DNA of 64,000 bases from Cephalotus follicularis (lineage: Eukaryota; Streptophyta; Magnoliopsida; Oxalidales; Cephalotaceae): assembly GCA_001972305.1 (NCBI GenBank), contig BDDD01005258.1, positions 1 to 64,000 on the forward strand. Direction: 5' to 3'. The notes under the pieces are model-generated. The model made no database searches. It was not told the DNA's origin and saw nothing but the letters and a program-made list of their open reading frames with translations. The translations under genes were made by a program, and so were the position numbers. Numbering within the stretch: the first letter of the stretch is position 1; each line of letters begins with the position of its first letter. Of the stretch, positions 1-64,000 are shown piece by piece.

Positions 1-994
1 ACGTCCACTTTCTCAAGAACCCCTTGAGATTCCACTAGGTACCACTAGCAACCTTTGATTTTCGGCTTACGGGTGCAAATCAAAGCAAACCACCTTACAC
101 TTGATTTTGGGTTCCGGGTGCAAATCAATGAAACACCTTACAAGGGTTCACTCCCCTCTATTCTCACCAAGGGTTTTAACACCCTTTTTACAAAGAAGGA
201 TTTGTAGAGATAATTTGTGTTTACAATAACCTCTCAAAGGTTGGATATGAAAATGATAGCTTAGTTACAAGCTTTGGATATTGATTTGAAAGATGTAGAA
301 TAGCTCTTGTGTTGCTTGGAAGAAGTGTGTATTTTCTTGTTATCTCTTGTTGTGTCACTTGTGTAAAGATACCACATTCTTCCTTATATAGAGATCCTCC
401 AACGGATCTATTTTTAAGCAATCAGACCAAATCCAGTCGGCTGGATTTTCCTTGCAGTCGGCTGGAGAAATGTTGTGCATTTGTAATTATAGCCGTTGAA
501 GAGAGGCAGTCGGCTGGATGGACTGGGAAGTCAACCGGATGCCTTGGCAGTCGACTGATGCTCTGTTCCAGTCGGCTGTCTGAGCTAGAAATTGGATTTC
601 AGAAGCTACTGGTAGAATTATGCACCTCTTGGCAGTCGGCTGGAAAGTCTTGGCAGTCGACTGGATTGTCACGACAGTCGACTGGAGCTCTGAGGCAGTC
701 GGTTGGCTGGAGTGCAAATGCAGGTTCTGGGTTTGTTTGAAGGTCCAGTCGGCTAGTCATCCTTAGGCAGTCGACTACACAACCTCAACAGTCGGCTGGA
801 CATCAATGGCAGTCGACTGGATTGCCTATTTCTGCAATTTTACACCTTTGCATTACTTTCAACATACAATCAAGTGAGTATATGTGTTTGTAACATATCA
901 AAACATGCATACAAGTATTCATTGTTTGTTACTTGTTTGTTAATCATCGAAACATAACCTTTAACACATTTAAAGGGGTGGTAAAAAGACAACA
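1..994 (-). mobile_element. 3' LTR of SIRE-type copia element CA (cut by window edge)
   Basis: Read on the minus strand, the LTR begins TGTTGTC at 994, directly after a polypurine tract of the form AAAAAGGGGGAGAT, the layout typical of SIRE/Maximus copia elements. It runs leftward off the window, so its end and target duplication are not visible. About 175 bp in from its start lies a dense palindrome array (433-820). No coding capacity is seen; short ORFs here are chance. The homologous LTR of C0 (4709-5074) starts the same way but carries a different palindrome. Confidence 0.8.
433..820. repeat. GTCGAC palindrome array, CCAGTCGACTGG flavour
   Basis: About 13 copies of the 12-bp palindrome CCAGTCGACTGG or one-step variants (GTCGGC, GTCGAC, TTGG ends) start at 433, 454, 506, 547, 568, 632, 653, 674, 695, 744, 767, 788 and 809. 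Seven neighbouring starts are exactly 21 bp apart. Larger gaps (41, 52, 64) are near multiples of a helical turn. Bases between copies are not conserved, so this is not an ordinary tandem repeat. Function is unknown; a helically phased protein-binding array is inferred. Confidence 0.9.
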
Positions 995-1011
995 ATCTCC
1001 CCCTTTTTGAT
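995..1011 (-). other. Polypurine tract of CA
   Basis: On the minus strand this reads TCAAAAAGGGGGAGAT immediately before the LTR start TGTTG. This is the plus-strand priming site expected for copia elements and fixes the orientation of CA as minus. Confidence 0.85.
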
Positions 1012-1592
1012 GATTGAAAAAACAAGCCTAATATTGCATGATTTTGACATTTAACTTACTGAAATTAACTCAACTACAGATTATCAAGTCTAAGCATTTG
1101 TCCAAGTGATTTAGCAACCAATCTCCCCCTTTTTGTATGCATAGTTTCAAAAAGACAATATAAAATCAATGTATACCTAAGCAATTTACCAATGCAATAC
1201 TCAATTTTACCAATGTAATACCAATCTATCAATACCAATCTATCAATGCAATACCAATAATCATCTCCCCCTTTTTGTCAAACAACAAAAAGTTCAAAGA
1301 AGCTCCCCCTTAATCACAACACATATTTAAGTTGTTAACAATGTGCTTGAGTATCAAAAATATGTTTTTAGAGAAGGCATACACAAATTCAATATGTGGA
1401 GAGAAAATGAAGTAATGGCAAGCGTAAACTCAATCATTTCATCGACACACTAAAAACTTCGTTACATAAATAACAATGCAAATTCATTACATAAACGTCA
1501 AAGTCATCTTACAATAGAAAATCAAAACACAAATTCTTTAGCAAGTTCATCACACATTACAAAAAGAAAATATGATATGCATAGAATGTTGC
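1012..1592 (-). other. Non-coding 3' region of CA
   Basis: T/C-rich stretch between the ORF at 1593-2690 and the polypurine tract. It contains several extra copies of the CTCCCCCTTTTTG motif (about 1123, 1264, 1302), i.e. repeated polypurine-like tracts on the minus strand, as also seen in C0. No ORF of note. Confidence 0.6.
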
Positions 1593-2690
1593 TCAAGATG
1601 ATCCGGGAGGTGGTTGTTGAGGGAAGGCATTTTGGAACATTTGGATCACTTGGGCCATTTGCGCGTCTTGCGAATCTAGGCGATCATAAATTTGATCCAC
1701 CCTTCCTTGAATGTATTCCATCTTCGCTTGTAGCGACTCCAAGGTTGGCCGACTACTTCCACTTCCGCTTCCTCCAACACTTGGCCTCACTTCGAATCTA
1801 TCTCCGTCATCATCATCTTCTTCTTCTTCCCCGACATCTCTCTCAACATCTACAACCGGTTCTCTCACCGGTGCTCTTCCTGCAGCTTGTATCTTCACCC
1901 ATAGACCATCCTCAAACTTGATATTACAATTCCTTAAACCGGCTTTATTGATCAATTGTTTGGATTTTGGTTTGATATTGTGTTCATCGTTAAGGTCAAT
2001 GTCTAGGGCGGCTAAAATCCTACTTAGAAGCATAGGATACGGGAGGTGATGGGGTCTAGATAAAATATGGTTAACAATAAGGTATGGGAGATTGACAAGG
2101 GTCCCATTCTTTATGCAAGCTACTAATTTTAGGTCTCGCTCGGATGGGAGGGTATGCGAGCCTTCTCTTGGCAACAAAGTGTTGGTAACTAGCAATAAAA
2201 GAATACGAGTTGCTATGGGCAAATGGCTACTAGTGACGGTCATAATAGGGTTGACATTAGACCGTTCTAAGAAAATTTCAAATGCATCGGATTTTTCGAT
2301 ATCATTAAAGTGTGTGATACCGGTGCATGGAATTCCTAGGATTTCACCTATGAATTCAGGGGTTATTTCAACAGCAACCCCAAGAACAAAAGATTTAGCA
2401 ACACAATTGGAGGATTTCTCAAGGTTAGCATAAAAAAGTTTCACTAACCTAGGGTAAATTGGGTGAGATGAACACAAATAATCAAACCATCCTAATTGTT
2501 CAAGCCATGGTCTAATGGAAGCAATATTGGAAGTTAAAATCTCCATATCTAACCATTTCTCATGATGTAATTTGACTGAAATTAAAGTAAAGTTATACCT
2601 ATCCTCATTTTCCTTGGAGAGAAATAAGTCACCATCATAGTTTGAGCTTCCTTGCTTGGTTCCCGCACTCTTTCTCTTTCTTGATGCCAT
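1593..2690 (-). CDS. Putative plant transposon protein (Transposase_32-like), 365 aa
   Basis: Intact ORF, the only long undamaged one in the window. The N-terminus is basic (MASRKRKSAGTK). Residues about 45-230 resemble the domain catalogued as putative plant transposon protein (PF20167, from memory): WFDYL, HPIYPRLVKLFYANL, a GEILGIP-like motif and a later LPYLIVNHIL helix. Next comes an acidic stretch (EEEEDDDDGD, about 290) and a C-terminal coiled coil (about 315-350: LESLQAKMEYIQGRVDQIYD) ending in a PQQPPPGSS tail. Function is unknown; such proteins are usually found in plant retroelements. It sits between a gag remnant and the polypurine tract of CA, where pol would be expected. A TATA box lies about 90 bp upstream, and the 5' leader is CT-rich like a plant mRNA leader. 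Start chosen as the first ATG; its context is weak at -3 but has G at +4. Confidence 0.75.
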   Translation of the reverse strand: MASRKRKSAGTKQGSSNYDGDLFLSKENEDRYNFTLISVKLHHEKWLDMEILTSNIASIRPWLEQLGWFDYLCSSHPIYPRLVKLFYANLEKSSNCVAKSFVLGVAVEITPEFIGEILGIPCTGITHFNDIEKSDAFEIFLERSNVNPIMTVTSSHLPIATRILLLLVTNTLLPREGSHTLPSERDLKLVACIKNGTLVNLPYLIVNHILSRPHHLPYPMLLSRILAALDIDLNDEHNIKPKSKQLINKAGLRNCNIKFEDGLWVKIQAAGRAPVREPVVDVERDVGEEEEDDDDGDRFEVRPSVGGSGSGSSRPTLESLQAKMEYIQGRVDQIYDRLDSQDAQMAQVIQMFQNAFPQQPPPGSS

Positions 2691-2779
2691 AGATGATAGA
2701 GGGACGAATTTTGGCGATTTTTAGGGTTTTGGTAGAGTTTTGGGGAGAGAGATAGTGAGAGAGGGAAAAGAAATCGCGT

Positions 2780-2786
2780 TTTTATA
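2780..2786 (-). promoter_or_regulatory. Likely TATA box of the 1593-2690 ORF
   Basis: On the minus strand TATAAAA lies 90 bp before the ATG, followed by a pyrimidine-rich leader (CTCTCACTATCTCTCTCC) typical of plant 5' UTRs. Three to four GTCGAC palindromes lie directly upstream (2805-2877). This suggests the ORF has its own promoter. Confidence 0.55.
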
Positions 2787-2804
2787 AAACTGATATGTGT
2801 AAAA

Positions 2805-2877
2805 ACAGTCGACTGGTGTCATTGGACAGTCGACTGGATCACAGACAGTCGACTGGACCAGGATACCAGTCGGCTGG
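2805..2877. repeat. GTCGAC palindrome array upstream of the ORF promoter
   Basis: Four copies (ACAGTCGACTGG at 2805, 2826, 2845; CCAGTCGGCTGG at 2866), spaced 21, 19 and 21 bp. The same flavour as the CA LTR array but internal to the element and about 20-90 bp upstream of the TATA box, in enhancer position. Confidence 0.85.
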
Positions 2878-2887
2878 AATCTGCAGA

Positions 2888-3156
2888 AGTTAAAATTGAA
2901 AGATTTGAGTCTTTTCTTTGATACGAAGAAATCATAGTCAGCTATTATTAATTAATAGTGACTTAGATTTTTGAGCATTTTGATATGAATGAGTTGAAAA
3001 CTCAATGTTTGATGCAAGACATGATAAAAGAAAAATTATGCATCCAATCATATAATTGCATTCAAAAATCATAGCACATACACACATACCAATTTATTAT
3101 GACATGTACAAAACCAAAAAAAAAAAACACTTACTACACATGTGCTCACTGGTCAT
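2888..3156. other. AT-rich spacer of CA
   Basis: No ORF. Contains an A-run at about 3116-3127. Lies where protease, integrase and RT would be expected in a full SIRE-type element, so it may mark the pol deletion. Confidence 0.5.
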
Positions 3157-3410
3157 ATTTATATCTTGATGTTCCATAGTACCATTTCCTTTGAGCACAC
3201 CTACAAAGTAAGAAATTTAAAATTTTGGTACCCAAATAAATTTGGGTCCTTGAGCGTTAGTCACAAAAGTTCCTTTCGGAAACCCAAATTTTCTTAATTT
3301 TACCATAACTACGATTATTTCTATATATGCAAGAAGTAGATATATGTCCGAGTCTACCACAATAATTACAAGACATTTTAGGCTCACTTTTCTTGACAAA
3401 GAAATTTTGA
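3157..3410 (-). pseudogene. Gag C-terminus and start of protease, SIRE-type copia (CA)
   Basis: Minus-strand fragment matching the end of the C0 gag: a decayed zinc-knuckle region, then GFPKGTFVTNAQGPKFIWVPKF, the gag-protease junction typical of SIRE/Maximus elements. A stop follows. After it, in another frame, CAQRKWYYGTSR can be read, resembling the protease start but without the catalytic Asp. Upstream gag is lost: homology stops at about 3410 where gypsy LTR S11 begins, so this is a deletion or insertion junction. The remainder of pol is absent. Confidence 0.75.
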
Positions 3411-4708
3411 ATTGTTACTGATTGTTATTGTTATTGAATTGTATATGCTACCACCATCTAGTATATACTGTTTGATGTTATTTAACATCACTACTACTGG
3501 TATTTCAATGATCGAACGAATTATGTACTATATGTATAATGCATGGTTTTAAACACCATTTTCAAGTGAGAATTCTTATTGCAAGAATTATTGATTTATG
3601 AAAGTGTTACCAAATGTGCTACTGTCATATTATTATAAACTGTTTTGGTGTCGTTTATCACCACCATCGCTTGTATTTCAATGATTTAAACCAACTTTGG
3701 ACTATGCATCCAAATTATGAAATCAAACTGTCATTTTCAAGTGAATGATTACTGCCAAATAAACTACTGATTTTTCCTCCTATATGAGAGATACCTACTG
3801 TTTTGTTTCCCAAATTGGAAACCACTATTTAAGTGATGTCGTTTTCCTCCAAAGAGAGGTACGATAAGTGAAGTGTTATAGTTTCTAAAGAAAACTACTT
3901 TTTATTGCATATTGATAATATATGTAATATTATTCTTGAATTGATTGTATTTCTTGTGTATGAGTGTCGTGGTTGTGATGGAGGTTATCATTGACTACGG
4001 GTTTGTGATTCTGAGTGCCAGGAGTTGGCCAGACATCACCCAAGTGTGTTTGCAAGTGTTAAACTACCCGCTAAACGCCGGTAGTAAGTGTTACCTAGTC
4101 TGTCATTCTCGGAGCGCAGGGTGATAGATAGGTGGTGCACAGTTAGTGCTAGGAGTTAGCGACTGTGTCACCCAGTGAGTGTGAATTGATTGTACCCTTG
4201 TGCGGTATTCTTACATATGGATTGTTTATGGCCACTTGGCATGACTGCTTATATATTGGCTCATTTAAATGTTATCTTGATATAAACTATCATACATATT
4301 GCTTTCATATATTCTTTATCATACATTATCATTCTACTTAGCCAAGTGAGGACAACGGCTAACCCCTACAATTTCAGATTAAGCAAGGATATTGGAGATT
4401 GCCGCTGAAGCTAGGAGAGCTTCTTCTTGTTATTTAAGGTTGATTATTATGATGTTGTATTGTAAATTTGAGATTGAACGGTTCATACCTCGTTGTGTTG
4501 TATTTTCCTTATATATGGATATTGTGGTTTTACCGCACGTTGTATGGGATGCGTGCGGACGGTTTATATATTCCGGCTTATCGAATGCTTCCGCAATTTT
4601 TTTTGATTATGAGTATTAATTGAAATGCTAGAATTATTTATGCTTAAATTCTGATATCACCACATATGCTGGTCCATTGTACGTGAATTGAAATAACGGG
4701 GTGTGACA
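3411..4708 (+). mobile_element. S11: 5'-truncated gypsy LTR
   Basis: Ends in AACGGGGTGTGACA at 4708, the same terminus as the Del/Tekay LTRs at 11437, 31235, 40383 and 56370. It shares the inner block with tracts like GTGCCAGGAGTTGGC near 4016 and the CCTAC-TTAGCC-AGTGAGGACAA block near 4340. The first half, which would hold the TGTAATAACC start and palindrome arrays, is missing, so no target duplication can be tested. The block GTGCCAGGAGTTGG / GTGCTAGGAGTTAG (4016-4170) is an internal duplication. An ORF at 4392-4619 is chance. Confidence 0.7.
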
Positions 4709-5074
4709 GGTATTGCCTTAAGCGTCGGCGCTTAGGTTATCGTTAGGAGTTAAATTTGAATTTTCTCGATTTGTCTGTTGGAGCTTTGATCTTGGAGTCG
4801 ACCGTTCGCATAAAGCGCTGAGGCTTTAATCTTAAGCATCGCCGCTTTGAGTACTTCAACTAATTTTGCGCTCCACTGGTTTTAACGGCAGACTTGCGCT
4901 TCTCAGGCGTCGACTTTTTGGCATAAAGCGCTGACGCTTTGATTGTGACCGTCGGCGCTTTGCTCTGTTTCTGCACTTCTTAATTTTGTTTATTTCTTTT
5001 CTTGCACAGAAAGTAGCAAAGTTAAATGCAAATTTGTAATCATTAAAACTTAGGATTAAGACTAAAAGTCAACA
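4709..5074 (-). mobile_element. Partial 3' LTR of SIRE-type copia element C0
   Basis: Minus-strand LTR starting TGTTGACTT at 5074 after its polypurine tract. Only the first 366 bp remain; S11 abuts at 4708/4709. Its first 100 bp resemble the CA LTR, but the palindromes that follow are of the AAGCGTCGACGCTT flavour instead of CAGTCGACTG. Confidence 0.75.
4720..4963. repeat. GTCGAC palindrome array, AAGCGTCGACGCTT flavour
   Basis: Copies at about 4720 (AAGCGTCGGCGCTT), 4813, 4834, 4926 and 4947, plus weaker ones near 4796 and 4905. The pairs 4813/4834 and 4926/4947 are 21 bp apart. It occupies the same distance from the LTR start as the CAGTCGACTG array of element CA. Confidence 0.85.
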
Positions 5075-5091
5075 ATCTCCCCCTTTTTGAT
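5075..5091 (-). other. Polypurine tract of C0
   Basis: Minus-strand TCAAAAAGGGGGAGAT directly before LTR start TGTTGAC. Confirms minus orientation of C0. Confidence 0.85.
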
Positions 5092-5698
5092 GATTACAAA
5101 AATTTGCTACATTAAGGAAAAATTTATACCAATTGAAGACAAAAAAGATGTTTTCTTTAGATACTAAGACAAAGATTTTCTTTAGATGCCAACATAAAAA
5201 CTTTAGATAAACTCCCCCTTAATATGTAATCTAATTTTCATTTTTCTCAAAAAATAGAGATTTATGCAAATAATCTTATCTTTATAAAAACTTGTCTTTA
5301 ACACATTAACACATTTTTCATTAATAGCACATTTCATATCTTTCTCCCCCTAAGCATAGGCTATAAATTTTTCTTTAAGCATTGAGCATTCTCCCCCTTT
5401 TTGTTAGCATCAAAAAGATAATGTCAAAGGATTGATACCAATTAAATAATTTTAAAGGGATACCAACTGAGAATAAAAGAATACCAATTAAAATAATCAA
5501 TTTGAAATTTAAAATATCACTATCATCATAAAAAAAATTTGAGAGATACCAATTGTTGGGTAAGATTGATAAAAGATTAAGAGAAGCAATATTATTATCA
5601 ACATTATATCAATACCTCCCCCTCAACTAAGGCTTTCTCCCCAAGTTATGTACTTGAACATATTGAACTTGACTTCAAGTACACCTACAAAACAAAGT
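5092..5698 (-). other. Non-coding 3' region of C0; pol absent
   Basis: Only about 600 bp separate the end of gag from the polypurine tract, so protease, integrase, RT and RNase H are all missing. The stretch is AT-rich with repeated CTCCCCCTTTTTG-like tracts (about 5214, 5345, 5391, 5619). No ORF of note. Confidence 0.65.
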
Positions 5699-6949
5699 TT
5701 AAGCTTTTGGTACCCATTTGAACTTGGGTCCTTTCAAGTTAGTCACAAGAGTTCCTTTAGGAACCCAAATCTTTCTAGTTTTGCCAAAACAAAGATTAGT
5801 TCTAAAAATGCAAGAAGTAGATATATATCCTAATCTACCACAATAATTGCAAATAATTTTAGGCTCAACTTTCTTAACAAAGAAATTGTTAAAGTGTTTG
5901 ACATTTTTCATTTGTTCATAGCCGAGACTGGCTTTGTCAAACACACACCTTTGAAGACCTAAAAGATTATCCAATTTAGCACTACTATTTGAAAAAATAG
6001 AAACAGACTTCTTCAAAGCATCAATCTCAATTTTTAGCTTTTCATTTTCTTCCATAAAATCAATTGACAATTTTGAAGAAACATTTAAAATGTCAATCTC
6101 ATTCATATAAAAACTATTCTTACTTTGAAGAGAGTCAATTTCATTTATATGTTTGCTATTCTCATTCTTTAGATTTTCAATTTCTTTAGACATAGACATA
6201 GCATTTTTCTTTAGAGATTTATTTTTCAAGCAAACATTCTCATATTCATTAAACAAATTCTCATATGCATTTTGTAATTCTTCGAATGTAAAATTTACCT
6301 CATTTTCGCTTTCATCTCCACTTGTATCTTCTTCCATAGCCATGAGAGCAAAATTTACAACTTCTTCATCACTACCACTTTCATCGGAGCTTGAGAGATC
6401 ACTATCATCCCATGTTGCTACCATTGCTTTCTTCTTCTTGGAATGCTCTTTGATGAATTTTTCTTTCTTCTTGAGATTTGGGCATTCGTTTTTGAAGTGG
6501 CCCAGCTTTTTGCATTCATAGCAAGTTGGCTCTTCCTTCTTGCTTGATTCTACATTGTGAGAGAACTTCTTTAAAGCCTTCTTGCCCTTTTGGCTTTTGA
6601 GAAACTTCTTGAATTAAGAAGTTATAAGTGCCACATCTCCATCTTCATCACTTTCGCTTTCTTCCCTTGAGGCTTTTAAGGCAATTGACTTCTTCTTCTT
6701 GACTTCCACATTCTCATGATTCTTCATTGTTGTCTCATGTGTCATCAAGGAACCTAGAAGTTGTTCGAGTGGGAGAATGGAGAGATCTTTAGCCTCCTCT
6801 ATGGTCGTCACCTTAGGCGTCCAACTCTTTGGCAAGCACCTTAAGATTTTCCTTACAAGTTCTTGGTTAGAATATGATTTGCCAAGATTTTTAAGAGAAT
6901 TAATAATGGTAGTAAAGCGAGTAAACATATCACTAATACTAGGTAACAA
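5699..6949 (-). pseudogene. Gag of SIRE-type copia element C0
   Basis: One minus-strand reading frame broken by a single TAA at 6614-6616. In order: the C-terminal part of a UBN2-type gag domain (MFTRFTTIINSLKNLGK, LPKSWTPKVTTIEEAKDL), a basic/acidic linker, an intact CCHC knuckle (CYECKKLGHFKNEC, 6482-6523), an acidic segment, a long coiled coil (about 6050-6290), a knuckle-like motif with Tyr in place of His (CNYCGRLGYISTSC, 5810-5851), and the gag-protease junction GPKFKWVPKA followed by a stop. The gag N-terminus is missing because LTR S9 abuts at about 6943. Gag packages element RNA into particles. With no pol downstream this was a gag-only, non-autonomous copy. Confidence 0.8.
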
Positions 6950-7596
6950 TCAGGATCTGCATTGCAGATAAGTGTGGTGGAAGCTCTAGCCAACTCCTGG
7001 CACATAGGACCACCCCGTAGCCAGTGATGTTTCCTATCACTCGACTAACGACAATAACATAGACAAACAATTCAATCAATTCAATAGCAATATCACATAT
7101 ATCTATAATATGCAATATAATAGTTGTTTTCTTTTAGAAACATTTAACATTCAGTAACCGTACCTCTCATTGGAGGAAACGGTATTCAATACAGTAGTTG
7201 TGCCTCTCAATGGAGGAAAATTAGTAAATCATTAGATAATAAGTTTTCATTTGAAAACAATAAGAAGAAAATCCATATTTGTGCTTATAGCAATAGTTGG
7301 TTCAATCATTAATATTAAGTGTAACAATAGTATTTAAGAACACTTAATAGCTATACAGTATGTATAACAGCATCATTAAATAGTAGCGGAACAATCACAA
7401 TTCAAGGGTTCAACAAGATGTTAGCCTACCCTAGTCATTCTTGCACAACTCTTACAAGGAGTGCATACGTTGTTTACTTTCTGTAATATAACTACCTAAG
7501 GCCAGGATTGATTGTTTCAATCATCTCATGTGGAAGCCAGGGTAATTACACACAATTTAAAGCCTAACAGTAGCTAATATCAATAATCTGTCACTT

Positions 7597-7713
7597 AACA
7601 ATCGGTTGTTCATAAGAATAGCCGGCTATTTTCATTAGGCAGTCGACTGTTTGTCCTTAACAGTCGACTGTTTACATTGAGCAGTCGACTGTTAAGTTAA
7701 ACAGTCGACTATT
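7597..7713. repeat. GTCGAC palindrome array in S9 (distal position)
   Basis: Six copies of AACAGTCGACTGTT or variants; the shared C of the core lies at 7599, 7619, 7640, 7661, 7682 and 7702, giving steps of 20, 21, 21, 21, 20 bp. Spacer sequences differ. Confidence 0.9.
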
Positions 7714-8599
7714 TTTGTCCAGAAACGTCAGGCAGCAATTTCATAAAAACAGGGTATGCATGTACAACTTCCAAATCCAACTGAAATAATAACATGCAAT
7801 CATATAGAAATTATCCATACATGCTATACATATCATATCTTCTAAAACATGTCAATACCCCTACCTCAATCGCTATCCCAGAATCAAATTGGATTGATTC
7901 TTCTCTTTGAATTCCCAGTTCACTCAACACCAACAATCCAGAAGTTTAATGCTATAGGTGCATGTTAACAGGTATATGCAACGAAAATCAGTAACCGAAT
8001 ATGGTTGACTAACTACCATTTCAACACTTAAATTAAACCAGTAACTTACCAGGGATTCCTAAGCCTCAAACTTTCTTTTGAGTTCCAACCTTATATCCAC
8101 TCAACTCCAATTCCAGCAATTAACTATATGTGTGTTAACAGAAGATATATATAGTACACAATCAGTACATATATACCTATTGAACGATTATAACACATTT
8201 GAAATCATACAGAAGCTTACCTCTCAAATTCAAGCTTCTAACTCCACTTGGAACCCCAACTAACATGCACAATCAATACAGTGGTTGAACTCTTCTCTCC
8301 AAACGATTACTAACCTCTTTGAACACTCATGCAACACTGATATATAGAACTCGTGGTTCCAGTGACCAATTCTAGTCATAACTCAAGTCTCCCACTCATC
8401 TTCTCTCTCTCACATGCACCTCTTCTCACTCTTTTCTCTTCTGTTTTGCAGGTTGTAGGTCTGCAGATGGAATAGAGCACATGCAAGACACCACCCTTGC
8501 ATGTTGCAAACCTGGTGGCACGCAACTATCAAGCAAGACACGTTTAGGATGCTACTGCTCTGTTTTACAAGCCATGAAAGGACACCTGTCTGTGCCAGA

Positions 8600-8681
8600 C
8601 CAGTCGAATGTTGCCCTGTGACAGTCGACTGTCACTCCTCGAATCAAAACAGTCGGCTGTTACCCTGTGACAGTCGGCTGT
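8600..8681. repeat. GTCGAC palindrome array in S9 (proximal position)
   Basis: Four copies (8601, 8622, 8650, 8671), steps 21, 28, 21. Mix of GTCGAC and GTCGGC cores. Confidence 0.85.
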
Positions 8682-8855
8682 TTGAGGCTGGTTTTGGTTT
8701 GTTAAGTGTATTTCACCACATTTGCATTTCAGATCAAACCCAACAATTCAATAACCCTAATTTATGTAGTAATTGAACATTTCTAAATTCAATATAATGC
8801 ATATTTTATTCATCAAGAGTACAATATACACGAATTGTAAATTGCGGTTATTACA

Positions 8856-9258
8856 TCGGCTATTGGTGGAACAGTATGAAGCGAGAGATTGCTGAGTTTA
8901 TAGCAAGATGCCTAACTTGCAAAGTTTAAGGTAGAACATAAAAGTCCAGCGAGTTTGCTTCAACCCTTATTCATTCCCGAGTGGAACTGGAACACTTGAC
9001 GATGGATTTTGTCTTCAAATTACCTTTGACCCATAGCAAGCATGATGCTATTTGGGTTATGGTCGATCAACTTACGAGGTCGGCCAATTTCATACATATA
9101 TGGAAGACCTACTCAATGGATAGATAGTCTCAGTTGTATGTGAAAGGGATAATCAAGACTCATGGAGCTCCTGTTAGCATTGTTTGGAACAAAGATATTG
9201 GTTTAAATTCTAGTTTATGGAAGAAGCTGCAAACCGTTATGGGTACGCAGTTGAGTTT
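8856..9258 (+). pseudogene. G0 chromovirus integrase, first part
   Basis: Translates with stops to an integrase segment: the end of the HHCC zinc-binding domain (SMKREIAEFIARCLTCK), the first catalytic Asp region (LEHLTMDFV) and a degraded second region (VSIVWNKDIG). It breaks off at TQLSF and resumes at STAFHPKKDG at 56376, so the 47-kb block between was inserted into this gene. RT, RNase H, protease and gag of G0 are not in the window; LTR S9 abuts on the left. The integrase cuts target DNA and joins element ends. Confidence 0.8.
9254..9258. other. Target-site duplication AGTTT, left copy
   Basis: AGTTT before the LTR start at 9259 is repeated at 56371-56375 after the last LTR. It brackets the whole 47-kb triple-LTR block and shows that it derives from one integration event into the G0 integrase. 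Confidence 0.85.
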
Positions 9259-9471
9259 TGTAATAACCGCAATTTTAAAATTTGATGTATATTGTACAAT
9301 TAATTAATAAAATATACATTGAATTAAAATGTAATGCTTAATTACCCTTTTGATTGAGCTAATTGTTACTATTGGTTTGTATTGATGGTTTAATTGCATG
9401 GCATTTGGACTGAATTGAACTAATTTGAAAGTTGGTTGAATAAAGTTATGAAATCAGGAATTTTGACGCTT

Positions 9472-9553
9472 GACAGTCGATTGTCGCAGAGAAACAGTTG
9501 ACTGGTCAACTCGTAAAGGGACAGTCGACTGTTTGAGGGAAACAGTCGACTGG
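9472..9553. repeat. GTCGAC palindrome array, 5' LTR proximal
   Basis: Cores at 9474, 9495, 9522 and 9543 (steps 21, 27, 21), with an extra GGTCAAC half-site near 9504. The same 21-27-21 pattern recurs in the 3' LTR at 54093-54171. Confidence 0.85.
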
Positions 9554-10273
9554 GAGAGCACAGACAGGTGTCTGTGCATGGCAATTGAAAACAGAGCAAG
9601 GCGTGAATCATTGGACAGGTGTTAGGCAACAAATGAACATGACACAAACGTGTCACCAACTGCTCAAAATGGACGACTTAGTGTCTTTTGTGTGTCCTGA
9701 GCTCTGTAAACTGTAAAGAAGAAACAAAACAGTGAGTTAGAGAGAAGGAAGAAAATGTTGAAACTTTGAGTTAGTGGAATCAGAGGAAATTCAGAAATGA
9801 ATTCCTTTATAACAGCTATTGCATGAGTGAATTAAGAGTTTTAGAATGTTTGAAAGAAAGGAAACCATCTGTTACTGTGAGCATACTGGAATTGGAGTCA
9901 AAGTTGAGTTTGGAAGCTTAAGGTTCGATTGGTAAGCTACTGGTTTAAATTCAGTTGCTGATTATGGTTAAACAGTTATGTATAGCTACTGATTTAGTAT
10001 GCATACCTACTGTTAACATGCACATATAGTTAAATTCTAGAGACTGTTGAAGTTGATTGGAATTGGTGGAGTATTGAAACTAAAAGAGAAGAATCACTCA
10101 ATTGATTCTGGGATAGCGAATTGAGGTAGGATTTATAATATGATTTTGAAAAAATAGCATGCATATCGTGTTGAGATGGTTTGTGTTTGATTGCATGTTG
10201 AATTGGAGTGAATTGAAATATGATAAGCATGCTCTGTTTTACTGTTTTCTTCTGGAAACTGATATTCTGGGGA

Positions 10274-10410
10274 AACATCCGACTGTTCATGATAACAGTC
10301 GACTACTCAATGTATAAAGCAGACTGTTCAGGATTAACAGTCGACTAATTGTTAGGGGCAGTTGACTGTGCAAGGAAATAGCCGAAGTATAATAGAAACA
10401 GTCGACTGTT
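10274..10410. repeat. GTCGAC palindrome array, 5' LTR distal
   Basis: About seven copies, several degraded, with cores at 10276, 10296, 10320, 10338, 10359, 10379 and 10399; steps mostly 20-21 bp. Confidence 0.8.
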
Positions 10411-10983
10411 AGGGGATATTTTCGACACTGAAGTGTACTGTTTAGGCTAAATCGCCAGTAATTACTCTAGCTTCCATAAGGGATGAATCCAATAATCAAC
10501 CCCTGCTAAATTGCATGTAATTACACTAGCTTACCGAAGTGTTTTACTGTTTCCTCAAAATGAGATTTTATCGAACTGTTTTACTTTCTCAAAACGAGAC
10601 TACTATTATATTACATTATATATGTAATAATCTATATTGCACTATACTGTTTGTGATTGATAGTTTCTATGGTCTTGTGATCGGAGTGCATCACAGACTA
10701 CAGAGGTGAGCCTATGTGCCAGGAGTTGGCTAGAGCTTATAAACAAAATTTATCTGCAACACAGATCGTGAGTGTTAATTGCACGCCAAGTGCCGGCAAT
10801 AGTGTTTACCTTTTCTATCATCATCAGAGTGCATGGTGGTAGTTAGGTGGTGCATCGTCTGAGCTAGGATGTAGCGATAGATGACACCACTAGTGGTCTT
10901 CGAACAACCTGATTGTTTGTACCCTTGTATGGTATGATTGATATCTGGCTGATTGTAGCCATTTGGCATGGTTGCTTATATAT

Positions 10984-10987
10984 ATTG

Positions 10988-11028
<41 letters not shown>

Positions 11029-11029
11029 C
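10984..11029. repeat. CA/TA microsatellite in the 5' LTR
   Basis: A CA run passing into a TA run. The middle LTR (about 39960) and 3' LTR (about 55941) have shorter, mostly TA versions at the same place, so the tract has changed length since the copies separated. Confidence 0.85.
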
Positions 11030-11441
11030 TGTTTTCAAAATATAAACTGTCATGCATGATTGCATCTTTATATTCATCTTCATGCATATTTTCTACTTAA
11101 CCGAGTGAGGACAAAGGCTAATACATGCAATTTCATATTAAAATAGAGATTGGAGGTGTGCTGCTGAAGCTATCCTTGGAGGCTTCTATTTTAAGGTTGT
11201 TAAAGTTGTACTGTAATAAAGTCATACCCTGTATGTTATATTTACATTCTCAATATGTATTATATAGCTTTTGCTTGTGCTGTATAAAGCATAAGCATGT
11301 AGTATGGGCTACATGTGTATGCTACCACGAATAATCCAGTATAATGTTAATCATTCCGTAAAGTTTTAAATTTTCAGTTATTGATAAATACTGGATTAAA
11401 TGTTAACCATGTGTTGAAATGAAAACGGGGTGTGACAAGCA

Positions 11442-11454
11442 TGGTATCAGAGCT
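11442..11454 (+). other. Primer-binding site of G1
   Basis: TGGTATCAGAGCT begins four bases after the LTR end, complementary to the 3' end of initiator tRNA-Met, the usual primer in plant chromoviruses. Identical in G2. Confidence 0.9.
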
Positions 11455-11547
11455 TATATTAAATTATAAGCTGTCATTGGGATACTATTCTCGGCAACAA
11501 AGTGAATTGTTTTCTGATGATTACATCATTTCCTTATAAGAGACAAT

Positions 11548-11931
11548 ATGGATCGTCGAAGAGGTAGACAGGGAACGCCAAGAGCCAATGAAGGAAATAA
11601 TGCCCCACCAGTGAATGACGAAAGAAGTGCTCTAGATCGCATGGCGGATCTATTTCAGCAACAAATGCAAGCCAATGGGGCAAATATGGCGGAGTTGCGT
11701 CACATGTATGAAGTGAATCAAGCATACCAGCAAGCTCCGGAAGTTTATCAAGCTGGTGGTTTTGGAAGGTATTTGGAAAGATTCATGCGACAGAATCCTC
11801 CATTGTTTAAGGGAGAACTGGATGCTACTGTAACGGAGCAGTGGATGAAAGACATGGAGAAAATCTTTACTACTCTAGAGTGTACTGATGTACAGGATTT
11901 GAACTTTGTAGTGTACCACTTATGGGGAGAA
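11548..11931 (+). pseudogene. G1 gag, N-terminal part
   Basis: Starts MDRRRGRQGTPRANEG and continues through FGRYLERFMRQNPPLFKGELD and EQWMKDMEKIFTTLEC, the capsid (retrotransposon gag) region of Del/Tekay elements. The frame is open to about 11931, where copia element C1 is inserted; the gag resumes at 27453. The homologous G2 start is at 40494 with about 90% identity by eye. Confidence 0.85.
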
Positions 11932-11936
11932 GCTAT

Positions 11937-13672
11937 TGTTAGAGATGAAGTGCTGCGAGCTAGTGTCGAGCTTGTATTCACTTTATCTTGTATAAACGAT
12001 TTATAAATTCAATAAAGATATTTATGTTTTATCAATGACTATGAGTTCGTTTCTTTAATACATGCTTTATTAATTGTAAATGAATGTCTTGGAATAAAGT
12101 TAGAGAACCAAGTTCAAGATAAGATCATGATGTGAGAGTTAAAATCTCGGTATACTTTATTTCGAATCTTCCAGGTCATAGGATTGACACTCAGGGCATG
12201 ATCAATCAGGATAGACTAGCACGTACTGTCAGATCGGTAAGCAGAGGGTGACTGTCTCACACTCACTCGCATGGATGATGCTATGACAACTACGTGGGTG
12301 CTCATCAAATGAGTTCACTGAAGGTGACTGTTGATAGAATATTTGCATTGAGTTTTACTTACATGTCAGACAGAATTCTAGTTTTACAGTAGTGCATGTG
12401 GTCCTTGGACATGAGCCGTCACTTGATGTCTTGTGCATAGGGTGCTGTGTTTTGATGATGCTTAAATACATATTTTATGAAGAGTATACATGCATTAGTT
12501 GGACATAGTATGCTTATGTATGGAGGCATGTGAACTGGTAACAATGAATCCATTACTTCTAGTAAAAGAAGATTATGCTCAGGATGACTTTCGTTAGCGA
12601 TTAAACGCTTGGCCAGGCTAGCTGCGATATCAAGAGTGTGATATTATTGGTTGAATATTAGAGGGGCACTTCTAATATTATTAAGGCTAATGAAAGATTG
12701 ACACGAGACTAAAGATTAAATTATTGGGGTCTGACATAATCCGTACCCTAGATTTAATTAGAGCATTGTCAATGGAGGGACTATACATGCATGTACTTGT
12801 AAATAGTGGTTCACAAATTATTCATATTACTTGGGGGTCGTTATGCATTGCTAGATGTCGATGGCGACCAATAGGATGCCCGAGATTAAATTGATAAATT
12901 AATTTTGGAAGAAAAAGAATTAAAAGAGTTTTAATTCGAAATATTCGAGATAATATTTTTTATGTGATAATAAATATTTAATCGAATAATTGTGAGTGTC
13001 ACAATATTAATCCTACGGCCAGCGTAATAGTGAACACATAGGGTCACACACAATACGGGCAGATATTTCCAACACATGATGAGAGAAAAATAATTAGGAA
13101 CTTATTTCCTAAATTATATTTAATGAGATTAAATATAAATATAAATATATTTAATGAGATTATATATATATATATAAGTAAGAGGGATGGTTGAATTAGG
13201 AGACTGTGTTTAAACAGGATTAGTCTAGCAGCTAATATATAAACATATCTCCTTATTCACAATTAAGAACTTTTGCTCAATTTTGCAAAACCCTAGCCAC
13301 CTATCTCTTTCTCTCTCTCTCATACAATCAAATGTTGATAGCTTGCGAAGCAATTGTGTTGGAGATTAAAGCTTTGTGTGGATACCTTGGAGGCTTTCTA
13401 TACTTGGAAGCTAGAACTGTTTAATACGTTCAACAAGTAGCTGTGCTTTTTAAAGCAAGAAGACTCTTTGGAAGAAGGAAGGAGCCGATCCATTCATGTG
13501 AGTAATTCCTCCTGCTCCTCCCTATTGTTTTATATCTAACTATATATTTATGCTCAAATGATCCATGAAAAGAATCATATGGATTGATGTTAATGAGATG
13601 ATCACACAATATATATATTAGGGTTTTATGCATCTAGATATTTTATTGCTAAATCGCCATAAGGTTCCAACA
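11937..13672 (+). mobile_element. C1 5' LTR
   Basis: TGTTAGAGATGAAG...GGTTCCAACA, 1736 bp, about 99 bp shorter than the 3' LTR because an AT-rich block near 13170 is missing. GCTAT at 11932-11936 is the left target duplication. Confidence 0.9.
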
Positions 13673-13675
13673 AAT

Positions 13676-13688
13676 TGGTATCAGAGCT
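13676..13688 (+). other. C1 primer-binding site
   Basis: TGGTATCAGAGCT three bases after the LTR end; matches initiator tRNA-Met. Confidence 0.9.
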
Positions 13689-13805
13689 AGATTTGATGCA
13701 TATATATATAGTTAGAAACACGTTTATTGATGATATGTTTGAATTATTTGGGTTTAATCCGTGAGACGAAAGCATGGGATGCAATTTGAGATTCGTGCAG
13801 TCACG

Positions 13806-13845
13806 AAAGAGTCGACGCTTTGGAGAAAAGCGTTGACCTCTACGC
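13806..13845. repeat. Start of the GTCGAC array in the C1 leader
   Basis: GAGTCGACGCTTTGG and AAAGCGTTGACC, 20-22 bp apart, between PBS and gag of C1. The array is cut by solo LTR S1 and continues at 16779-17020. Confidence 0.75.
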
Positions 13846-13874
13846 GCGATACCACTGCAGAATAGCACGAAGAC

Positions 13875-16768
13875 TGTAACACCCGGGTTTTCACAAAATG
13901 TAATATTACAATTTTTATGTAATCTTATTATGGAATTAATGAGATTAGTGAAATTCCCGAATTTGATGATGTTTTCCCTTTTATAACGTCGAGTTTTGAA
14001 AGGGGAATGATAAGGAAATGTTCAAGGCATTGCGCATTGAAATCGCAATTATGTTGCCCAAAACGGTAAATAAAGCCTATTTTTAATGCGCGCTTGTAAG
14101 GCCCAGTGTTCGCATTATTTTTACGGTTATTTTGGCGGCCGTTTGGATAATTTATGTCTCAATACGTGGAATTATCGGGACCCAGACTTTAGTATTTTGC
14201 TGGTAAATACTAAAGAGGAAGCAAAGAAATAAAGAGAGAAAGAGAGAGAGCGGGGGAGAGTGCGGGAGAGAGAAAGAGAGAGGGCGCCGGAGACGACGCG
14301 AGAGCAATCCACCGGACCAGGAGAGGACGGCGAGCAACCCAGGCCCTCAACTCGCTGGTAAGCCTTTTCCTCTTTTCCTCTTCTCCTCTTTTCTCTTCCT
14401 TTCCTTCTCTTCTCCCCGTCATTGTGCGCCTCTGCAGTCCATTTTCTGAAGCCGTTAGAGTCGCGGAGGGAGCGGGTCTTCATCTAGGAGGCCAGCTCTG
14501 CCCGTTTTGACCACCGTTGAGGGGTTTCTCGGACGGAATCGGCCGAAATCAGTTGAATGAGTTGACTCAACGAGTCGACTCACTGTCGCCTGAGACCGTG
14601 CGTTTGGCGCAGAGTCTCGGCCAGTCTTGGACAGTAGTGGGTAGAACTGATGGTTGTGTGGCGTTTTTGGGTGGTGGCCGAAGTGGTGGAAGTCGGACGA
14701 GTCGACTTAGTGAGTCTTGAGCGGTTTTGAGTAGATCGCTCAATGTGAAACCTGTTTATGGGTGTTTCACAAGCTGGGTGAGTTAGCCGGAATCTGACCG
14801 GCGCTCCGGTGACGGCAATGTTGGTTTATGTGCGTTGATCGTAATGGAAATGTATTGTATGTGCAGTGAGTGAGTTGGTAATTTTGGTTCGACAGTGAAG
14901 GGAAGTGATAATCGACAGTTGGCAGAAACTTGGAAATTTTTCGCAGTTAAACCTGCAGCTCGACTGTACTGTTGCTAATGTTAATAGGTAGGGAGTATGA
15001 CATGTTTATGAACATATAGCATGCATATTGTGTTTGATAAATGCTATACATATGTGTGTAGTTTCGGCCGAGAAGGGGTTAATTTTTGCTAAGTTTTGGC
15101 TAGGATGAATCATGGGAGAGAAGGAGATTAAAGCAAGGTAATGATTCCTACTCATTTTTCTAAAAGTATCAAATGTCCTCTTTTCATCTGATATTTTACA
15201 ACAGCTTGTTTTATTCATAACTTCTTCAAAAATTGGAATGGTTGAATGTTTTGGAAATTTCAAAATATTATCTACAACTGTTATGTATTTCGAAACTCTA
15301 TCAACTTCTTGACGAAAATTTGTGTTTAAAATTACTGCTTATATTCTGTTATTATTTTCAATGAAAATTATGATTTGATCATTTTGAAATCGTTGAAATG
15401 TCTACTATAATTTTACTGTTTAAAATTCAGTTTTACAAATGTTCTAGAATACTGTTTTATTAATGCTTTGAGCTGATCACTCAAAGTATTAAGAAATACT
15501 TTTACGAAATGAGAAAATGCAACAAACTGAGATAAACAACTATTGGATTGCGATCCAGGGAGGATTAATCTAGACAAGGATTAATGTTATGAGCGGAGAG
15601 TGCTCACGGACATGCATGTGATGCAAGGATAGTAATCGGGAGTGCACAATGCCCCGGTGAAGCAATGGTTCAATTGGGATATTTAAGTTTATATAACCCC
15701 TAAGTTATTTATGAAATGTTCTGATTCATGAGATATGGTCAGAAAAAGAAATGAAATGTTCTATTTCATGAGATATGAACAGAAAAGAATGAATGTGATT
15801 TTGAAAAGGAAATGAATGAGAAATGTGCTGGTGTTTATACCAAAAAAAGATTTTAAATGATGTTTCGTTTTCAAGTATGACTGGGCTATATACCAGAAAA
15901 TGCATGATTTTGGAAATGTTCCGATTTTACGAAAATTATCAGAAAAAATGGATTTTGACATGAGAAATGTTCTAGTTTTATAAAAAATTGGAAGATGATT
16001 TTCAATGATGTTTTGAAAAGTATGATTTGCAAACGTTTTGATAAAGATTATAAAAAACAATGGATTTCAATAACGTTTTTTGACTATGATTCTTACTGGG
16101 CTATTTGAGCTCACTCCTTTCAATATTTTTGTTTTCAAATAAAATTTCCAGGAGATGGTTGAACGTGAAATTGCGAGCTTTAGAGGAAGTTCGTAAAAGG
16201 AGTGTTGAAAAGGAAGTATGTTAAGCATTAATGTTTTGTACAACTACTTTTGACGTAATGAGTTAATGTTTTTCTCTCTGAAAGGTATTATGACAGATGA
16301 TGTATAAATGTAAAAGTATAGAAATGGAGGTTATAATTTATGATGTTTTCAAATAAGAACAGGAAGTTTTGATGTTAGTGTTGAAAGTGTAAGACATAAC
16401 TGAGATTATGAGAAGTATGATGATTTTAACGCTTAGTGTTCAAAGTTGTAAATATATTTTGGTCCTGTGAAGCTATTGAATATGATGTGACGTTTTCGTT
16501 GAGTAATGATTTTATGTTTTGAAGAGAATCTAAGCTAAGATCAATTGTTGTAATAAAGGTTAGCCATGATGAGTGCATGAAAATTTTGAGTTCTTCATAT
16601 TTTGGAATTATGAGGTTATCGAATACGATATAACATAGAGATGATTAAATGGTTAACAGATCGTTAAATGATTAAACGATTTTATGGTTAATGGTTCACC
16701 CCACGTAACGCACCGATTCCTTGAGGCTCGCTTTGAGCATAAAGTGAACTCGAGTCAGGAGTGTTACA
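13875..16768 (+). mobile_element. S1: solo gypsy LTR in the C1 leader
   Basis: TGTAACACCCGGG...GGAGTGTTACA, 2894 bp, flanked by perfect 5-bp duplications AAGAC (13870-13874 and 16769-16773). No internal region, so it is a solo LTR left by LTR-LTR recombination. The end (GTAACGCACCGATTCC...) matches S2's end. It has three GAGTCGACTC-like sites (14559, 14572, about 14699) but not in 21-bp register, and diverged AAATGTTCT-type repeats at 15710-16070. ORFs at 14172-14483 and 14517 are low-complexity or chance. Confidence 0.9.
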
Positions 16769-16778
16769 AAGACGCGTA

Positions 16779-17020
16779 AAGCGTTGACGCCTGTGAGAAA
16801 AGCGTTGATGCTTAGGCGCTAAAGCACAGACGCTTTTGAGAAAAGCGTTGACACTTATGGCGTTAAAACTGCACCTTCGTTAGACAAAAGCGTCAACGCT
16901 TGAGGAAGCGTCGACGCTTACGTTGTTGAGAGCTAAGGTTTTCGATGCTTTCGTAGTAAAGCGCAAGGCGTCGATGCTTAACGCATGGACGTCGACGCTT
17001 TCTATTGAAGCGTCGACGCT
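16779..17020. repeat. GTCGAC palindrome array in the C1 leader, AAGCGTCGACGCTT flavour
   Basis: Cores at 16781, 16802, 16824, 16845, 16890, 16908, 16968, 16989 and 17010; steps 21, 22, 21, 45, 18, 60, 21, 21. Many copies have the central CG changed to TG or CA, the mark of methyl-cytosine decay. Unlike the other elements, here the array is in the transcribed leader, not the LTR. Confidence 0.9.
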
Positions 17021-17039
17021 CTAGCGTGATTAAACGAGA

Positions 17040-17774
17040 AAAACGTTTTTCATTAAAACCCAATCAATTGTCTATATTTTTAGAAATATATCTATCAAGT
17101 TTATTTGTTGATTCAATGAGATTGAATATGCATGATGGTATGGCTATGGACTCGACCTAGTTTGTCTTATTTTATTCAAGTGTTGAATGTATGTTTTTAT
17201 TTCATATTCTTCGTGTTGTAATATTTTAGAGACTTGCATCTCTCTCTCTTCTCTCTCTTAATTTGTATATGTATTTCTTCTTCACCTCCTTGTAACTCCC
17301 CTTGATTTATTTGAAGGTTTCTGTAGTTTATAGTTGTTTTATGTAATTGAAGAGTGAGCGTCACAACGGAAGCAATTTAGAGGAGGATGAAGATATTACA
17401 AGACCCATGCATGTATGGGAGCGAATGTATGATTGTAATAACATACATAGGAATGAGACCAACAGCTTGTTTGAGAGTCAAACAAGTTGTAGTAGTAAAA
17501 GTCCATAACATGCCATTAGTTTTATAGTATGTATGTGATGCATGTCTAAATTTTGCTTTTGAGGTTCCAACGGCCTCCTCCTTAGAGGTTCCAACGACCT
17601 CTCCATATTATGACATATACCTGTAATGAGATTAATAAAGGCTTGGCTAAAATAATAATAAGTTGATTATTAATCCTCAATTATACCATGATATCAAGTT
17701 AAAGCGAAACGGGCACAAGAGAGTGTTCAGTCGTTGCCTTCTGCCATTACAACTTATATAGATGCTTTTGGAAA
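17040..17774. other. C1 leader, non-coding
   Basis: AT-rich leader with a CTCTCTCT tract at about 17240 and a small duplication of GAGGTTCCAACG (17560, 17587). No ORF of note. Confidence 0.5.
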
Positions 17775-18090
17775 TTGTAAGTGTTTTGGCCCCTGTCAAG
17801 GCTTGCCTTTTCTAGGGACATCTATATGAGTTGAACATGAGATGTACATACAGATGAATTTTGAAAGTGAATGTTTTGGCCCCCGTCAAGATTCACATTC
17901 ATTGATTCATTGTGTGTTGGATGGTAGGTTAAAATTGACTGAAATACATATGACGTTTTAGCCCCCGTCAAGGTCATGTATGGACTAGAGGCAAAATTGA
18001 TGATCGGGAATCATGCTATTGTATGGTTGGCAAGAGTTTGCCTAACTACAAGATTCAATATGGTGTTTTGTCCCCAGTCAAGGTTATATT
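17775..18090 (+). repeat. Four hairpin units with a conserved loop in the C1 leader
   Basis: The loop GTTTTGGCCCCCGTCAAG (variants GTTTTGGCCCCTGTCAAG, GTTTTAGCCCCCGTCAAG, GTTTTGTCCCCAGTCAAG) occurs near 17792, 17873, 17953 and 18064. The bases on both sides differ in every unit but pair with each other: GTAAG/CTTGC, GTGAAT/ATTCAC, ATGAC/GTCAT, TTCAATAT/ATATTGAA. Changing stems with a kept loop point to selection for RNA structure. Lying just upstream of gag, it could be a packaging, dimerisation or translation signal; this is inference. Confidence 0.7.
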
Positions 18091-18308
18091 GAATATGATG
18101 TAGGACATTGATCCCCACTCGAAAATGAGATCCATGAGACTTGGATTGTTATTTCTCATCTCCCATAATATTTGAGGGTTATGGAATTCGCGTAAAACTA
18201 TGGGAAAAACACCTAAACGATTAAAGACCAAATCTTTATGGTTAATAAACATTTAAATTGAATTCATCTAATTATTGTTGTCTTTATTTTATATCTACAG
18301 ACATCGCA

Positions 18309-19182
18309 ATGACAAACCTACTAGCTGTAATTCTTGAGAAGAATCAGCTGACAGGTCCAAATTATGTGGACTGGCTACGAAATATCAAAAAAGGTTTGAA
18401 TTCTAAGGACATAGATTATGTCCTAGAGGTCCCTATGCCAGTACTGCCTGCTGAAGATGCATCAACCAAAGATCATGCCATTTATAAGAAATGGGTGGCT
18501 GATGAAAAGAAAGTCAGAAGCTACCTAATGTCATCGATGAGCAATGCCCTATAAGTCCAGTATGAATCGATGCAAGACTCTAAGGAAATTCTCCTACATC
18601 TCTGTGAGTTATACGGAGAGACTAGTAGGAATGCTCGGTTCCAGCTCACTACTGAGCTGAATGGCACTAAAATGGCAGAAGGATCTTCTATTAATGATCA
18701 TGTACTGAAGATGATCAATGCGATTGAATGTCTTGTTGCTCTTGGCATCATTCAGGATGCTGAATTAAGCACTGATTTGATCCTTCATTCGCTTCCACCT
18801 TCCTTCTCTGGTTTCATCACCAATTTTAACATGAATAGGATATCAGCTACTCTGCCTGATCTTTTAAACATGCTAAGGGAAGTCGAAGTGAACATGAATA
18901 AGGGCAAGGCACCAGTCATGATGGTAGGGAAGTCCCGTAGGCCCAAGAGGAAGGGCAAGTCCAACCTTGAGAAGGGAAAGACTAAAAATGGGACAATACC
19001 ACCACAACTGGCATCTTTCAAACTAGCGAAAGCCAGACCACATAATCAGACAAACCAGTAAGCCGTTGCTGCGCTGGACACTGTCGCAAGAGTTGCACCT
19101 GCTGAGGCGTCTACCTCAGAAGCTCCTGCTAAGGGACCGTGCTTCCACTGTAGGAAGCCAGGACATTGGAAAGGGAACTATG
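18309..19182 (+). pseudogene. C1 gag
   Basis: Starts MTNLLAVILEKNQLTGPNYVDW, the usual copia gag start. One frame runs through a UBN2-type domain (GSSINDHVLKMINAIECL, LPPSFSGFITNFNMN) with in-frame stops at 18552-18554 and 19059-19061, to a knuckle at 19140-19181 (CFHCRKPGHWKGNY) whose last Cys is Tyr. An ATG at 18258 in the same frame is less likely because family similarity starts at 18309. Gag forms the particle; this copy cannot make it intact. Confidence 0.9.
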
Positions 19183-19189
19183 TGACATT

Positions 19190-20524
19190 ACTTAGATCAA
19201 TTGGAAAAGGTATGCCCTATTTGTCTTATATAGAGGTGAATATGAATATTTATAAATTCATCTTCCTGGATTTTAGACAGCGGATGTGGTACTCACATAT
19301 GTTCTAATTTACAGGCCCTCACGGACAGCAGAAACCTTGAGAAGGGTGAGGGAGATCTACGACTTGTAGATGGTTAAATAGTTGAAGCCATAGCCATAGG
19401 ACTAGTTTATATTTATTGCCTTCGGGCCATAGTTTAGAACTCAAACATTATGTTTATTCGCCTCACATTTTGCGAAATATTATTTCTATTCCAGCATTAG
19501 ATGCTGAAGGTTTTCATATTATTTTCAAAGACAAATGTTATTCTATTTTATTTAATAATATGATTTATGCAAAATTTTTCCTTCATGATGGATTATATAT
19601 ATTGAGTAAACATGAGACTGTTTTCAATATGCAAAAAGACAAAAATAGAAAGAGAGATAAAGTTAATCAATCCTACCTATGGCATTGCAGACATGGTCAT
19701 ATAAGTGAGAAAAGAGTACGCAGGTTGATCTCGGATGGATATTTTGATTTTTCAACGTATCAACCGCTTCCAACTTTTGAACCATGTCTTAAAGGTTAAA
19801 TGACCAAATCTCCCTTCACTGGGAAAGGGGAAAGGACCCCAGAACTGCTAGGTCTAGTACATACTGATGTATGTGGACCAATGACAGTTGATGCCCGAGG
19901 TGGATATTCCTACTTCATAACCTTTACAGATGATCATTTTTGTTTCGGTTATTTGTACCTTATCCGGCACAAATCTGAAGCCTTTGAAAAGTTCAAAGAA
20001 TTCAGACATGAAGTAGAAAAACAGACTGGTAAAAGTCTGAAAACTCTTAAATTAGATCTAGGTAGTGAGTATCTCTCCACTGAGTTTTTAACTTATCTCA
20101 GAGATAATGGGATTATCTCTCAGTGGACCCCTCCGGGAACACCACAGCATAATGGTGTGTCTGAAAGGAGGAATAGCACTTTGCTAGACATGGTGCATAG
20201 CATGATGAGTGATGCTGGACTTCCACTATATTTCTGGGGTTATGCTTTAGAGACTGTTGTTCTATTATTGAACAGGACTCCAACGAAATCTGCTCCCAAG
20301 ACCCCATATGAGATATGGAATGGGAAGAAACCCAATCTTAGTTACCTAAGGATATGGGGTTGACCTACATATGTCAAGCAGGCAGCAACAGATAAATTAT
20401 AATCTATCTCCATTAAATGTAAACTTGTGGGATATCCTAAAGAAACACGAGGATACTACTTCTATTATCCACCTGACAACAAAGTGTTTGTAGCCAGGCA
20501 TGCTACTTTTCTTGAGAAGGACTT
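19190..20524 (+). pseudogene. C1 protease, GAG-pre-integrase and integrase (N-terminal part)
   Basis: Protease motif WILDSGCGTHICSN at 19267-19308 lies in a different frame from gag and integrase, so there are two compensating frameshifts. GAG-pre-integrase follows (LWHCRHGHISEKRVRRLI), its zinc ligands damaged, with a TAA at 19797-19799. The integrase core keeps its triad: Asp in HTDVCGPM, Asp in LKLDLGSEY, Glu in NGVSERRNS. Stops at 20361-20363 and about 20400. The C-terminal RIWG...VGYPKETRGYYFY...FLEKD region ends at 20524 where S4 is inserted. Confidence 0.9.
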
Positions 20525-21682
20525 TGTAATACCTAGGTACGGTTTTGCAGGAGATTCCCTTGTTATCTGTGGTTAAGGCCTAGTTTGGGTTTTATTATTT
20601 CCTTGAGCTTTTGGGCATCCACTCTTGTGCAATTTTAAGGCCCAAAAGTGGCGTTATTGGGAATAATCATTTATTTTGACTAAGCCCATATGTGAAGCTT
20701 ACAAGAGAAGCTAATGGTTTCCAATGTGAAAAGACGTGTGTTAGGGAGAGTGTGTGTGAAGTGATATAATCTGGCGCCTTGGGCAGAAGAAAGAAGTTAG
20801 TAAGAAGTTAGTGAGAAAAAGGAGAGAGAGAAGAAGAAGTCTGTGAGAAGTAGGTAGGAAGAAGAAGGAAGAAAAGGAAGACGTCGAGTGAACTCTGTCT
20901 GGGTGAGTTGTGAGTACTCCCTATGAAGTTCAAGCTTCCTATTCGTTGGATCCTTACTTCTGCTGTAACTGAGCATCTCTTCTACAAGTCTTGTTTATCT
21001 TCTTCTCCATTTCTTCAGTAGTCAAACATGGTTAAAGGTGATTCTCACTGGTCCTTGATGTCTTTACCCGAGTGTGGTATGGTGGATTCGGAGTTCCTTA
21101 GTACACTGAGCAGTGAGTTGGCATCCCTGGTGTGTTTGACATTTGAGATGACGAAACGTGGATCCGCTGGTAGATCCGAAGCTCTAGGTGGGCTGTTGGA
21201 GTTCTTGGAATATGAAGAATCCAGTGGTATGGTGGATTAAGAGTTCCAAGGAACTGGTAAGCGTTGCAGGAGCTGGTCTTGAGAGACTCAGGTATGTGAC
21301 GTTTTACTATGGTTTCGTTTATGGTTATACTAACTTAACCATTTTGTGTTGAGGTGTTTTGTGAGTTGTGTTTTAGTATTTAGATTCTGGGTAGACGAGG
21401 TTCCTCAGATCTTATGTGACGAATACAACTGCTATGGCCATGTAAGATGCGTGTTCTTGTAAGGGAGTTAGTGCGATGTGTGTCATGGCAGAGGAGTTAG
21501 TTTGATGTACATCCCCTACCGAGCAGTGCGTGGTAAGTTTTCCTTGCAGAGTAGTCCACGTCGGGCGTCCCTTGGTGAGCAGTGCATGTCAAGCATCTTC
21601 TTGAACGTTTACCAGTTGAAGTGTCTCCTTGGTAGTGGCTGAGCGGTGATTCACAGGCCCCTTGGACGAAATTAACGCTATG

Positions 21683-21888
21683 TGATTGCCGACGGGGGTG
21701 GGCTTGCATAGCCCCTCGATCGATGTTCATATGGTGTAATGATGAGCTCGTGATTGCCGACGGGGGTGGGATTGCATAGCCCCTCGATCGATGTTCATGA
21801 AGTGAAGTGAGCCAACGTGTGATTGCCAGGGGAGGAGTGCTTGCGTAGCCCTTCTACCGATGTTCATGCGGTGCTCTGGAAGTGGGTA
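21683..21888. repeat. 68-bp tandem repeat in S4
   Basis: Three units starting TGATTGCC at 21683, 21751 and 21820, each with GCATAGCCCCTCGATCG and ATGTTCAT. The same repeat is present in S5 in the opposite orientation at about 42130-42330. Confidence 0.85.
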
Positions 21889-22265
21889 TCTATATGTGTA
21901 TATGAGGTATGGGTGCAGTCCTATAGCCCATGACCGTGCTGATGGATCTTCAACGGAGTTGTTACTTGTGCTTGCTGAGGTGGTTCCAGCTATGGAAGTG
22001 TGAGAGCAAGGAGTTTTCCTTAGTTTTGGTTGTCCTCCTGACCTAGGATCAGCTCGGTCCCTGAAGATGTTTTGTTTGGTGAGCCCTGGTGGATCTCTTA
22101 GGTGCTGGGCCGAGGTAAGATTTCACCTCCTTAGTGTAAGTTGAGTGATTTGAGGGACCTCCGGCAGTTGTCCCGTGCTTGGCGTTTGTCCCCGGGCCTT
22201 TGTGTTGATACCAGGCATTGCTGATGTTAAACGTTGTCGTTTCCTTGTGCACGAGCCTTGTGGTG

Positions 22266-22478
22266 GTCTCCTCAGGCATTGCTGTTGTGGTGGTCTCCTT
22301 AGGCAATTGCTGTTGTGAGGATCTCCCCAGGAATTGCTGATATGGTGGTCTCCACGGGCATTACTGGTGTGGTTGTCTCCCCGGGCATTGCTGGTGTGGT
22401 TGTCTCCCCGGGAATTTGCTTGTGTGGTGGTCTCCCCGGGTATCGCTTGTGTGGTGGTCTCCCCGGGTGTTGACTAGC
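22266..22478. repeat. 27-bp tandem repeat in S4
   Basis: Eight units of GTCTCCCCGGGCATTGCT type; starts at 22266, 22293, 22321, 22348, 22375, 22402, 22430 and 22457 (steps 27-28). Confidence 0.9.
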
Positions 22479-22616
22479 AAAGTGGCTTCACTGGTGTTTT
22501 GTTGAAGATTCCTTCTAGGGCGTGAATCTCCTCGGGCTACCTGGTCTGGTGCTGGGAGTTGGTTGGTATCTGTGGATGGTTGATATCCGTGGATGGGCTG
22601 TTGTTCCGTGGGTGGT

Positions 22617-22757
22617 CTGGTACTTGCGGAGCTTGTTGCCTGGTACTTTGTAGTACTTGTGGTCTGGTACTTGCGGAGCTTGTTGCCTGGTACTTTGTAG
22701 TACTTGTGATCTGGTACTTGCGGAGCTTGTTGTCTGGTGCCTTACAGTGATTGTGAT
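22617..22757. repeat. 47-bp tandem repeat in S4
   Basis: Almost three units starting CTGGTACTTGCGGAGC at 22617, 22664 and 22711. Confidence 0.85.
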
Positions 22758-22760
22758 ATG

Positions 22761-23110
22761 TTGTGGTCTGCCGTTGTTGTTCCCCTGGCATTGTGATCTG
22801 TTGTGGTTTGCCGTTGTGGTTCCCCTGGCATGGTGATCTGTTGTGGTCTGCCGTTGTTGTTCCCCTGGCATCGTGATATGTTGTGGTCTGCCGTTGTGGT
22901 TCCCCTGGCATTGTGGTCTGGCTTGTTGTCTAGGCAGGCAGTGCTTGTGGTCTGGCATGTTGTCTGGGCAAGCAGTGCTTGTGGTCTGGCTTGTTGTCCG
23001 GTACCTTGCAGAGGTTGTGGCCTGGCTTGTTGTCCGGTACCTTGCAGAGGTTGTGGTCTGGTACCTTGCAGTACTTGTTGTCTGGCGTTGTTGTCTGGCA
23101 TATTGCAAAG
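22761..23110. repeat. 40-bp tandem repeat and derived units in S4
   Basis: Four 40-bp units starting TTGTGGTCTGCCG at 22761, 22801, 22841 and 22881, passing into 34-40-bp units with GGTCTGGCTTGTTGTC to about 23110. All blocks share GGTCTGG/TTGT words, so they seem to have grown from one another. Confidence 0.85.
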
Positions 23111-23970
23111 GTGGTGATCAAGGGTCCAGAGGAGAAGGTCTATGGAGGATGTGTCTCCCCTGACCATAGACCAAAGTGTTAAGTGATCACGTGTAGAACA
23201 CGAGGGTGCTCTCCTCGGGTTTAAGTGATACGGTGCGTGTTGGTGTCTTGGAAGACAATGTTAAGTGATCACGCGTAGAACATGTGGGTGCTCTCTTCAG
23301 GTTTAAGTGATACGGTGCGTGTTTGGAAGACAGTGTTGAGGATTAAATGAAACGGTGAGTTGGGGCTCTCCTCTCATTGAAGTCCCTTGCTCCTTTCTAT
23401 AATACTTCCTTGGAGTCGTCCTCGGGTTTTGTTGAGTAGTGGCTCCTGGTTGGCATATCTCCCTTGAATGAATGAAGTCTACTGCGGCTTCTCTGCCATG
23501 AATGGCCGGTGTGGTTATCCTTTCATTCTATGTATTTTGCTAAGCTATGTAACCCTGTATGTAATGAACTTCATACTAGTGGAACCTCATGGATGATTGA
23601 GGAAGTGGACGTAGGCATATTCTGTGCCGAACCACTATAAAATGACTGTCTCTTTCTACTCTTTCCTTTATCATGTATGTGTGAATGCATGAATGCTATG
23701 TCCAAGTTGTTGTAGGTTTGGTCCTCTGACGTGGAGGAAGAGGATAGGCAGGACCTTGGCGCGTGGTGCCAGTCCGCTGCAGTGGGCAGCCGAGGCGCAG
23801 GTGGATGTCCAGTCCTCTGCTTTCGTGCTGTGCTGGGAAGAGAGAAAAAATGTATGAAGGAGAAGATGACAGAAGGAAGTTACATGACCAGTTTGTGCCA
23901 TGGGTTATGGTTAAAGTCATCCCAGTATTCCTGTAACGGCTCGGGTTCGGGATCGGGTCGTCACACACTT

Positions 23971-25600
23971 CTTGTTGGAAGATAGTAGTGAGAGTATGAT
24001 AGAGCTAGATGAATGATCTAAAGAACCATAAGTTGAGGACCTAACCAATCCTATTCAAATTGATGTTCCTGAAATGTCAGCTACCAAAGATACACAACCT
24101 CTGCGTAGAACTACCCGATTACCCAGGGAACCTGAGAGATACTCTAGTAGTTTTCTCATTGAAGGTACTCAAGAGGTAAATTTCATGAATGATGACCCGG
24201 GAAGCGACAAAGAAGCCATATACGACATGGACTAGGAGAAATGGCTTAAAGCCATGAATTTCGAAATGGAATCCATGTACTCCAATCAAGTTTGGGATCT
24301 AGTGGATGCACCCGAAGGGGTTAAACCCTTAGGTTGCAAATGGATTTTAGAAAGGAAGATTGGAGACGATGGAAAGGTGAAGACCTTTAAAGCTAGGCTC
24401 ATAGTCAAAGGTAACAACCAACGGGAAGGTATTGATTATGAGGAAACTTTCTCTCCTGTAACCATGCTTAAATCCATTCAGATTTTACTTGCTATAGCTG
24501 CACATTTTGACTATGAGATATGACAAATGGATGTGAAAAATGCTTTTCTCAATGGAAACATTGATGAAGACATTTATATGACTCAACCTGAGGGTTTCAT
24601 ATCCACTGGTGAGGACCAGAAAGTGTGCAAACTTCAGAAGTCCATTTATGGACTAAAGCAAGCTTCAAGAAGTTGGAACATCAGTTTCGATGAGACAATC
24701 AAAGAGTTTGATTTAATTAAGAATCAAGATGAGCCATGTGTGTATCAAAAGGTTAGTGGAAGCTCCGTGACTTTTCTAGTCTTGTACGTTGAAGACATAC
24801 TCCTTATAAGATGATGTGATCATGTTGTCAAACGTAAAGGCCTGGTTATCCACAATTTTCTCCATGAAAGACTTAGGAGAAGCTTACTATATCCTGGGAA
24901 TAAAGGTCTATAGAGATAGATAAAAAAGGATGATAGGGTTGTCCTAGTCTTTGTACATTGACAAAGTGCTCAAGCGGTTTAGCATGGAAAATTCCAAGAG
25001 AGGTTTTCTACCTCTATGTCATGGAATTTGACTTTCTAAGCAGATGTCTCCCAAGACAGCTGAAGAAAGACAAAGGATGATGCACATTCCATATGCTTCA
25101 GCAATTGGAAGCATCATGTATGCTATGCTTTGCACTAGACCAAATATCACATATGCTGTAAGTGTTACAGGCAGATATCAGTCAAATCCAGGTGAGAGTC
25201 ACTGGAAGGCTGTCAAAGATATCCTCAAGTACCTTAACAGGGCTAAGGATTTATTATTGATGTATGGAGGAAAAGGTTTGAAGATTGAGGGTTTCACTGA
25301 CTCTAATTTTCAGACAGATGTGGATTATTCAAAATCAAAATCAGGGTTTGTGTTCACCTTAAATGGTGGAGTAGTGAGCTGGAAGAGTTCCAACCAACCT
25401 ATCACTGCCGATTCAGTGACAGAAACTGAATACATTGCGACTCCACCTTATACGTGAGATCATTGATCGTGGAGATATAGAAGTGGAACGAGTTCCAAGT
25501 GAAGACAATATTGCAGACCCGCTTACTAAGGCACTACCAAAGGCGGTCTTTGATAAACACCTTGATGCTATGGGTGTGAGACACTATGGCAACTGGCTTT
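23971..25600 (+). pseudogene. C1 integrase end, reverse transcriptase and RNase H
   Basis: After S4 the frame resumes (LLEDSSESMIELDE) with stops. RT: CKWILERKIGDDGKV, FKARLIVKGNNQREGIDY, QMDVKNAFLNG (catalytic Asp kept), IYGLKQASRSW, but the YVDD box reads YVED at 24785-24796. Stops at 24233-24235 and 24524-24526 and a frameshift after 24806. RNase H from about 25044: IGSIMYAMLCTRPNITYAV, then TEYIA joined directly to LIREIIDRGDIEVERV at about 25445, so some 190 bp with catalytic residues are deleted. Ends ADPLTKALPK...GNWL stop. Inactive. Confidence 0.9.
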
Positions 25601-25617
25601 AGCACTTAGTGGAAGAT

Positions 25618-27452
25618 TGTTAGAGATGAAGTGCTGCGAGCCAGTGTCGAGCTTGTATTCACTTTATCTTGTATAAACGATTTATAAATTCAATAAAGAT
25701 GTTTATGTTTTATCAATGGCTATGAGTTCATTTCTTTAATACATGCTTTATTAATTGTAAATGAATGTCTTGGAATAAAGTTAGAGAATCAAGTTAGTGA
25801 AGAGATCATGATGTGAGAGTTGGAATCTCGGTATACTTTATTTCGAATCTTCCTGGTCATAGGATTGACACTCAGGGAATGATCAATCCAGATAGATCAA
25901 CACATACTGTCAGATCGGTAAGCAGAGGGTAACTGATCTCACACTCACAAGCATGGATGATGCTATGACAACGACGTGGGTGCTCATCTAATGAGTTCAC
26001 TGAAGGTGACTATTGATAGAATATATGTATGGAGTTTTACTTACATGTCAGACAGAATTCTAGTTTTACAGCAATGCCTGTGCTCCTTGGACATGAGTCA
26101 TCACTGGATGTCTTGTGCATAGGGTGCTGTGTTTTGATGATTCTTAAATACATATTCTATGAAGTGTATACAAGCATTAGTTGGACATAGTACGCTTATG
26201 TATGGAGGAATGTGAACTGGCAACAATGAATCCATTGCTTCTAGTAAAAGAATATTATGCTCAGGATGATTTTCGTTAGCGATTAAACGCCTGGCCAGGC
26301 TAGTCGCGATATCAAGAGTGTAATATCATTGGTTGAATATTAGAGGGGCACTTCTAATATTATTAAGGCTAATGAAAGATAGTCACGAGGCTAAAGATTA
26401 AATTATTGGGGTCTGACATAATCCGTACTCTAGATTTAATTAGAGCATTGTCAATGGAGGGACTATACGTGCATGTACTTGTAAATAATGGTTCGCAAAT
26501 TATTCATATAACCTGGGGGTCGTTATGCATTGCTAGATGTCAATGGCGGCCAGTAGGATGCCTAAGATTAAATTGATAAATTAATTTTGGAAGAAAAAGA
26601 ATTAAAAGAGTTTTAATTCGAAATATTTGAGATAATATTTTTTATGTGATAATAAATATTTAATCGAATAATTGTGAGCCTCACAATATTAATCCTACGG
26701 CCAGCGTAATAGTGAACCCATAGGGTCACTCACAATACAGTCAGATATTTCCAACACGTGATGAGAGGAAAACAATCGGGATGTTATTTTCTAAATTATA
26801 TTTAATGAGATTAAATATAAATATAAATATATTTAATGAGATTAAATATATAAATATATATAAATATATTTAATTAGATTAAATATATATAAACATAATT
26901 AATGAGATTAATTATATCAAAGAAAGAAAGAGATTTAAAAGGAAAGTGATTCCTTTTAAGTAAGAGGGATGGTTGAATTAGGAGACTGTGTTTAAACAGG
27001 ATTAGTCTAGTAACTAATATATAAGCACATCTCCCTATTCACAATTAAGAACTTTTGCTCTATTTTGCAAAACCCTAGCCACCTCTCTCTTTCTATCTCT
27101 CATACAATCAAGTGTTGATAGCTTGCGAAACAATTGTGATGGAGATTAAAGCTTGGTGTGGATACCTTGAAGGCTTTCTATACTTGGAATCTAGAACCGT
27201 TTAATACGTTTAACAAGTAGTTGTGCTTTTGAAAACAAGAAGACTCAATGGAAGAAGGAAGGAGCAGCTCCATTCATGTGAGTAATTCCGTCTACTCTTC
27301 CATATTGTTTTATATCTAACTATATATGTATGCTCAAAAGATCCTGGAAATGAACCATATGGCTTGATATTCATGAGATGATCACACAATATATATATTA
27401 CGGTTTTGTGCATCTAAATATTTTATTGCTAAATCTCCTTAAAGTTCCAACA
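25618..27452 (+). mobile_element. C1 3' LTR
   Basis: TGTTAGAGATGAAG...AGTTCCAACA, 1835 bp, preceded by a purine-rich CACTTAGTGGAAGAT. Followed by GCTAC, the right target duplication (27453-27457). Compared with the 5' LTR it keeps an extra block near 26860-26960. Confidence 0.9.
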
Positions 27453-27935
27453 GCTACCCATTGGTTGGAGATGATTGAAGCAAAATGGCAATCTCTTGAT
27501 CTTGATAGGACTTGGGACAGATTACAGTCCTAGTTCAATGAGACTTATATTCCACAGATGGAGCATGACTGGAGTGAGACTGAATTTCTGGAGTCACATA
27601 AGGGAGACATGACGGTAGCTCAGTACCATACCAGATTCATGGAGCTGGCGAGGCACACACCCTATCTAGTGGATGGTGAATCAAGGTAGATCCGAAGGTT
27701 CTTAAAAGGTCTGAGGCCTGACATCAGATTGAAACTGGTAGTATTACAGCTGAATTGTTTTGTTGAAATTAAAGAGAAGGCTAGAATTCTTGAGACTGAT
27801 GCTAATGAGCGAAGGATGGAGAGATCTCGTGGTTCTCAAACGAGATAAGCTTATTCACAGGGGTAGGGAAGTAATAATCCTGCTGGTTCATCGAAGTCGG
27901 GTAATAAGGGACAAGGAAGTTCTCGACAAAATACT
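27453..27935 (+). pseudogene. G1 gag, middle part
   Basis: Continues the gag broken at 11931: MIEAKWQSLDLDRTW, MTVAQYHTRFMELARHTPYLV, IRRFLKGLRPDIRLKLV, then a Ser/Gly-rich linker. Stops at about 27529 and 27687 and others. Interrupted at 27935 by S2 (duplication ATACT). G2 counterpart at 49670-50155. Confidence 0.85.
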
Positions 27936-28133
27936 TGTAAGGACCGGAAAATTTGGTTAAAGCTATATGGAAATATGGTGGTTGGACCCGCACTATGACC
28001 CTAACACTCGGGGGTTCCGTTCCCCGGTGAGCGGATGGGGGGTCCCCCTTCCCGGACAGCGGGCAGGGGCTCAGGTGCAGCGCCCTCGGAAGAAAATTTA
28101 ATTTTTCTAATTGTTTTGGGATGGAAATGTCTA

Positions 28134-28460
28134 AAGCACCGATGGTTAGACTTAAAGCGGCGACGCTTTAAGGTTATCTGCAGAACCGTTGAAAGAATGC
28201 TTCAAAGCGTCGACAGGCTAAGGCAAAGTCACTTAAGCGCCGACTCTTTGGTGAAAGTGGCGACGCTTAGTGCAACCGGTGACGCTCAAAATGTAACCTT
28301 CAGCGCTTTGAAGTCATGCCGTGAGGTTGACCTGGACGAGATTTAAAGCGGCGAAGCTTTGTAAGAAAGCGTCAGTGCTTTGCCCTGCACAGTAGTTGAA
28401 GAACTCAGGACAAGCCCGTGACCGGAGACTCTTAGGGAGAAAGCGTCGACGCTTTGAGCT
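28134..28460. repeat. GTCGAC palindrome array in S2, AAGCGTCGACGCTT flavour
   Basis: Cores at 28136, 28157, 28207, 28237, 28257, 28276, 28297 and later copies near 28346, 28367 and 28441. Close steps 21, 20, 19, 21. Many copies have CG decay. Confidence 0.85.
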
Positions 28461-28851
28461 ACAGACAGATTACAAAACCTGACTTTTTGTCATTTTGTGA
28501 GTAAAATTCCTTAATTATGGACATGTGGCAGGCCAGGGGAGAATGATTTGAGATATTATCAAATGATCTAACAAGTGTCACCACTTGGATTGGCAGAATT
28601 TTAGGCACATGGGCTGCTAAGAGAGAGTTGAGTCATGTCAGAGAGGGAGAAGACTTGTGTAATGCCCGAGATTTTGCACAATGTAATATTTCAATTTTAT
28701 TGAAATGCTATTTAAGGGAATGGCATGATTTTTGACATAGGTGATGCTTTCCAAAAACCTAAGGGTTAGATTTTGGAAGAGGGAATGATTGGGATAATAA
28801 AGAAATTCTAAATGATGCAATTAGGGGCAAAACGATGTAGTTTTGGGATAA

Positions 28852-29022
28852 ACACGTCGATGTCTTTATAAAGACGTCGACGCGTATGGGAACAAGGGGG
28901 CGCACGTAAATGCATAAACATGCACGTCGACGCAGGCGAAGGCATCGACGCCCTTGTACAAAAGAGGAAAAGACATCGACGTCTAAAGAAGACGTCGACG
29001 TCTTTGAAAAGAACATCAATCA
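28852..29022. repeat. GTCGAC palindrome array in S3, GACGTCGACGTC flavour (proximal)
   Basis: Copies at 28854, 28874, 28924, 28942, 28973, 28992 and 29013; close steps 20, 18, 19, 21. Confidence 0.85.
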
Positions 29023-29763
29023 CGTTATGAACTGACAGACTAACATGCAAAGGGAGACCATTCTGGGCTTGTTGCAGGCACCTTGGGACACAAAAGGGGA
29101 CGTGTTGGCCATGCATAATAGCCTCCTGACCTGCATGACTGAAGATAGATGGAGAATGTAACAAGTGTTGTGATGCATGCAACCTGCAAAAGGAAAGGAG
29201 AAGGAAACAAAAGTGAGAATGCAGAAATGGAATGGGGAAGAGGGAGAGGACACGAGAAGGTTCATTTGGTGCAGAAAGAAAGAGGGAGAGGGAGCCATCT
29301 GCATAAGAACAACCCCATCCCCACCTCTCTCTCTCTCTCGTTTAAAACACCTGAGAAGAAGAAAAGAAAGAAACAGTGAGTGTGAAAGAAGAACATCACC
29401 ATTGTTGAACCAGTGGAGCTTGGGAAACTTGGAGCTGGAGGCTTGCAGCAACGGGGCAACCTTGGAGCTACTGTGGACAATTCTTGGAAAACAAAGAGGT
29501 GGACGTTCAAGGTTTCTAACTTGAAACCAGAGGTAGGGGAAGTATATGTGCACTTTTGAGTTCAAACTAATGTCTTGCCATGAATAAAATGCATGAATTG
29601 CATGCCTGTTTTGAGGTTGATTTGGATGTTTGTTGATGATATGAACGTCTGGTTAAGTGGATTATGCATGCATGTTGAATTCTCCATGTTAGACTGCATG
29701 TATAATTGGATTTTGTGCCCCTGTTTGGTTGTTGTATGGAAGAGACAGTGTTCTGGACTCTTG

Positions 29764-30315
29764 AACGTCGATGCTTTTGCGATAAGCATCGATGTCTTTA
29801 TGTGATAAGGCAATAGACGTCGACGTCTTATTTAAGCGTAGATGTCTATTTCAAACATTTGCAGAACTGCAAAATTTGCTTATGGACTTGTGGACTTTGA
29901 TGGATTAATGATTGGTTATACACATAAATAACCTGTTGTGCACGTTACTCAGTAAGTGGTGTACCTGGGAAGTGCATGCGTGGATGGAATATGAATTCTT
30001 CCTTGACATGGAGTTTGGACGAAGTGGTACCTCCTGGTACCACTTAGACATCAATGTCTATGGAAGGCATCGACGTCTTTGGCTGTTGTGCATTAAGTCT
30101 TGCTTAAAACTCGAGGACGTGCTAAGGTTCCTACCTTAAACGTCGACGAGTTGTGAAGAACATCGACGCCCAAGGATTTTGACCGTAGGCATCGACGTCT
30201 ACAGGAAGACGTCGACGCGATCAGTGCTTTTGCAAGCACTGACCTTGAAGTTAAACCTCGACGCGTTTGGGAAATGGACATCGACGCGTTAAGGAAAGAC
30301 ATCGACGTCTTTCCT
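29764..30315. repeat. GTCGAC palindrome clusters in S3 (distal)
   Basis: Copies near 29766-29850 and 30050-30310, e.g. GACGTCGACGTC at 29816-29829, CATCGACGTCTA at 30190 and GACGTCGACGCG at 30207. Two clusters separated by about 210 bp. Confidence 0.75.
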
Positions 30316-32705
30316 CCTGGTTTGTACGGTTTGACCCAATTTGGACCCGTTGGCTCCGGAAAGATTCTAGAAACGACTCTAGGCATGTTTGAGCATATGG
30401 TTGCATTACATGCTGCTGTGAATTGATTTGTTATGATATCACATGATTTCTTAAATAAATTAATTTGAGAAATGTGTATATGATGGTTGTGTGGAAATAT
30501 ATGTTTATATATATAATTCCCAAAAAGGATTTCATAAATGATTTCAATAATTGAAACTACGTATACGAAAATAAGTATTTTCGAAGAATTAAATACGGTA
30601 CAAAAGGACTGGTTATACATTTTGAATAAATGTAATGTTGTCAAGTATTTTATACATAATAATTTACTTGAAAATGGACTGTGAAGAAAATGTATATTTT
30701 CCAAAAGCATTGCGAAACAGTTTCACCTAATTAAAATTATGTTATGCGGACATGAGTATTTTCGAAGGATTGGAGTACATCTTAATGTATTTGTTTTCAA
30801 GTATTTTATGATACACTAAAACTACTTGAAAAGGATTAAAAAAAAAAGGGACCCTTGTATTTTGATAATCCTACTCGTGTGGAGAGGATGATAATTTGTA
30901 CTTAATTAATTTGGATAAACTTGTATTTGGGTTTTGGAACAATGTTTTGGGTTTTGATTCATAAATGTGAACATCTACATAAGTGATATTTATGGTTTAA
31001 AATGAAGATTAATTCACGCTCCGTTTCGTGAGCAATTAACAATGATGATGATGTTGTTTTGTTATAACACGTAGTATGGGATGTGTGTTACGTTGTTAGC
31101 TCGGCTTATTTTCGAAGGCTTCCGCAACTGATATATCTGTTTTAAAAGGTTTAAATTTATCGTAAAATTTGATAAGCCGGATTATTTATGTTAATTGCTA
31201 CCATTTGTACGTTGTTTGAAAAACGGGGTGTGACAACTTGCCTCCCAAGTAACCATTCTATTTAAGGACAATGAGGGCTGAATTCAGTCATTTTTGGTTG
31301 AGGATAGGAAGTGCTTTCTGCTGGGAATAAGTGGAGATTTCTGCAAAGCAAAGAGAGAAAGGAATTCTAAAGCAAAGTAAGGAAAATCCAATACCCATTT
31401 TATTAAAGTATGCCTCTGTTTTACTGTAAAATGATGTAGCAGATTATTTTATTCATATCTTGATCGTTTCTTAATGAAAAATTGAATGGTTTAATGTTTT
31501 GGAAACTTCAAGATGTCTACTTTAACTGTTATGTTTTATGTATCTCGAAATTCTGTCGAATTCTTGATGAGAATCAATGTTTCATTTTACTGCTCATGCC
31601 CTGTTTTCATAAGGAACCAGCCACTTTCAAAAATTCATAACGGATTCGATTCTCAACCAATTTTTATGAACTTGAGCTTTCTGAATTCATAAAGATGTCT
31701 ACTTTAATGTTTAAGTTTTAAGTATTCTCTTAAAATGTTTATTTCTATATGAAATTATAGATTTAGAATTACTATGCAAAGCTGTTTTATGAAACCATTT
31801 GAGTCAATTACTCAAATAAAGGGAAATGTTTATGAATTGTGAAAGAAATGTTATACAATGATGTTTATGAAAGCTTTGACCTGATCACTCAAAGTATTAA
31901 AGAAATTTTTTATGAAATGATGAATGAACCACTCTTGGATTGCGATCCAAGAGGAATGAATCCTAAACGGATTATGATGGAGCGTAAAGTGCTCGCTAAC
32001 ATGCATGTGATGTAAGGATAGTAATCGGGGAGTGCACAATGCCCTAGTGAAGCGGTGTGAAAGGGTTCATTAAGGTTTTATGACTTCTATGTTATGTTTT
32101 TATGAAATGTTCTAGTTAAGAATGTTAACTAGAAAAGATATATGTTTTACGAAATGCTCTAATTATGAGTTTAACTAGAAAAGTTATGTGATGAAATGAG
32201 TTTTACAATGAAAACCTTACTGAGCTATTTTAATCTCATTCATTTCAATGTTTTTGTTTTCAAATAAAATATTTTCAGGAAAGCATTGAACGGAGAATGC
32301 GAGCTTCAGAGGGAGCTCTTAAGAAGAGGCTTTTTGAAAGGAAAATGTACTATGCAACATTGTTTGCATGAGAATGCTTTTGACATGTAATAAGATAATG
32401 TTTTCCGCTGTATTATATGTTATGATAAAGGATGATCCTGTGTAAATGTATAACAATAATATGGTTATGACATCTTTATATAAGATGATTATGTTTAAGG
32501 CTTAAATTTAAGGTTATGGAAGATGTTGAATAGTATGAATTTGATCATGTGATATGTCTATAGAGAAAAGCATGAGTAGGTGATGTATGTTAGCATGAGA
32601 TAAGAATGCTAAAGAATGTAATGTTTCACACCCAACATAACGCACCGACTCCTCGAGATTCACGTTGAGCATTTAGCGGACTCGTATCGGGGGCGTTACA
32701 ATACT

Positions 32706-33540
32706 TCTCGTTCAAGGACTCCTAATCAAAGTAGCCAATAAAGTTCCGAAGGGTGTAGTTTCTGTGGTCTTTCGAACCACGATGAAAATGCGTGCTGGAA
32801 GAAAATGGGAAAGTGCTTGAAGTGTGGCTCGTAAGAGCACCAACTAAAGATTGTCCAATTGTGAGAGAGCAAATGCGTAATCAGCAAGGAAGTGCTGGAG
32901 CAAGTGGAAGTGGTGCAGTCGCTCAACCGCGGAGAGATACTGGAAAAGCAGTTATGAAAGGTAGAGTTTACACTTTATCCAAAGACGATGTACCAGAGTT
33001 TACTTCAGTTGTGGGAGGTACCATCTTCGTATCTGGACCCTGGACCCACACATTCATTCATTGCATCATGTTTTCTGTGTGACTTCCATTGTGTTACTGC
33101 TTATTTGCCATATGTACTGGAGGTGAATACTCCAACTGGTGACTACTTACTGACTGACACTGTAGTGAATAACTGTGCGATCACGATAGCTGGGGTTCAG
33201 TTATTTGCTTATCTGATTGTACTGCCGATCCAAGATTTTGATGTTATCTTGGGTATGGACTGGCTGTATCTACATCGAGCTTGTGTTGATTGTTACAATA
33301 AGGTGGTGACCTTTCATCTGTCAGATGGAACTGTATTTCATTTCGTGAGAGAGAAGAGTACTTCTGCTCCAATTATTTCTTTCACTCGAGCACATAAATT
33401 TCTAGAGAAGGGATGCGAAGGTTATTTGGCGTACGTAGTGGATAAAACAAAAGGTATGCCTAGTCTGGAACAAATTCCAATTGTTTGTGAATTTCCTGAT
33501 GTATTTCCAACAAATCTTGTTCATTGCCACCGGAGAGAGA
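32706..33540 (+). pseudogene. G1 gag end and protease
   Basis: Gag resumes with SRSRTPNQ, then zinc knuckles CSFCGLSNHDENACW and CLKCGS followed by TAA. The last knuckle part (DCPIVREQ) and protease are in the -1 frame relative to gag. Protease region: RVYTLSKDDVPEF, a damaged active-site stretch near 33010-33060 (small deletion and frameshift), then VNTPTGDYLLTDTVV, FDVILGMDWLYLH. Same frame break in G2. Aspartic protease would cut the polyprotein. Confidence 0.85.
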
Positions 33541-34850
33541 TATGGAGTTAAGTATTGATCTTATACCTGGTACTGCTCCGATTTCTAAAGCTCCATATCG
33601 TATGGTTCCTGCTGAACTGAAGGAATTGAAGGTGCAATTACAAGATTATCTTGATAAGGGGTTTATCAGACAGAGTGTATCACCGTGGGGAGCACCGGTT
33701 TTGTTCGTAAAGAAGAAGGATGGGTCGATGCGACTATGCATTGATTATCGACTATTGAATCAAGTGACTGTGAAGAACAAATATCCTCTTCCACATATTG
33801 AGGAATTGTTCGATCAACTGCAAGGCTCAATTGTGTTCTCTAAACTTGAATTGAGAATAGGTTATCATCTGTTGAGGATTCGAGAAAGTGATATTGAAAA
33901 GACTACTTTCTGAACCAGATATGGACACTATGAATTTATGATACTGCCGTTTGGGTTGACGAATGCTCCTGCAACATTCACGTGTTTAATGAACCGGGTA
34001 TTTCAACCCTATCTGGATCAATTTGTTGTTATCTTTTTGGACGACATCCTGATATATTCGAAGAGTGTTGAGGATCATATGCAACATCTGAGGATTGTGT
34101 TGCAAACATTGCGGAAGGAGCGATTATTTCCCAAATTCAGCAAATGTGAATTTTGGCTGGATCATGTGACTTTCCTTGGTCACATTGTATCGAGTGAAGG
34201 GTTATCGGTTGATCCTTCAAAGATTGAGAATATTGTGAATTTGCGACAACCAAAGAATGTTACTGAGGTTCATAGCTTCTTGGGATTGGCTGGCTATTAT
34301 CGAAGGTTTAGTGAAGGGTTTTCCAAAGTAGCTATGCCGTCGACTCGTTTGACTCAGAAGAAGTCAAATTTTGATTTGGATGATGCTTGTGAAGCAAGCT
34401 TTCAGGAACTAAAGAGTCGACTGATTACTGCTACTGTTTTGGCATTACCTGAAGGTAATGAAGACTTTACAATTTACAGTTATGCTTTTGGGAAAGGCTT
34501 GGGATGTGTTCTTATGCAACGTGGTCATGTAATTGCTTACGCCTCAAGAAAACTGAAACCGTACGAGGAGAATTATCTTGTACATGATCTTGAATTGGCA
34601 GCCATAGTATTTGCTTTACAGAAATGGAGACATTACCTCTATGGTGCTCAATTTGAGATATTTACCGACCACAAAAACCTGAAGTACTTATTTTCTCAGA
34701 GGGAGATGAACATGAGATAAAGGAGGTGGGTTGGATTCTTTAATGATTACAACTGCAATATTCAATACCACCCAGGGAAGACAAATGTTGTGGCGGATGC
34801 CTTGAGTCGCAAAGCAATGATTGCTGGTGCGATGGTTTCACAGTGGAAGC
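33524..34850 (+). pseudogene. G1 reverse transcriptase and RNase H
   Basis: One frame with stops at 33911-33913 and 34718-34720. RT motifs: [64 protein letters not shown] (the expected catalytic Asp is Glu), [21 protein letters not shown] at 34034-34060. RNase [17 protein letters not shown] (expected Asp is Tyr), [27 protein letters not shown]. Copies element RNA to DNA; dead here. Typical gypsy order RT-RH-INT. Confidence 0.9.
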
Positions 34851-36384
34851 TATTGGAGGATTTTCAGAGATGGAATCCATTCATGGTTTCTAGGGCAGTA
34901 ATTGTTGCTAATCTTAGAGCACAACCGAAACTTCTTGATCGCATCATGAATGAACAGTTCAGTGACACTGAGTTATGGAATGTTCGTGAGAATTTAGAAT
35001 CAGATCCTAACTCTGAATTCTCCATACATACTGATGGCATATTGAGGTTCCGAGGGAGAGTATGCGTTCCGTATGACGAGAGCATAAGAGATGAGCTATT
35101 GCAGCAAGCTCATAAATCACAGTATAGTGTTCATCTTGGATGTTCTAAGATGTGGCACGATATGAAAAGAAACTACTGATGGAGTGGCATGAAGAGAGAT
35201 ATTGTTGAATACGTGGCAAGATGTTTGACCTGTCAGAGAGTAAAGGCTGAACATCAAAGACCCGCCAGATTGTTACAATCCTTACCAGTGGTTGAATGGA
35301 AGTGGGAGCATGTGGCCATGGATTTTGTATCGGGTTTACCGAGGTCACAAAATCATCCTAAAGCAGTGTGGGTTGTCATGGACTGACTCACCAAATCTGC
35401 TCACTTTCTTCCGATGAACATGACATATTTTATCGAGAAGTTATCTCGACTGTATATTCGGGAGATTGTGAAGTTGCATGGAGTGCTGGTCAGTATTGTT
35501 TGTGACCATGATGCAAGGTTTACTGCAAGGTTTTGGAGGAAGTTCCAATCAACTATGGGAACGACCTTGAACTTGAGTACTGCATTTCATTGACAGACAG
35601 ATGGACAGTCCGAGCGTACCATTCAAACACTGGAAGATATGCTTCAGGATTGTGTGATTGACTTTGCTGGAAGTTAGGAGGATCATATTTCACTGATTGA
35701 ATTCTCTTACAATAACATTTATCATTCTAGCATCGGGATGGCTCCTTATGAAGCTTTGTACGGGAGGAAATGTAGATCTCCTATATGCTGGGATGAAGTG
35801 GGTGAAAGACAGGTATTGGGACCATACCTTGTTCAAGAAACTACTGACAAGGTAGAGATAATCAAGAAAAGGTTGCTCACTACCCAGAGTCGGCAAAAGA
35901 GTTATGCCGATAGAAGGAGAAGGAAGCTGGAGTTTGAGAAGGGAGATCATGTTTGTCTTAGAATCTCGCCTTCGAAAGGGATCATGTTTTTTTTTGAGAA
36001 TCTCACATTCGAAAGGGGTACACATATTTGGCCTAAAAGGAAAATTAGCTCCAAGGTATTTGGACCATATGAGATACTAGAGAGAGTTGGGGAAGTAGCC
36101 TATCAGATCGCACTACTGCCCAACTTATCGAATGTGCACAACGTATTTCATGTTTCCATGCTACGGAAATACGTACCTGATCTTTCTCATGTGTTGAGCT
36201 ATGATCTAGGTTTTATCAGTGATAATCTCTAATACGAAGAAGGGCCAATGAGGATTCTGGACCAAAAGGAGTAAGTACTGAGGAACAAGACTATTCCTAT
36301 GGTGAAGGTACTGTGGCAGTTTCATGGAGCTGAAGAAGCTACATGGGAACGTGAAGCTAAAATGATGGAAACATTCCCTCACAA
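34851..36384 (+). pseudogene. G1 integrase and truncated chromodomain
   Basis: HHCC zinc region (HLGCSKMWHDMKRNY, VARCLTCQRVKAEH), core AMDFVSGLPRSQNH, VCDHDARFTARFW, DGQSERTIQTLEDML, then GPYEILERVGEVAYQIALLPNLSNVHNVFHVSML. Stops at 35177-35179, 35384-35386 and others. A duplicated GIMFFFENLTFERGTHIW stretch near 35970-36030 is an insertion relative to G2. TAA after SDNL, then a chromodomain-like YEEGPMRILDQKE...VKVLWQFHGAEEATWE. It stops at about 36384, where the sequence jumps into the middle of an LTR; the polypurine tract and first 1083 bp of that LTR are gone. Confidence 0.85.
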
Positions 36385-36559
36385 GACTAATCGTTAGGGA
36401 CAGTCAACTGTGCAAGGAAACAATTGACTTATAATAGAAACAATCGACTGTAAGGGGATATTTTCGACACTGAAGTGTACTGTTTAGGCTAAATCGCCTG
36501 TAATTACACTAGCTTCCATAAGGGATGAATCCAATAATCAACCCATGCTATGTGTAATC
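36385..36559 (+). mobile_element. Middle LTR, left remnant
   Basis: Starts at GACTAATCGTTAGGG, equivalent to 54962 of the 3' LTR. Carries decayed palindromes (36400-36455). Interrupted at 36559 by S8. Confidence 0.85.
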
Positions 36560-37740
36560 TGTCACACCCCGTTTTCAGTTTATATAAATTTATAGAAAAC
36601 AACACATGGTTATCAATTAATCCAGTATTATCAAAACAGTCATAAATTTAAAACTTTGCGGAAGCATTCAATAAACTTGATTATTTAAGGGGTATTCGCA
36701 TGCAGCCCATACTACATGCTACCAAGTACGATACAAGTTATATATTACATATGAGTAATGTAAATATAACGTAACGGAGTATGACTTTTTACAGTACAAT
36801 TTAACATTTTACAATAACAACGTTAAATAGACAAGCTCTCCAAAGTACGGCTTCAGCAACAAGTCTCTACTTCCTTCGTTAATCTGTAATAGTAGATATT
36901 AGCCTTTGTCCTCACTTGGCTAAGTAGGAGTTATGCATGAATGTGAATATATATGTAATCATGCATGAAAGTTTATATCTTTTAAAACATTATATATATG
37001 AATCGACATATATAAGCAACCATGCTAAGTGGCTACAATCAGTCAGTTGTCAAGAATACCGCACAAGGGTACAAACAATCAGTTGTCTGAAGACCAGTAA
37101 TGGGTGTCACATGTCACTATCTCTTAGCACCGACTGTGCACCACCTAACTACCACCATGCACTCCGATGATGATAGAAAAGGTAAACATTACTACTGGCA
37201 TTTAGCGGGCAGCTAACAGTCATGATCTGCAATGCAAAAAAGTTTTGTGTATAAGCTCTAGCCAACTCCTTACACCTAAGCTCATCGCCGCAGTCCGTGA
37301 CACGCTCCGATCAAAAGACCATCAGAAACTATCAATCACAAATAGTACAGTCCAGTATAGATATTACATATAGAATGTAATACAACAGTAGTCTCTTTTT
37401 GAGAAAACAGTAAAAAAGTTAAGTAAAATCTCTTTTAGAGAAAATAGTAACAGTACAGTAAGTTTTCATTTAAGAAAACTGTAAACAGTCAGTAGTTCTT
37501 ACTTGGAGAAAACAGTACAGTAGAAACAGTAACAATGGGTTTTCTTTTGAAAATAGTAGTTGAAAACCTTTAATTGTGCATATAGCACTCAGTAGTTTAA
37601 AATCCTTGAAAATAGTAACAATCCTTGAAAAACAGTAATGAAAAAAGTAAACAGTTGTTTTCATGATATGAATGCATATAGTAACTTAGTCAATATCAAG
37701 AAATCAAGAAGAAACATGGTAAAATTTTCTGTTGTCCAGT

Positions 37741-38110
37741 ATGGCGTCAACGTGTTCTTTAGGCGTCGACGTCTATCTTAGGCGTCAACACATTTCCACT
37801 TTGGCGTTAACGTAAACTAGTGTGCAACAGGATAACATCAACTATTCCTAAGGCGTTAACGTGTATCCTTGGAGTTGATGCGTTAAGGTAGGTACCTTAA
37901 GCATTAACCTTTTCTTTAGCATCGATGCGATAAGGTAGGGACCTTACGCGTCAACGTTACCTCTAGGCGTCGACGTTCTCGAAGACAGTAGCTTTAAACG
38001 TCAACGTTATCCTTCCTTGGCGTCAACGAAAATCAAATGCAAACAGGTAAACAGTCGATCATATCAGTAAGGAGTTAAGGTGTACAACTGTGGCATCGAC
38101 GAAAATCAAA
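37741..38110. repeat. GTCGAC palindrome array in S8 (distal), GGCGTCGACG flavour
   Basis: Copies at 37744, 37763, 37782, 37804 (steps 19, 19, 22) and more to about 38100. Many are GTCAAC or GTTAAC, i.e. CG decay. Confidence 0.8.
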
Positions 38111-38559
38111 AGCAAATAGGCAATACAGTCCAAAATCAACCTAAGCACGCATGGATTCAACAGTTTAGCATCAACATGCAAGCACAGCTGAGCTACCATA
38201 ACACAATATACATGCAATATCCTCATATACATGTCATAAACCCTACCTCTGATTCCAAGTTAGGAATCGAAGTCCACATCTTCAAGTCTCACTGACCAGT
38301 AGCTTTTAAGCTCCCAGGTTCGGTTCGGCAGTTCCAATCCAAGCTTAGTTCCACTATTGGTTCGAGCTTCCAAGCATTCAAACTTTAGTCCAGCGCAACT
38401 AGTGGAGAGTATGGTTCTCTCCTTTTCTCTCTTTGTTTCCCTCTATTTTTCTCTACCAGGTGGTTCTCGAAGAAGGAGAAGAAGAGAGTGTCTTATAAAG
38501 GAGTCTCTCTCTCCTCTCACCCGCATTCATGGCACTAGGCGCCTCTCTCTCTCTCTTTC

Positions 38560-38960
38560 CCCATGTCGACGTGACACTCGCCAGTCCCATCTCTCTCTTT
38601 TCTCTGCCACTACAGGCATGGGGAACTGGCAAATATGCCTTTCATGCGTCGTCTGTCAGTGTTTTGTCTTATTCTACCGATAGTTTTACCATCGACATCA
38701 ACCTTAGGCGTTGACGCATTGACCATTCTTCTTGGTGCTAACAGGCTCCGCGAACCGCGTTAACGCTTACTTCTTAGTTCCCATCCATGGCGTCAATGTC
38801 ATCATTTGACATCAATGCCTTAAGGCAAGGAGCCTTAAGCGCGACTCCCTTGCTTCTTGGTGTCAACTCCATTACTTGGCGTTGACGCTAAAAGCATCTC
38901 CCAATCCTGTCTAGTTCATGGTGTCGACGTCCTTCGTTGGCGTCGATGTATATGCATCAT
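38560..38960. repeat. GTCGAC palindrome array in S8 (proximal)
   Basis: Sites such as ATGTCGACGTGAC (38563), GGCGTTGACGC (38707), GGTGTCGACGTCC (38920) and GGCGTCGATG (38939). Looser and more decayed than the distal array. Confidence 0.7.
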
Positions 38961-39147
38961 ATTTTGTCCCTTATGTTATTTCAAATAACTTCCAATTTTA
39001 TTCCAATTTAGTCCCTTCATTCCTTTAATTCAACAACAATAATTGGTTAGAATCAGGGGATAATTAAACATAAATTTCAATTCAATGTATAATTTATTTA
39101 TCATGGTACAATATACACTAAATCGAAATTGCGGTTATTACATAATC

Positions 39148-40383
39148 AAGATACCGGAATTGAAAGACTTATGCATTCCTTGTGTGATTGGCATAAATTG
39201 ATATTGATTATACTGTTTTCTGTTTGATCCTTGAACCGTTAATGTTACTGTTATGCAATTATATATTGCTACTGCTACTGTTATTGATAGTTTATATCAA
39301 TCAAAGTGTTTTGTAAATACTACTGTTTCAAGGATTTTAATTATCGAATGCTATATGCATAATTAAAGGTTTTCAACTACTGTTTTTAAAGAAAACCTAG
39401 TGTTATTGTACTAATTTCTCCAAGTGAGAACTACTGAAGCATTTTATTTTTATCTTAAATGAAAACTCAATGTACTATTACTATTCCCTCAAAACGGGAA
39501 CTTATCGAAGTGTTTTACAGTTTTCTCAAAATGAGATTTTATCGAAATGTTTTACTTTCTCAAAACGAGACTACTATTATATTACATTATATATGTAATA
39601 ATCTATATTGTACTGTACTATTTGTGATTGATAGTTTCTGATGGTCTTGTGATCAGAGTGCATCACGGACTAAAGAGGTGAGCCTATGTGCCAGGGTTGG
39701 CTAGAGCTTATACACCAAATTTATCTACAACACAGATCGTGAGTGTTAATTGCCCCCCAAGTGCCAGCAATAGTGTTTACATTTTCTATCATGATCGGAG
39801 TACATGGTGGTAGTTAGGTTGTGAATCGTCTGAGCTAGGAGGTAGCGATAGATGACACCCACTAGTGGTCTTCGGACAACCTAATTTTTTGTACCCTTGT
39901 GCGGTATGATTGATATATGACTGATTATAGCCACTTGGCATGGTTGCTTATATATATTGGCACATATATATACACTGTTTTCAAAATATAAACTGTCATG
40001 TATGATTGCATCTTTATATTCATCTTCATGCATATTTCCTACTTAGCCGAGTGAGGACAAAGACTAATACCTACAATTTCAGATTAACAAGGAGATTGGA
40101 GGTGTACTGCTGAAGCTATACTTGGAAGCTTCTATTTTAAGGTTGTTAAAGTTGTACTGTAATAAAGTCATGCCCTGTATGTTATATTTACATTCTCAAT
40201 ATGTATTATATAGCTTTTGCTTGTGCTATATAAAGCATAAGCATGTAGTATGGGCTACATGTGTATGCTACCACGAATAATCCAGTATAATGTTAATCAT
40301 TCCGTAAAGTTTTAAATTTTCAGTTATTGATAAATACTGGATTAAATGTTAACCATGTGTTGAAATGAAAAAGGGGTGTGACA
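39148..40383 (+). mobile_element. Middle LTR, right part
   Basis: Continues from AAGATACCGGAATTGAAAGAC to AAAAAGGGGTGTGACA and is followed by the G2 PBS. It serves as the 5' LTR of G2 and, structurally, as the 3' LTR of G1. Confidence 0.9.
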
Positions 40384-40387
40384 AGCA

Positions 40388-40400
40388 TGGTATCAGAGCT
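40388..40400 (+). other. Primer-binding site of G2
   Basis: TGGTATCAGAGCT four bases after the LTR end, identical to that of G1. Confidence 0.9.
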
Positions 40401-40493
40401 TATATTAAATTATAAGCTGTCACTGGGATACTATTCTTGGCAAAAAAGTGAATTGTTTTCTGATGATTGCATCATTTCCTTATTGGAAACAAT

Positions 40494-40798
40494 ATGGATC
40501 CCCGAAGAGGTAGACAAGGAAGGCCAAGAGCCGATGAAGGAAATAATGCCCCACCAGTGAATGAAGAAAGAAGTGATCTAGATCGCATGGTGGATCTATT
40601 TCAGCAACAAATGCAAGCCAATGCGGCATATATGGCGGAGTTGCGTCACATGCATGAAGTGAATTAAGCATACCAGCAAGCTCCGGAAGTTTATCATGCT
40701 GGTGGTTTTGGAAGGGATTTGGAGAGATTCATGCTACAGAATCCTCCGTTGTTCAAGGGAGAACTAGATGCTACTGTAGCGGAGCAGTGGATGAAAGA
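40494..40798 (+). pseudogene. G2 gag, N-terminal part
   Basis: MDPRRGRQGRPRADEG... through FMLQNPPLFKGELDATVAEQWMKD, with a TAA at 40665-40667. Interrupted at 40798 by S5. Homologous to 11548-11860. Confidence 0.85.
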
Positions 40799-43499
40799 TG
40801 GCACACACCATTCCCAAACAACACCTGGGGAGACGGTCGTGCCAGGAGGAAGGATCCACCACCCCGATCCTCAACATCAAACACCAAACACCACCACCAA
40901 TGGCCAGACCATCTAAGCTAAGAGGTCCGACGTGGAAAACATGTCGCTGAGGACAGCTATCCAAGCTCTCCAGATGACCACGTTTTCTAAGGCATTAAAA
41001 CAAAAGAACACCTGAGCACAGAAAATGACAACGTATAACTAAGCCATAAGCCTGAGATTAACTCTAAGGCCTGGGGACAAACGCTCCAAAGGCCCAAAGC
41101 ACACTAAGGGGTTGCGATCACACTACTCCCGGGCGCTCAAGAGGTTGGCGTAGGGTCAGACATCAAAACATCTCAAGGAACTCTACTGGCCAGGGGTTAA
41201 GAGGTCGGGCAAAACTAAGGAAAGGTCCACTATCGCTAGCGTTGCTAAAGACTGAGGAAAAACTAGCCTGAACCGGGGAGGCTTGCCAGGTCCTCGGCTT
41301 CTCGTCTAGCCTAGCACCATGGGATTAATGCTACAGGGGACATAAACAACAACATAAACATCCCAGGGCATAAACAACACAAGGTATAACATCGAGGTAC
41401 TGAACATCCATCAAGCAAAGAAAACATATAAACACCATAGGTGAAAATACATTAAAAGTTATCAAGTTTACAGGGCTAAAGGATTCCCAAGAATAACAAA
41501 AGAATCTATACAAAAACCCCCACAATGCCCCAAAATGCATGGAGGTCGGACATGGCCGGGGAACCATCATAAGGTGCTAGCGTCAACGTCTACCTCTTCC
41601 AAAACCATGCTTTCACTTGGTGGATCTCAAGAACTCTGAACCCCTGCTTCCCCTACACAAAAACTAAGAGGGGATTAGTCCAACTAACTAGTGAGTAAGA
41701 GCAAGGAAACTTCCCAAGCACACCAAGACCACAGGTGCTAACGAACAACTTGTGCCCTGCCCCAACCGGCTGAGGACACCACATATCCACAGTTCAACAA
41801 GGATAAAAAAAGGGAATGTACATAAATATCAATAAAATAAAGAGTCAGGGGAGACGTCAGAGCTACCAAACTCAATGACTGATCTCAAGGAAAACAATAA
41901 CAACAGTTATAAATAAATATGCCAAGGATCAACAAATGACCGGAGGACTACTAGTACTGTATCAATCACATGCACAAATTCCACACATTCATGCACACAT
42001 CATACTCACACATTTCCACTACCGGAACCACCTCGACAAACACAAGTAAAAGCTCCGCTGGAACCACATTAGCGAGGTCATGGGCCACAGGACTGTACGC
42101 ATCCCTCATATACGCATATAGATACCCACTTCTAGAGCACCGTATGAACATCGATGGAAGGGCTACGCAAGCACTCCTTCGTCGGCAATCATACATTGGG
42201 TGTACCAAAATACATGAACCTCGATCGAGGGGCTACGCAAGTTCTCCCTCATCGGCAATCACGTAATTCCAAGTACTACATCACATGAACTTCGATCATG
42301 GGGGGCCCTCCCTCATCGGCAATCACATAATGCAACATCAACCAAGGGGCCCGTGAATCAAAGCTTAGCTCCACCCTTGTTGAAATGACAAAGGAGAACT
42401 TCGACCCAGAGGTGAGCGAATCACCATTCAGACCATCTCAGGCCAGAAATCTCGTGTCCAAGAATTCATTCATGGCCTGACCAAAAAAGTAGCGGATCAT
42501 CGGCTGCCCTCACACAACATTTCATTATAGACCGAAGAAATGAGCAGATCCGGGTATGGAACCCAGGCACAGTCACACTCAATAGCTCATCATAGAAAAT
42601 GGCACTGCTAAATGGAATTGAGATCGAACGCCCACTCCTCTATCAGCCATAATGAGTCTCCTATGTATCCGAGCACCAGTAACCAGTATCCGAGAGCATA
42701 CCATGATATCAAGAAAGCATGAATACTACAACAACAAGGGAAAACACATCAACCTAGATACAAAGCATCTCTTCTCAGAAAACAGTTTCATCATGCAATA
42801 AACAACAAGACAACAGGAGAAAGAATCCTGGTTGAAGGTAATATAATGGTAAAAGGCATATTAAACATCAATACTCTCAGTATCAATTGATAGAAAGGAA
42901 GATCCCACTCACAGTACAGCAAGACCTCTGACTAGCTTCCTTGCTGTGTGGACTCCACTCTTGGATCTCCTACTACAAGATCAACACATAACAAAACTTA
43001 GATACAACCATCAACACATATCCGAGGAACATGCATGAACACCCACATGCATAAGAACAACAACAAAACTCTTCTTCGGCCTCAAGTACCGTTACGTACC
43101 ACAAGAATGTCGTAGCGCTAACTACTAAGGAGAACACTCACCTTACTAACTCGTAGGCGGTAAGAACGTTCCAACATTAGACAACGAACAAAAGCTTCAG
43201 GGAAAAACGAAGAAGTAGAAGAAAGGAAAGCAACCTTCAGCAAATTACTTCTTCCAAAGTGAACTGACAAGACCAACAACTATCACCTGCCATCAGCCGA
43301 AAGTACACCAACTAACAAAGCTTCCTCAACACACTTCACACACTTCCCAAGACATAAACCAACAAATATCTCTTTTACACTTTACATAACACATTGGGCC
43401 TTAACCAAGTCAAGCCCAAAACAAACCAACCCAAGGAAAAACAAAAATTTCCCCAAGGCCCAAATTCTAGTTTGTCCAAAATTAACACGGGTAGTTACA
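40799..43499 (-). mobile_element. S5: solo gypsy LTR in G2 gag
   Basis: On the minus strand TGTAACTACCCG...GGTGTGTGCCA, 2701 bp, with perfect AAAGA duplications (40794-40798, 43500-43504). Related to S4: shared 5' end words and the 68-bp repeat with GATTGCCGA...ATGTTCAT (plus strand about 42130-42330). No GTCGAC array. ORFs at 41331, 41966 and 41970 are chance. Confidence 0.9.
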
Positions 43500-43504
43500 A
43501 AAGA

Positions 43505-43538
43505 CATGGAGAAAATCTTTGTTGCTCTAGAGTGTACT
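43505..43538 (+). pseudogene. G2 gag fragment between S5 and S6
   Basis: CATGGAGAAAATCTTTG... continues the gag codons (MEKIFVALEC) for 34 bp before S6. Confidence 0.85.
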
Positions 43539-43670
43539 TGTAATACCCCGATTCGTTGCTAGTATGTTTGTTGATAAATGTTGCGCTTTTGTCATGTGTC
43601 ATATGTTATGTTTCGTCGGACCATTTGAAATTTGTTTTTGAAAACTCTATTATGTTTTATTCTGGGCGTT

Positions 43671-43820
43671 AAGCGTCGACGCCCTTGCCAAAACCGTCGA
43701 TGCTTTCGTGTTGAAAATTTATCGTTTCATCCATGTTCTGATAGACGTCGACGCCTTGCTATGACATCGACGCTTTAGGGCTTAAGCGCTGACTCTTTGA
43801 CGAAATCGGCGACGCTTTAG
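43671..43820. repeat. GTCGAC palindrome array in S6 (proximal), AAGCGTCGACGCC flavour
   Basis: Cores at 43673, 43694, 43744, 43764, 43786 and 43806; close steps 21, 20, 22, 20. Confidence 0.85.
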
Positions 43821-44388
43821 TCGTTTTCTATATTTGTTTTGGATGGTGGCTCAGTTTTGGGAAAGCTTGATTCTTTCCATAATTCGGATATGTGTTTTCC
43901 TAAATTGTTTACCGAATCCTCTGCATAAGGAAAGCCTTAATCAACACGATTTTGACAATTAAAACAACACCTTTTCTCTTTATTTTAAAACCCTATCTAC
44001 ATTGTTTCTCAAACTACACAACCACCGTTTTCTACATTATTCTTCACTGTTTTCTTGTCATCTTGAGGTATGTCTTGATAATGGTTTTGTTTTCGTTTTA
44101 TATTTCTGTTTAGCTAATTAGGAAGCATAAATAATATTCAAAACTCTACTGAAAACTGTTCTAAATCATATTTGTTGAGAAACCATGTTTTAAAGGTTGT
44201 TATGGCTATGTTTAATCTGTAAAATCATGTTTGATACATTTAAATTGTTACACTAGTGTTTACAATAGAGGAAATCATGTTTTACTACTTGCATATTACT
44301 GTTTTATTGGTTCATGTTTAAGAAAATTGGAATTTTGTTCATTGTGTCAACTGATTCTATCGATGCATTTTGCATGTTTTAACGCTAA

Positions 44389-44662
44389 GCGTCGACTCTT
44401 TCGATTTAACCATTGATGCTTGGGCAAACATACATAATCGTTTTACTCTTTTCATGGGTTGGAAGCGTCGATTGTTTCAGTATTTTTGTTGACGCTTAAG
44501 GCTTAACCGTCGACGCTTTTCTTTGGGCGTCGACGCTTACATAGTGTTTTGGTCATGCATTGTTTCGACGCTTTGGCATGTTTTATCAACGTTTTGTTCT
44601 TAAGGTGTCGATGCTTTCATTGTAAACTTCGAAGCTTTAAGCGTAAATGTCGACGCTTATTT
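44389..44662. repeat. GTCGAC palindrome array in S6 (distal), AAGCGTCGACGCTT flavour
   Basis: Copies such as TAAGCGTCGACTCTTT (44387), AACCGTCGACGCTTTT (44505), GGGCGTCGACGCTTA (44525) and TGTCGACGCTTA (44648), about 850-1120 bp from the LTR start. In the related LTR S10 the same interval carries the CAGTCGACTG flavour. Confidence 0.8.
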
Positions 44663-44859
44663 CCTCTACAGTTTGTGTGTGTCGTCTTTTATGTGTCTGT
44701 CTTTTGGTGATGTGATATTGTTGGATTGATCTATCTAGGTTTAGATTAAACCTGTGGTGGAGGTTAAGATGATTCAGTAGTATGATTTTGATTCATTTTG
44801 GGATTATTTAGTTTTGAGCGGCCAAGGTACGGATAACTCCCTTCTTGATAAATTCCCCC

Positions 44860-45960
44860 GATTTCATCAAAATGAACTTTGTTTTATTGTTAATGGATAT
44901 GTACAGATTTTTTCCTATTCTTGGCTATCATCGGACTTTGTTGGAAAATTTCAGTTTTGCTTTGAGTACGGATAATTCTCTTCTTGGAAATCTGATTTTA
45001 TTGAAATAAATTCAGTTTTATAATAACGAATATTCTACGGATCTTTCGTTTCTTGATACACTCTTATCGATTTTATTAGAGTATAAATTCAGTTTTATTT
45101 TGTGAATAAAATACGGATTCATCGTTTTTGGCTATCATTCAGTTTTTATTTGAAATAATCCTCGTTTTGATTATGAGTTTCTAATATGTTTTGAATAAAA
45201 TCAGTTTTATTACTTCGGGTGATTAAAGTCGAATATTTCTGATTTTATAAATATAGTATTGTTTTATATACTGATTTTACTATAATCACCTCTTTTAATT
45301 ATTGTGAAAATTAAATGAGTATGATTTTCGGATATGGAAAAATGTTTTGATATCGTTTTTGGATTTTGTTCGAAAATACTGTTTTGAAATGGTTTTTGAA
45401 TAAGTACAGATATTTCGTCTTTGATTTACCCCTTTTTGATTATATTCAAATGATCTCAAATTTACTTGAATACGGATTTATTCTTTCTTGGATTTCTCCA
45501 TCGGTTTTATTGAAATAAATTCCGTTTTACTTTTAGTGAATAAAGTACGGATTTTATTCTTGATTTTATTGAAATAAATCACATCTATATTTTTAATGAA
45601 TAACGTACAGATTTATTCTTCGTTTTGGACTTCTTCTTCGGTTTTGAAATCGGTTTTGCTTTTAGTACGAAATTATTCTTCATTCTTAGTTTTTGTCCTA
45701 TGATTTTATTGAAATTAATTCAGATATGTTTTTCGTAAGTATTCTTCATTTTGATATGATTTGAACAAAGTTTGTTTTATTACTTTTTGAGTAAAGTTGA
45801 ATATTACTGATTTTATAAATTCAGCATGATTTTCACTTATGAAAGTATGCTAATTTTTATGATACAGATTTTGTTATTAAATGAGCATGATTTTCAATTA
45901 CAAAAGTATGCTAATTTTATGATATGATAATGTTTTGAATTGGTTTTGGAGTAAACCAAT
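44860..45960. repeat. Diverged T-rich tandem repeat in S6
   Basis: Words TACGGATTTATTCTT, GATTTTATTGAAATAAATTC and CAGTTTTATT recur every roughly 80-100 bp. Old, diverged units; exact period needs a dot plot. Confidence 0.55.
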
Positions 45961-46764
45961 AATTTGAAATGATTTTTGATAAAATCATTATTTTTGAAAT
46001 ACTGAGAATATTTGTTTCCTACCTATGGAGGTACATGTCGTAGGTCTGGCACAGGGACATGACACTTTCCGTAGCGGTGTGATTAGTCTAAGGCGTCTCT
46101 CTATGTTTATGATATCATGTGAATAGGATTTGGATCCCCCTTCTGATAGAGGCGTATGGGTTAACCCTAAGATATGTTATGTTATGTTATGAAAATTGAT
46201 TGTGTAGTGCTGTACACGTCGTTCCGTTGGAGCATGTGGGCTTTGCAAACCCCTTGCATATATGTATGTATTTAAACCGTTATTGCATATCTCAGTATAA
46301 AACATTGATTTGGGAAAAAGGTTTGGAATCGGATATGAACGAATACGTATATATATCTTATTTTTTGGAAATTTGCGAATCTATATATATGTATGTGTTT
46401 GACATGAAAGCCATTTGAATTGCATAAATTCAGTTTATTTATGAATAGTTCTATTTTCGTAAAAAGGTTTGTACAATTTTGTTTCGTAATTACTCTGTTT
46501 CGTAAACTGTTTTGTTTTGTAAAATGTTATGTTCTGATTCGTAAACTGTTTTGATTAGTAAACTGTTCCATTTTGTTTCTTACCGTTTTGTTTTGTACTG
46601 TAAACCGTGTTACTATTCTATATCCGTACTGAGGTTTGCTCAGTCGCATTTTTGTTTTCTATGCGGCAGGTTTTTGGGAGCATCTAGGGCAAGTGTGATG
46701 AGAGAAACACCTTGGGTTTGTGGATCACTTAGGAGTTTGATTATGTCAATTGAATAATAGTTGT

Positions 46765-49481
46765 TGACAGGACCTGTTCCAGCTCTACTATGGGCTGACG
46801 TGTCCTGCTAGGGATGGCGCTCCTGCCAACAACCCTGCTCTGCTTAAACTACTTGCTAAAACCACTAAGAAACGATCCTCGGATCCGCTACACAAAGGCC
46901 AGACAAGGAGGCCTGGGATGGGCACGCAACTAACGGGGTAGAGGACTCAAGGAACAGAGGATCCAAACTCCCCACTTCCTTGCATCCTTAGCACTGCTTG
47001 TCCAAACTCCAAACGCATCGTATCACTAAACGCTCGAGCAGAACACCCACGTGCTCCTCAAATGATCACTTAAACTTCAGGTCTACTAAACACCCGAGGA
47101 CACACTTCCTCCATGGGTCTTTTCTCCTCAGCTCTTCCCTAAGGAGCTCTCCTCAACATAACACTTAACCTTTTCATCAAAACGCACAGTTTAACTTAAC
47201 TTAAAACACTGTAGTGCTAGAAAAAATTATTATACTCTGTGGCATGAACTTCAAGTCGTCCTCTGACCTATCTCTTTTTCTCCTATGCAAAGGCATCCGG
47301 GGACAACGCCTAACTTACTTGTCTCCTCTGACTTATCTCTGAGGACTCCCCCTTGAGCCTTACATACTCAAAAACCATTCGAGGACTCCTCCTTACCTCG
47401 GACTAAGATATCTCAACATCTAAAACATCAAACAGCTAAATACCCGAGGACTCCCTGGCTCCTCGGTCATAACTTTTGAACGTTAGCTCATTGCCTGCTT
47501 TGCTATGCTATTTGAGGACTCTCAAGCTCCTCGGTCATAACTGAAAACATAAGACTTATAGCATCAAACATTCATCATATCTCAAGGAAAAACTAGTCCA
47601 TGGACTAGGAACATATATTTCATTCTTAAAGGTACTATTACAAGACTTGCTACTCCCCGGACTAGGACAACCTATGTTCTCTTCCATACATCAAAAGAAA
47701 CAACATAAGCTTTCTTAATTTAACATATCTTATACAAAAACACATAAGCTCTATGGGTACTCTACAAAAAGAAAGAGGAACCCAAAAAGAATGCCCAATG
47801 CTATGCATTCTAGACGCCCGAGCTGCTTCCCGAGGTGCCGAGCTCAAAATCTACCTTTGCTTACGCTTTCTACTACTGAGCTAGAGGAACTCCTCCCGCT
47901 GGCTGGTCTGCAAAACAACCTGTGAGGGGATTAGTCAAGCTGACTAAGTGACTGAGATCAAATCATCCTCTGAAAGGAATGCACTGAAAGAAAGCTTACC
48001 ATGAACATGAGTAAAATCCCAACTGGGGAAGAGAACTATAACAACAGTTATGTCATGGCATACAATAAAGAAACACTCAAAGTTCTTTAAAAAGGCTTAC
48101 TCTTTACTTTGCTTAGCTGATACTCTAGAGTGCTCATACAAAGCTGAAATAAAACTTAAGGTTATCAACGAATAGCTAGAGTACTCTGAAGGAGGTCCGA
48201 CCTGACTAGAATGCCGAGGACGACGAAGAGTAGACTTGGAACTTACTTTACTTTGCTTTCTTTACATAATATAGTTGCCAACTTATAGTGGTCTTATACA
48301 ACATGTATACATAGTAGCCAACTTATAGTGGTGTTGAGCTGAGCTGATCTTATCTTGGCCTAAGCCATAACTGGCAGCTTACCTACCGAGAACCAAGGTT
48401 CTGCTCTGAACTTGCTTATCTTCACTAAGAACTGAGGACCAGGTCCTCCTCTGGGAAACTTACTGAAAGGCTCTATGCTTTACCAACTGGCAACTTAGCT
48501 CCGCTGTGCTCAAACCCTAAACACCATCAGAGACAATAGTGTAAAGGAGATCCAGGTAGGAACCTGGGGACAATCTCACTATGTTTCCCATCATGGACAA
48601 TAGTAGACTGAGGAGGTTGGAGCTATGTACATTCGTGTTCTGCTGCGCTCAACCGCTATACGACAACATAGACAATAGTGTAAAGAGATCCAGGTAGGAA
48701 CCTGGGGGTAGACTCGCTCAACTTCCTATCATAGACAATAGTAGGCTGAGGAGAGGGGTGAACACGTACTGTTACCTTATCTGAGGATCTCTGATACTTG
48801 GAAAGGAACTGAGCATCTCTGCTCAGCTTAAAGCTTTTCACTCACAAGGAATGGCTTACATAAAAATGCTAGGGAAGAGATTCCTGACTAAGCTCACCTG
48901 CTCTACACTGGAAATGAACATGAACTGAAGTTAAAGATTCTCAAGAAGAGAACAACAAGAACATGAACATAATACAAATGTAAAGGAAATGATGTCCCAC
49001 TCACAGTTCTTGCTACGTCCTCTGATGTTAACTGCTTTCTTTACTGCTACGCTCCTCTGGCGTGAGATGCTTCTCTTCTTCTCCTCGTCTGCTACTTCTT
49101 CTTAATGTGCTCAAAAGCTCTCACCGAAACTCTCCTTCCGCTCGTGAAAGGAAAAGAAGAAGAAAGGGAAACTAAAAGCTCTTTCTCTCTCACTTCTAAC
49201 CTTCTTATACTGCAACTTTCTCCTCTCAACTGCCAAACTAACAACTCTTCCAACTCTCTAACACAAGCATGCTACAAGACGTGCTATCTCACAAAACATA
49301 CCACCAACACCTTACCAACCATCACTTGCCTTAGAACTTGGAAACTTCCCTTGTAAGCTTAACACTTAACTCCCAAAACTTTCTATTATTTAACTTTAGG
49401 TCCTTGGCTCCTTTTAACTTAAGCTTTTTAAACCTCAAACTTTCTTTATCTTAAAAAAAAAAAAAGATACAAGGCGTTACA
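46765..49481 (-). mobile_element. S7: solo LTR nested in S6
   Basis: Minus strand TGTAACGCCTTGTATC...GGTCCTGTCA, 2717 bp; flanks GTTGT and GTTTT are a one-mismatch duplication. Both sides continue the S6/S10 family sequence. Composition similar to S4/S5 (CTCCTCGG-rich). Contains a roughly 130-bp duplication (48538-48650 and 48665-48745: GATCCAGGTAGGAACCTGGG, ACAATAGTA-GCTGAGGAG). No GTCGAC array. ORFs here are chance. Confidence 0.8.
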
Positions 49482-49653
49482 GTTTTATTATGATCATATG
49501 TTAACCGGTGTTATGAACAATATTTTGATCTTGGAAATTATGTTAAGGATTATATTTGTAGTTTCAGAATTTAAGAACCAACGTACTGATCAATTGAATA
49601 AAGAAAATGATATTTTCGAGTAAGTTTAGTGTGGCACACCGATCCCGAATCGG

Positions 49654-50283
49654 GTGTACCGCTTATGGGGAGAAGCTACCCATTGGTGGGAGATGATTGA
49701 AGCAAAATGGCAATCTCTGGATCTTGATAGGACTTGGGACAGATTCCAGTCTGAGTTCAATGAGACTTATATTCCATAGATGGAGCGTGACCGGAGGGAG
49801 ACTGAATTTCTGGAGTTACGTTAGGGAGACATGATGGTAGCTCAGTATAAGACCAGATTCATGGAGTTGGTGAGACACATGCCCTATCTAGTGGAGGGTG
49901 TATCAAGGAAGATCCGAAGGTTCTTAAAAGGTCTGAGGCCTGAGATCAGATCTAAACTGGTAGTATTACAGTTGAAGTCTTTTGTTGAAATTATAGAGAA
50001 AGCTAGAATTCTTGAGGCTGATGATAATGAGCGAAGAATGGAAAGATCTCATGGTTCTAAATCTAGATCAGCTTATTCACAGGGGCAGGGAAGTAATAAT
50101 CCTGTTGGTTCATCAAAGTCGGGTAATAAGGGAAAAGGAAGTTCTCGACAAAATACTTCTCGTTCAAGGACTCCTAATCAAAGAAGCCAACAGAGTTCTG
50201 AAGGGTGTAGTTTCTGTGGTCTTTCGAACAAAAATGAAAATGCATGCTGGAAGAAAATGGGAAAGTGCTTGAAGTGTGGCTAG
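49654..50283 (+). pseudogene. G2 gag, C-terminal part
   Basis: Resumes in gag after S6: HWWEMIEAKWQSLDLDRTWDR, stops at about 49778 and 49822, then an open 150-codon stretch: MVAQYKTRFMELVRHMPYLVEGV, IRRFLKGLRPEIRSKLV, Ser/Gly/Arg-rich linker, zinc region CSFCGLSNKNENACWKKMGKCLKCG ending TAG TAA. The last knuckle residues lie in the -1 frame, as in G1. Confidence 0.85.
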
Positions 50284-51000
50284 TAAGAGAACCAACTGAA
50301 GATTGTCCAATTGTGAGAGAGCAAATACGCAATCAGCAAGGAAGTACTGGAGCAAGTGGAAATGGTGCGGTCGCTCAACCGCGGAGAGATACTGGAAAAG
50401 CAGTTACGAAAGGTAGAGTTTACACTTTATCCAAAGAAGATGTACCAGAGTCTACTGCTGTTGTGGGAGGCACCATCTTCGTATATGGTATATTAGCTTG
50501 GGTGTTGATTGACCCTGGTGCCACACATTCATTCATTGCATCATGTTTTCTGTGTGACTTGCATCGTGTTACTGCTTGTTTGCCATATGTGCTGGAGGTG
50601 AATACTCCAACTGGTGACTGCTTGCTGGCTGACACTGTAGTGAATAACTCTGCGATCACGATAGCTGGGGTTCAGTTATTTGCTTATCTGATTGTACTGA
50701 CGATCCAAGATTTTGATGTTAACTTGGGGTTGGACTGGCTGTATCTACATCAAGCTTGTGTTGATTGTTACAATAAGGTGGTGACCTTTCACCTGTCAGA
50801 TTAAAATGTATTTCAATTCGAGGGAGAGAAGAGTACTTCTGCTCTAATTATTTCTTTAACTCGAGAACAGAAATATCTCGAGAAGGGATGCGAAGGTTAT
50901 TTGGCATATGTAGTGGATAAAACAAAATGTATGCCTAGTCTGGAACAAATTCCAGTTGTTTGTGAATTTCCTGATGTATTTCCAGCAGATCTTGTTTCAT
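50284..51000 (+). pseudogene. G2 protease
   Basis: EDCPIVREQIRNQQGS, RVYTLSKEDVPES, active-site motif VLIDPGATHSFIASCF (50501-50548), VNTPTGDCLLADTVV, FDVNLGLDWLYLH, then a TAA at 50802-50804 in FHLSD. Better preserved than in G1. Pro in the D-[ST]-G position may be family-typical in plant gypsy elements or a loss; I cannot decide. Confidence 0.85.
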
Positions 51001-52370
51001 TGCCACCGGAGAGAGATATGGAGTTCAGTATTGATCTTATACCGGGTACTGCTCTGATTTCTAAAGCTCCATATCGTATGGCTCCTACTGAACTGAAGGA
51101 ATTGAAGGTACAATTGTAAGATTATCTTGATAAGGGGTTTATCAGACCGAGGGTATCACCGTGGAGAGCACAGGTTTTATTCGTAAAGAAGAAGGATGGG
51201 TCAATGCGACTATGCATTGATTATCGACTGTTGAATCAAGTGACTGTGAAGAACAAATATCCTCTTCCACATATTAAGGAATTCTTCGATCAACTGCAAG
51301 GCTCAACTGTGTTCTCTAAACTTGTCTTGAGAATAAGTTATCATCAGTTGAGGATTTGTGAAGGTGATATTGAAAAGACTGCTTTCCAAACCAGATATGG
51401 ACACTATGAATTTCTGATACTGCCGTTTGGGTTGACGAATGCTCCTGCAACATTCATGTGTTTAATGAACCAAATATTTCAACCCTATCTAGATCAGTTA
51501 GTTGTTATCTTTTTGGACGACATCCTGATATATTCGAAGAGTGTTGAGGATCATATGCAACATCTGAGGATTGTGTTGCAAACATTGTGGAAAGAGTGCT
51601 TATTTGCCAAATTCAGCAAATGTTAATTTTGGCTGGATCATGTGACTTTCCTTGGTCACATTGTATCGAGTAAAGGGTTATCGGTGGATCCTTCAAATAT
51701 TGAGAGTATTGTGAATTGGCCACAACCGAATAATGTTACTGAGGTTCGTAGCTTCTTGGGATTGGCTTGCTATTATCGAAGGTTTATCGAAGGGTTTTCC
51801 AAAGTAGCTATGCCATTGACTAGTTTGACTCAGAAGAAGTCAAATTTTGATTGGGATGATGCTTGTGAACCAAGCTTTCAGGAACTGAAGAGTCGACTGA
51901 TTGCTGCTCCTGTTTTGGCATTACCTGAAGGTAATAAAAACTTTACAGTTTATAGTGATGCTTCTGGGAAAGGATTGGGATGTGTTCTCATGAAACGTGG
52001 TTGTGTAATTGCTTACTCCTCGAGGAAACTGAAACCGTACGAGAAGAATTATCCTGTACATGATCTTGAATTGGTAGACATGGTATTTACTTTACAGAAA
52101 TGGAGACATTACTTCTATGGTGCTCAATTTGAGATATTTACTGACTACAAAAGCCTGAAGTACTTATTTTCTCAGAAGGAGATGAACATGAAACATAGGA
52201 GGTGGGTTGGATTCTTTAAAGATTACAACTACAATATTCAATACCACCTAGGGAAGGCAAATGTTGTGGTGGACGCCTTAAGTCACAAAGCAATGATTGC
52301 TGGTGCAATGGTTTCACAGTGGAAGCTGTTGGAGGATTTCAGAGATGGAATCCGTTCATGGTTTCTAAGG
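51001..52370 (+). pseudogene. G2 reverse transcriptase and RNase H
   Basis: [31 protein letters not shown] with TAA at 51117-51119, [35 protein letters not shown] (expected catalytic Asp is Val), [21 protein letters not shown] at 51511-51537, TAA at 51624-51626. RNase [18 protein letters not shown] (Asp kept), [14 protein letters not shown], then [13 protein letters not shown]. Frameshift near 52340. Confidence 0.9.
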
Positions 52371-53878
52371 GGGTAATTGTTGCTAATCTTAGAGAACAAC
52401 CGAATATTCTTGATTGCATCATGAATGCACAGTTCAGTGACACTGAGTTATGGAATGTTCGTAAGAATTTAGAATCAGATTCTAACTCTGAATTCTCCAT
52501 ACATACTTATGGCATATTGTGGTTCCGAGGGAGAGAATGCGTTCAGGATGACGAGAGCATAAGAGATTAGCTATAAAAGCAAGCTCATAAATCACAGTAT
52601 AGTGTTCATCCTGGAATTTCTAAGATGTGGCACGATATGAAAAGAAACTACTTGTGGAGTGGCATGAAGAGAAATATTGCTGAATACGTGGCAAGATGTT
52701 TGACCTGTCAGAGAGTAAAGGTTGAACATCAAAGACCTGTCGGATTGATACAATCCTTACCAGTGGTTGAATGGAAGTGGGAGCAAGTGACCATGGATTT
52801 TGTATCGGGTTTACGGAGGTCACAGAATCGTCCTGAAGCAGTGTGGGTTGTCATGAACCGACTCACCAAATATGCTCACTTTCTTCCGATGAACATGACA
52901 TATTTTATCGAGAAGTTAGCTCGACTGTATATTCGGTAGATTGTGAAGTTGCATGGAGTGCCGGTCAGTGTTGTTTGTGACCGTGATGCAAGGTTTACTT
53001 CAAGGTTTTTGGAGGAAGTTCCAATCAGCTATGGGAACGACCTTGAACTTTAGTACTGCATTTCATCTACAGACTGATGGACAGTCCGAGCGTACCATTC
53101 AAACACTAGAAGATATGCTCCAGGCTTATGTGATTGACTTTGCTGGAAGTTGGGAGGATTATATTCCACTGATTGACTTCTTCTACAATAACATTAATCA
53201 TTCTAGCATTGGGATGGCTCCTTATGAAGCTTTGTATGGGTGGAAATGTAGATCTCCTATATGTTGGGATGAAGTGGGTGAAAGAAAGGTTTTGGAACCG
53301 GACCTTGTTCAAGAAACTACTGACAACGTAGAGATAATCAAGAAAAGGTGTCTCACTGCCCAGAGTCGGCAAAAGAGTTATGCCGATAGAAGGAGAAGGA
53401 AGCTGGAGTTTGAAAAGGGAGATCATGTTTTTCTGAGAATCTCGCCTTCGAAAGGGTTACACAGATTTTGCCTGAAAGGAAAATTAGCTCCAAGGTATAT
53501 TGGACCATATGAGATACTGGAGAGAGTTGGGGAAGTAGCCTATCAGATCGCACTACCGCCCAACTTATCGAATGTGCACAATGTATTTCATGTTTATGTG
53601 CTAAGGAAATACGTACCTAATCCTTCTCATGTGTTGAGCTATCATCCAGGTTTTATCAGTGATAATCTCTAATACGAAGAAGGGCCAATGAGGATTCTGG
53701 ACCAGAAGGAGAAATTTCTGAGGAACAAGACTATTCCTATGGTGAAGGTACTGTGGTAGTTTCACGGAGCTGAAGAAGCTACATGGGAAAGTGAAGCTGA
53801 AATGATTGAAATAATCCGTCATTTATTCGGAATGTAAAGGATAAATTTGAGGATGAATTTTCTATAAGGAGGGGGGAA
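52371..53878 (+). pseudogene. G2 integrase and chromodomain
   Basis: HHCC region (KMWHDMKRNYLWSGM, VARCLTCQRVKVEH), core TMDFVSGLRRSQ, VVCDRDARFTS, frameshift near 53005, then DGQSERTIQTLEDML, MAPYEALYGWKCRSPICW, GPYEILERVGEVAYQIALPPNLSNVHNVFHVYVL. TAA after SDNL at 53670-53672 (the same stop as in G1) followed by a chromodomain-like YEEGPMRILDQKEKFLRNKT...VKVLW, stop, FHGAEEATWE. Such chromodomains direct chromoviruses to marked chromatin. Ends at a polypurine tract (53868-53878, AGGAGGGGGGAA). Confidence 0.9.
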
Positions 53879-54090
53879 TGTAATAACCGCAATTTTAAAT
53901 TTCGATGTATATTGTACAATTAATGAATAAAATATACATTGAATTAAAATGTAATGCTTAATTGCCTTTTGATTGAGCTAATTGTTACTATTGCTTTTTA
54001 TTGAGGGTTTAATTGCATGGCATTTGGACTGAATTGATCTAATTTGAAAGTTGGTTGAATAAAGTTATGAAATCAAGAATTTTGACGCTT

Positions 54091-54172
54091 GACAGTCGAC
54101 TATCGTAGAGAAAAAGTCGACTGGTCGACTCATAAAGGGACAGTCGACTGTTAGAGGGAAACAGTCAACTGG
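54091..54172. repeat. GTCGAC palindrome array, 3' LTR proximal
   Basis: Cores at 54093, 54114, 54141 and 54162: steps 21, 27, 21, as in the 5' LTR. Confidence 0.85.
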
Positions 54173-54872
54173 GAGAGCTCAGACAGGTGTCTGTGCATGG
54201 CGATTGAAAACAGAGCAAGGCGTGAATCATTGGACAGTTGTTAGGCGACAAATGAACGTGACACAAACGTGTCACCAGCTGCTCACAATGGACGACTTAG
54301 TGTCTTCTGTGTGTCCTGAGCTCTGTAAATTGTAAAGAAGAAACAAAACAGTGAGTTAGAGAGAAGGAATAAAATGTTGAAACTTTGAGTTAATGGAATC
54401 AGAGGAAATTCGGAAATGAATTCCTCTATAACAGCTATTGCATAAGTGAATCAAGAATGTTAGAATGTTTGAAAGAAAGGAAACCATCTGTTACTGTGAG
54501 CATACTGGAATTGCAGTCAAAGTTGAGTTTGGAAGCTTGAGGTTCGATTGGTAAGCTACTGGTTTAAATTCAGTTGCTAATTATGGTTAAACAGTTATGT
54601 ATACCTACTGTTAAAATGCACATATAGTTAAATTTTTGAGACTGTTGAAGTTGATTGGAATTGGTGGAGTATTGAAACTCAAAGAGAAGAATCACTCAAT
54701 TGATTCTGGGATAGCGAATTGAGGTAGGATTTATGTTAAGATTCTGAAATTATAGCATGAATATTGTGTTGAGATGGTTGGAGTTTAATTGCATGTTGAA
54801 TTGGAGTGAATTAAAATGTGAAAAGCATGCTCTGTTTTACTGTTTTCTTCTGGAAACTGATATTATAGGGAA

Positions 54873-55020
54873 ACAGCCGACTGTTCATGATTACAGTCGA
54901 CTACTCAATGTATACATCAGACTGTTCAGGATTAACAATCGACTCCTCAAGGTAAACAGTTGACTAATCGTTAGGGACAACCGACTGTGCATGGAAATAG
55001 CTGACTTATAATAGAAAAGT
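54873..55020. repeat. GTCGAC palindrome array, 3' LTR distal
   Basis: AACAGCCGACTGTT, ACAGTCGACTAC, ACAATCGACTCC, ACAGTTGACTAA, ACAACCGACTG and weaker copies, about 20-21 bp apart. Confidence 0.8.
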
Positions 55021-56375
55021 GTACTGTTAGGGGATATTTTTGACACTGAAGTGTACTGTTTAGGCTAAATAGCCTGTAATTACACTAGCTTCCATAAGGG
55101 ATGAATCCAATAAACAACCATGGCTATGTGTAATCAAGATACCAGAATTGAAAGACTTATGCATTCCTTGTGTGATTGGCATAAATTGATATTGATTGTA
55201 CTGTTTATTGTTTCATCCTTGAATCGTTAATGTTACTGTTATGCAATTATATATTGCTACTGCTACTGTTATTGATAGTTTATATCTATCAAAGTGTTTT
55301 GTATTCAAGGATTTTAATTATCGAATGCTATATGCATAATTAAAGGTTTTCAGCTACTGTTTTTAAAAGAAAACCTAGTGTTATTGTACTGATTTCTCCA
55401 AGTGAGAACTACTGAAGTGTTTTATTGTTTTCTTAGATGAAAACTCAGTGTACTATTACTATTCCCTCAAAACGGGAACTTACTGAAGTGTTTTACTATT
55501 TTCTCAAAATGAGATTTTATCGAAATGTTTTACTTTCTCAAAATGAGACTACTATTATATTACGTTATATATGTAATAATCTATATTGTACTGTACTATT
55601 TGTGATTGATAGTTTATGATGGTCTTGTGATCGGAGTGCATCACGTACTACAGAGGTGAGCGTATGTGCCAGGAGTTATCTAGAGCTTATACACCAAATT
55701 TATCTGCAACACATATCGTAAATGTTAATTGCCCGCAAAGTGCCAGCAATAGTGTTTACCTTTTCTATCATCATCGGAGTGCATGGTGCTAGTTAGGTGG
55801 TGCATCGTATGAGCTAGGAGGTAGCGATAGATGACACCCACTAGTGGTCTTTGGACAACCTGATTGTTTGTACCCTTGTGCTGTATGATTGATATCTGAC
55901 TGATTGTAGCCACTTGTCATGGTTGCTTATATATATTGGCATATATATATATATATATATACTGTTTTCAAAATATAAACTGTCATGCATGATTGCATCT
56001 TTATATTCATCTTCTTGCATATTTCCTACTTAGCCGAGTGAGGACAAAGACTAATACTTACAATTTCAGATTAACAAGGAGATTGGAGGTGTGCTGTTGA
56101 AGCTATACTTGGAGGCTTCTATTTTAAGGTTGTTAAAGTTGTACTGTAATAAAGTCATACCCTGTATGTTATATTTACATTCTCAATATGTATTATATAA
56201 CTTTTACTTGTATTGTATAAAGCTTAAGTATGTAGTATGGGTTACATGTGTATGCTACCTCGAATAATCCAGTATAATGTTAATGATTCCGCAAAGTTTT
56301 AAATTTTTAGTTATTGATAAATACTGGATTAAATGTTAACCATGTGTTAAAATGAAAAAGGGGTGTGACAAGTTT

Positions 56376-57054
56376 CAACACTGCTTTTCATCCCAAGAAA
56401 GATGGTTTGTCTGAAAGGACCATACAGACACTAGAAGACATGCTTAGAGCTTATGTTATTGACTTTGGAGGCTGTTGGGATGATCACTTACTCCTAATTA
56501 AATTCTCTTATAACAATAGTTATCATGAGAGTATCCGGATGGCTTTGTATGAAGCTCTGTATGGTAGAAAATATTGATCACTAGTTTGTTGGGATCAGGT
56601 AGGCGAGAGAAGCCTTCTGGGAACGGAGATGTTTCAAATCACCTAAAAGAATGTGAGGCTTATCTGAGACCAATTGTTGGTGACACAAAATCGACAGTAA
56701 AGCTATGACGATGTTCATAGGAGAGGCTTGGAGTTCAAATTTTGGACCTCATGTGTTCCTCAAAGTATTGCTAACCAAAGAAGTTATGAGATTCATGAAG
56801 AAAGGCAAACTTTTGCGTTGTTTCATTGGACCCTTTGAGATTTTGGAGGGGATTGGCCGTCTTGCTTACAGACTTACCTTACCTCCAGCATTGTCGGGAG
56901 TTCATGTCGTATTCCATTTTTCTCAGTTGAGGAGATATTATCATGATCCTTCACACATCATTGAGCACAGACAAATTCAGCTTGAACCATACTTGTCTTA
57001 TGCAGAGACTCTAGTTCAGATTGTTGATGGAGAGTCAGAGTATTAAGGAACAAC
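56376..57054 (+). pseudogene. G0 integrase C-terminal part and chromodomain remnant
   Basis: Resumes from 9258: STAFHPKKDGLSERTIQTLEDML (third catalytic residue Glu), LLIKFSYNNSYHESIRMALYEALYGRKY, stop at 56575-56577, several frameshifts, then KGKLLRCFIGPFEILEGIGRLAYRLTLPPALSGVHVVFHFSQLRRY and a degraded end. About 50-60% similar to G1/G2 by eye, so an older, different chromovirus. Confidence 0.85.
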
Positions 57055-57183
57055 ACCATTCCCTTGGTCAAGGTTTCTATGGTAGTACCATGATACAGAG
57101 GAGTCTCTATGGGAAAGAGAAGATGATATGAGAGAGAAACATACTTCTTTGTTCTTATTGTTGAATATGGGGACTAGATTTTT

Positions 57184-57195
57184 AAAAGGAGAGAA
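57184..57195 (+). other. Polypurine tract of G0
   Basis: AAAAGGAGAGAA immediately before the LTR start TGCAAAGACCC. Confidence 0.8.
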
Positions 57196-58695
57196 TGCAA
57201 AGACCCAAACTTATGTATTTGAATTTTATAGTATGCATCACTATATTGTACTCTACTGTTATTGACTGATTGAGATATTTTATATACCCGTTATTATATT
57301 ATTGATTTATGTATACACATTTCTGTTATTGTTTGGGTACATTTAAGTTGAGTTTCGGGGTGTAAGGCTGCTATTAACTGTGACCACATGTTTCGAATAG
57401 ATACTGGCCACACACATGGCTTTATAAGTCAGCCCATATACCTCTGACAACTCACACTCACATTTCTTCTCTCCCTCTTACTCTCACTCGTGCACCCTTT
57501 CTATCTCAACACTCTTACCATTTCTTCTTCACTTCTTACACCACAACACACAAAACACATCTTTCTTTGTCTCTTTCAACTGTCGATTCAGACCAACAGT
57601 AAAAAGGAAATCAACTTTTCTTCATCTACATCACCATATACACCATCCATGAAGCTTCCAAATCAGTGAAAGTTTTATACTTGAGTCTAACCTCCATTTT
57701 TTGATAGATCCATCAACCACAAGCTTTAAAGCATTTGGTAGATTCTCTCTATCTAAAATGCTCAAGATTGTGCATATATACACTGTTATTGATTGATTAC
57801 ATTGACTGAAATTGATTGAATATTGATTGAGATGGTATTCTAGGGTTTCTATTGGATTCTTGAAGATTTATCCTCGGGATATATCAATGTATTTAAATTG
57901 TTATAAATTGATCTAACAACCCTAAATAAACTTTACAAACCTTTGAATTTTAGGGAAATGGATTTACCAAAATATGTGATTGAAAAATGGAACTTTGACA
58001 TGAACATATCATGTTTTTGTCCTGTCTAAACACTGACGATCTGCCCATAGGTGTCATCGATTCGACTAGTTCTACATTGATATTAGCTTGACTGCCCGAG
58101 AAAAGCGCTGACGCTTAAGTCATTGGCGTCGCCTCTTAATACTGGGACACTTCAGTGTTAACAACCGATACTAAGCCTTGTCACTTGGCTAAGCATCGCA
58201 GCTTAAGCCCGTCTCCACTTAGTATATGTTTTAAAAAATTAAGCTAGGACACTAGACGCTGACGCTTGGATTAAAGACGTTACCGCTTAAGGTCTTGTTT
58301 CTATATTTTAAATTGTTTTCAATTCTTTTCCAATTGATCGCTTAACAGGATTGCATTTGAGCTCCCTCAAGCTTTTTCAAACCAATTTTCTACTTTGGTT
58401 AGGTAGGTTTGATCTTTTGGTGGATCAATTGATTGTACATCACTATCAATTGACACGAATGACCAACTGATTCATTAACCGAGAGATTGATTGACTGATC
58501 AATTGGACTATGATCCATTCATCGACCAACATATTGTATTGAATGATTGGGTAGTCATGTTAATCGATTAATTGATTGATTGTGGCCATAGGCGCTTTAG
58601 CGATCTCTAGCCAGGCATACTAGGTGATTGTTAAAGGTCCTTTTGTTCCCTCTGGTTAGACACTCGTCACCTATTGGCTTTTGATATTCATATTG
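57196..58695 (+). mobile_element. G0 3' LTR (left part; right boundary approximate)
   Basis: Starts TGCAAAGACCCAAAC (third base differs from the usual TGT). Contains CT-rich leader-like sequence (57460-57600), palindromes at 58103-58290 and ATTGATTG-rich tracts at 58410-58580. Sequence changes character at about 58695, where element E begins. The block at 58600-58690 is similar to 63005-63090. Confidence 0.65.
58103..58290. repeat. GTCGAC-type palindrome array in G0 LTR
   Basis: AAAGCGCTGACGCTT (58105), GGCGTCGCCTC (58126, step 21), GCATCGCAGCTT (58193), GACGCTGACGCTT (58256) and GACGTTACCGCTT (58277, step 21). Very decayed, consistent with the age of G0. Confidence 0.7.
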
Positions 58696-58890
58696 ATTAA
58701 TTTATTATTGTTTGAAGAATTAAATTTATACCGCAAGTTCACGGTTGTACAATAATAGTTCGAACACTAGGAAACAAGTTTAAACTACTTTTAATTATTT
58801 AACCTAGGTGAAGTATGCAAAGATGAAGGCAAATTACGCTAACTATCCTAAACAAGAAGAAATAATCTAAATTACTACAAAATTGATTTA

Positions 58891-58968
58891 AAGCGTCGAC
58901 AATATCTCACAAAGCGTCAGCGGTAGACTAGCAAAGCGTTGACGGTATACTTAAAGGCGTCGACGGTT
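58891..58968. repeat. GTCGAC palindrome array in E (left)
   Basis: GCGTCGACAA (58893), GCGTCAGCGG (58914), GCGTTGACGG (58936) and GCGTCGACGG (58957): steps 21, 22, 21. Confidence 0.85.
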
Positions 58969-59146
58969 TGTGACACAAAATCGATACTTACCAGGAAATC
59001 ATGCAGAGTTTATTGAATTAATCAAAACAAGAAATATACTGAATAAAATATGTAAGACTAAATTGGTTTTAGGATATAGAAATTAACCATATATTATATT
59101 GAGAACTCAAACTTACTTTGAAAGATCAAACCTTGATAACCAACGG

Positions 59147-59296
59147 TTGCTAGGTAGATACGGAGTGTGATTGTGATGACAAATCACATGAGTAGTTATG
59201 CTAGGTCAATACGGAGTGTGAGTTGATTGACAAACAGTATGAGTAGACATGTTAGGTCTATACGGAGTGCGTTCGGCGTGACAAACCGTATGAGTA
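59147..59296. repeat. 50-bp tandem repeat in E
   Basis: Three units with TAGGT..ATACGGAGTG and ACAAA..ATGAGTA, starting about 59147, 59195 and 59246. Spacer content differs more than the ends. Confidence 0.85.
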
Positions 59297-59395
59297 GACT
59301 TCCATTGATTTAATGCAAGCACCATTTATTCAGCGAAGCTCTTATTCACAGTCAAAGTGTATATGGATTTTAATCAGACATACAAAGTATGTTTG

Positions 59396-61869
59396 TCTAA
59401 CACCCCCCGTTTTAGGATCGGGATGTCACACTAAACTAACTTACAAAATCATATTAAAATGGATAGATCTTTATTCCAAACCAATAATTCAATAATCTGA
59501 AATGTTACCATAACAAATATATCCTTTATTCAAATCGAAGTCAATAATCCATAAAGATCAGAAACATTACTATAAACTCAAATCCAAAGTAATATTTAAC
59601 TCAACACTAAACCTAAAGTCTCCAAATGAACCATAATCAACTAAAATATAAATGATTAAAATGCTAACTACTCCTCTGATATTCCGTGGATCACTCATCA
59701 CACTTGCCCCTGATGTCCCTGATAACCTGTCGCATGAAAAACAAAAACGCGGCTGTGTAAACCTCAGTACGGATATGGAATCAATAAAATAAATGGTAAA
59801 ACTTAAAACGGACAGATTACCAAAATCTTTCCAAACAACGTATGCATATAGATTCAAAATCTTTATAAGGTAGATATGAATTTTTGAACATAATATACAT
59901 ATAGATTCATAAACTTTCATAAGATAGATAAAGTTTTCATTCATATCAAATACTAAACTTTTCCAAACCAATGTTTCATACTGAGAGATGCACATACATA
60001 ACTAACATATACATATGCAAGGGATTCCCAGGGATCCACATGCCTAATGGAATGACGTGTACAACACTACACAATCAATTCCCATACATACCAAACATAT
60101 CCTAGGGCCAACCCATACGCCTATATCATGCATATATCACACTCAGGTGACAATCATAATTGGATCCAAATCCTCCACAGGATATCAAAGAGAGACGTCG
60201 TAGACTGATCACATCCCTACGGATGGTGTCATGTTTTCATGCCAGACACACAACATGCCTATGGTACCCTCATAGGTGGTTATATTCTCAGTATTTAACG
60301 ATTTCAAAATAATGATGTTCTCAAAAATCATTTCAAACATATAGGGTTTCCACATATGAACCCAAGTTTCTTAAAAAATAGTATATCAAATGATAATAGC
60401 TTATCAAATAACAATTACATACTTGTTTCGTCAAACATACATATATATTCAAATTCATGCTCACTTAATCTTGCAAAACAGTTCGAAAAGAGATGACAAT
60501 AAATGAAATTCATATTTTGTTCATAAACATAAAATTGAATTTTTACTATAATAAAATCAATAGGAGATATCCAAGCATGAAAAATCCATACCTTATGCAA
60601 TCACCAAAATAATCTCAAGAGAAGATCAGCAATTCCTTAGACCGCTCCTTGATTGTTATAGTTATCTAAAAGAAACCATATAATCCTTATAAGGACTTAA
60701 AACTATTTGGGAAGCATCAAATCAGAACATAATAGAGCCTTAAAGAGGGAGAAGAAATGTTTCTGCTGGAATTTACTCCAACCAGTCGACTGGATTTCGA
60801 CTGTGAAAGGTACCAGTCGACTAGAGCAGGGCTTCAGTCGACCACTGAACCTGATCAGCTGACTGTTCATCTTGGCCTGCCGACTACTCAACAAGGACTG
60901 AAGGTTTATAGATTTTTCCCCAGTACAGTCGATTGTTTACACAAAGCAGCCGACTATTCATGCAAAGCAGTTTACTGTTTATGAAAGCAGCCGATTGTTC
61001 TGCTTAAATTCGGCACTGGTGCCTAACGATTTCTATAAAATTTTCATTTCATAACTAGATACCAGACTATCAGAGGGTGACAACAAGATTAAATGAACCT
61101 ATAGGGTGTCAAAAAAAACAAAAGAACATAGAGGAACTAAAGAATCTATGCAGGTTGTGTTCATGCTAAGAGAGAGGGATGAAATTCTCAACCGCTAAAG
61201 ATATACTCTGTTTTCCATCAAATTATTCAATACCAGCTATCAAAACTAGATTACACGACACATAAAAGATGTCCGAATTCATCAAAAGACACAGCAACAG
61301 GAGCTGTGCAAAAACGGGGCTCAAAAGGGAGAGAGGTATCTCAAACTGTCATCTTTAGATTGTTTAATTCAAAACAAACGAATTCCTTAATCCGAAATAT
61401 CAAAGGCAAACCTGATTGATGCAGAAATCGTGGAAGGAAGCAAGAAATCCCGAGGCTTGCAGTTGTCGTTTGCCAGGCGAGAGAGAAGAAACGTGAAGGA
61501 AGAGAGATACGGGCGAGATAGAAAGAGAGAGAGTGGGAGAGAAAAAAAGAAAAGAAAATTTGGGAGAGGGAGATAGGAGAGGCGGCTGACTTAATGGAAA
61601 AAAAAGAGGGTTTTCTCTTATTTTTAAAGGCACAAATTGGTTTTCTTAAGAAAATAAGGAAAAAGGTGATAATTGTTTTTAAAAAAAAGTTTTATTTATT
61701 CTCTTACATATTTACTAATCAAATATCCAACGGTCCAAGGCTAAAATCAAATAGCCCGACCCAAGACAAATAAAACACAGGCAGTCCACATACCAATTTA
61801 AATAGACAGCCCACATGCACTAGCTTAAAAAGTCCAAAAAAATTTTATATGAAAAAACGGGGTATCACA
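59396..61869 (-). mobile_element. S10: solo gypsy LTR in E
   Basis: Minus strand TGTGATACCCCG...GGGGGGTGTTAGA, 2474 bp, with perfect GTTTG duplications (59391-59395, 61870-61874). The left terminus reads TCTAACACC, one change from the expected TGTAACACC. Same family as S6 (shared block with CACTTGCCCCTGATG / CATCACACTTGCC). ORFs are chance. Confidence 0.85.
60781..61000. repeat. GTCGAC palindrome array in S10, CAGTCGACTG flavour
   Basis: Cores at 60783, 60814, 60835, 60856, 60877, 60926, 60947, 60968 and 60988; close steps 21, 21, 21, 21, 21, 20, with one extra half-turn copy at 60794. About 870-1090 bp from the LTR start, the position of the other flavour in S6. Confidence 0.9.
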
Positions 61870-62201
61870 GTTTGAAGTCAGAAATTGAAGAACAAATCAA
61901 AAGTTCAAATATTTTTATTAATGGAGATTCTCAGTACATCTATGTGTTGTTTTAATCCTAAAAACCTTGAAAGTTTAGCAAGAAAACATTGAAATAAAAA
62001 CTGTAAAAACTAAAGGAAGGAAGAAAGGTACAACTCTATATAAAAGTCAATCTTGTTTTTGGCCTCTCTCTTTTCCTTTTATACCGACAGACATGAGTAA
62101 AAACAGGAAAGAAAGTTTAACCTAATTATGCTACTTAATGCAATAATTACAATCCGAATAAAACTGTAAAACTTTCCATATTTTTTAGCCTGATACATGC
62201 T

Positions 62202-62333
62202 AAGTGTCGACTTGAATGTGCTAGGCGTTGACGCTTTAATAATGTAAAGGCAAGCTAAGGTGCGCTTTACGCGTTGACTTGAATATTCAGCATAGTTAAG
62301 CATCGACGGTATCAAGCAAGGAATCGACGCTTT
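62202..62333. repeat. GTCGAC palindrome array in E (right)
   Basis: GTGTCGACTT (62204), GCGTTGACGC (62225), GCGTTGACTT (62271), GCATCGACGG (62300) and GAATCGACGC (62321): steps 21, 46, 29, 21. A further pair lies at 62727 and 62748 (21 bp). Confidence 0.8.
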
Positions 62334-62339
62334 GAATGT

Positions 62340-62720
62340 GAAATCAGACTTCATGTCGCCAAGGTAGACCTCATTTTAGTGAAGGCAGGGCTTGAATAGT
62401 TTGTCAGCAAACCTCCTGAGCAAGCTGTAGACTAGCATACTATCCATATACATAAATGCAAAGCACAACACTTGCAGACTAGCAAGCTAGCAACTAAGTA
62501 GAGATGCCGAGCAGACTTGAAATGCAGACTTGCCGAGCACCACTTTGCAGAGCATGTCTGAATATAGTGGGGCAGACTTTGAGGTGTAGACTTGCGGTAT
62601 TGGTAATGTGGCAGAGAAAACTATGAAATTCCATTTAGCGGAGCAGAGAAGTTGGTAAGACTAAAGCACACTTGATAAAAAGGAGCAAACTTGAAGAGCA
62701 TGTAGTCTGGTGCAAGGCAA
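62340..62720. other. GCAGACTTG-rich stretch of E
   Basis: Words GCAGACTTG, TTGCCGAGCA and TAGACTTGC recur irregularly; no ORF. Confidence 0.5.
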
Positions 62721-62995
62721 CTCTTAAGCGTCGATGCTTTCTTTAAAAGCATCGTCGCTTTAAGTGAACCCGTCGGTGCTTTGATGCCAATTCTGTAGAA
62801 CTGAAGATTTAGTCTCTTAAATTTTTACCAACTTGGACTAGTATTAATGCACTTTGATCATTTCGCCCCTGTACCTGAAAATCAATACAATACAACTACA
62901 GTAATATGTTCCAAACATAAAACATAATGATTAAATCCTTAAAAACAACATATTTTTATGCTAAACAATTGTATTGCAGTATTGTACCATCCCTA

Positions 62996-63865
62996 TTAGA
63001 GCGACTTTGTGACTCTAGTAAGGTATGCTAGGCGATAGTTAAATGTCCATATGTTCTCTCTAATTAGATCGTCACCACATTTGGGCTATTGATTGAGTCA
63101 CCCATGGGTAGAACTACTACGTTTCGGAGACTCTCATCATCGAGTATGTGCTCCACTGACTCTCACTATCGATTATGCACTCTTGTGACCATCACCATTG
63201 AGTATGCACTTGGATGACACTTATGACCAAGTACGTGCATAGATGGCACTTACCACTGTGTATGCGCTCAAATGGCACCTACCAATGAGTATGTGCTTAG
63301 ATGGTACTAACCACTAAGTAGGTCTAGTTGATTGGGGTCTAGCCAATCCAAGCCCACGAGACCCGGCTAGCCACCTTCTTCGAACAACTATCTTACGTGG
63401 TTAGGCTATCGATATTTACATTGATATTAATATTGATATTTATATTGACATTGAGATTGTACTACTTGAGGTCACATGCTTTATAGAAACTGATTGGGTG
63501 TATTTATATGCCATTATTGATTGTCTGATAAATGATTGATAGGAATGATTGATTAGATCCCATTCTTATACGCCGGTATGGGATGGTGGTATATGAATGG
63601 TGGATCACAACTGGTATTCATGCATTCACATGCCATACATTGATATTGTATACATTGATATTGACACTCTACATGTACACTCTGATAGGATAGTTCATAC
63701 ATGTACATATCATAATCCACGCATAGGGATATATCTGCTCGGCCGTTTTGGCTAACCCTGTTGCGGAAGCGTAAACAGAACGGGGTTGCAGAGGAAGTTT
63801 TAGACCATAGTTGCTCATGGTGCCCAAATTTAATTTTACTATTAAAGTGCTCTAAGCTAGATGAC
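62996..63865 (+). mobile_element. Gypsy-LTR-like sequence, right of E
   Basis: Similar at its start (63005-63090) to 58600-58690 of the G0 LTR, so either the G0 LTR had an internal duplication and continues here, or this is a second truncated LTR. Contains the 29-bp tandem repeat and a late block (63740-63790, GTTGCGGAAGCG) like the end of Del/Tekay LTRs. Confidence 0.5.
63129..63322. repeat. 29-bp tandem repeat
   Basis: Six full units plus a partial one, each exactly 29 bp (starts 63129, 63158, 63187, 63216, 63245, 63274, 63303), of the type GACNCTCACCATCGAGTATG followed by variable bases. Confidence 0.9.
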
Positions 63866-64000
63866 TGTAATGACCTGAATTTCCATTAAAGATATTAATT
63901 ATGGAAAGATGATGGCTATTATGTAATTGGCATATATTTCAATGGACCCGTAGTATGACCCTACGCTCGGGGGGTTCGGGGGTTCCGCTCCACGGACAGC
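63866..64000 (+). mobile_element. Start of an S2-like gypsy LTR (cut by window edge)
   Basis: TGTAATGACCTGAATTTCC, then GACCCGTAGTATGACCCTACGCTCGGGGG, closely similar to the first 100 bp of S2 (27936-28060). Runs off the window. Confidence 0.75.

What the first reader, a model, noticed from the sequence alone, without database searches (positions are those of the whole stretch)
433..62785. GTCGAC-centred palindromes in 21-bp register across unrelated retrotransposons
Clusters of 10-14 bp palindromes around GTCGAC occur in SIRE-type copia LTRs (433-820, 4720-4963), a SIRE-derivative promoter (2805-2877), an Angela/Tork-like copia leader (16779-17020), several gypsy LTR families (e.g. 7597-7713, 9472-9553, 28134-28460, 43671-43820, 60781-61000) and a non-coding element (58891-58968). 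Of 63 close neighbouring pairs counted by hand, about 38 are exactly 21 bp apart and most others 18-23. Spacers are not conserved, which excludes simple tandem duplication. 21 bp is two DNA turns, so a protein array on one helix face is the natural inference. GTCGAC and its variant GCCGAC resemble the DRE/CRT core bound by DREB/CBF factors (known family), but the real binder is unknown. S1 has related sites out of register; S4, S5 and S7 show none, so it is a shared but not universal module.
Basis: partly seen in the sequence, partly recalled or inferred. Interest (0 to 1): 0.92.

Follow-up and report, generated by a model that had tools for sequence, protein, structure and literature searches.

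The report
Shared 21-bp palindrome arrays in retrotransposons
Unrelated jumping genes in a pitcher-plant genome carry the same short mirror-symmetric DNA word, strung out about every 21 letters in their non-coding control regions, which suggests that many of them are switched on through the same, still unknown, DNA-binding protein or proteins.

Summary
In the window GTCGAC is 11.6-fold over-represented and neighbouring sites sit 19-21 bp apart (44 pairs at 19-22 bp, 9.2 expected). Twenty other 10-kb stretches repeat it (131 pairs, 27.5 expected; arrays in 17 of 20). Genome-wide (1.58 Gb) pairs at exactly 21 bp number 105,145 against 1,224 for the reversed control. Spacers are not conserved.

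New here: sites carry one of two flank flavours (A: CA-GTCGAC-TG; C: GC/AC-GTCGAC-GC/GT). No array mixes them (0 of 83 fully flanked sites), the arrays of one element agree, yet both flavours occur in Sirevirus copia and in gypsy LTRs. The two arms of a site covary; neighbouring sites do not.

Best reading: control arrays for a symmetric DNA-binding protein. They work like the palindromic motifs of Sirevirus LTRs (PMC2829016), but lack their CGG-CCG core and also occur in gypsy LTRs. The binder is unknown; neither DREB/CBF nor bZIP is shown. 'One helix face' is too simple: one family uses 19 bp and three-turn spacings are not enriched. One species, no functional data.

The parts
433..820 (-). 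Sire1 LTR array, flavour A, 13 sites with at most one mismatch, mostly 21 bp apart
384..393 (-). TATA box about 45 bp downstream (element sense) of the Sire1 LTR array
   Evidence: read; TATATA at 385-390
995..1275 (-). Three copies of AAAAGGGGGAG (polypurine tracts) upstream of the Sire1 3' LTR, which starts about 994 on the minus strand; multiple tracts are a Sirevirus hallmark according to PMC2829016
1593..2690 (-). Intact 365-aa ORF of family PF20167, standing where Sireviruses keep ENV (position only; no homology to ENV tested)
2805..2877 (-). ENV-position array of Sire1, flavour A, 4 sites (gaps 21, 19, 21)
2777..2788 (-). TATA-like box between this array and the ORF
4715..4965 (-). Truncated Sire2 LTR, flavour C, few sites, partly in register; polypurine tract at 5087(-)
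7560..8855 (-). Tdiv gypsy LTR (start 8855 on the minus strand) with A arrays at 8600-8680 and 7640-7712
9259..11437 (+). T1a gypsy LTR followed by a primer binding site at 11442; A arrays at 9470-9560 and 10295-10430
13805..13840 (+). First part of the copia leader array (after the primer binding site at 13676), 2 sites, flavour not fully shown
16775..17020 (+). Second part of the copia leader array, flavour C, 7 sites; split from the first by the solo LTR 13875-16768 (target duplication AAGAC)
28155..28455 (.). Weak C cluster, mostly out of register
28658..31235 (+). T4 solo gypsy LTR (target duplication ACTTG); arrays at 28850-29000 and 29760-30310, flavour C, often as GACGTCGACGTC
36400..36470 (+). 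Remnant of array II of a third T1 LTR copy (36385-36559 with 39143-40385)
36560..39142 (-). T2 solo gypsy LTR (target duplication GATTA); C arrays at 38560-38950 and 37740-38100, mostly 19-bp spacing
43539..44690 (+). T6 gypsy LTR (from its start; end not found); C arrays at 43670-43820 and 44340-44690
53879..56370 (+). T1b gypsy LTR after a polypurine tract and a pol region; A arrays at 54090-54170 and 54870-54970
58890..58970 (.). Weak C cluster, 4 sites, one 21-bp gap
60780..60960 (.). T3 A array, 7 sites; element orientation not resolved
62200..62430 (.). Weak C-type cluster in a non-coding stretch, two 21-bp gaps

Best explanation
The arrays are transcription-control modules (promoter or enhancer arrays) of LTR retrotransposons. 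Each GTCGAC-centred site of about 10-16 bp is bound by a symmetric, probably dimeric protein, and neighbouring sites are kept about two DNA turns apart (19-22 bp, mode 21) so that bound dimers can sit side by side. The two flank flavours point to two binders or two versions of one, and an element is tuned to one flavour throughout. Shown: enrichment, spacing, unconserved spacers, flavour segregation, arm covariation, position next to TATA boxes in Sire1, extent through the genome. Inferred: that a protein binds, that it is a dimer, that the host supplies it and that it activates transcription.
For: Excess and spacing in the window, in 20 other stretches and genome-wide (176,266 pairs at 19-23 bp against 1,828 reversed control; 105,145 against 1,224 at exactly 21 bp). 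Spacers near chance while unselected flanks +-1/+-2 are conserved. Flavours: 36 A and 47 C sites, none mixed within an array; 3 of 154 in the other stretches against 44 expected; 158 mixed-flavour neighbour pairs genome-wide. Same-site arms complementary beyond shuffling within arrays (165 of 366 against 146.9, p 0.005; 360 of 726 against 328.9, none of 2000), neighbouring sites not. Sire1 has the same array before two different promoters, LTR and ENV-position ORF. Four or five gypsy LTRs keep two arrays at like offsets. Sites are more conserved than the rest between T1 and its diverged relative (0.71-0.73 against 0.58-0.59).
Against: No binding, expression or chromatin data. Variants fall in the 5' half more often than in the 3' half in element sense (42 against 16, p 0.0009; 7 of 8 families, p 0.07), which a plain homodimer does not predict. 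At +-2 the arms show no excess pairing in the window. Spacing is not one value (19 bp in T2). Between the two T1 copies decamers are less conserved (0.88) than the rest (0.94), which I read as decay after insertion. Positions -5 to -3 are fairly conserved in the other stretches (0.57-0.70). Site relatedness by descent is not modelled.
Confidence: 0.7

Rival explanations
1. The binder is an AP2/ERF factor of the DREB/CBF kind that reads [A/G][C/T]CGAC as a monomer; the palindrome is a by-product.
For: GCCGAC lies in element sense in 12 of 12 cases in Sire1, Sire2 and Tdiv; ATCGAC exceeds GTCGAT 7 to 2 in T4; the 3' half CGAC is the stricter half.
Against: ATCGAC/GTCGAT is 1 to 3 in T6 and 2 to 2 in T2; T3 may have GCCGAC in the opposite sense, 2 of 2. 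Paired arms and symmetric flavours are not expected of a monomer. That barley CBFs accept GTCGAC is recalled; the search listed no paper that holds GTCGAC.
Confidence: 0.13
2. The binder is a bZIP dimer of the FD kind; the elements would then be transcribed in meristem or vein cells at flowering.
For: Palindrome of the right size; FD binds a GTCGAC motif in the FT promoter by ChIP and mutated reporter (PMC13360168, passages).
Against: ACGT-core bZIP sites do not replace GTCGAC in register: CACGTG 0 against 0.3, GACGTC 4 against 1.1; 82 of 97 GACGTC copies merely overlap GTCGAC-like sites.
Confidence: 0.13
3. The arrays act as RNA or cruciform structures: neighbouring palindromes pair into stems, or feed small-RNA silencing as proposed for maize Sirevirus palindromes.
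For: Seven array RNAs fold better than shuffles, z -1.9 to -6.8. PMC5311732 (passages) calls the maize Sirevirus palindrome region a small-RNA mapping hotspot.
Against: Any repeated palindrome folds well. Flanks of neighbouring sites do not covary (60 of 153 against 61.7, p 0.65; 149 of 315 against 139.3, p 0.10), whereas arms of one site do. A structural role does not ask for a constant GTCGAC core.
Confidence: 0.1
4. The binder is encoded by an element, like the anti-silencing protein VANC of Arabidopsis VANDAL elements, and other families parasitise it.
For: VANC motifs lie in non-coding tandem repeats that diverge quickly, and VANC6 also acts on an unrelated element with the motif (PMC5735166, passages). 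Sire1 has an intact extra ORF (PF20167) with its own array.
Against: No DNA-binding domain recognised; the fold prediction of the ORF failed (pLDDT 42). The same core in families of both superfamilies fits a host factor as well.
Confidence: 0.12
5. The arrays are old minisatellites that arose by tandem duplication and drifted, without function.
For: Tandem Repeats Finder reports 19-21-bp units in several arrays; a preferred distance without three-turn spacings also fits a duplicated unit.
Against: Neutral decay would spread over all positions, but flanks +-1/+-2 stay 68-84% identical while most of the spacer is at chance. It does not explain one core in unrelated elements, the flavours, or arm covariation. 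Duplication as origin, followed by selection, is not excluded.
Confidence: 0.05

Closest known systems
Palindromic repeated motifs (RM boxes) of Sirevirus LTRs (Bousios et al. 2010, PMC2829016; passages and section 9 seen)
   Same: Many palindromes in the LTR before a TATA box, more before the ENV region, CpG-rich; flank sequence around the boxes diverged; the Vitis box CGGTCGACCG contains GTCGAC.
   Different: Here the CGG-CCG signature is missing, the arrays also occur in gypsy LTRs and in one copia leader, a 19-22-bp register and two flank flavours are seen. The paper reports the boxes as absent from classic copia elements; I saw nothing in it about gypsy elements or about spacing.
VANC target motifs of VANDAL transposons in Arabidopsis (PMC5735166, passages; PMC10398659, abstract)
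   Same: Short motif repeated in non-coding regions of mobile elements, fast turnover, shared with an unrelated element.
   Different: YAGTATTAY is not palindromic, VANDALs are DNA transposons, the binder is element-encoded; no binder is known here.
GTCGAC site of the bZIP factor FD in the FT promoter (PMC13360168, passages)
   Same: Same hexamer, bound in a plant promoter.
   Different: In the passages seen it is one site in one host promoter, next to ACGT-type sites; the arrays here show no ACGT-type alternates.
DRE/CRT element (RCCGAC) of DREB/CBF factors (recalled)
   Same: GCCGAC occurs as a variant, mostly in one orientation.
   Different: The main core is the palindrome GTCGAC with paired arms.

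Membership tests
Sirevirus RM boxes | Palindrome with dyad symmetry, many copies per LTR (at least 8 per element in the paper) | tested here: met
   Sire1: 13 sites in the LTR and 4 in the second array. Other elements vary, some with fewer than 8.
Sirevirus RM boxes | Cluster shortly before a TATA box in the LTR | tested here: met
   Met for Sire1 (about 45 bp). Not shown for the gypsy LTRs, where no clear TATA box follows the arrays I could orient.
Sirevirus RM boxes | Further copies upstream of ENV | tested here: inconclusive
   Array 2805-2877 before the ORF 1593-2690(-), which stands at the ENV position but was not shown to be ENV.
Sirevirus RM boxes | CGG-CCG core signature (12 of the 13 motifs listed; Tnd-1 lacks it) | tested here: not met
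   Core is GTCGAC with A..T or C..G flanks.
Sirevirus RM boxes | Found in Sireviruses only (reported absent from classic copia) | tested here: not met
   Arrays in five gypsy LTR families, Tdiv and T1 counted as one; the copia leader element was not placed on a tree.
DREB/CBF (DRE/CRT) site | RCCGAC core (recalled) | tested here: not met
   GTCGAC dominates: 58 exact copies against 7 GCCGAC and 16 GTCGGC in the window.
DREB/CBF (DRE/CRT) site | Bound by a DREB/CBF protein | not testable with these tools
   No binding data.
bZIP (FD-type) site | ACGT-core sites accepted as well | tested here: not met
   No in-register excess of CACGTG; GACGTC 4 against 1.1.
bZIP (FD-type) site | Bound by FD or a relative | not testable with these tools
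   Only the published FT case.
VANC-type anti-silencing target | Motif arrays in non-coding regions of mobile elements, turning over quickly | tested here: met
   T1 and T2 share LTR ends but not the array-bearing middle, and differ in flavour.
VANC-type anti-silencing target | Element-encoded protein binds the motif and removes DNA methylation | not testable with these tools
   No methylation data; fold prediction of the one intact extra ORF unusable.

The most novel reading that the evidence does not exclude
Many LTR retrotransposons of this plant, of both superfamilies, have converged on one control code: two symmetric GTCGAC site flavours, each read by its own protein (paralogous host factors or captured ones), arrayed at two helical turns, with elements switching flavour wholesale by replacing the whole regulatory stretch of the LTR. 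With over 100,000 site pairs this would be among the largest expansions of one regulatory site in a plant genome.
Probability: 0.35. Interest if true: 0.88.

Novelty: new variant of a known kind. Interest (0 to 1): 0.75.

Why it matters
Why some plant retrotransposons stay expressible is usually studied one element at a time. Here unrelated families share a site, a spacing and a flank code, so one pull-down or DAP-seq experiment could identify a protein on which much of a genome's mobile DNA depends. It widens a motif class described for Sireviruses to gypsy elements, and the flavour rule (unmixed within arrays, concordant within an element, crossing lineages) is a sharp prediction about binder specificity.

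Tried and rejected
A general helical-phase rule: lags 10-11, 31-32 and 52-53 show no excess. Pairing between neighbouring sites as the selected feature: not supported. ACGT-core sites as alternates: not found. Recent tandem duplication: disfavoured by unconserved spacers. Other species: an IMG/VR scan for two 10-bp A sites at 21 bp found 0; a protein search with one reading frame through the Sire1 array found nothing at E <= 1; the genome tool holds no relatives of this genome. The array was therefore tested in no other species. Fold of the PF20167 ORF (with 38 of the 120 listed homologues): mean pLDDT 42, not used. Literature: ten searches; one search found 0 papers; in the listings I saw no title or abstract start reporting GTCGAC arrays or a 21-bp palindrome register in gypsy LTRs, but listings are capped and most subscription papers are not held. 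A family of 'LTR start' matches (23965, 32700, 59430, minus strand) showed no array of this kind in its own first part, except the weak cluster at 58.9 kb. Left out of counts: 24 of 236 sites as duplicated copies; 39 of 122 sites without a full A..T or C..G flank pair from the mixing test, among them 8 with one A-type and one C-type side; T3 and three clusters of unknown orientation from the polarity count; T1b and the 36-kb remnant from the 19 arrays; 3 of 44 arrays with the same gaps in the same stretch. The array count has no shuffled control.


Full report
WHAT WAS CHECKED. The finding says that GTCGAC-centred palindromes recur at about 21 bp in several unrelated retrotransposons. GTCGAC occurs 58 times in 64 kb against 4.8 in first-order Markov shuffles (maximum 14 in 200) and is the most enriched of the 64 palindromic hexamers, 11.6-fold over the dinucleotide expectation. 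With one mismatch allowed there are 236 sites (143 expected); pairs at lag 21 number 31 against 0.33 (maximum 4), with further peaks at 19, 20 and 40-42. After dropping copies of one LTR family (212 sites kept) and comparing with sites jittered by up to 40 bp, lags 19-22 hold 44 pairs against 9.2, lag 21 holds 24 against 2.3, lags 41-43 hold 20 against 6.8 and lags 61-63 hold 14 against 6.5 (p 0.0075); lags 10-11, 31-32 and 52-53 are not enriched. In the same test on all 64 palindromic hexamers GTCGAC has by far the most pairs at lags 19-21 (42 against a background of 5.1); GCGCGC ranks above it by ratio on a single pair. Of the 58 exact copies 53 lie in the 22 regions that I drew as arrays (4,378 bp, 7% of the window) and 5 outside, against 4.5 expected there; since arrays were drawn from the sites, this mainly says that the rest is at background.

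SPACERS. In the 31 lag-21 pairs (redundant copies included) identity is 68-84% at flanks +-1 and +-2, which were not used to choose sites, 42-58% just outside them, and 16-35% at -6 to -4 and +10 to +14. In 46 pairs from other stretches the downstream spacer is again low (0.28-0.39), but positions -5 to -3 are 0.57-0.70, so conservation reaches further on one side there.

FLAVOURS AND SYMMETRY. Of 122 sites in 19 arrays 36 have A..T and 47 have C..G as first flank pair, and no array contains both; the remaining 39 have incomplete or other pairs, 8 of them one A-type and one C-type side. Shuffling labels gives 27 minority sites on average and never fewer than 17 in 5000. A arrays: Sire1 LTR, Sire1 ENV-position, T1 I and II, Tdiv I and II, T3. 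C arrays: Sire2, T2 I and II, T4 I and II, T6 I and II, the copia leader and the weak clusters at 28.1, 58.9 and 62.2 kb. So flavour agrees between the arrays of one element, but both flavours occur in Sireviruses and in gypsy LTRs. Arms of one site are complementary at +-3 to +-5 more often than after shuffling within arrays (165 of 366 against 146.9, p 0.005; none at +-2); arms of neighbouring sites are not (60 of 153 against 61.7, p 0.65). In element sense single variants hit the 5' half of the site 42 times and the 3' half 16 times (p 0.0009; 7 of 8 families, p 0.07), a polarity that a plain homodimer does not predict.

ANATOMY. The window is a nest of LTR elements. Sire1 lies on the minus strand: three AAAAGGGGGAG polypurine tracts (1007, 1133, 1275), LTR from about 994 downwards, array 436-817, then a TATA box at 385-390. 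A second array (2808-2874) and a TATA-like box precede the intact ORF 1593-2690(-) of family PF20167, which stands where Sireviruses keep ENV; homology to ENV was not tested. Sire2 is a truncated LTR with C-flavour sites beside the same kind of polypurine tract. Gypsy LTRs are T1 (9259-11437 and 53879-56370), its diverged relative at 8855(-), T2 (36560-39142, minus, target duplication GATTA), T4 (28658-31235, ACTTG), T5 (13875-16768, AAGAC; few sites, out of register) and T6 (from 43539); T3, near 60.8 kb, has an unresolved orientation. Protease, reverse transcriptase, RNase H and Tf2-1-like SH3 matches mark the T1 element as Ty3/gypsy; 'Tekay-like' rests on recall of such LTRs, not on a tree. 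T1, Tdiv, T2, T4 and T6 carry array I at +136 to +572 and array II at +807 to +1643. T1 and T2 agree at the first 146 bp (68%) and over the last part (74-87% by block), but the array-bearing middle aligns at only 40-55%, so the regulatory stretch was replaced or has diverged beyond recognition, together with its flavour. The copia element with gag and integrase fragments at 18.5-20.4 kb has its C array in the leader after the primer binding site (13676); that it is not a Sirevirus rests on no Sirevirus-type tract being found there, not on a tree.

SELECTION OR DECAY. Between the two T1 copies decamers are 88% identical, spacers 91%, the rest 94%, as expected if CpG sites decay after insertion. 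Against Tdiv, decamers are 70.5% and 73.2%, spacers 58.9% and 66.7%, the rest 59.1% and 57.7%, as expected if sites were kept while the families were active; decamers were picked by their core in either copy, so part of this is choice.

OUTSIDE THE WINDOW. Homologues of the ORF point to Cephalotus follicularis: 300 proteins passed, and the 120 listed all carry that name (best 91%). For the T1 reverse transcriptase fragment the top score is a Solanum verrucosum protein at 58% identity; the next three are Cephalotus at 79-82%. The genome holding the window has 1.577 Gb in 9,746 contigs; exact pairs at lags 19-23 number 176,266 against 1,828 for the pattern read backwards, and at lag 21 105,145 against 1,224. 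In 20 stretches of 10 kb chosen by contig number and position, GTCGAC is again the top palindromic hexamer (127 against 17.8); lags 19-22 hold 131 pairs against 27.5 (maximum 43 of 1000), lag 21 60 against 6.9, lags 10-11 0 against 13.6, lags 31-32 18 against 13.7; lags 40-43 hold 40 against 27.0 (single trials reach 47) and lags 61-64 show no excess, unlike in the window. 44 arrays (my definition, no shuffled control) lie in 17 of 20 stretches; 3 of 154 fully flanked sites are in the minority flavour of their array against 44 expected (minimum 29). Same-site arm covariation repeats (360 of 726 against 328.9, none of 2000) and neighbour pairing does not (149 of 315 against 139.3, p 0.10). Mixed-flavour neighbour pairs number 158 genome-wide (85 + 73); pure A and pure C counts were not returned, but in the 20 stretches exact pairs at 19-23 bp were 13 A-A, 4 C-C, none A-C, and 11 with an incomplete flank, of 28.

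MECHANISM. The simplest account is a binding array for a symmetric protein, placed where LTR promoters and downstream or leader enhancers would be. Covariation within but not between sites, two coherent flavours and a fixed neighbour distance speak for dimers side by side. Around 184 exact sites no other palindromic hexamer takes the in-register place to a like degree (GTCGAC 78 against 3.4; next GACGTC 4 against 1.1 and AAGCTT 2 against 0); the other frequent in-register words are mostly one-mismatch variants or shifted readings of the same site. Since three turns are not favoured and T2 uses 19 bp, contact between neighbours, or an old tandem origin later kept by selection, explains the data better than helical face alone. 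Which protein binds is open: FD-type bZIP has a documented GTCGAC site (PMC13360168, passages), DREB/CBF fits part of the polarity, and an element-encoded protein of the VANC kind fits the turnover (PMC5735166, passages). RNA folding (z -1.9 to -6.8) is what repeated palindromes give in any case.

COMPARISON. The nearest known thing is the repeated palindrome of Sirevirus LTRs (PMC2829016, passages and section 9). Sire1 shares the layout (LTR array, TATA box, second array before an ORF at the ENV position). The CGG-CCG signature is not met, and arrays occur outside Sireviruses: in gypsy LTRs, about which I saw nothing in that paper, and in a copia leader, where it reports none for classic copia. 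I therefore say that these arrays work like Sirevirus boxes and are a new, broader variant, not members of that family as defined. The maize paper linking palindromes to small RNAs is not held; I saw only what PMC5311732 says of it (passages).

LIMITS. One species, no functional data, sites chosen by their core, arrays bounded by eye, descent among copies not modelled, genome counts multiplied by element copy number, other species not tested.

Noticed in passing
window 1593-2690 (-): Intact 365-aa ORF of PF20167 ('putative plant transposon protein') at the ENV position of a Sirevirus, with its own palindrome array and TATA-like box; large family, the 120 listed homologues all from Cephalotus. 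Conserved N-terminal part, acidic stretch and predicted C-terminal helix; the fold prediction is unusable.
   Followed up: partly
window 9259-56370: Three T1-type LTRs in the same orientation (9259-11437; 36385-36559 with 39143-40385; 53879-56370), the first two followed by a primer binding site, with pol or gag pieces between them: looks like a tandem of one element interrupted by nested insertions.
   Followed up: partly
window 9259-11437 and 36560-39142: T1 and T2 LTRs share their first 146 bp and their 3' part but not the array-bearing middle, and differ in flavour: wholesale change of the regulatory stretch.
   Followed up: partly
window arrays: CpG observed/expected is 1.25 in arrays and 0.55 elsewhere, although the sites carry a decay-prone CpG at their centre.
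   Followed up: no
window 9259+865, 28658+873, 39142-894, 13875+1111: AGGTAGG words recur at similar offsets in T1, T4, T2 and T5 LTRs (also Tdiv), between arrays I and II in T1, T2 and T4; they look like 5' splice sites, so array II may lie in an intron.
   Followed up: no
L009-L028 (200 kb): GACGTC is the second most enriched palindromic hexamer (80 against 17.8); together with the window 82 of 97 copies overlap GTCGAC-like sites, leaving 15 that do not.
   Followed up: partly
L011 1550 and 6303; L014 130 and 6515; L022 2547 and 4903: Pairs of arrays with identical gap series some kilobases apart in one stretch, as expected of the two LTRs of one element.
   Followed up: no
window 22259-23116: Block of overlapping minisatellites (units of about 23-60 bp) unrelated to the palindromes.
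   Followed up: no
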